Below, piece after piece: positions 1 through 64,000 of a DNA stretch of 64,000 bases. This DNA is from Bolinopsis microptera (Eukaryota > Ctenophora > Tentaculata > Lobata > Bolinopsidae), in NCBI RefSeq assembly GCF_026151205.1, contig NC_087083.1, forward strand, positions 8,119,460 through 8,183,459. The letters run 5' to 3'. The notes under the pieces were generated by a model. That model searched no databases and was not told the DNA's origin. It saw only the letters and a list, made by a program, of their open reading frames with translations. The translations under genes were made by a program, and so were the position numbers. Positions within the stretch are counted from its first letter, which is position 1. Each line of letters starts with the position of its first letter.

Positions 1-3000
1 TAGGAGGACTATAAGTGACCAACTCTGCCCAGCTGAGGTAATCTGTGCTCCACCGTGGCGAGAAACTGCCTGAATAGAAAAGGTAATTAAAACAATATAT
101 ACATTCAAAGATTCAATTATCAGCGCTTTTCCGTAGAGAAAATCGATTATAAGCGCTTATTTTTTAACCGCTTATAAGCGCTTTGTATGCGTTGATAAAT
201 GGTGTATTTTCGGAAAAAACGCCTAAAAAGCGCCTAAAAAGCGCTCAGTAAGCAATTATAAGCGACAACGAGAAAATTTCATTTGTGGCAACTTGCCTGA
301 ACTAAGTGGTGGTGCCCCATACTTTGATAACTCAGTAATTATTCGCTGTTGCCAGTTGTTTATTAGTTCTAGTGCTGCTTTTGAGAATTCTTGGTCACCT
401 TTTTCGGATTGTCGCCTCTGTAGTTTGGTTTGGAGTTACGTTGAGATTTTTATATTTGGTAATTAATTGTAAAATAATGCAAATTTATACTAATTTTACA
501 GCTGTAAATAATGCATCTATCATTTTGTTAAAATACACCATAAACTATAATATACGTGCAATGGTGGCCTGGCTTGCTCTTCACAATAGGTAGGTGCTCT
601 TTCTAAAAAGAATCTTAAAACTATCTCTCAGGGGAATCCCTGCTATATTTTAATACTTACAAATTAATTCTTTAATTCAATAATTAATTAATTACAATTA
701 ATAATTGTGACACATTTACTAACGTGAAAACGCCGCTTGAACTTATGTTGTCGATTGAGATTCGTTATTCTTTTCTCCAACAAATTTTTGATAAAACCAT
801 TCACATACTCTTTGCTGAGTCTATTTTCTGTATTTTTAAACTCCTCACTGTCCTGAAGGTTTTAATATTACCTTATATGGTAGTGTCCCTATGGTAACTA
901 TATATTACCTTATATGGTAGCTAAATTTCACCGAGACTAATTTGGATGCATTTATACCTCGTAGAAAGTTAATATACTGACATCCAATTTATACTTATTA
1001 TAGTGGGAAAAAATGGGGTTCAAAATTTGATTTAGAAAAATAACTGAGGTAGAAAAAGAAATCCATATAAATAAGAAACATTTTATACGAAACAGTTTTT
1101 TTAATTCACCCTATCAAAAGAGATGTAAAATGATTTGAGGTGTAAAATATCCTGATTAAAAAATAACCATGTATTTGAAATGTAAAATATCCTGATTAAA
1201 AACTAACCATGTATTTGAGATTTAAAATATCCTGAATTAAAAACTAACCATGTATTTAAGGTTACCTGGTTACCTGGTTACCTGGTTACCTGGTTACCTG
1301 GTTACCTGGTTACCTGGTTACCTGGTTACCTGGTTACCTGGTTACCTGGTTACCTGGTTACCTGGTTACCTGGTTACCTGGTTACCTGGTTACCTGGTTA
1401 CCTGGTTACCTGGTTACCTGGTTACCTGGTTACCTGGTTACCTGGTTACCTGGTTACCTGGTTACCTGGTTACCTGGTTACCTGGTTACCTGGTTACCTG
1501 GTTACCTGGTTACCTGGTTACCTGGTTACCTGGTTACCTGGTTACCTGGTTACCTGGTTACCTGGTTACCTGGTTACCTGGTTACCTGGTTACCTGGTTA
1601 CCTGGTTACCTGGTTACCTGGTTACCTGGTTACCTGGTTACCTGGTTAAAAACTAACCATGTATTTGTCAACAATCTTTAGCTTCTTCTCGTTAATATCT
1701 TCCTCCTTTACATTTTCCCACTCATTTGTATTCTTATATTCACATACTACATGCTCAGTTTTCTCCGCTTTTATACTATCAATCTGCAAATAAATTATAA
1801 TATATCTGTACATGACAGTAACACCCTGATTTACAATTTGTAGTTTGTGTGCAGGGGTTTGTGTCGGCAAATGACCTCACAGGAAGTTCGGTGACCATCT
1901 AGCGCACCGTTTCCACACCAAACAATTTTTATTTGAGAATACCTATTTCTGTAATCGTGCATTTCCTGGTTAAAGTGCATTTTTCAGAAAAGCACAATAT
2001 GTTTTGTTTTGAAGGCTATAAGTCAATCATTTCTTGTGATATCGAACTGAAATGTTACACGAAGTTTATTCATATCTTATTCAAGATGTGTGTAAAATTT
2101 TGATATATCTGAACAGGCTGCGTTTTTATAAAATTTGTTAAGTCAAAAAGTGGTAATTTTACTTTTCAGGCTTGTTTTGACCAAGTTCGTCAAGAAACAT
2201 CGGATTGTTTTGACAGTTGACATGAAATTGTTCACTGAATTTTGCCGCAGTTTTTGATGCCCTAAAAATGTGTTTATTCAACTGGAAAGTTGATCTTTTG
2301 GACATCAAAGCCAAACAACAAATTTAGGCATATTTTTCGGTTTCATATTTACAGATTTTTCTAACATTTCGATAGGAATGTGCTAAAGACTTTCGAAAGA
2401 GTGCAAAATTACCGAAACTAGCACATTTATATATGAGTTATGAATAATCAAACACCCTAAAATGCTTCCTTTTAAAGTTATGGTAGAAAATGTGATTTTT
2501 GTATCTGCAAACCCAAGCATGAATTTCGCCGCGGTTACACCACGCAAGATCAAATTTCCCTACAATGTAATTGTTGTATTGCATCCCAGAGTGCTAGTGG
2601 TGTTTGGCGCACGTTATAATCGTTTTTATCATATTAGCTGGCCAAGCTTGGTACAATCAGTGAATCCACTTTGAAGTGTCCAATTCCACAATCCTACATC
2701 AAGCGTCAAATCGACAACAAAGTCAACAGACTGAATCAGGAAACTTGGTTAACTGACGGTCCCAGACACACCAAACTGACACTCGGCCACAAGCACGCCA
2801 AAATCATCAAAAACCTCAACACTACACTCAGCAACAATAGACAAGATTACAGAACTGCAGTTCACCTCATCACGGGTCACTGCGGCTTAAACAAACACCT
2901 TCACACCATTTGCAAATCAAACACCAGTGCTTGTCCTATGTGCGGCGACGGAGAGGAAACTGTCTCACACTTCCTTGGACAGTGTCCGGCTATTGCCCAA

Positions 3001-5006
3001 ATTAGAGGTCAATATTTCCAGGACTACTACCTCTCTGTCAATGACATATTCGACAACCAACACATCACCACGATTGTCAATTTCGCAAACCGCACCAAAC
3101 GCTTAATTGTGCCGGAAGAGCTGGATCAGACCGGGGTGACTTAAAGTATTATCTCAAATGCTGTCTCGTCTCGTTTTACTTTTCCAAACCCACTGGGTTT
3201 GGAAAAGTAAAACGGTTTAACCCAGCTGGCATTTAAGCGTATCATTTTGACTCATATCACTTCTTACAGTTACACCATCCTCCACCATTCACTCTGATTT
3301 CACCGGCAACTTTCCCCAGGGTTGCCACACCCCAGAGGTAGGCAGAGCATCTCAATGCTATCCTCTCGTGGGCTATCTTGGCCCAGCCTCTCTTTTTTTT
3401 AAAAAGAAAAAAAAAAGGCGTGAACAAATTTAAAACTTTGACGCGTCACGTCGATTTGGGGTTTGGTTGTAGAACACTTCATATTTTTCGTGGTTTTGTT
3501 TTGTGTTAACAATGCGTACATCATGTCACGTCATATAATTATTGTTTCGCACGCAAACTTTATTGACTGTTATATAATATTCCGTCTCATCTTAGTTATT
3601 ATTTGAATCTAACATTAACTAATAAATTTTGATGCTAGATGGTCACTAAACTTCCTATGAAGCCATGAGGTCATTCGGGCTGGAAATTTTTGGTGTATGC
3701 CCACCAACTAAAGGTGCTGTGAAGTATTACTGTAATTAATTGATAAATTTCAGAATTGATGAAGATGTAGACCATCGAAAATATTTTTGTGTGATTAACT
3801 GCTTGTTTCATTTGTTGAGCTCGCTAGTGGAGGAAAAACAGAATTTTCACCTACCATTAGGTATCAACATTATAACTGTAGTACTATCTCAACTGACGTA
3901 TACCGACTCAAGGTTCCGTGAAAGTTGGGGAAATGTTAGCGTGATCTATAATTTACATAGTTACAATGCATTTTTCATGATTCGAACTGTACCACCGGAC
4001 ATAACCGGACTTAGTCGGACTGAACCGGACTTAGCCGGACTGAGCCGGACTTAGCCGGACTGAGCAAGACTTAGCCGGACTGAGCAAGACTTAGCCGGAC
4101 TGAGCAAGACTTAGCCGGACTGAGCCAGACTTAGCCGGACTGAGCCAGACTTAGCCGGACTGAGCCGGACTTAGCCGGACTGAGCCAGACTGAGCCGGAC
4201 TGAGTCAGACTTAGCCGGACTGAGCCAGACTTAGCCGGACTGAGCCAGACTTAGCCGGACTGAGCCAGACTTAGCCGGACTGAGCTGGACTTAGCCGGAC
4301 TGAGCCAGACTGAGCCGGACTGAGTCAGACTTAGCCGGACTGAGCCAGACTGAGCAAGACTTAGCCGGACTTAGCCGGACTGAGCCGGACTTAGCCGGAC
4401 TGAGTCAGACTTAGCCGGACTGAGCCGGACTTAGCCGGACTGAGTCAGACTTAGCCGGACTGAGCCAGACTGAGCAAGACTTAGCCGGACTGAGCCGGAC
4501 TTAGCCGGATTTAACTGAATTCAGCTGGACTTAACTGAATTCAGCTGGACTTAGCCAGACTTAGCCGAAATAAGCTAGAAGTTAATGACACAATAACAAT
4601 GGTTGAAAAAAGTAAAAAATCACCTTGTAACCCTTTTCTATACACTCCAACACTTCATCATTGGAGCTTTGACAGCTTTTCCAGGCTTTAGTTTTCTTCA
4701 CAGACTGGGGTAAAGAGCTCAGTACGCCGTGACAGGTCGGATCCTCCTGAATTAAACGGATTAAACGATTCAAAAGTTAAATTACAATGGTAATGGCTGA
4801 CCCAATATAAAAAGTAAATTTACCCAAAAGTATATACAAGAAAGAAAATTGGAAACACCATAATATAATAAACAAAAAATACTTCCCACAAATTTGTTGA
4901 ATGAGGTAAATAAAAAATAACTCTTCTAAAAGTGTACCTGGATATCCCCTGCTAGCACCACCTGATGGCTCCAGGATAAGAGCAACAAAACAGACACGGT
5001 CAGCAT
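1..5006 (-). CDS. Unidentified secreted protein gene, 3' end outside window
   Basis: I do not recognise the product. Exon 1 (4938-5006) starts with ATG and codes a 23-residue signal-peptide-like stretch (MLTVSVLLLLSWSHQVVLAG, then DIQ). Exon 2 (4624-4746) codes 41 residues with three cysteines (CHG, SCQ, ECI). Exon 3 (1658-1783) codes 42 charged residues with one cysteine. A probable fourth exon (1-69, starting AVSRHGGAQ) runs off the window. All junctions are phase 0 with AG acceptors; donors are GTACAC, GTGATT and GTTAGT. The large intron between exons 2 and 3 holds a 10/20 bp repeat array and a transposon carrying a LINE fragment. The exon 3 donor is copied several times downstream (see 1129-1657). 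That exons 2, 3 and 4 belong to one gene is inferred from strand, phase and order; exon 1 to exon 2 is the firmest link. Confidence 0.5.
1129..1657. repeat. Donor-derived repeats around an 8 bp array
   Basis: The core (about 1259-1647) is roughly 48 near-perfect copies of GGTTACCT. It is bracketed by copies of a longer motif, which on the minus strand reads AAATACATGGTTAGTTTTTAA. That motif is the 3' end of exon 3 of the secreted-protein gene (ending at 1658) plus its GTTAGT donor. Further imperfect copies lie at about 1165-1185, 1205-1225 and 1240-1260. The 8 bp expansion therefore sits between duplicated exon/donor junctions. Confidence 0.85.
1866..3690. mobile_element. Degenerate TIR transposon interrupted by a LINE fragment
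   Basis: The ends are imperfect inverted repeats: left about 1868-1905 (AATGACCTCA, then AGGAAGTT, then GTGACCATCTAGC) and the reverse complement at about 3638-3685. The interior at 2515-2580 and 3420-3515 matches, in the same order, the dispersed repeat at 51207-51515. A LINE 3' fragment separates the two halves. No transposase ORF is visible. It is a non-autonomous DNA element or relic. Confidence 0.5.
2650..3415 (+). mobile_element. 5'-truncated LINE (RNase H/zinc-knuckle 3' end)
   Basis: A 157-residue reading frame (2671-3144) carries the C-terminal region typical of I/Nimb/jockey-like non-LTR retrotransposons: a TGHCGLNKHLHTI helix followed by a CPMC-x7-HFLGQCP CCHC-type motif. About 270 bp of 3' UTR follows, ending in a T-rich/A-rich tail at 3390-3416. 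The reverse transcriptase part is absent, so this is a dead 5'-truncated copy. A short palindrome at 3181-3215 (TTTTACTTTTCCAAACCCA and its complement) lies just after the stop. It splits a DNA transposon relic (1866-3690), so it inserted later. Confidence 0.7.
3985..4570. repeat. 10/20 bp minisatellite (TTAGCCGGACTGAGCCAGAC)
   Basis: About 58 units of a 10 bp motif alternate between TTAGCCGGAC and GAGCC(A/G)GAC, forming a higher-order 20 bp repeat that degrades toward 4500-4570. It lies in the large intron of the secreted-protein gene, 55 bp beyond the exon 2 donor (4624). It is not obviously donor-derived. Open frames across it are repeat artefacts. Confidence 0.9.
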
Positions 5007-7019
5007 TTCAAATGGCGGGGGATGGGTCACTTTACATAGGTAACATAAGTAACATGGGTCACTTTACAAGCATTAACATGTTTGTTGCTGCTATAATTGA
5101 TTTTCTATCGGCTTGTTCTGAGAACGTTGAGATTCCTATTTGACAAATTAAGTCGTGAGGTATTGTTCCGCCATTTTGAAAATTAATGTTGATCTGACCA
5201 TTATAGCTTTATAGGTAGCACATACTGTTAAATCGATTTCATTGATCATGCAACTATTTTTAGTGTGCTAGCCGGGCTTTAAATCTGCAGAAGAATGTAA
5301 AAAAGATGAGAATAAATCTTAGGTTTTTAATTTTGGTCATCATAAAAATATATTTTGTTTGTTAATTTATGAAAATTGTAAATTTGAATTTTAAAAGAAT
5401 TTACTTTCATAAAATATTTTTACATTCAAAATAAAAAACGTATTAAAAAAATCGTTAAATGAATACAAAGTGTTACAAAAAATTTTATAAAAAACTTTAT
5501 GCTAACACGGCTCAAGCGGTACAAGCGGCTCGTCACAGTTTCATCAGGTTCCACTCTTAACATCAATCAAACCATATTAGGCTCCCACGTTTCACACTTC
5601 TCATTGGTCAGTACGATTCCCGCCATTTTCACTCCACACTAGATACATACCTACACACTTCACGTCATGCACCTGTTCACCGTTGTAGAACTCCATGCTT
5701 CTGTATCATGTGTAGTTTATTCAGTAGTAGTTTTAGGAATGTACAGTATTTACTACAAATGTTTGTCGTCGTATAAACTAATTTTGTTATGAATTTTGTT
5801 ATGACTTTTTTGTATCGAATTTTTGGATAAATTTGATTGATTAAAAATAAATAAATTTACACAAATTTTGCCTCAGATATATGTTTTTTACGTTTTGCAT
5901 TTTTAACACTTGTTTTTAGATCATGAATACGATGTAGTTACATTGAAACGTCGAGTAAACTCCTTTCCCTAATAAGAGCATTTTTACTTGTCGCAACAAC
6001 CGGGATAAAGATAATTTTACACGGAATACATATTATGTCTAACTTCTATGTTAATCCTACGATACATTATATATATTGCTTTGGAAAGTTGTACAGCACG
6101 GTTTTGTTATAATATATAAACATTTCCCTAGAGTTATCATATAGGTAAAAATTATTCCGTTAACTGTAAAGCAGAAAGTAAACGATTTCACAAAAGCTTT
6201 GAGAGAGAAAGAAAAAGCTGTATAAAAATGGAAAATGTACGTCCTAATAATAAGGACGTACTGCCTACCTGCCTAGGTCGGTCCAGATGAAATCTGGAAC
6301 GAGTTTCGTGTCAGCGCATGTCTCCATTTATCTCTATCACTCATGAGCAGACGTATCATGTTAAGTTGTCTAGCTCGATGAAATATAGATAAGCGGGTGC
6401 GTGGCAAAAAACTTTGCGAGTACCAAGGTATTGCTAGAGCCCACTAGCATCAGAAATTAGGTGTTTCATCCACATCTCTAGAAGTATTGTACCTGTGTAA
6501 TCAATTACTACTGGCTGATATTTGAGCTGAAAGTTAATTCTGGTCCTATCTGTACAACATGTTAACATTTTATCATGTGATATGATCCTGTATCTAGCCC
6601 GTTAGAACTCATAAATAAAAACTACTTAATTCTTTTACCTGCAAATATAGAAAATATTCCTCAAATGGCATAATCGCAGCTTAGTCACACTGTTATTTAT
6701 TAACGCATATCGGAGAGATGTGTACAATAATACGAACAGTATATTGTGCAGTTTAGACTAATGTAGGTTTAGGTGGAACAGGTGGGGTAGTGGCCGGGGG
6801 GGGGGGGGGGAGAGGGGGTATCTCTTTTGTTTAGACTCGCTATCTGTCGGACAGTACTATTAAACTACGTCAGTTGATCTGACGATATTGGTTTTTCTGT
6901 AGAGATGGGTGTATTTTTAGATAGCCTCTTTGAAGGCGAAGTCTTAAAGATGGAACAATCAAACACATTATATTATTAAAATGATGTGCTCAATATTACA
7001 ATTCAAAGTCACGTGTTCA
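5007..7019. other. Intergenic AT-rich DNA, no gene seen
   Basis: This separates the 5' end of the secreted-protein gene from the 3' end of the GPCR gene, both on the minus strand. I find no exon-like frame, RNA gene or long repeat. One G run of about 14 lies at 6797-6810. The region should hold the secreted gene's promoter and the GPCR 3' UTR, but I cannot assign elements. Confidence 0.5.
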
Positions 7020-8072
7020 CTATAAAGCTGTGTCCTGATTGGCTGTCGGGTTCCTGAAAGTTATCCCCTCCACCACACTAGTCGTCTCTATAGCTGGAAG
7101 ATTACCTGAGGATACTGGTACCAGCTGGTGTAATCCTGGTACTGGTGGTCGAACAGGATTAGAAGTAAATTTACCTCTTCTCATTCTACTGCCACAAAAT
7201 ACAATCTTCCTTGCAAGATCCTGAACGTACTTTCCAAATCTTCTGTTCGTTATTGTGTACAATATTGGGTTGCCACAGACATTAAGAAATATAAAGTGAA
7301 ATGCCATGAGGTCCATAGCAGGAGACACTTTAATTCCTTGGCCTTTGAGTAAAGTAACCACCGCAAACGGGGCAATACTACAGATGAAGAGACCAGATAA
7401 GAGTAAAGTGGTGATCAAACCTTTCAAGTTAACGGAACTGTTTGGGCTGTGTCTCTTCTTTTGTCGATAAGCCACCAAGAGTAAAATCAAGTTGAAAACT
7501 GTGATGAGGATAATGGGTACTATAGCCTGTAGGATGAGTGCAGTCCCCCATAAAGGGGCAGCATCCTGATTTGTATAAATTGTAGTGAGGCATTCAGCAC
7601 TCGCAGGTACAAACACAAAATTGGACTTGTAGCCTAAAGATATCGCTGGTCCAGCCATCGCGAAAATCCAGATCATTAAAATAGCTAGATGAATGGACCT
7701 CTTTGAAATTACATGGAATGGGGAAGCAATCATTCTGAGTCTGTAGGCTGATATTGCCAGGACAATGAGGCTGTTTGCACCGCCAGAGATGAACGGCAGA
7801 TGAGCGCTGATGAAGCAATAGATGTCACCCATAATGTACCTCCCTGCGAAGTAGGTGACAGTGATAGGTATCACCGCCACTATAGTGTATAGCATATCCG
7901 CCACTGCCAGGTTCCTTACCAGTACAATGGAGATCCGGTCTAGTTTTATGGCGTTATACCGGATAGATGAGTAGACGACGAGGCCGTTTCCAACCAGACC
8001 CATTATTACAACCAGCAGGCAGAATGTTGCCAGGGGAACCACTTGTGCTGTGCTCAGCGTCAACTCCAACAT
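7020..8072 (-). CDS. Class A (rhodopsin-like) GPCR, single exon
   Basis: A 350-residue intronless receptor with seven hydrophobic segments. TM1 has the GN motif (VGNGLVVY), TM2 has NLAVADML, and TM3 begins after a cysteine (YCFISAH) that can pair with the ECL2 cysteine (AECLTT). The end of TM3 reads SAYRLRM, so the acidic residue of D/E-R-Y is replaced by Ala while the Arg is kept. TM6 has a relaxed CSIAPF in place of CWxP. TM7 has GNPILY (NPxxY), followed by an amphipathic NRRFGKYV helix. The N-terminus is short, without a signal peptide, which suits a small-ligand or short-peptide receptor. The ligand cannot be told. The start is the first ATG before TM1. Confidence 0.9.
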   Translation of the reverse strand: MLELTLSTAQVVPLATFCLLVVIMGLVGNGLVVYSSIRYNAIKLDRISIVLVRNLAVADMLYTIVAVIPITVTYFAGRYIMGDIYCFISAHLPFISGGANSLIVLAISAYRLRMIASPFHVISKRSIHLAILMIWIFAMAGPAISLGYKSNFVFVPASAECLTTIYTNQDAAPLWGTALILQAIVPIILITVFNLILLLVAYRQKKRHSPNSSVNLKGLITTLLLSGLFICSIAPFAVVTLLKGQGIKVSPAMDLMAFHFIFLNVCGNPILYTITNRRFGKYVQDLARKIVFCGSRMRRGKFTSNPVRPPVPGLHQLVPVSSGNLPAIETTSVVEGITFRNPTANQDTAL

Positions 8073-8627
8073 TCCTCCTTATCTAATTATAATGATTTGT
8101 TCAAATTAGGCAATTTTAGACAAGATTTACTACAACAGCTTGAGAAAGAGTAACGAGCACTAAAAACAAATAATTGATATTCCGTGGATATGAAAATATC
8201 ACCATGTTCGTGTCCCTCGACGTGACGATAAAAATGATGCGAAGGACAAAGGACGAAGGTGCTAGCAGCAGCTGCAGCCGATGCTATTAAATACGGAGTG
8301 CTCAAGGCAATCGTACAAATACGAAAAAAAACATTTCTTGCCGATGGAGGATTAACTTGGGGCCATATGTCCGTGGGGTCCCTAAATTTCGGTAAAATTA
8401 ATATAGATAATACACTTTTATAGAAAATTGCCATAAATGTTTGCGCAGATGGTTCCATAAATCAGTAAAACTATCGCACTATCTATTAAAATTGAAGACA
8501 ACAACTCTCACTTGATAGTTGATGGGTAATTTGGATTCTGAACAAATAATCGATATAGCTCTGTAGTCGATGCATTACGGAAAATTTGAAAATGTTGAGT
8601 ATCGGCAGAAGACAACAACTATAACAA
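8073..8627. other. Region 5' of the GPCR gene
   Basis: This presumably includes the GPCR promoter or 5' UTR. I see no clear TATA box, conserved motif or exon. The short open frames here have no recognisable domain. Confidence 0.4.
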
Positions 8628-8859
8628 GGTCAGGTGATCAGGTGATCAGGTGATCAGGTGATCAGGTGATCAGGTGATCAGGTGATCAGGTGATCAGGTG
8701 ATCAGGTGATCAGGTGATCAGGTGATCAGGTGATCAGGTGATCAGGTGATCAGGTGATCAGGTGATCAGGTGATCAGGTGATCAGGTGATCAGGTGATCA
8801 GGTGATCAGGTGATCAGGTGATCAGGTGATCAGGTGATCAGGTGATCAGGTGATCAGGT
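8628..8859. repeat. 8 bp array (AGGTGATC)n
   Basis: About 29 almost perfect copies of AGGTGATC lie between the GPCR 5' region and the TRPM2 3' end. Each copy junction contains the palindrome TGATCA. No adjoining exon is visible, so I do not count it among the donor-anchored arrays. Confidence 0.95.
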
Positions 8860-9251
8860 TTTCTTCTGCTGCTGCTCAGCCTCCCCCGATTATGTCATGT
8901 TGGTAATCGCACTATATACTTATATAGTTCTAAAACTTCTAAAATTATTATACATCTGAATGTAGGTGAAAAACTTATAAATTTCCATTATCCATCTCAA
9001 ACACCATGAGTAGTGTGTGATAGACTGATAGAGTCTTTAATCCTATAGCACCATGAGTCGTTCGTAATGGAGTTTTTAACCCTATAGCTGAACGGTACGT
9101 ATCGCATCTCGTAATCCATTACGTGCCGTCTACAGCTGCAGTACGTGCCATCTAACTATAATGATGACTGTATCACGTACTCAGAAAGTGCCGTATAGGT
9201 TAAACAAAGACTCCATCTCATAATCAATTACGTGCCGTATATCTGGAGTCT

Positions 9252-42252
<33,001 letters not shown>

Positions 42253-42954
42253 GTTCCTCACAGGCCAGACATGAACAAGTAGTATGTTCCACACAAGTAC
42301 GCTACTCAATAAACTAGAAACTGTTATAATCCGTTAAGTGGGCAGTACACGAAAACGTGAATGGTTAATGGTTATAATATACAGCTTATAGTTTACAAGT
42401 TTATTATAAATCTTCCGTGGAACTAGATGTGCTCAGTTATTTTTTCCCTGGTCTGTTAAATGTACACAGGATATGTATAAATGTACACTAGATGTGTACC
42501 TATATATCCAGTGTACATTTAACACACCAGGGACAAGATATTCGATATATCTAACGAAACGGTTTAAGGACCAGAAAGTATTTTGTAAGTTAAACAAAAG
42601 GTTTTGGCCAACTTATAAAAAGTCTCGTGCAGATTGCAGATTGAACCAAAATATGTTATAATTGTACCGTGTAAAGTGTACCATGCTTTTTGGTGCACAT
42701 TCCGCAGTTGTTTGTGTTCAGAGATAGATAAACAACACATGTGTCAGCAAAGCTTCTGGGATATATCAGACGTGTGGATACAAAGCTTCTGGGATATATT
42801 ATAGTTGAATACACAAACATTTGTTTCTATGAGAAGGGTGAGCAAGAAATGTTTGGCACTCAAAGCGTAATAGTCTAATCCAGGTTTTTGAGGTTTATCT
42901 TGGTACTTTATCATGGTACTGTATTTGAACAAAACCCACCATTGGGTAGAGTGA

Positions 42955-43325
42955 ACCGCTGCCAGTGTCTCTTTTTCCTGAATCCCAAACAAAAGTAAAT
43001 TATATTAATATGAATGACCGTCCGTAAATGCAAAATGATACCGAGAATGAAATCGGTCGCCCCCTTCTTCCATTGGAATATTATATTAAGAAAAACTTCC
43101 CGAAGGCAGCTCTACTCGGCAATAATGATTCCATAAACATCAGCTAATTAGACACTAACTACCACCCTTATCCGGAAATGTGGCCTCGGCCACTTTATTC
43201 TGCTGATGCACAATGATTATACTTTAAAACAATTCATGATTGTTTGATTCTACGTCACGTCGGAATCGCAAGTAGGATAAATCAAAATAATCATTCAATT
43301 GTACTTTGCCTTAGCTATGCTACAA
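42955..43325. repeat. Direct repeat, second copy at 46105-46455
   Basis: About 350 bp (from CTGCCAGTGTCTCT to GTACTTTGCCTT) is almost identical to 46105-46455; the main differences are a short deletion near the left end and CGGAATCG against CGTAATCG. It is a recent duplication or two copies of one mobile element. Confidence 0.85.
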
Positions 43326-43519
43326 ATAATTAACTTGTGAATAAATATTATTCGTTACTTTTTATTCAATAATTTATTAAAATATTAAATTTATTCGAAT
43401 AGCTTACATGTAATAATGTAATATCCGGATTGAAACATTATCTATTAATCGCATAACGAATAGCGTACACTTGCACATGAGCCTATAAATACTATTTGTT
43501 ACGTCATTAAATTAACTCG

Positions 43520-43990
43520 TGTAACCCGTGCCTACGGCCGGGGGTGGGGGCCGGGACTTCACTATCGCAGTTAAATTTCAAAAGTATAAACGGTGCGAAG
43601 GTTTAAACGGTGTAAAAGCATGATCACTCGCTCAGTCAAAACCAACACGTATCCAATAGTAATACTTAATAGGCAATCTTGCAGCTCCTAGCTCTACTGC
43701 CAAATTACCTAATTATAAACCAATGCTGTAATTAGAGAATTAGGGGTCGAGCTGTAAATGGGGAGAGAGAGTGTGAGAGAGGGGAAAAAGTGAAACACTT
43801 TAGTGTCACATTTGGGGTACAAAACCATCAATTAAACCACTTACCACCGGCCGATTTATAAAAACTTTGCTTATTTGCTTCCTCATAGTTTTCTCGGCAC
43901 TATACCGAAAAGAACCAGTCCCTTAACTCTAACCGTTTTCTTGATAAAGCCGTTCGGAAATTACACGCGCACAGACGCACACACATTTTG
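43520..43990. repeat. Dispersed repeat copy (partner of 38618-38830)
   Basis: The inverted partner of 38618-38830 occupies 43770-43990. The part at 43525-43620 (CCTACGGCCGGG, GGACTTCACTAT) is inverted relative to 27420-27480. No ORF. Confidence 0.55.
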
Positions 43991-44271
43991 AGATTTTTAG
44001 TATAGATTCGAATAGCCTACACTTGCATTTGACTTATTGACATTGTTCGGCATCCTATTGTACTGCTACAAAGTCGTGTTTCAAACTGCATTCGATAATA
44101 CAGTCATGTCAATTGCTTGACTGCATGACCGATATGTTCGAAACGTTCGGGACACATGTGTAGAACACACTCAGGTGTACTAACTTAAGTATACAGGTTG
44201 GTTTAACCACTGAGTTTTACAAAAACAACCCACTTCGATGCAGTTATTGTTTTGTTCTAATTTTTCTATGA

Positions 44272-44420
44272 GTGCAGATCAATTAGGCACGAGTGTTGTT
44301 CAATTAGGCACGAGTGTTGTTCAATTAGGCACGAGTGTTGTTCAATTAGGCACGAGTGTTGGTCAATTAGGCACGAGTGTTGGTCAATTAGGCACGAGTC
44401 TTGGTCAATTAGGCAATTAG
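44272..44420. repeat. 21 bp x 7 array (CAATTAGGCACGAGTGTTGTT)
   Basis: Seven near-identical units, the later ones with TTGGT for TTGTT. They read as QLGTSVV in one frame, but no gene context supports translation. Confidence 0.9.
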
Positions 44421-44659
44421 TAATGATAATAGTTTTGCTCTGATCTTACTTTTATAAGTGCTTAGTGCTGGAGATTTTTTTTTCTGACTTGACAGCACAA
44501 ACATTGGTTACGATGTAGTATTAGACCTAATTCTACTGTTTTCATTTCAAATTCGTTGATGGCACTTACCCATGAGCAACATTTGCAACTTTTATCCAAC
44601 CTGAAAGAGCATTTGGGTAGTACACTGTAAATAAATAATAAGTTTGATCTGACAACCCA

Positions 44660-47500
44660 ATGAAAGAGCATATTTAATATAACACAACTCTATGATAGCA
44701 CGTGATGCGTCAATTAGATACGGAAAATTGAACAGGGTCGCCAACAATAACATCAAAGCTGTGACCTAATTCACCTTTGATATGGTGTATCAGACTAAAA
44801 TATCTATTATCACATGCTGACATTCACCAAGTGTAAACTCTGCCCTGACTCACTAAGATCAGCTTGGGTGGGCGACAATTGACCCCCCGACAATTGACCC
44901 CCCGACAATTGACCCCCCGACAATTGACCCCCCCGACAATGTAATTTAATACAATTGACCCTGACCCTGACCCTGACCCTGACCCTGACCCTGACCCTGA
45001 CCCTGACCCTGACCCTGACCCTGACCCTGACCCTGACCCTGACCCTGACCCTGACCCTGACCCTGACCCTGACCCTGACCCTGACCCTGACCCTGACCCT
45101 GACCCTGACCCTGACCCTGACCCTGACCCTGACCCTGACCCTGACCCTGACCCTGACCCTAACCCTAACCCTAACCCTAACCCTAACCATAACCCTAGCC
45201 CTAACCCTAACTCTAACCCTAACCCTAACCCTGACCCTGACCCTAACCCTGACCCTGACCCAGGACTCTGACCGTAACCCTAACCCTAACCCTGACCCTG
45301 ACCCTGACCCTGACCCTGACCCTGACCCTGACCCTGACCCTGACCCTGACCCTGACCCTAACTCTAACCATAACCCTAACCCTAACCCTTACCCTGACCC
45401 AGGACCCTAACCCTAACCCTGACCCAGGATCCTGACCCTAACTCGATCAATTGACCCCAGTGTAATTACATGGGGGGTCAATTGTCGGGGGGTCAATTGT
45501 CGTACTTAACCCTAGATTTCGCGACAATTGACCCCAGTGTAATTACATAGGGGTCAATTGTCGGGAGGTCAATTGTCGGGGGGTCAATTGTCGGGGGTCA
45601 ATTGTCGGGGGGTCAATTGTCGCGGTACCGATCAGCTTATCTTCACCGTGTAATGAGCTGGCTACTTCTTTGTTCTTCAGTCCTTTTCAGTTATGTCACT
45701 ACATCTAGTCGAGAGTAGTTTCTTTTATTTGTTGGTGGTATTTATCCGAAGATTATCGAATAGACTTTAAATATACGCTAAGAAAAGTAAAATTAATCAC
45801 TGCTTTCCCTTTCTCTTCTATTTCTCTTCTATTTCTCTTCCCTTTCTCTTTTCTTTCTCTTCTATTTCTCTTATATTTCTCTTCTCCTAAAATCTTTATA
45901 TTGCAATTGTTTAGTCAGCCAACCAGTTGCTCGAAATCTTGAATTCTAATGCATCGCTTACTTCAATAACTAAAATTGGTCAATATCTATAGCTAAAAAT
46001 TGACCAATGAGCCACTTAAAAAGTAAAAAGAGTGCTCCTTCACCGCATTTGTGACGTTTATTGGAGATCAGACAATACGTCGATAAGATCACGTATAGTG
46101 GACTGCTGCCAGTGTCTCTCTTTCCCAAACAAAAGTAAATTATATTAATATGAATGACCGTCCGTAAATGCAAAATGATACCGAGAATGAAATCGGTCGC
46201 CCCCTTCTTCCATTGGAATATTATATTAAGAAAAACTTCCCGAAGGCAGCTCTACTCGGCAATAATGATTCCATAAACATCAGCTAATTAGACACTAACT
46301 ACCACCCTTATCCGGAAATGTGGCCTCGGCCACTTTATTCTGCTGATGCACAATGATTATACTTTAAAACAATTCATGATTGTTTGATTCTACGTCACGT
46401 CGTAATCGCAAGTAGGATAAATCAAAATAATCATTCAATTGTACTTTGCCTTTTAACATGGTTTCAAGGCACCTGAATGAGGCCATTTCGGGGTTGTTTA
46501 AAATTAAAATTCGTATAAGGTCGTATAACAGTGCTGGCGCGTATTTAATGCAAATTTCTTTAAAATCTCCACATAACTATTTTTATTCCTGTCATCTTTG
46601 ACATTGAATTAGAATATTTTGAACTAAAAATTAACCTGTTGAGCGACTCATGAGCCCTGCGATTTTTACGTGCTCAGAGTTGTGATTCTTCTGGGATGAA
46701 CGAGGGGGAATAATGGCCGACGGTCGTGCTTGCCGGCACTGTGATCAAAGGAGTAGGACAAGTGACATTCATAGGTGCTTATTGCTTAAATTAAGTTAAC
46801 GAGCGTTATGTGTTTCAGCTTCTAGACAATTTCCTCCATTTCAACACAACTCTATAATACTAATAGTACGTGATGCACCAGAACAGTCTCGCCAACAAGC
46901 AATCACCAAGTACCAACAATAACATCAAAGCTGTGACCTAATTCACCTTTGATATGGTGTATCCGACTAAAATATCACATGCTGACATTCACCAAGTGTA
47001 AACTCTGCCCTGACTCACTAGGATTAGCTTATTTTCAGATCACGTGTAATGAGCTCGGTAGCTTCTTCACTTTCTTCAGTCTTTTTGATTAGATAGCAGG
47101 TAATTTCAAGAGTTTAAATAATGTCACTACATCTAGTTGAGTAGTTGCTTTTATTTTTTGGTGGTATTTATCCGAAGATTATCCACTAAACTTTTATATC
47201 CAGCTAAGCAAAGGAAGATTAATCACTGCTTTCTCTTTCATTTTCCCTTTCTCTTCCCTTTCTCTTCCCTTTCTCTTATATTTCTCTTCTCTTTCTTAAA
47301 ATCTTTATATTGTTTAGTCAGCCAACCAGTTGCTCAAAATCTTGAATTCTAATGCATCGCTTACTTCAATAACTAAAATTGGTCAATATCTATAGCTAGA
47401 AATTGACCAATGAGCCACTTAAAAAGTAAAAATAGTGCTCCTTCACCGCATTATTTGTGACGTTTATTGGAGATCAGACAATACGTCGATAAGATCACGT
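44660..47500. repeat. Segmental duplication pair
   Basis: The segments 44660-44856 and 45640-46100 match 46845-47035 and 47035-47500 in the same order. Shared text includes the CATCAAAGCTGTGACC to AACTCTGCCCTGACTCACTA block and the TTGGTGGTATTTATCCGAAG to GATAAGATCACG block. The second copy lacks the telomere-like element and shows the empty site. The CTTCTATTTCTCTT tract differs in length. Confidence 0.8.
44866..45629. mobile_element. MITE-like insertion with telomere-type (CCCTRA)n core
   Basis: The 764 bp block is flanked by a 9 bp direct repeat GATCAGCTT (44857-44865 and 45630-45638); the paralogous empty site near 47025 has GATTAGCTT once. The ends are inverted arrays: 4-5 copies of CGACAATTGACCCCC on the left and the reverse complement on the right (45473-45623). 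The core (44955-45440) is CCCTGA units grading into CCCTAA, the strand complement of TTAGGG. Long Thr-Leu and Arg-Val frames here are artefacts. Confidence 0.8.
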
Positions 47501-48535
47501 TTTTGTTGACATGATCATGTGATTGATGATCCTGATAAAGAAGTAAATTTCACGGAGCTGCATGGCAGTATTGTCCTTATCACAATGATACTGCAAGTAT
47601 TCGTGGACTATTTGTGGCTTTATCTATTATAGTCCTGGTTATTTAAACGTGAGCATGATGTCTGAAGAACACAAAAGGTTCTGTTTAAATTTTTTAAATT
47701 TGTGATTTCAAGCACAAGTTCATGCAACTGCTTTGATTAGTATAGACCATTTCGACTTCTTCTGCCAAGGCGATGTCTGGGGTAGTTAAATTAAATACTG
47801 ATCACGAATGCCTTCGAGCTTTTATTTTAATGTCCGATAAGGTAGGTATAATAAATAGGTATAATAAGGATCGAGTGACCTTTCATTTCTTAGCAAGTTT
47901 TTTGTATCGAAGACAATACATTTCCACGTGTGCATCCGGAAACAGATCTGACAGAGGAATTTAACAAAGGAAGTCACATAAGCCCGTGCTTCAAACTTAA
48001 CTGAATATATATCGTTTGATTTCTATTCGATTTGTTGTATTTTGTTCTGCCACTGGATTTGGTATTGATATCTGACATCAATTTATCTTTGAGATGATAT
48101 TAAGGTTACTGCATGGAAGTTATGTTGAACCGGATGCAAATTCCTCTCTAATATGGCAACTAATTCGAATTTCACAATTCGTCACCCATTAAGCAACAAA
48201 GCCTATTTTGCAATCAGTTTACGTCCTGATCAATAGCCCTGTTCATAAAACATCAATTTAGTCATGAAGGAGTGCTTTTAGTGCTCCGACATTTTGGGGT
48301 CTTATAGTAATACTAATGGTAGAAAACTTAAGGTTTTGATCTGACACATGTGCTAAATTTTACAGATCTTTCTTATTTATAATTTATAAATTGGGTGATT
48401 TGGTCCGATCTTTTGGTGACTCAGGATTTTTTGTTGCTTAGTGGCCGTGGTCACCACTTTTCCTTTGTATTTGTTTTTGAGGGTCGCACTTATATCGAAA
48501 ATTCTTTATATCTTAATCATCGGTCAGTTTAAGTA
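47500..48535. other. Region 5' of the Ly6-domain gene
   Basis: AT-rich, with short unconvincing frames only. It should hold the promoter of the gene starting at 48536, but I see no clear TATA or initiator motif. Confidence 0.4.
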
Positions 48536-51500
48536 ATGAGCAGCCCAATGTTTTGGAACATGATGACGATAATTGCTGGACTTAGCATGCTGCTGATGAT
48601 TTCAGGTGAGTTTCAGAACCTTAAATAAGTTGGATTATAGATGGTTTGACTAAATTAGTATTAGTAAACTGTGAGTCACAAATCAAAACTCCGATTTAAC
48701 GTACCATATACCCAAATAATGGTATATATATATATATAGACTACCTATAAGTATAGTAAATATAATATACATTTTATATACCAGATACCGCATTGTACTA
48801 ACAAATTTCTTCTCAGATGCTGAAATCCAGTGTATACAGGGAGCTAACAGCACTGCTCCTTTCGTTAATTGTCCTGTCGGTACTGTCTCCTGTTATAGGT
48901 ACGTTATCAATTAGTTCAATTAGTTCAATAAGTTCAATTAGTTCAATTAGTTCAATTAGTTCAATTAGTTCAATTAGTTCAATTAGTTCAATTAGTTCAA
49001 TTAGTTACTTGAAAGCTTCCAATCGTATCTTCTTTTCGTGGTTATCCCTGATAAAAAGGCAGCGAACTAAAAAGAGCATGGAAGGGTCTTAGAACTCGGC
49101 AAAATTTCTTTATTCGCGATTTTATCTTCCACAGCTGCTCACCACAAATTGTGAAGGGCCTGAACGGAACCCCTCGGTTTCAGTTCCTTGTTTAAAACTG
49201 TCGTACAGCAAGGACATTCACCGCGGTCGCCAAAATATAGTGAGATAGTAGTGTTGAAAGTATTATGATCCAACTATCAGTATTTCATCATGAGACTAAT
49301 AAACTAAAACAGCGAACTACTCCAACATTTGATATTTATATGCGCAATAGTGACATTAATATGCGGGTACAGGGTATTGTTTTGAACGGTCTTAGAAGGG
49401 AAATAGTTGTATATACCATGGGTTATAATTATAATAGTACTACAACATTATTTGGCTGCCGTGCTTTTATACGTTTTTTTGTTCCAATCTGGAACGATTA
49501 ACAACTAAGTTATCACTTAACTTAACTAAGTTATTATTTAGCTTAACTAAGTTATAACTTAACTTAACTAAGTTATTACTTAACTTGACTTTATTATTAT
49601 AACAAATCTCATGATAAGCTAAAATAAATAATTAAAAATTGCGTTGGTTTTTAAAATAACCATGAAACTAAACCCACTGTCAGGCCCAAGCTAACAGAGC
49701 ATGTAGGGTTTGCCAGCGGAGTGGATTACGGATGTGGGCCGTGTGACCCGGAACTCTCGTTTGAGTGTGCGGAATGCAGCGTGTCCGGGTGTAACCAGCC
49801 ACCAGGTTAACTTTTCTACTGTATTTTTCATACGCCATTACCACATGTTGTTCGATTTACTTTGTACTTGTTAATGAGTGTTTTCTGATGTTCCAGGTGA
49901 GCGACCACGTGCTATTACTTATTATAAATACCTTACTTCACCTGTAGTGCTGGAGGAGAGTTACTCGTGCTACAACTACAAAGTAGCAGGAGGTGCTATC
50001 ACCAGACACCCAACTCTCACCACCTGTTGGAGATCTAAAGGCTCAGCTATCACCTGCAACATGTAAGTTTAGGTTATCTGAAACACTAATTGGTCACTAA
50101 TTGGTCACTACTTGGTCACTAATTGGTCATTAATTGGTCACCACCTGTTGGAGATCTGAAGGTACAGCTATCACCTGCAACATGTAAGTTTAGGTTATCT
50201 GAAACACTAATTGGTCACTAATTGGTCACTAATTGGTCACTAATTGGTCACTAATTGGTCACCACCTGTTGGAGATCTGAAGTTACAGCTATCACCTGCA
50301 ACATGTAAGTTTAGGTTATCTGAAACACTAATTGGTTACTAATTGGTCACTACTTGGTCACTAATTGGTCACTAATTAGTCACCACCTGTTGAAGATCTG
50401 AAGGTACAGCTATCACCTGCAACATGTAAGTTTAGGTTATCTGGAACACTAATTGGTCACTAATTGGTCTGACTATGATGCTCTAAAAGTGATACGCTAT
50501 CTTTTCATTTGCACAGATCACCATATCATATGCATATGTTGGCCGTGATCAAAACAGTTTGTATTTTCTGCTTGATAAATTTGTCCAAACGTGACCTAGC
50601 AATCGTAACTTGATGACAAATTTTAAACAAAATGTCATTTATAGTTTATACGTGATGTTTTAAAAACTTATCATCGTGCAATTTTACTTTAAACATTTTT
50701 ATGAATGCAGGCAAATAATTATTACTTTAATATTATAAAGAAAGCCTATTCCGAACATATTCTGAGAATTGAGAACCATTGCTTTGTAGGCGCTGTAAAG
50801 TCTATACTCATCTGAATATAAATTTAGTCACAAATCATAATGTTACGTTAATCTTTAGAATTATAATGTATAATTTTTATAATGCTTAATGTTACACTTT
50901 CTCTGATAAAGAATTAAGGAAGCTGAGTAGAAGCATATGAGAAATGGTAGATTTGAGTTTATTGGTCACTAATTGGCCACTTATTAGTCACTAATTGTCC
51001 ACTAATTGGTCACTAATTAGTCACTATAACACTGTTCTATTCAGGCCGGCCAGTACAGCAGATTACAAAAGTGTTAGTGGTTGTGGACCATGCGGGGAGA
51101 CAGCAAAAGAACGGGGGACATGTGTAGAATGTTATTCAGACTCTTGCAATCAGATCGGTGAGAAATCAATCAATTTGCATAACTTAATTAAGATTGAATT
51201 TAACAAGAATTTCGCCGCGGTTACACCACTTGGTCATTTCGTGTTAAATTCCTGTTAAATTCCACCACGCACGATCAAATTTCCCTACAATGTAATCGTT
51301 TTACTTAAATTGTAATCAACCGTAAGCATTTGAACCCCCCCCCCCCCCCCCCCCCTCGGCTGATTACGTAATATGTGAACGACCCCATATTAGGCGTACA
51401 AAACTTGAAAATACTGCACGCATCTGCAACGTGTCACCGTCACGTCGATCTGTGGTTTGGTTGTAGACCATGCACTTCATATTTTGCGCGGTTTTGTTTC

Positions 51501-51783
51501 GTGTTAACAATTGGAATACGCTATATTAATATAGTGCTCCAACCATGCTTTACTCTCACTTTAAAATCCTGTCGAAATTGACCGCAATTGACTGTGACCA
51601 CGGTGAATGAGCCGTAATGTAGCACGCCGCTGGGTCAGTCAGTTCATTATAGATTAATAAATGGATTATAAATGTGTTTCAACTTAATTATTTTCAGTAA
51701 GAGAGAGTGATCGTGCCCATCTCCACCACCGAACAAGAAGATCAGTCTCCGCTGAATGTGTCTCCCAGTGTCCTTACAGCTAA
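48536..51783 (+). CDS. Secreted protein with two Ly6/three-finger-type domains
   Basis: Exons 48536-48605, 48817-48898, 49684-49805, 49897-50062, 51045-51157 and 51698-51783 join in phase to 639 nt (212 residues). The signal peptide (MTIIAGLSMLLMIS) ends near exon 1. Domain 1 (exons 2-3) has CIQG, NCPVGTVSCY, YGCGPC, CAEC and the terminal GCN. Domain 2 (exons 4-5) has YSCYNY, TCWRSKGSAITC, SGCGPC, CVEC and SCNQ. Each domain thus ends in the Ly6 C-N signature and is split at the same place, suggesting internal duplication of a two-exon unit. The tail is basic (HHRTRR) and ends CVSQCPYS, with no GPI hydrophobic tail, so secretion is likely. Exon 3 uses a GTTAAC donor. A candidate AATAAA is at 52315. 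Confidence 0.88.
48903..49005. repeat. 9 bp array (AATTAGTTC)n at the donor of Ly6-gene exon 2
   Basis: About 11 copies start 5-12 bp inside intron 2, just after the GTACGT donor (48899). They read as Ser-Ile-Ser in one frame, an artefact. Confidence 0.9.
50010..50470. repeat. About 121 bp x 4 array from Ly6-gene exon 4 end plus donor
   Basis: The exon 4 end (CACCTGTTGGAGATCT to CACCTGCAACAT) and donor GTAAGTTTAGG recur three times after the true copy (boundary 50062), at steps of about 121 bp. They are separated by variable numbers of the 10-11 bp motif CTAATTGGTCA, which also appears at 50960-51025 and just after the stop codon. Confidence 0.93.
51207..51515. repeat. Dispersed repeat with C run, related to 2515-3515 and 60454-60580
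   Basis: It contains TTCGCCGCGGTTACACCAC, a C run of about 22 (51333-51354), CTCGGCTGATTACGTAATATG and GTCACGTCGATCTGTGGTTT. Matching pieces lie in the 1866-3690 element and at 60454-60580. It is in Ly6-gene intron 5. Confidence 0.75.
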
Positions 51784-52589
51784 TTGGTCACTAATTGGTC
51801 ACTAAGTTTCCCTACAGTTAAAGTTACGTTCCTCTTCTACATATCTAAACTATTAGTTGTGCGACTTTTCCATGTTATCTGCTATGCAGCTTATACTGAG
51901 CGACCAAATTCAGAAAATGTCTTAATAATGAAAAACCAATACAAAGCTAAGAAAATAAGCATTCGCACATCGTGATAATGATTAATATTATATTTATATC
52001 TCGAGTCATAAATGCTTAAATAGTAAACTGGTTACTGGAAGCTCTCAATCCGTTCCTCTTTTTGTGCTCATCTCTCCTTACGTGCTCATGCTCGAGGCCG
52101 GTTGCTGATCACTCGACACTCAAGCAACATATATTTTGTTATATTAATGCTATTCATGCAAACAAGTAAAACGAATCTGTTATGTCATGTATCCTATATG
52201 ATTTTACATTTTAATTTTTTCTACAGAACAAACAGCATTCATAAATATTTTTAACTAATAACGGGGGATGACGGGGATGCAGGCCTCAGTTTGTGTTTGT
52301 TGTTTTGATCTACAAATAAAGAAGAGTGTATAATGAAGTTCAATTAATTAAATTCTTTTGAATAAATAAAGGTAACCATTATGTGTCGAGATTATTATTT
52401 TTCTCTTATAGTTTATTCCATCTGATGTCTGATTGTACCACCATGTCTGTCGTATAATATAGTTTTTAGACGTTAGTGTTACGAATAAGCAGTTTAAAGG
52501 AAATTGAGAATTTTTTTGTTGGAGAATTCTAAATTATTAAAGTTTTATCTTTGTTTGGACAGCCGCTCTGACATTAGTAGCTAGTACCA

Positions 52590-53345
52590 TTCTTGGTTAC
52601 TAGTTGCTAATATGAGCGGGATATAAATACTTTGTTATTATTATTATAAAGGGTCTCAATAAGAGGTCTCGACTGCATAGGCGTCAAACCTTGGCAGTCG
52701 GTAGTTTTCCTCTGGCCCGGGATCAGCTGACCCTAGGGACCAGAGGGTAAAGGTGTAGAGACTATGTGTATCTACAAATCTTTCGAGGTTGTTTTTACAA
52801 GAGACAGGGCTTGCTACGCAAGGGAAGAAAACCGGGAGAAACAATCACAAATTATACAAATAAATATTATAAAACCTAGCAAAAAGAAATTCAAACAATC
52901 CTACACTACTACAAATGTTTATTACATACTACAATGTAATACACGATAAATAAATGCTGTATAAACAAGAAACAGGGCTTGCAGGGCAAGGGACGGAACA
53001 CAGGGACTGGCTACAGAGTGTATAAAACAGTGATTCAGCAAGTACCCATTGGGTATTGCTGAATCTGACCCACAAAATACCACAATCAATACAAGAATAT
53101 ACAATATTTAAACAAACATCATGTTTATACAAGAATCAGGGCATGCAGAGCAAGAGAAGAAAAATAAGAGAAAAACTCCAACACATGTATACCCCTTAGT
53201 CCAGTAAATAACAATAATTACTTGTACACAAAACTGTATAATATAAAATACATAACAAATACACAGTCTACCCAATATACGGGTTAAAAATTGTATAAAC
53301 AAGAGACAGGGCTTGCATAGCAAGGGAAGAGATATAAGAGGACCA
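52590..53345. repeat. Retroelement tail and four copies of a 165-180 bp repeat
   Basis: TGAGCGGGATATAAATAC followed by TTATTATTATTA (52612-52650) resembles a LINE/SINE 3' end; a related TGAGCGCGGTATAAATAC lies at 62309. Then ACAAGAGACAGGGCTTGC plus GCAAGGGA recurs at 52797, 52969, 53128 and 53297. No gene is visible between 51784 and 54811 apart from these. Confidence 0.55.
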
Positions 53346-54811
53346 GGTAAAAAGTGTTTATTACAGTATCCAGTGAAGAATAAACTAAATATAAAGTATC
53401 TACAGTGTATTATACTCTCATTAATTATTATTATTATTATTAATAGAATTATTCTAAACCATAATCTATTGTTCACAACTTATTTGTTTAAAGAAAATGA
53501 GATAATGAGAAATATCAAAAGCGAATTTGAATTAAAACATATCGTTTCATTTTTTTAAACCTGTGAGAATGCGAGGTGGTTAAATTAAATGAAGTTGAAC
53601 TAATTACCTATTCATAAATTATTTGGGTTTTGGTTAAACATGCATGGAACAGTTAAATTTTGAATATAGTTTTATTCATAATAATCGAGGATTTAAACTT
53701 TAAATTTTCAGCCAAAATTGAAAATTAAAGGTAGGAATTGACTAAATTTACTATTTAAGGTGGCCCACAAATTTCCTTTATGATAATTGCTTTTACTTAT
53801 ACTCCAACCCCAAATCACTTCCTCAATGGATAAACGAAAAAAGAGGTCCGAAAAACTTTGAACCGACAATTATATTATAGGCATGTTCAGTATTTTTGAC
53901 TGGATCAACTAATAAAGAATTTTGATTACTATACGTTGTTTGTCTAGCTTATGAATTGCAATTGTTTGTGTAGTTACGTCACCACGACGAAAATGAGTTT
54001 GTGACAAATTTCCAGCTTTATCAATTAAGCTGAAAATATCCATATAATAAGAGCAATAAGAGTGAAACGTTGGCTATAACAATGGATTTTGAAGTCTTTG
54101 GTTTTTATTAGTTCACTCACCAGCGCACTATCCTGTAATTGTGGGGTTTGAAGCCGAACGAAGCAGCCGCCAGTCTTGAAACCCAAAACTATTACTCAAC
54201 CCTGACACAAACCAAAATCTCGAAGCTTGATTGACGATGTCAATCCATCGAGATCGTTGCTCTGCGAAGCAAGAATGCTAGTTTGCGCGGCGCGTCGAAG
54301 CGGCGAAGTCCTCCAACTCGAAGCAAACCATAACCCTTGTAGTAGGTTTATATCATGTAATAAGCGGTTTATATTATGGTTTATATTATGGTTAATATTA
54401 TGTAATAAGATTAAAGAGTTGGATCATCAGATTCTTTTCTCCAATGTTGATAAACTGGTTGCCAAACAGCCAGCCAACATGATTCACGTCACATCATGTC
54501 CACATATATAAAGATATATATAAGCTGAAGTTATAAAACAACGTAAAAAGTCTCCACTTCTCATATCTACGTTTGGGCTGTATGCAGCTGCTGTCTGTAT
54601 CACATTTTAACCGGTGTAGTTGTCATGGTAACCACATCTCGTGTTCATGTTAGAGAGAAGCTTTTCTATCGAGCTCAGGCCAGATTCAAACGTATTTCAT
54701 TTTGTTTGATAAACATGTTTTTTTTATTTCGCGTTTGTTTCGTTTTTAAACCTCACTATTATAATATAAGTTTGCTATGTTAACGTAATAAGAGCATTTA
54801 ATTTCACAGAG
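53346..54811. other. Intergenic AT-rich DNA before the K2P gene
   Basis: No confident exon. A GC-richer patch at 54120-54340 has unusual CG-rich words (GCGCGGCGCGTCGAAGCGG) and may be an old repeat. The K2P promoter should lie near the right end. Confidence 0.4.
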
Positions 54812-57800
54812 ATGAGCAGCCAATCTCTGGTCTGCCCCAACAGTGATGATGATCAGGCTGACTGTAAGGTAGGACAACATTTCAACAATGTTCCTTATTT
54901 TAAACCATAGCACAATAACAACAAGATGTGTCAAAATCTTCAAAAACAGAAACGATCTATAAAACTGGTTAATTTTTAGGTTGTTTTGGTTGTGATGTTT
55001 GCTATGTCTATATTAGTATATTAATTGTATCATTATTAATTACATTGCTAATTATGTCTATATTGTTGAGTATTTATATTACAAGCTGGATTCGTCTGCA
55101 ATCGTCTATAAACCATGAAAAATAAATCTTGAATTGAAAATAATTCAACAATCAGGTTGTAACAGAACAAGTACCTTTGACGCAGGTTATCCTGCCTAAA
55201 GCAAAGTCTGAGGTTAATACTTATTTCAACTATTTATTATAGTATATTATATATAGTATATTATATATTATTGAAGATACTTATTTTACTTCGGCTTATA
55301 TTGTAACCAGGAGGCGAAGATGGATCCTGGTTACACCCTGGTTACACCCTGTTTACGACCTGGTCACAACCTGGTTACAACCTGGTTACAACCCTGGTTA
55401 CACCCTGTTTACACCCTGGTTACACCCTGGTTACACCCTGGTTACACCCTGGTTACACCCTGGTTACACCCTGGTTACACCCTGGTTACACCCTGGTTAC
55501 ACCCTGGTTACACCCTGGTTACACCCTGGTTACACCCTGGTTACACCCTGGTTACACCCTGGTTACACCCTGGTTACACCCTGGTTACACCCTGGTTACA
55601 CCCTGGTTACACCCTGGTTACACCCTGGTTACACCCTGGTTACACCCTGGTTACACCCTGGTTACACCCTGGTTACACCCTGGTTACACCCTGGTTACAC
55701 CCTGGCCCTGGTTACACCCTGGTTACACCCTGGTTACACCCTGGTTACACCCTGGTTACACCCTAGTTACACCCTGTTTACACCATGGTTACACCATGGT
55801 TACACCCTGGTTACACCCTGGTTACACCCTGGTTACACCCTGGTGACACCCTGGTTACACCATGGTTACACCCTGTTTACACCCTGGTTACACCCTGGTT
55901 ACACCCTGGTTACACCCTGGTTACACCCTGGTTACACCCTGGTTACACCCTGGTTACACCCTGGTTACACCCTGGTTACACCCTGGTTACACCCTGGTTA
56001 CACCTTGGTTACACCCTGGCCCTGGTTACACCCTGGTTACACCCTGGTTACACCCTGGTTACACCCTGGTTACACCCTAGTTACACCCTGTTTACACCAT
56101 GGTTACACCCTGTTTACACCCTGGTTACACCCTGGTTACACCCTGGTTACACCCTGGTTACACCCTGGTTACACCCTGGTTACACCCTGGTTACACCCTG
56201 GTTACACCCTGGTTACACCCTGGTTACACCCTGGTTACACCCTGGTTACACCCTGGTTACACCCTGGTTACACCCTGGTTACACCCTGGTTACACCCTGG
56301 TTACACCCTGGTTACACCCTGGTTACACCCTGGTTACACCCTGGTTACACCCTGGTTACACCCTGGTTAAACCCTAGGGAACTGGTACGGTTTAGGAAGC
56401 ATAGTATTACAGGGTAGGCCAAAAGTATGTAACGTTACTTTTGGCCCACCCTGTATATATTTACATTACTTTGTCAAAGAGTCCAAGGCTTTGCTGCACC
56501 AATAAATTCGTAGTGTTGTTTTTCGTTTAAATCATTTTTAGTTATTCCGTTTGTTGCTACAAGGAAACATGCTATTTATATATTATCAGGAAGAGGAAAT
56601 AGATAAGTTATAAAAACACACTTTTACAATTTACAGGGTAATATAGGCTTGGCAGGTCCAATTAAACGCTTAGCTAACGAACAAAATGGAAACAAGACAT
56701 CTTTCCGGCACTCTGGCTATCAATTCTTTGATAATTTCAGTGAGTTTACCTTTATTTTGTTCTAAGATGTAATGCATAACTTTATCAACCAATAAAAATA
56801 CCCTGCACTATTATAACAGCCAACAATAACGATATCATCAAGATAAACCCATTTTAATTGAAAAGCAATCTATTACCTAAATAAAATACTCTAAGACATG
56901 ACCTTTTACTGTAGGTGACTCCGAGAACGAATCTACTGTTCTGTCAGACATCCAGGAACCAGTTATAACAGAAGATCAAGAAGTGGAGCCTGAAAATACT
57001 GTGAGTTTATGAAATAGAACTATAACAAATGTTCATTTTAAAGATCATCTATGAAGTTTTATGATTATTTGCAATTCCTGTGGCAGGGATGATATTGACT
57101 TACGTTAAAATATATTTTGCCAGTAAATGTGCGCTTTCGAGGGTTAATGAATGAATGAAATTGAACGCTTTAACCCATATAATACCAACAACTCTAAACG
57201 TTCGAATTTTTTGATGAAATTTTGTTTCCTAAGCACTAAGACACCAACTCCGACGATGCAATAATTATTTTGAAAAAATTTATATTTTTTATAGCTTTTT
57301 CGACCCGTACTTTTAAAAGTTCATTGTTGGAGCTTACTTTTTTGAAACATTGCATCGTACTTTTAAAAGTACATCATATTTGAATGATGTACTTTAAAAA
57401 GTACGGGTTTAATGAATAATGTACTTTTAAAAGTACGGGTTTAATGAATAGTGTACTTCTGGAGGTACGTTACTTAATTAAACAGAAACTCAGGGTCAGA
57501 TAATAAAACTAAAAGCCCTTGTCAGAATGGCTGAATAAAATTTAAACAATACATACAAAATTTAAGTGGTACACTAAACAAATCGTGATGGTGGGAACAG
57601 CTATACTTATAAACTACTATCATAATTCCATTTACCAATTTACTAGAATTTTACGAAAATTTTCAGGTTTCGTGCTTTTTACTCTAACTGATTATAAGTC
57701 TAAGGATAAACAAAGCACACAAAGTGCAACGTCACACACTTCACACTTAGCCAAACGCTTTTCACAACTTAAAGAATACCGAAAATGGTGAGAATGAGAA

Positions 57801-60800
57801 GAGAGTAGCAGAGGCTGAGACAATTCTAGAGGAATAGAAGAAAGTAGCAGAAGCTGAGCGTGTTCTAGAGGAGCAAAGGAGAGTAGCAGAAGCTGAAAGA
57901 GTTCTAGAGGAACAGAAGAGAGTAGCAGAAGCTGAGAGAGTTCTAGAGGAGCAGAAGAGACTAGCAGAAGCTGAGATAGTTCTAGTGGAAAAGAAGAGAG
58001 TAGCAGAGGTGGAGACAATTCTAGAGGAACAGAAGAGAGTAGCAGAAGCTGAGCGTATTCTAGAGGAACAGAAGAGAGTAGCAGAAGCTGAGAGAGTTCT
58101 AGAGGAACAGAAGAGAGTAGCAGAAGCTGAGATAGTTCTAGTTGAAAAGAAGAGAGTAGCAGAGGTGGAGAGAATTCTAGAGAAACAGACGAGAGTAGCA
58201 GAAGCTGAGAGAGTTCTAGAGGAACAGAAGAGAGTAGCAGAAGCTGAGCGTATTCTAGAGGAACAGAAGAGAGTAGCAAAGGTGGAGAGAATTCTAGAGA
58301 AACAGACGAGACTAGCAGAAGCTGAGGGAGTTCTAGAGGAACAGAAGAGACTAGAGAGTAGCAGAAGCTGAGCGTATTTTAGAGGAGCATAAGAGAGTAG
58401 CAGAAGCTGAGAGAGTTCTAGAGGAACAGAAGAGAGTAGCAGAGGTAGAGAGAATTCTAGAGAAACAGAGGAGAGTAGCAGAAGCTGAGAGAGTTATAGA
58501 GGAACAGAAGAGAGTAGCAGAGGTGGAGAGAATTCTAGAGAAACAGACGAGAGTAGCAGAAGCTGAGAGAGTTCTAGAGGAACAGAAGAGAGTAGCAGAA
58601 GCTGAGCGTATTTTAGAGGAACAGAAGAGAGTAGCAAAGGTGGAGAGAATTCTAGAGAAACAGACGAGAGTAGCAGAAGCTGAGAGAGTTCTAGAGGAGC
58701 AGAAGAGAATAGCAGAAGCTGAGCGTATTCTAGAGGAACAGAAGAGAGTAGCAGAAGCTGAGCGTATTCTAGAGGAACAGATGAGAGTAGCAGAAGCTGA
58801 GAGAGTTCTAGAGGAACAGAAGAGAGTAGCAGAGGTAGAGAGAATTCTAGAGAAACAGAGGAGAGTAGCAGACGCTGAGAGAGTTATAGAGGAACAGAAG
58901 AGAGTAGCAGAGGTGGAGAGAATTCTAGAGAAACAGACGAGAGTAGCAGAGGTGGAGAGAGTTCTAGAGGAACAGAACAACTCAGCTGAGGAAATGCATA
59001 GACTACAAGGAAAGGAATCTTATGTTGGAACAGCAGATTGCTGATGGCACACAATCATGTCAGTATTTAATAGTTAACATACATTGGAGTTCGGAAACCA
59101 GTTACAAGATCTAGGATTGTGAACATTAAGCGGGGGGGGGGGGGGGTTATCAGGTACCAAGTTGAGAAATCACGGTACTGACTGTGTTTTGGTATATAAA
59201 ATAAGATACCCTCCCATAAATTGCTTTAAACAGCTCATTAAACATTGGGAAATGGACAAAGTATACCCACTATTTAATAGGGGTTTTGTTTCCAATGCAG
59301 TCGAATTAAATAAAAAGTTACAAAAAAAGGAAACAAAATTTTTAAAAAACCCAAAAAAAAGGAAAAAAAAGTCAAAACCCAAAAAAACCCATTCCCAAAA
59401 TTGAAATTTGAGGTAAAATGGATTTTTGGGGTTGGACACCCCCTTAGTACCTTGTACTAACTGATTTTCTGGGAAATGAGCAGCAGACCCACCACTTATT
59501 ACAAAAGTACTAACAGTAACTGTGTTTTGGAAGAAAATATGACCCACCCCCCGCATTAAGTAAGAGTATATTGAAGGCCGCTCTGCAAGACGCGGAATAA
59601 CCGGGAGAAAACGTGGATCCTTCAAGATCGACTAAATCCCAGAAGTCACAACAGAAAGTTTCTGTTGTGACTTCCGTACTGATTCAGAACAATTTACCTG
59701 CCATTACAGTCTTACCGACGTTAATCATGCCAGCACACATTGTGTAGTCTATATAAATTATAAACCTGTACTTTTAAAAGTACATTTTTCGTGAAACCTG
59801 TCCTTTTAAAAGTACAATATTTGAAGATAATGCACTTTTAAAAGTACGTACTTTTAAAAGTACATCATTGTCTAGAATGATGTACTTTTAAAAGTACACC
59901 CAATTAACATCTCAATTAGAGGCAATTTATGATTTTTATGTCGCCCCACATTATTGCCTATTTATTGCACAATCGTTTAGGCAATATTAAAAAACCAAAT
60001 TTGGGATCTATCAAAGTTGGAGAATTGGCTGGTGGTACCGAGGATTTACCATTTTTCAAAGTACCATTTTTGACCACCTTTGCCAACATCCTATAAATTT
60101 CTTGCTTTTTTTACCCATCTGGCCAGGGTGTTAAAATCATCAACAGACCTTTTCTAACCTAATGCAAAAAACTGTATTAAAAAATATTTGTCACGAGACA
60201 AGTTAGGTCACTGTTTATGAACCGTACTTTTAAAAGTACCGTGGAAGAATATGGGTTAAACAACATTTTCTTCTACTTGGATCAGTAAGTCCAACTCTTC
60301 ATACATTTCAGCAAGCCATCAGTGTGTTCTACTCTATTTTAATCCTTGTGGTAAATGTAGGGTTCATCTTAGCCGCTACTTTTGTCTTCATGATCGTCGA
60401 AAACAGGGTAAGATCTTAAACTTAAAGAATCAACAAAATTAAAAAATACAATAGCCCCCCCCCCCCCCCCCCCCCCCTCGGCTGATTACGTAATATGTGA
60501 ACGACCCCATATACAATAAGCGTACTCATCCACTAACCACTTGGTAATATAAAACTCAAAACTGAAAATATTGCACTTGCTAATAGGGGGAGACGAAAAG
60601 GAACGCTGAGGCGTACGAAACACTTCAACACTTTGAAGGACATATAGACAATGCAACCAACATCCTTGCAGGTTTGTATTTATACATGCGTGTGTATGTG
60701 TTCGAGTGTGTGTGGGCATTGAATCGATTTGCTTGAATCTCAAAAATGGTGAGCTAAATGCCAGTTTTACAGGTTCTAATCCGAGGTATAAGAGCTATAA

Positions 60801-63456
60801 GTATAACTTTAGGTAGTGAGTTATGTAAAATTTAAGGGTACAACTGGATTTGGAGGAGTAATTATAGGGCCTACGAAATATTTTCCGCCGGTATTTTGTC
60901 GAGCTGAACATCCTGTACCCTTTGAACAACCCCGATTTCAGTTTGAGAAATTACCACGTTACAGTATATAAACCTATTTATTAAACATATTTATAGTATA
61001 ATAGTAGTTACTTATTGACCAGAGTTGCTGACACTGCAACAGCAGATGTGCAGAAAGAATAACGACAGAGTGGGTAATGATTGGGTTTTCTGGGGATCAT
61101 TCCAGTTCTGTAACACCGTCATAACAACTCTTGGTGGGCAACTGTAGTTATTGTTTCAGTTAAGCGTCTTACTTCAATATCTGTCATTTTTAGGCAAAGT
61201 TTAGATTTCGGAGTTATAAATTCTAAAATTTTAACTTTTTTATCTTCCTTATGATATAATTATATGTATATTGTCCTCAAATATATCGTCCTTCTTATAT
61301 TATGATAGTACTCACACCATTTTGGTTAAAAACGCTTATATCCTAATTCATAATTCCTATATATGTATACAATGTATACAATGTATACAATGTATCAGTA
61401 TACAATATATGCGAGTAAAAATCGCCCCTTCGTTTAGGATACGGTCTAGTGTACCCCCACACAGCAATAGCAAAGTACATCACCATGGTGTACGGTCTAT
61501 TTGGAATACCCATATATCTCTGCTACATCGCCTACTTTACGGATTATGTGCTGCTAGGGTTGGATGCTATCAGGTGCTGCATACAGCGCTGGACACAGTA
61601 AGTGTGTTTATTATGTGCTGCTAGGGTTGGATGCTATCAGGTGCTGCATACAGCGCTCGACACAGTAAGTGTGTTTATTATGTGCTGCTAGGGTTGGATG
61701 CTATCAGGTGCTGCATACAGCGCTGGACACAGTAAGTGTGTTTATTATGTGCTGCTAGGGTTGGATGCTATCAGGTGCTGCATACAGCGCTGGACACAGT
61801 AAGTGTGTTTATTATGTGCTGCTAGGGTTGGATGCTATCAGGTGCTGCATATAGCGCTGGACACAGTAAGTGTGTTTATTATGTGCTGCTAGGGTTGGAT
61901 GCTATCAGGTGCTGCATACAGCGCTGGACACAGTAAGTGTGTTTATTATGTGCTGCTAGGGTTGGATGCTATCAGGTGCTGCATACAGCGCTGGACACAG
62001 TAAGTGTGTTTTAAGGGACGATTTCACGCCTCTTAAACGCCCCTTAAAAACGTTTAATACTTTTAAGTTAAAACAAAGACATTCTAAAATATATCTCTAC
62101 TTATTGTTTTACATTCTACAAGTACAACATGTACCCTATTTTACATTCTAAAACATGTGCCCTATTTTTATGTTCACGTGATTAGTATTAGTAAGCTTTT
62201 ATTTTGTAAATTAGATATAATTAGTTAGGTAGACAAATATATGTATATTTATATAGAAGAGCAGTTCCAACATCAGTTATTTCATATTTTCAATTTGTAT
62301 TCTTGGTATGAGCGCGGTATAAATACACTGCTTCTTTTTTATTTTAACTATTCTAAGTCACCAAGTAGCATTAAATACGTTTTCTTGCAGCTGGAATTGG
62401 ATGGTAAAATCTCAAATCCGAATAGCTCTCATGCGATCTCTGTTCGCCACAATTTGTCTTTTTATTTACATCGGTGAGAAAACTTACTTAAAATGATTCC
62501 CAACACCCGATTTTATTGATGGAAGTTATGATTTGATACAATAACAATAATTCAATTACATTGATTACAATGATTACAATGATGACAACGACTACAATGA
62601 TTACAATGACTACAATGACTACAGTGTATCGTTTACAGCGGTACACTTGTGGGTAGTATACCCTTCCGAGAGGGACTGGGAGGAGCCCCACATGAAGAGA
62701 TCACTAATGCAAATGTTCTATTGGCAGGTAAGCAAGTAAATAAAGTCAAATTTTATTAATATTATGTACAGTATATATTATTACGTATATACAGAGACTG
62801 TTGGACGTTGGTAGTATAACACCCTACCAACGAGATACAGATATTATATATATATTATTACTATTACTATAAAATATATTACTATTTTACCATTTTGTTA
62901 TTCCTGGCCTCATACCGTATAAGCTTTTTGGATCATGGTGTTAATCGTAGTGACAACCGACGTTATTAATTTCTGACAGAATTTCACTCAATTTCCTCAG
63001 ACGATAAGGTTTACGACTATTGGTTTCGGTGATATTGTGGTGCTGTTGGGACATGAGATCCCCAAGCTGATGTCCTCTACTTTACTGGGGCTTCCACTTG
63101 GGATTTGCTGCATGAACGTTTACTTTTCAGCCATCAGGTTGTTTTTTAATAAAACAATTATTTTTTAATTGAATCTATCGAATTTTTTAATTGAATCGGT
63201 CCTTCCGAGTACGTAGATGTTTTTGAGAACATGTATCAATTAACAACTTTAGTTAAAAGAGATGCCTGACTCATCACATAGTATGTTTAAATATTATACA
63301 AATTTATCGATTAATTCTAATTTAATAATTAGTTACATAGTATGTAGTTTATAATAAGCTGGATTTTATCCCAGGAGTATGTCTGGCACAAAGATGTTCC
63401 AAAACTCTACTGTTTACGAAAAGTTTAGGTCATGTTGCGGCAGAAAACAACAGTGA
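54812..63456 (+). CDS. Two-pore-domain K+ channel (K2P/TWIK-TREK family)
   Basis: Thirteen exons join in phase (1176 nt, 391 residues): 54812-54868, 55156-55212, 55311-55340, 56637-56739, 56915-57000, 60312-60407, 60587-60671, 61023-61133, 61438-61597, 62391-62473, 62639-62727, 63001-63137, 63375-63456. The first five code an acidic soluble N-terminus. TM1 is ISVFYSILILVVNVGFIL with the following VENR. The cap helix region carries one Cys (QQMCRKNND). Pore 1 is FCNTVITTLGYG, split by an intron inside the filter (L|GYG). TM2 is YGLFGIPIYLCYIAYF. TM3 is ALMRSLFATICLFIYI. Pore 2 is TIRFTTIGFGDIV. TM4 is LLGLPLGICCMNVY. The C-tail is short and basic. Exon 3 is uncertain because it merges into the 11 bp array, and skipping it keeps phase. 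A polyA signal AATAAA is at 63687. Confidence 0.9.
55326..56372. repeat. 11 bp x 95 array (CCTGGTTACAC) at K2P exon 3
   Basis: The array starts within the end of K2P exon 3, and every unit holds CTG|GTTACA, a possible donor of the GTTANN type this region uses. Because 11 is not a multiple of 3 and the unit has no stop in any plus-strand frame, long frames run through all phases. Sparse variants (GTTTACACC, CCATGG, CCCTGGCC) mark a duplicated sub-block (about 55690-55860 and 56015-56115). Confidence 0.93.
57305..57470. repeat. Cluster of GTACTTTTAAAAGTAC palindromes
   Basis: Full or near copies lie at about 57307, 57357, 57390, 57420 and 57454, all in K2P intron 5. They are separated by short repeated text (GGGTTTAATGAATA). 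A second cluster lies at 59768-59890 with one more copy at 60225. Confidence 0.88.
57785..58985 (+). repeat. 39 bp x 30 array encoding a 13-residue coiled-coil-like repeat
   Basis: The unit reads RVAEAERVLEEQK in one frame, with V/E/K variants (RVAEVERILEKQT). It is multiple-of-three and mostly open: the frame is broken by a TAG at 57834 and an insertion near 58350, then open to a TGA at 59041. The block sits in K2P intron 5, and splicing it in breaks phase, so I do not include it in the channel. It may be a decayed coding exon, a pseudogene or a noncoding minisatellite. Opposite-strand Leu/Ser-rich frames are shadows. Confidence 0.75.
59768..60240. repeat. Second cluster of GTACTTTTAAAAGTAC palindromes
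   Basis: Copies lie at about 59768, 59803 (one base changed), 59828, 59844 (fused head to tail with the former) and 59880, and a lone one at 60225. All are in K2P intron 5, after the 39 bp array. Confidence 0.88.
60454..60580. repeat. Dispersed repeat with C run
   Basis: A C run of about 25 followed by TCGGCTGATTACGTAATATG and GAACGACCCCATAT, matching 51333-51410. It lies between K2P exons 6 and 7. Confidence 0.75.
61547..62010. repeat. 67 bp x 7 array from K2P exon 9 end plus donor
   Basis: The last 51 bp of exon 9 (V-L-L-G-L-D-A-I-R-C-C-I-Q-R-W-T-Q) and the donor GTAAGTGTGTTTATTA repeat seven times, nearly identical. Only the first donor (61597/61598) keeps the reading frame; read-through meets TAA at once. 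Confidence 0.96.
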
Positions 63457-63686
63457 ACAGAGTACACGTGTTGACTTTATTAACTAAAACGTAGCGATCA
63501 TAGTTGAAAGTGAGCTACAAATAACTAAAAATACTGGAAATTAGTCCGAGAATCAACTGACTGACTGGTCACCTTATTTGATTGATTAACACTTATTGCA
63601 ATTAAATGGTTTAAACATTGTCTACGATTGACTCATGATTGACTATTTGGTAACTGATTAAAGTGATAATTCATATTTTTGTATGC

Positions 63687-63692
63687 AATAAA
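63687..63692 (+). terminator. Polyadenylation signal of the K2P gene
   Basis: AATAAA about 230 bp after the K2P stop codon, the first good signal on that strand. Confidence 0.6.
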
Positions 63693-63894
63693 GATTAATA
63701 CAACGGTATAAACTACAAAACATCTTAAACTTTTAAAATCTAAATGACATCAACAACAACAAGACAACAAATCATAAATATTCACTCGTATCTTCGGCTG
63801 ATTCATAACCTTAAAACATTTTTGTATCTGAATAAATTGATGCGGTGTTAAAAATATCAAAACATTACTGATTTTGTTAACTTTTGTTTATTAA

Positions 63895-64000
63895 TCAAGA
63901 CTCAGAAGGGCCTCCTGCTAAAGAAACGTTCCAGTCTTCAAATATGGTTTTGAGGTTCTCACCAAAATTGAAAACAACATTAAACTTATCATTGCCTAAT
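63895..64000 (-). CDS. Last exon of an unidentified minus-strand gene (partial)
   Basis: On the minus strand an open frame enters from the window edge and ends LKTIFEDWNVSLAGGPSES, then TGA at 63895-63897. An AATAAA signal (63887-63892 on this strand) follows within a few bases. Coding-like composition and the close polyA signal support a real 3' end, convergent with the K2P gene. About 34 residues are visible and I do not recognise the family. The short 3' UTR resembles compact gene ends. Confidence 0.5.
   Translation of the reverse strand, partial: LGNDKFNVVFNFGENLKTIFEDWNVSLAGGPSES

Follow-up and report, generated by a model that had tools for sequence, protein, structure and literature searches.

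Intronic tandem arrays of the ctenophore Bolinopsis microptera were found to run across exon/intron boundaries, with copies that include exon sequence and a splice site; both donor and acceptor boundaries were involved, and copy number differed between paralogs. These arrays are probably mirages (at a probability of about 0.7), i.e. minisatellites from short tandem duplications that spanned an exon/intron boundary by chance, the copies being tolerated where the outermost site is used.

Sequence sample and gene models

The window was the whole analysed stretch of 64,000 nucleotides (C12:8119460-8183459), for which Tandem Repeats Finder (TRF) returned 66 rows. Genome-wide counts were made on the 264.65-Mb assembly of 232 contigs, in which the chromosome-sized C1-C13 amounted to 258.07 Mb (97.5%). 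The unselected sample consisted of 21 10-kb loci, of which 14 lay at round and 7 at random coordinates. Arrays made up 15.1% of the 254 kb formed by the window and 19 of the loci; of the two later loci, one had a retroelement-like model only and the other had no model.

Genes in the loci were modelled by a self-trained gene finder that exactly recovers 19 of the 21 TRPM2 exons. Pfam-backed models were obtained in six loci [Cep192 (L015), Sec16 (L018), BTB-BACK (L023), C2 (L026), tubulin (L013), and EamA (L010)], and the model in L027 was a zinc-finger protein by reading. The median predicted intron was 266 bp (n = 102).

An array was classed as donor-anchored when its start lay at most 3 bp beyond the exon end, and expectations were taken from uniform placement. 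The 19 loci held 24 arrays in predicted introns, of which 21 were kept; the dropped rows were two in L016 (doubtful or coding repeat) and one in L011 (retroelement). Rows entered by hand from the sequence were six from upstream TRPM2 and three from L023; the test on TRPM2 covered the recognised introns outside the long upstream region at about 38900-29500.

Arrays in the TRPM2 gene

A TRPM2 gene of 21 exons was modelled on the minus strand at 20877-9685 (Table 1). When each array was spliced from its first donor, these exons joined into one open frame of 842 aa. AG preceded all 21 exons and GT followed the first 20; the end of the last exon at 9685 is uncertain, with GC next. The frame matched the structures 6co7 (TRPM2 channel, the best match, 2.3e-86) and 1q33 (ADP-ribose pyrophosphatase, 3.1e-64), and the 1q33 match spanned the tail of the frame. 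We take 6co7 to be a sea anemone protein and 1q33 to be human NUDT9. More exons upstream of 20877, TRPM-like by reading, were assigned to the gene. Since the open frame built from the first donors matches TRPM2 structures, the inner copies would lie within introns.

The donors in the 74-copy array were GTAAGT (44), GTGAGT (21), GCAAGT (5), GTAGGT (3), and GTGAAT (1). By column variability, the inner GT of this array (T/C 69:5) was no more conserved than the other columns. The second copy of array 19500-19643 reads GATAGT and has lost the GT donor. At 16802-17018, a (CT)n run separates a TRPM2 exon from the next copy of exon tail and donor. A large inverted repeat was seen by eye at 22160-25700 (about 22200-22650 versus 25280-25700), perhaps a transposable element within a TRPM2 intron.

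Table 1. Positions of the TRPM2 exons and of the tandem arrays. Positions refer to the window unless a locus is named; a slash marks the exon/intron boundary.
Feature	Position	Strand	Unit and copies	Remarks
TRPM2 exons 1-7	20877-20753, 20616-20458, 20071-19937, 19796-19641, 19223-19071, 17150-17034, 16521-16429	minus		open frame
TRPM2 exons 8-14	16088-15891, 15701-15569, 15273-15096, 14455-14283, 14076-14001, 13882-13770, 13561-13434	minus		open frame
TRPM2 exons 15-21	12846-12736, 12552-12405, 12177-12057, 11881-11827, 11724-11607, 9944-9868, 9769-9685	minus		open frame
TRPM2 donor array	10127-11619	minus	20 bp, 74 copies parsed	unit AGGAGGCGCTGG/GTAAGTGG; starts 13 bp inside exon 11724-11607
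TRPM2 donor array	14206-14302	minus	32 bp x 3	starts 20 bp inside exon 14455-14283
TRPM2 acceptor array	14451-14904	minus	34 bp x 13.4	copies with ...AATAACCAG/GTATG, last 5 bp exonic; ends at acceptor; absent from the original prediction
TRPM2 donor duplication	16752-17063	minus	30 bp exon tail + 16 bp intron	identical either side of (CT)n; first donor 17033, second 16768
TRPM2 array at donor	19500-19643	minus	47 bp x 3.1	starts 3 bp inside exon 19796-19641; absent from the original prediction
TRPM2 donor duplication	20393-20516	minus	62 bp x 2	59 bp exonic
TRPM2 array	20883-21225	minus	31 bp x 11	stops 5 bp short of the acceptor of exon 20877; copies without exon sequence; not counted as anchored
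TRPM2 array	40556-40656	minus	41 bp x 2.3	three GTAAGTTnCTTCT copies; flush with upstream donor (exon end 40657, by reading); absent from the original prediction
Array on putative exon 1783-1658	1133-1783	minus	8-bp array 1260-1648; 40-bp copies 1133-1257	donor 1657; 40-bp copies with exon tail and donor AAATACATG/GTTAGTTTTT
Ly6-like gene donor array	50017-50469	plus	121 bp x 3.7, nested 11-bp repeat	46 bp exonic; exon 49897-50062
11-bp array	55326-56375	plus	11 bp x 96	no exon end at edge
K2P donor array	61543-62011	plus	67 bp x 7	55 bp exon tail + 12 bp intron; exon end 61597
Cep192 donor array	L015:3231-5235		43 bp x 46.7 (TRF)	
Cep192 donor array	L015:2119-2541		9 bp x 46.6	
Cep192 acceptor array	L015:7312-7963		69 bp x 9.4	
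BTB-BACK donor array	L023:4036-4145		54 bp x 2	
BTB-BACK locus acceptor array	L023:2293-2411			
Tubulin donor array	L013:7435-7477			

Other arrays of the window

The K2P gene was identified by Pfam Ion_trans_2 (4.8e-7). An inverted paralog of its segment, at a distance of about 470 kb (C12:8652516-8656604), carried 23 copies of the 67-bp donor unit, compared with 7 in the window. The flanks of the paralogs were 99.3% identical downstream (1048 bp) and 89.5% identical upstream (732-column alignment), and the copies in both carried scattered substitutions, with different variants. The array thus expanded or contracted between paralogs, not alleles.

That copies were created or inflated by expansion errors of the assembly is highly improbable, given these scattered substitutions and the differences in copy number and variants between the K2P paralogs. 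Such an error has a precedent in the amphioxus BflGb6 mirage, which a passage of PMC3087553 describes as misassembled in the draft genome; for lancelet PGBD5, the part of PMC3902484 on re-sequencing spoke against it.

The 76-aa fragment of the Ly6-like gene had no Pfam match, and the Ly6 label is by reading. The putative exon 1783-1658 also had no Pfam match; at 1260-1648, a (GGTTACCT)n run separates it from the next copy of exon tail and donor. Other features of the window were a coding tandem array at 57838-59044, whose 39-bp unit encodes a 13-aa coiled-coil-like repeat (a similar repeat was present in L021), a 352-aa stop-to-stop ORF on the minus strand at 7020-8078 with the look of a seven-helix receptor, and retroelement-like ORFs at 2638-3144 and 35075-36172 (RNase H-like tail; gag-like), the last two items being judged by reading.

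The original prediction had listed eight arrays with exon tail and donor at exon 3' ends. Seven of these stood, one of them on an exon without homology support. The eighth, 55326-56375, was rejected as a donor array, as inspection by eye placed no exon end or donor at its start, and the copy number of about 95 that had been given for donor arrays fell with it. The statement that the arrays begin exactly at an exon end was imprecise: six start 13-59 bp inside the exon and two lie no more than 3 bp from its end. An automatic tally of the window gave eight arrays (4 donor, 2 acceptor, and 2 inside), where the acceptor case 17949-18023 depends on an exon missing from the hand model.

Arrays in unselected loci

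Boundary arrays were also present in loci taken without regard to pattern (Table 1). In Cep192, the frame that uses the first donor spanned the 43-bp array within the Pfam Cep192_D3 match; in BTB-BACK, for which one exon was joined manually, the first-donor frame spanned the two-copy array inside BACK.

Nearly the same 48-bp tandem unit occurred on two chromosomes, at L016:4275-4599 and L028:7179-7543, so some arrays may ride on dispersed elements. In L029, arrays occupied 4012 bp of the 10-kb locus, including 53 bp x 35 and 17 bp x 74.

Placement at donors, acceptors, and random positions

Of the 21 intronic arrays kept from the unselected loci, 4 were donor-anchored (1.91 expected, P = 0.10), or 4 of 24 with all rows included (2.11 expected, P = 0.14), and 2 of 21 were acceptor-anchored (1.91 expected, P = 0.59). 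The recognised introns of TRPM2 gave 6 donor-anchored arrays among 15 (1.87 expected, P = 0.006) and 1 acceptor-anchored array (1.87 expected, P = 0.87); the part at 20877-9685 alone gave 5 of 9 at donors (P = 0.002). For TRPM2 and the unselected loci together, donors had 10 of 36 (3.78 expected, P = 0.002), with 15 of the 36 arrays from the selected gene, and acceptors had 3 of 36 (3.77 expected, P = 0.75). Because TRPM2 had been picked for its pattern in the original prediction, its figures and the combined ones exaggerate what holds in general. The 10 donor- and 3 acceptor-anchored arrays show that both boundaries take part.

A comparison of donors, acceptors, and random points had been proposed as a check on a preference for donors; in the sampled loci, random positions were locally duplicated more often than either kind of predicted site. 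In this crude scan, donors recurred downstream in 6 of 133 cases and acceptors upstream in 2 of 132, whereas 507 of 4000 random positions recurred. Of the six donor hits, the one in L016 lay at a distance of 904 bp and is perhaps an exon repeat. Duplication was thus rarer at boundaries than in DNA at large, which selection on exons would predict.

Random placement of the arrays, with the donor look produced by chance and by the earlier reader's attention amid many arrays and short introns, would fit the unselected figures at both sites, the 15% of DNA in arrays, the median intron of 266 bp, and the excess of duplications at random positions over donors. We consider it quite improbable in view of the donor P values of TRPM2 and of all 36 arrays, though 15 of these came from the selected gene, and of the structure shared by the Cep192, BTB-BACK, and tubulin donors in unselected loci.

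Three GGTAAGT motifs at 15-45 bp spacing were matched 4685 times genome-wide (17.7 per Mb, counted per match, so that one long array yields many), versus 42 matches (0.16 per Mb) for the backward control. In the 21 unselected loci, 210 7-mers of the same composition had a mean of 5.0 matches per Mb (95% interval 0.09-13.6; 13 of 210 above zero), and GGTAAGT itself scored 0. The backward control lies far under the 7-mer mean, and therefore the 110-fold ratio should not be taken for enrichment. The matches are also not independent, since among the C1 matches listed two units each occurred at two places. Among the 144 array units of 12 bp or longer, 5 held the donor motif GGTRAG, with 4.4 expected, and the motif was thus not enriched. 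Among low-copy arrays, the five at splice sites overshot a whole number of units by 0-5 bp, but the 18 rows were mixed overall and speak neither for nor against homology at the ends.

A mutation process aimed at donors, in which co-transcriptional R-loops, nicks, or junction repair copy the boundary and seed arrays at 5' splice sites, would account for the donor excess in TRPM2 and in the combined set with acceptors at expectation, and for a genome-wide GGTAAGT density above the 7-mer mean of the unselected loci. It is nevertheless unlikely: TRPM2 was selected for the pattern and the unselected loci alone gave P = 0.10, acceptor arrays exist in TRPM2 and Cep192, GGTRAG was not enriched, and the GGTAAGT count is set against a heavy-tailed 7-mer control, a score of 0 in the unselected loci, and matches that are not independent. 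The donor-choosing mechanism of the original prediction was not demonstrated. It is likewise doubtful that, in this lineage, lesions coupled to transcription or splicing arise at 5' splice sites and actively seed the duplications, with introns lengthening outward from donors; were this true, dozens of near-identical donors per intron would force the spliceosome to choose by transcription order.

Reading frame and intron growth

Of 11 donor arrays examined, 9 had the second copy out of frame (at 19500, GT was also missing), and 5 had a stop ahead of the second copy; in two, L023 and L013, the second copy kept the frame. As the second copy is mostly frame-breaking, the first donor is in most cases the one able to give the homologous protein. 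We infer that the first donor is used in most arrays, and the open frames indirectly support regular mRNA splicing that is undisturbed. The suggestion that copies are tolerated downstream of the first donor fitted these data best.

The view that introns grow by duplication of the exon/intron boundary also found support. The 74-copy array took up 1480 of the 1662 bp of the TRPM2 intron after exon 11724-11607, and arrays in Cep192 took up 1983 of the 2184 bp of one intron and, at the acceptor, 637 of the 667 bp of another.

Under the mirage reading, short tandem duplications would arise at a high rate all over the genome. Short tandem duplications are known to result from repair where two nicks lie close together on opposite strands, and such paired-nick repair is our guess for the first step. 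Some duplications may then expand via slippage or unequal exchange. Selection would purge duplications within exons, and those crossing a splice site would survive if the donor made first (or the last acceptor) is the one to which the spliceosome commits, with all copies leaving as intron. Any donor excess over acceptors would come from better tolerance of copies at donors and not from a donor-recognising machine. Against tolerance stand the in-frame second copies in L023 and L013, the donor excess without an acceptor counterpart, which comes mainly from TRPM2 and which tolerance equal at both sites would not predict, and the 4685 versus 42 GGTAAGT matches, which could mean a real donor preference.

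Comparison with known systems

Mirages have already been published in lancelets, where they were described gene by gene (PMC3087553, PMC3902484), and the phenomenon is not new. The passages on mirages in PMC3087553 concern Adh3, troponin C, and the globins BflGb6 and BflGb9, and those in PMC3902484 add PGBD5 and cite troponin C. As characterised in the former passages, amphioxus mirages are minisatellite-like tandem duplications over 5' or 3' exon/intron boundaries with units of about 10-160 bp; AG/GT is kept in many copies, the gene reads normally, and length is unstable between alleles and in somatic cells (PMC3087553).

The ctenophore arrays resemble them in boundary-spanning repeats with exon tail and donor (TRPM2, K2P, Ly6-like, Cep192, and BTB-BACK), in duplication of both 5' and 3' boundaries (acceptors at 14451-14904 and L015:7312-7963), and in minisatellite-like units, here of 20-121 bp, with splice signals in many copies. 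Variation in copy number was seen here between K2P paralogs (7 versus 23), and in amphioxus between alleles and in somatic cells. Unlike the amphioxus cases as described in these passages, copies reached 74 and 46.7 (3-6 in BflGb6), several arrays occurred in one gene (TRPM2), and the arrays are known from genomic sequence alone. The additions to what is known are a very remote animal, copy numbers that are very high, and the presence of several arrays within a single gene.

Introners are near-identical intron-linked repeats at many unrelated genes. This reading was rejected for the K2P unit, to which the check was confined: it had at least 13 matches, all at two places on C12 (the gene and its paralog). 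A human minisatellite was reportedly described in 1995 as supplying multiple splice donors; by the title of that report its donors are used in the transcript, whereas the inner donors here would mostly break the frame. Intron gain of the Rogers type, with GT and AG both within the duplicated segment, was rejected, as the copies in the donor arrays of TRPM2, K2P, and the Ly6-like gene do not include the acceptor; for the same reason no new intron is made.

In potato RdRp, a tandem duplication supplies splice signals, according to the relevant part of PMC4974935. That origin of the splice signals is the likeness to the present arrays, and the difference from the case as given there is that existing introns lengthen here. 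Among the ctenophore papers retrieved for tandem repeats, minisatellites, and introns, judged by title and the start of the abstract, none was on boundary arrays; the words intron and minisatellite were absent from one Mnemiopsis genome paper, and the ctenophore passages of PMC12221973 were not about tandem arrays.

That such arrays occur in a second animal, very far from lancelets, and several times in one gene, suggests that introns repeatedly lengthen, and possibly are gained, through boundary duplication. Natural introns holding as many as 74 donors that are nearly identical, of which the first would give the protein, offer a ready test of splice-site choice where the sites are equal.
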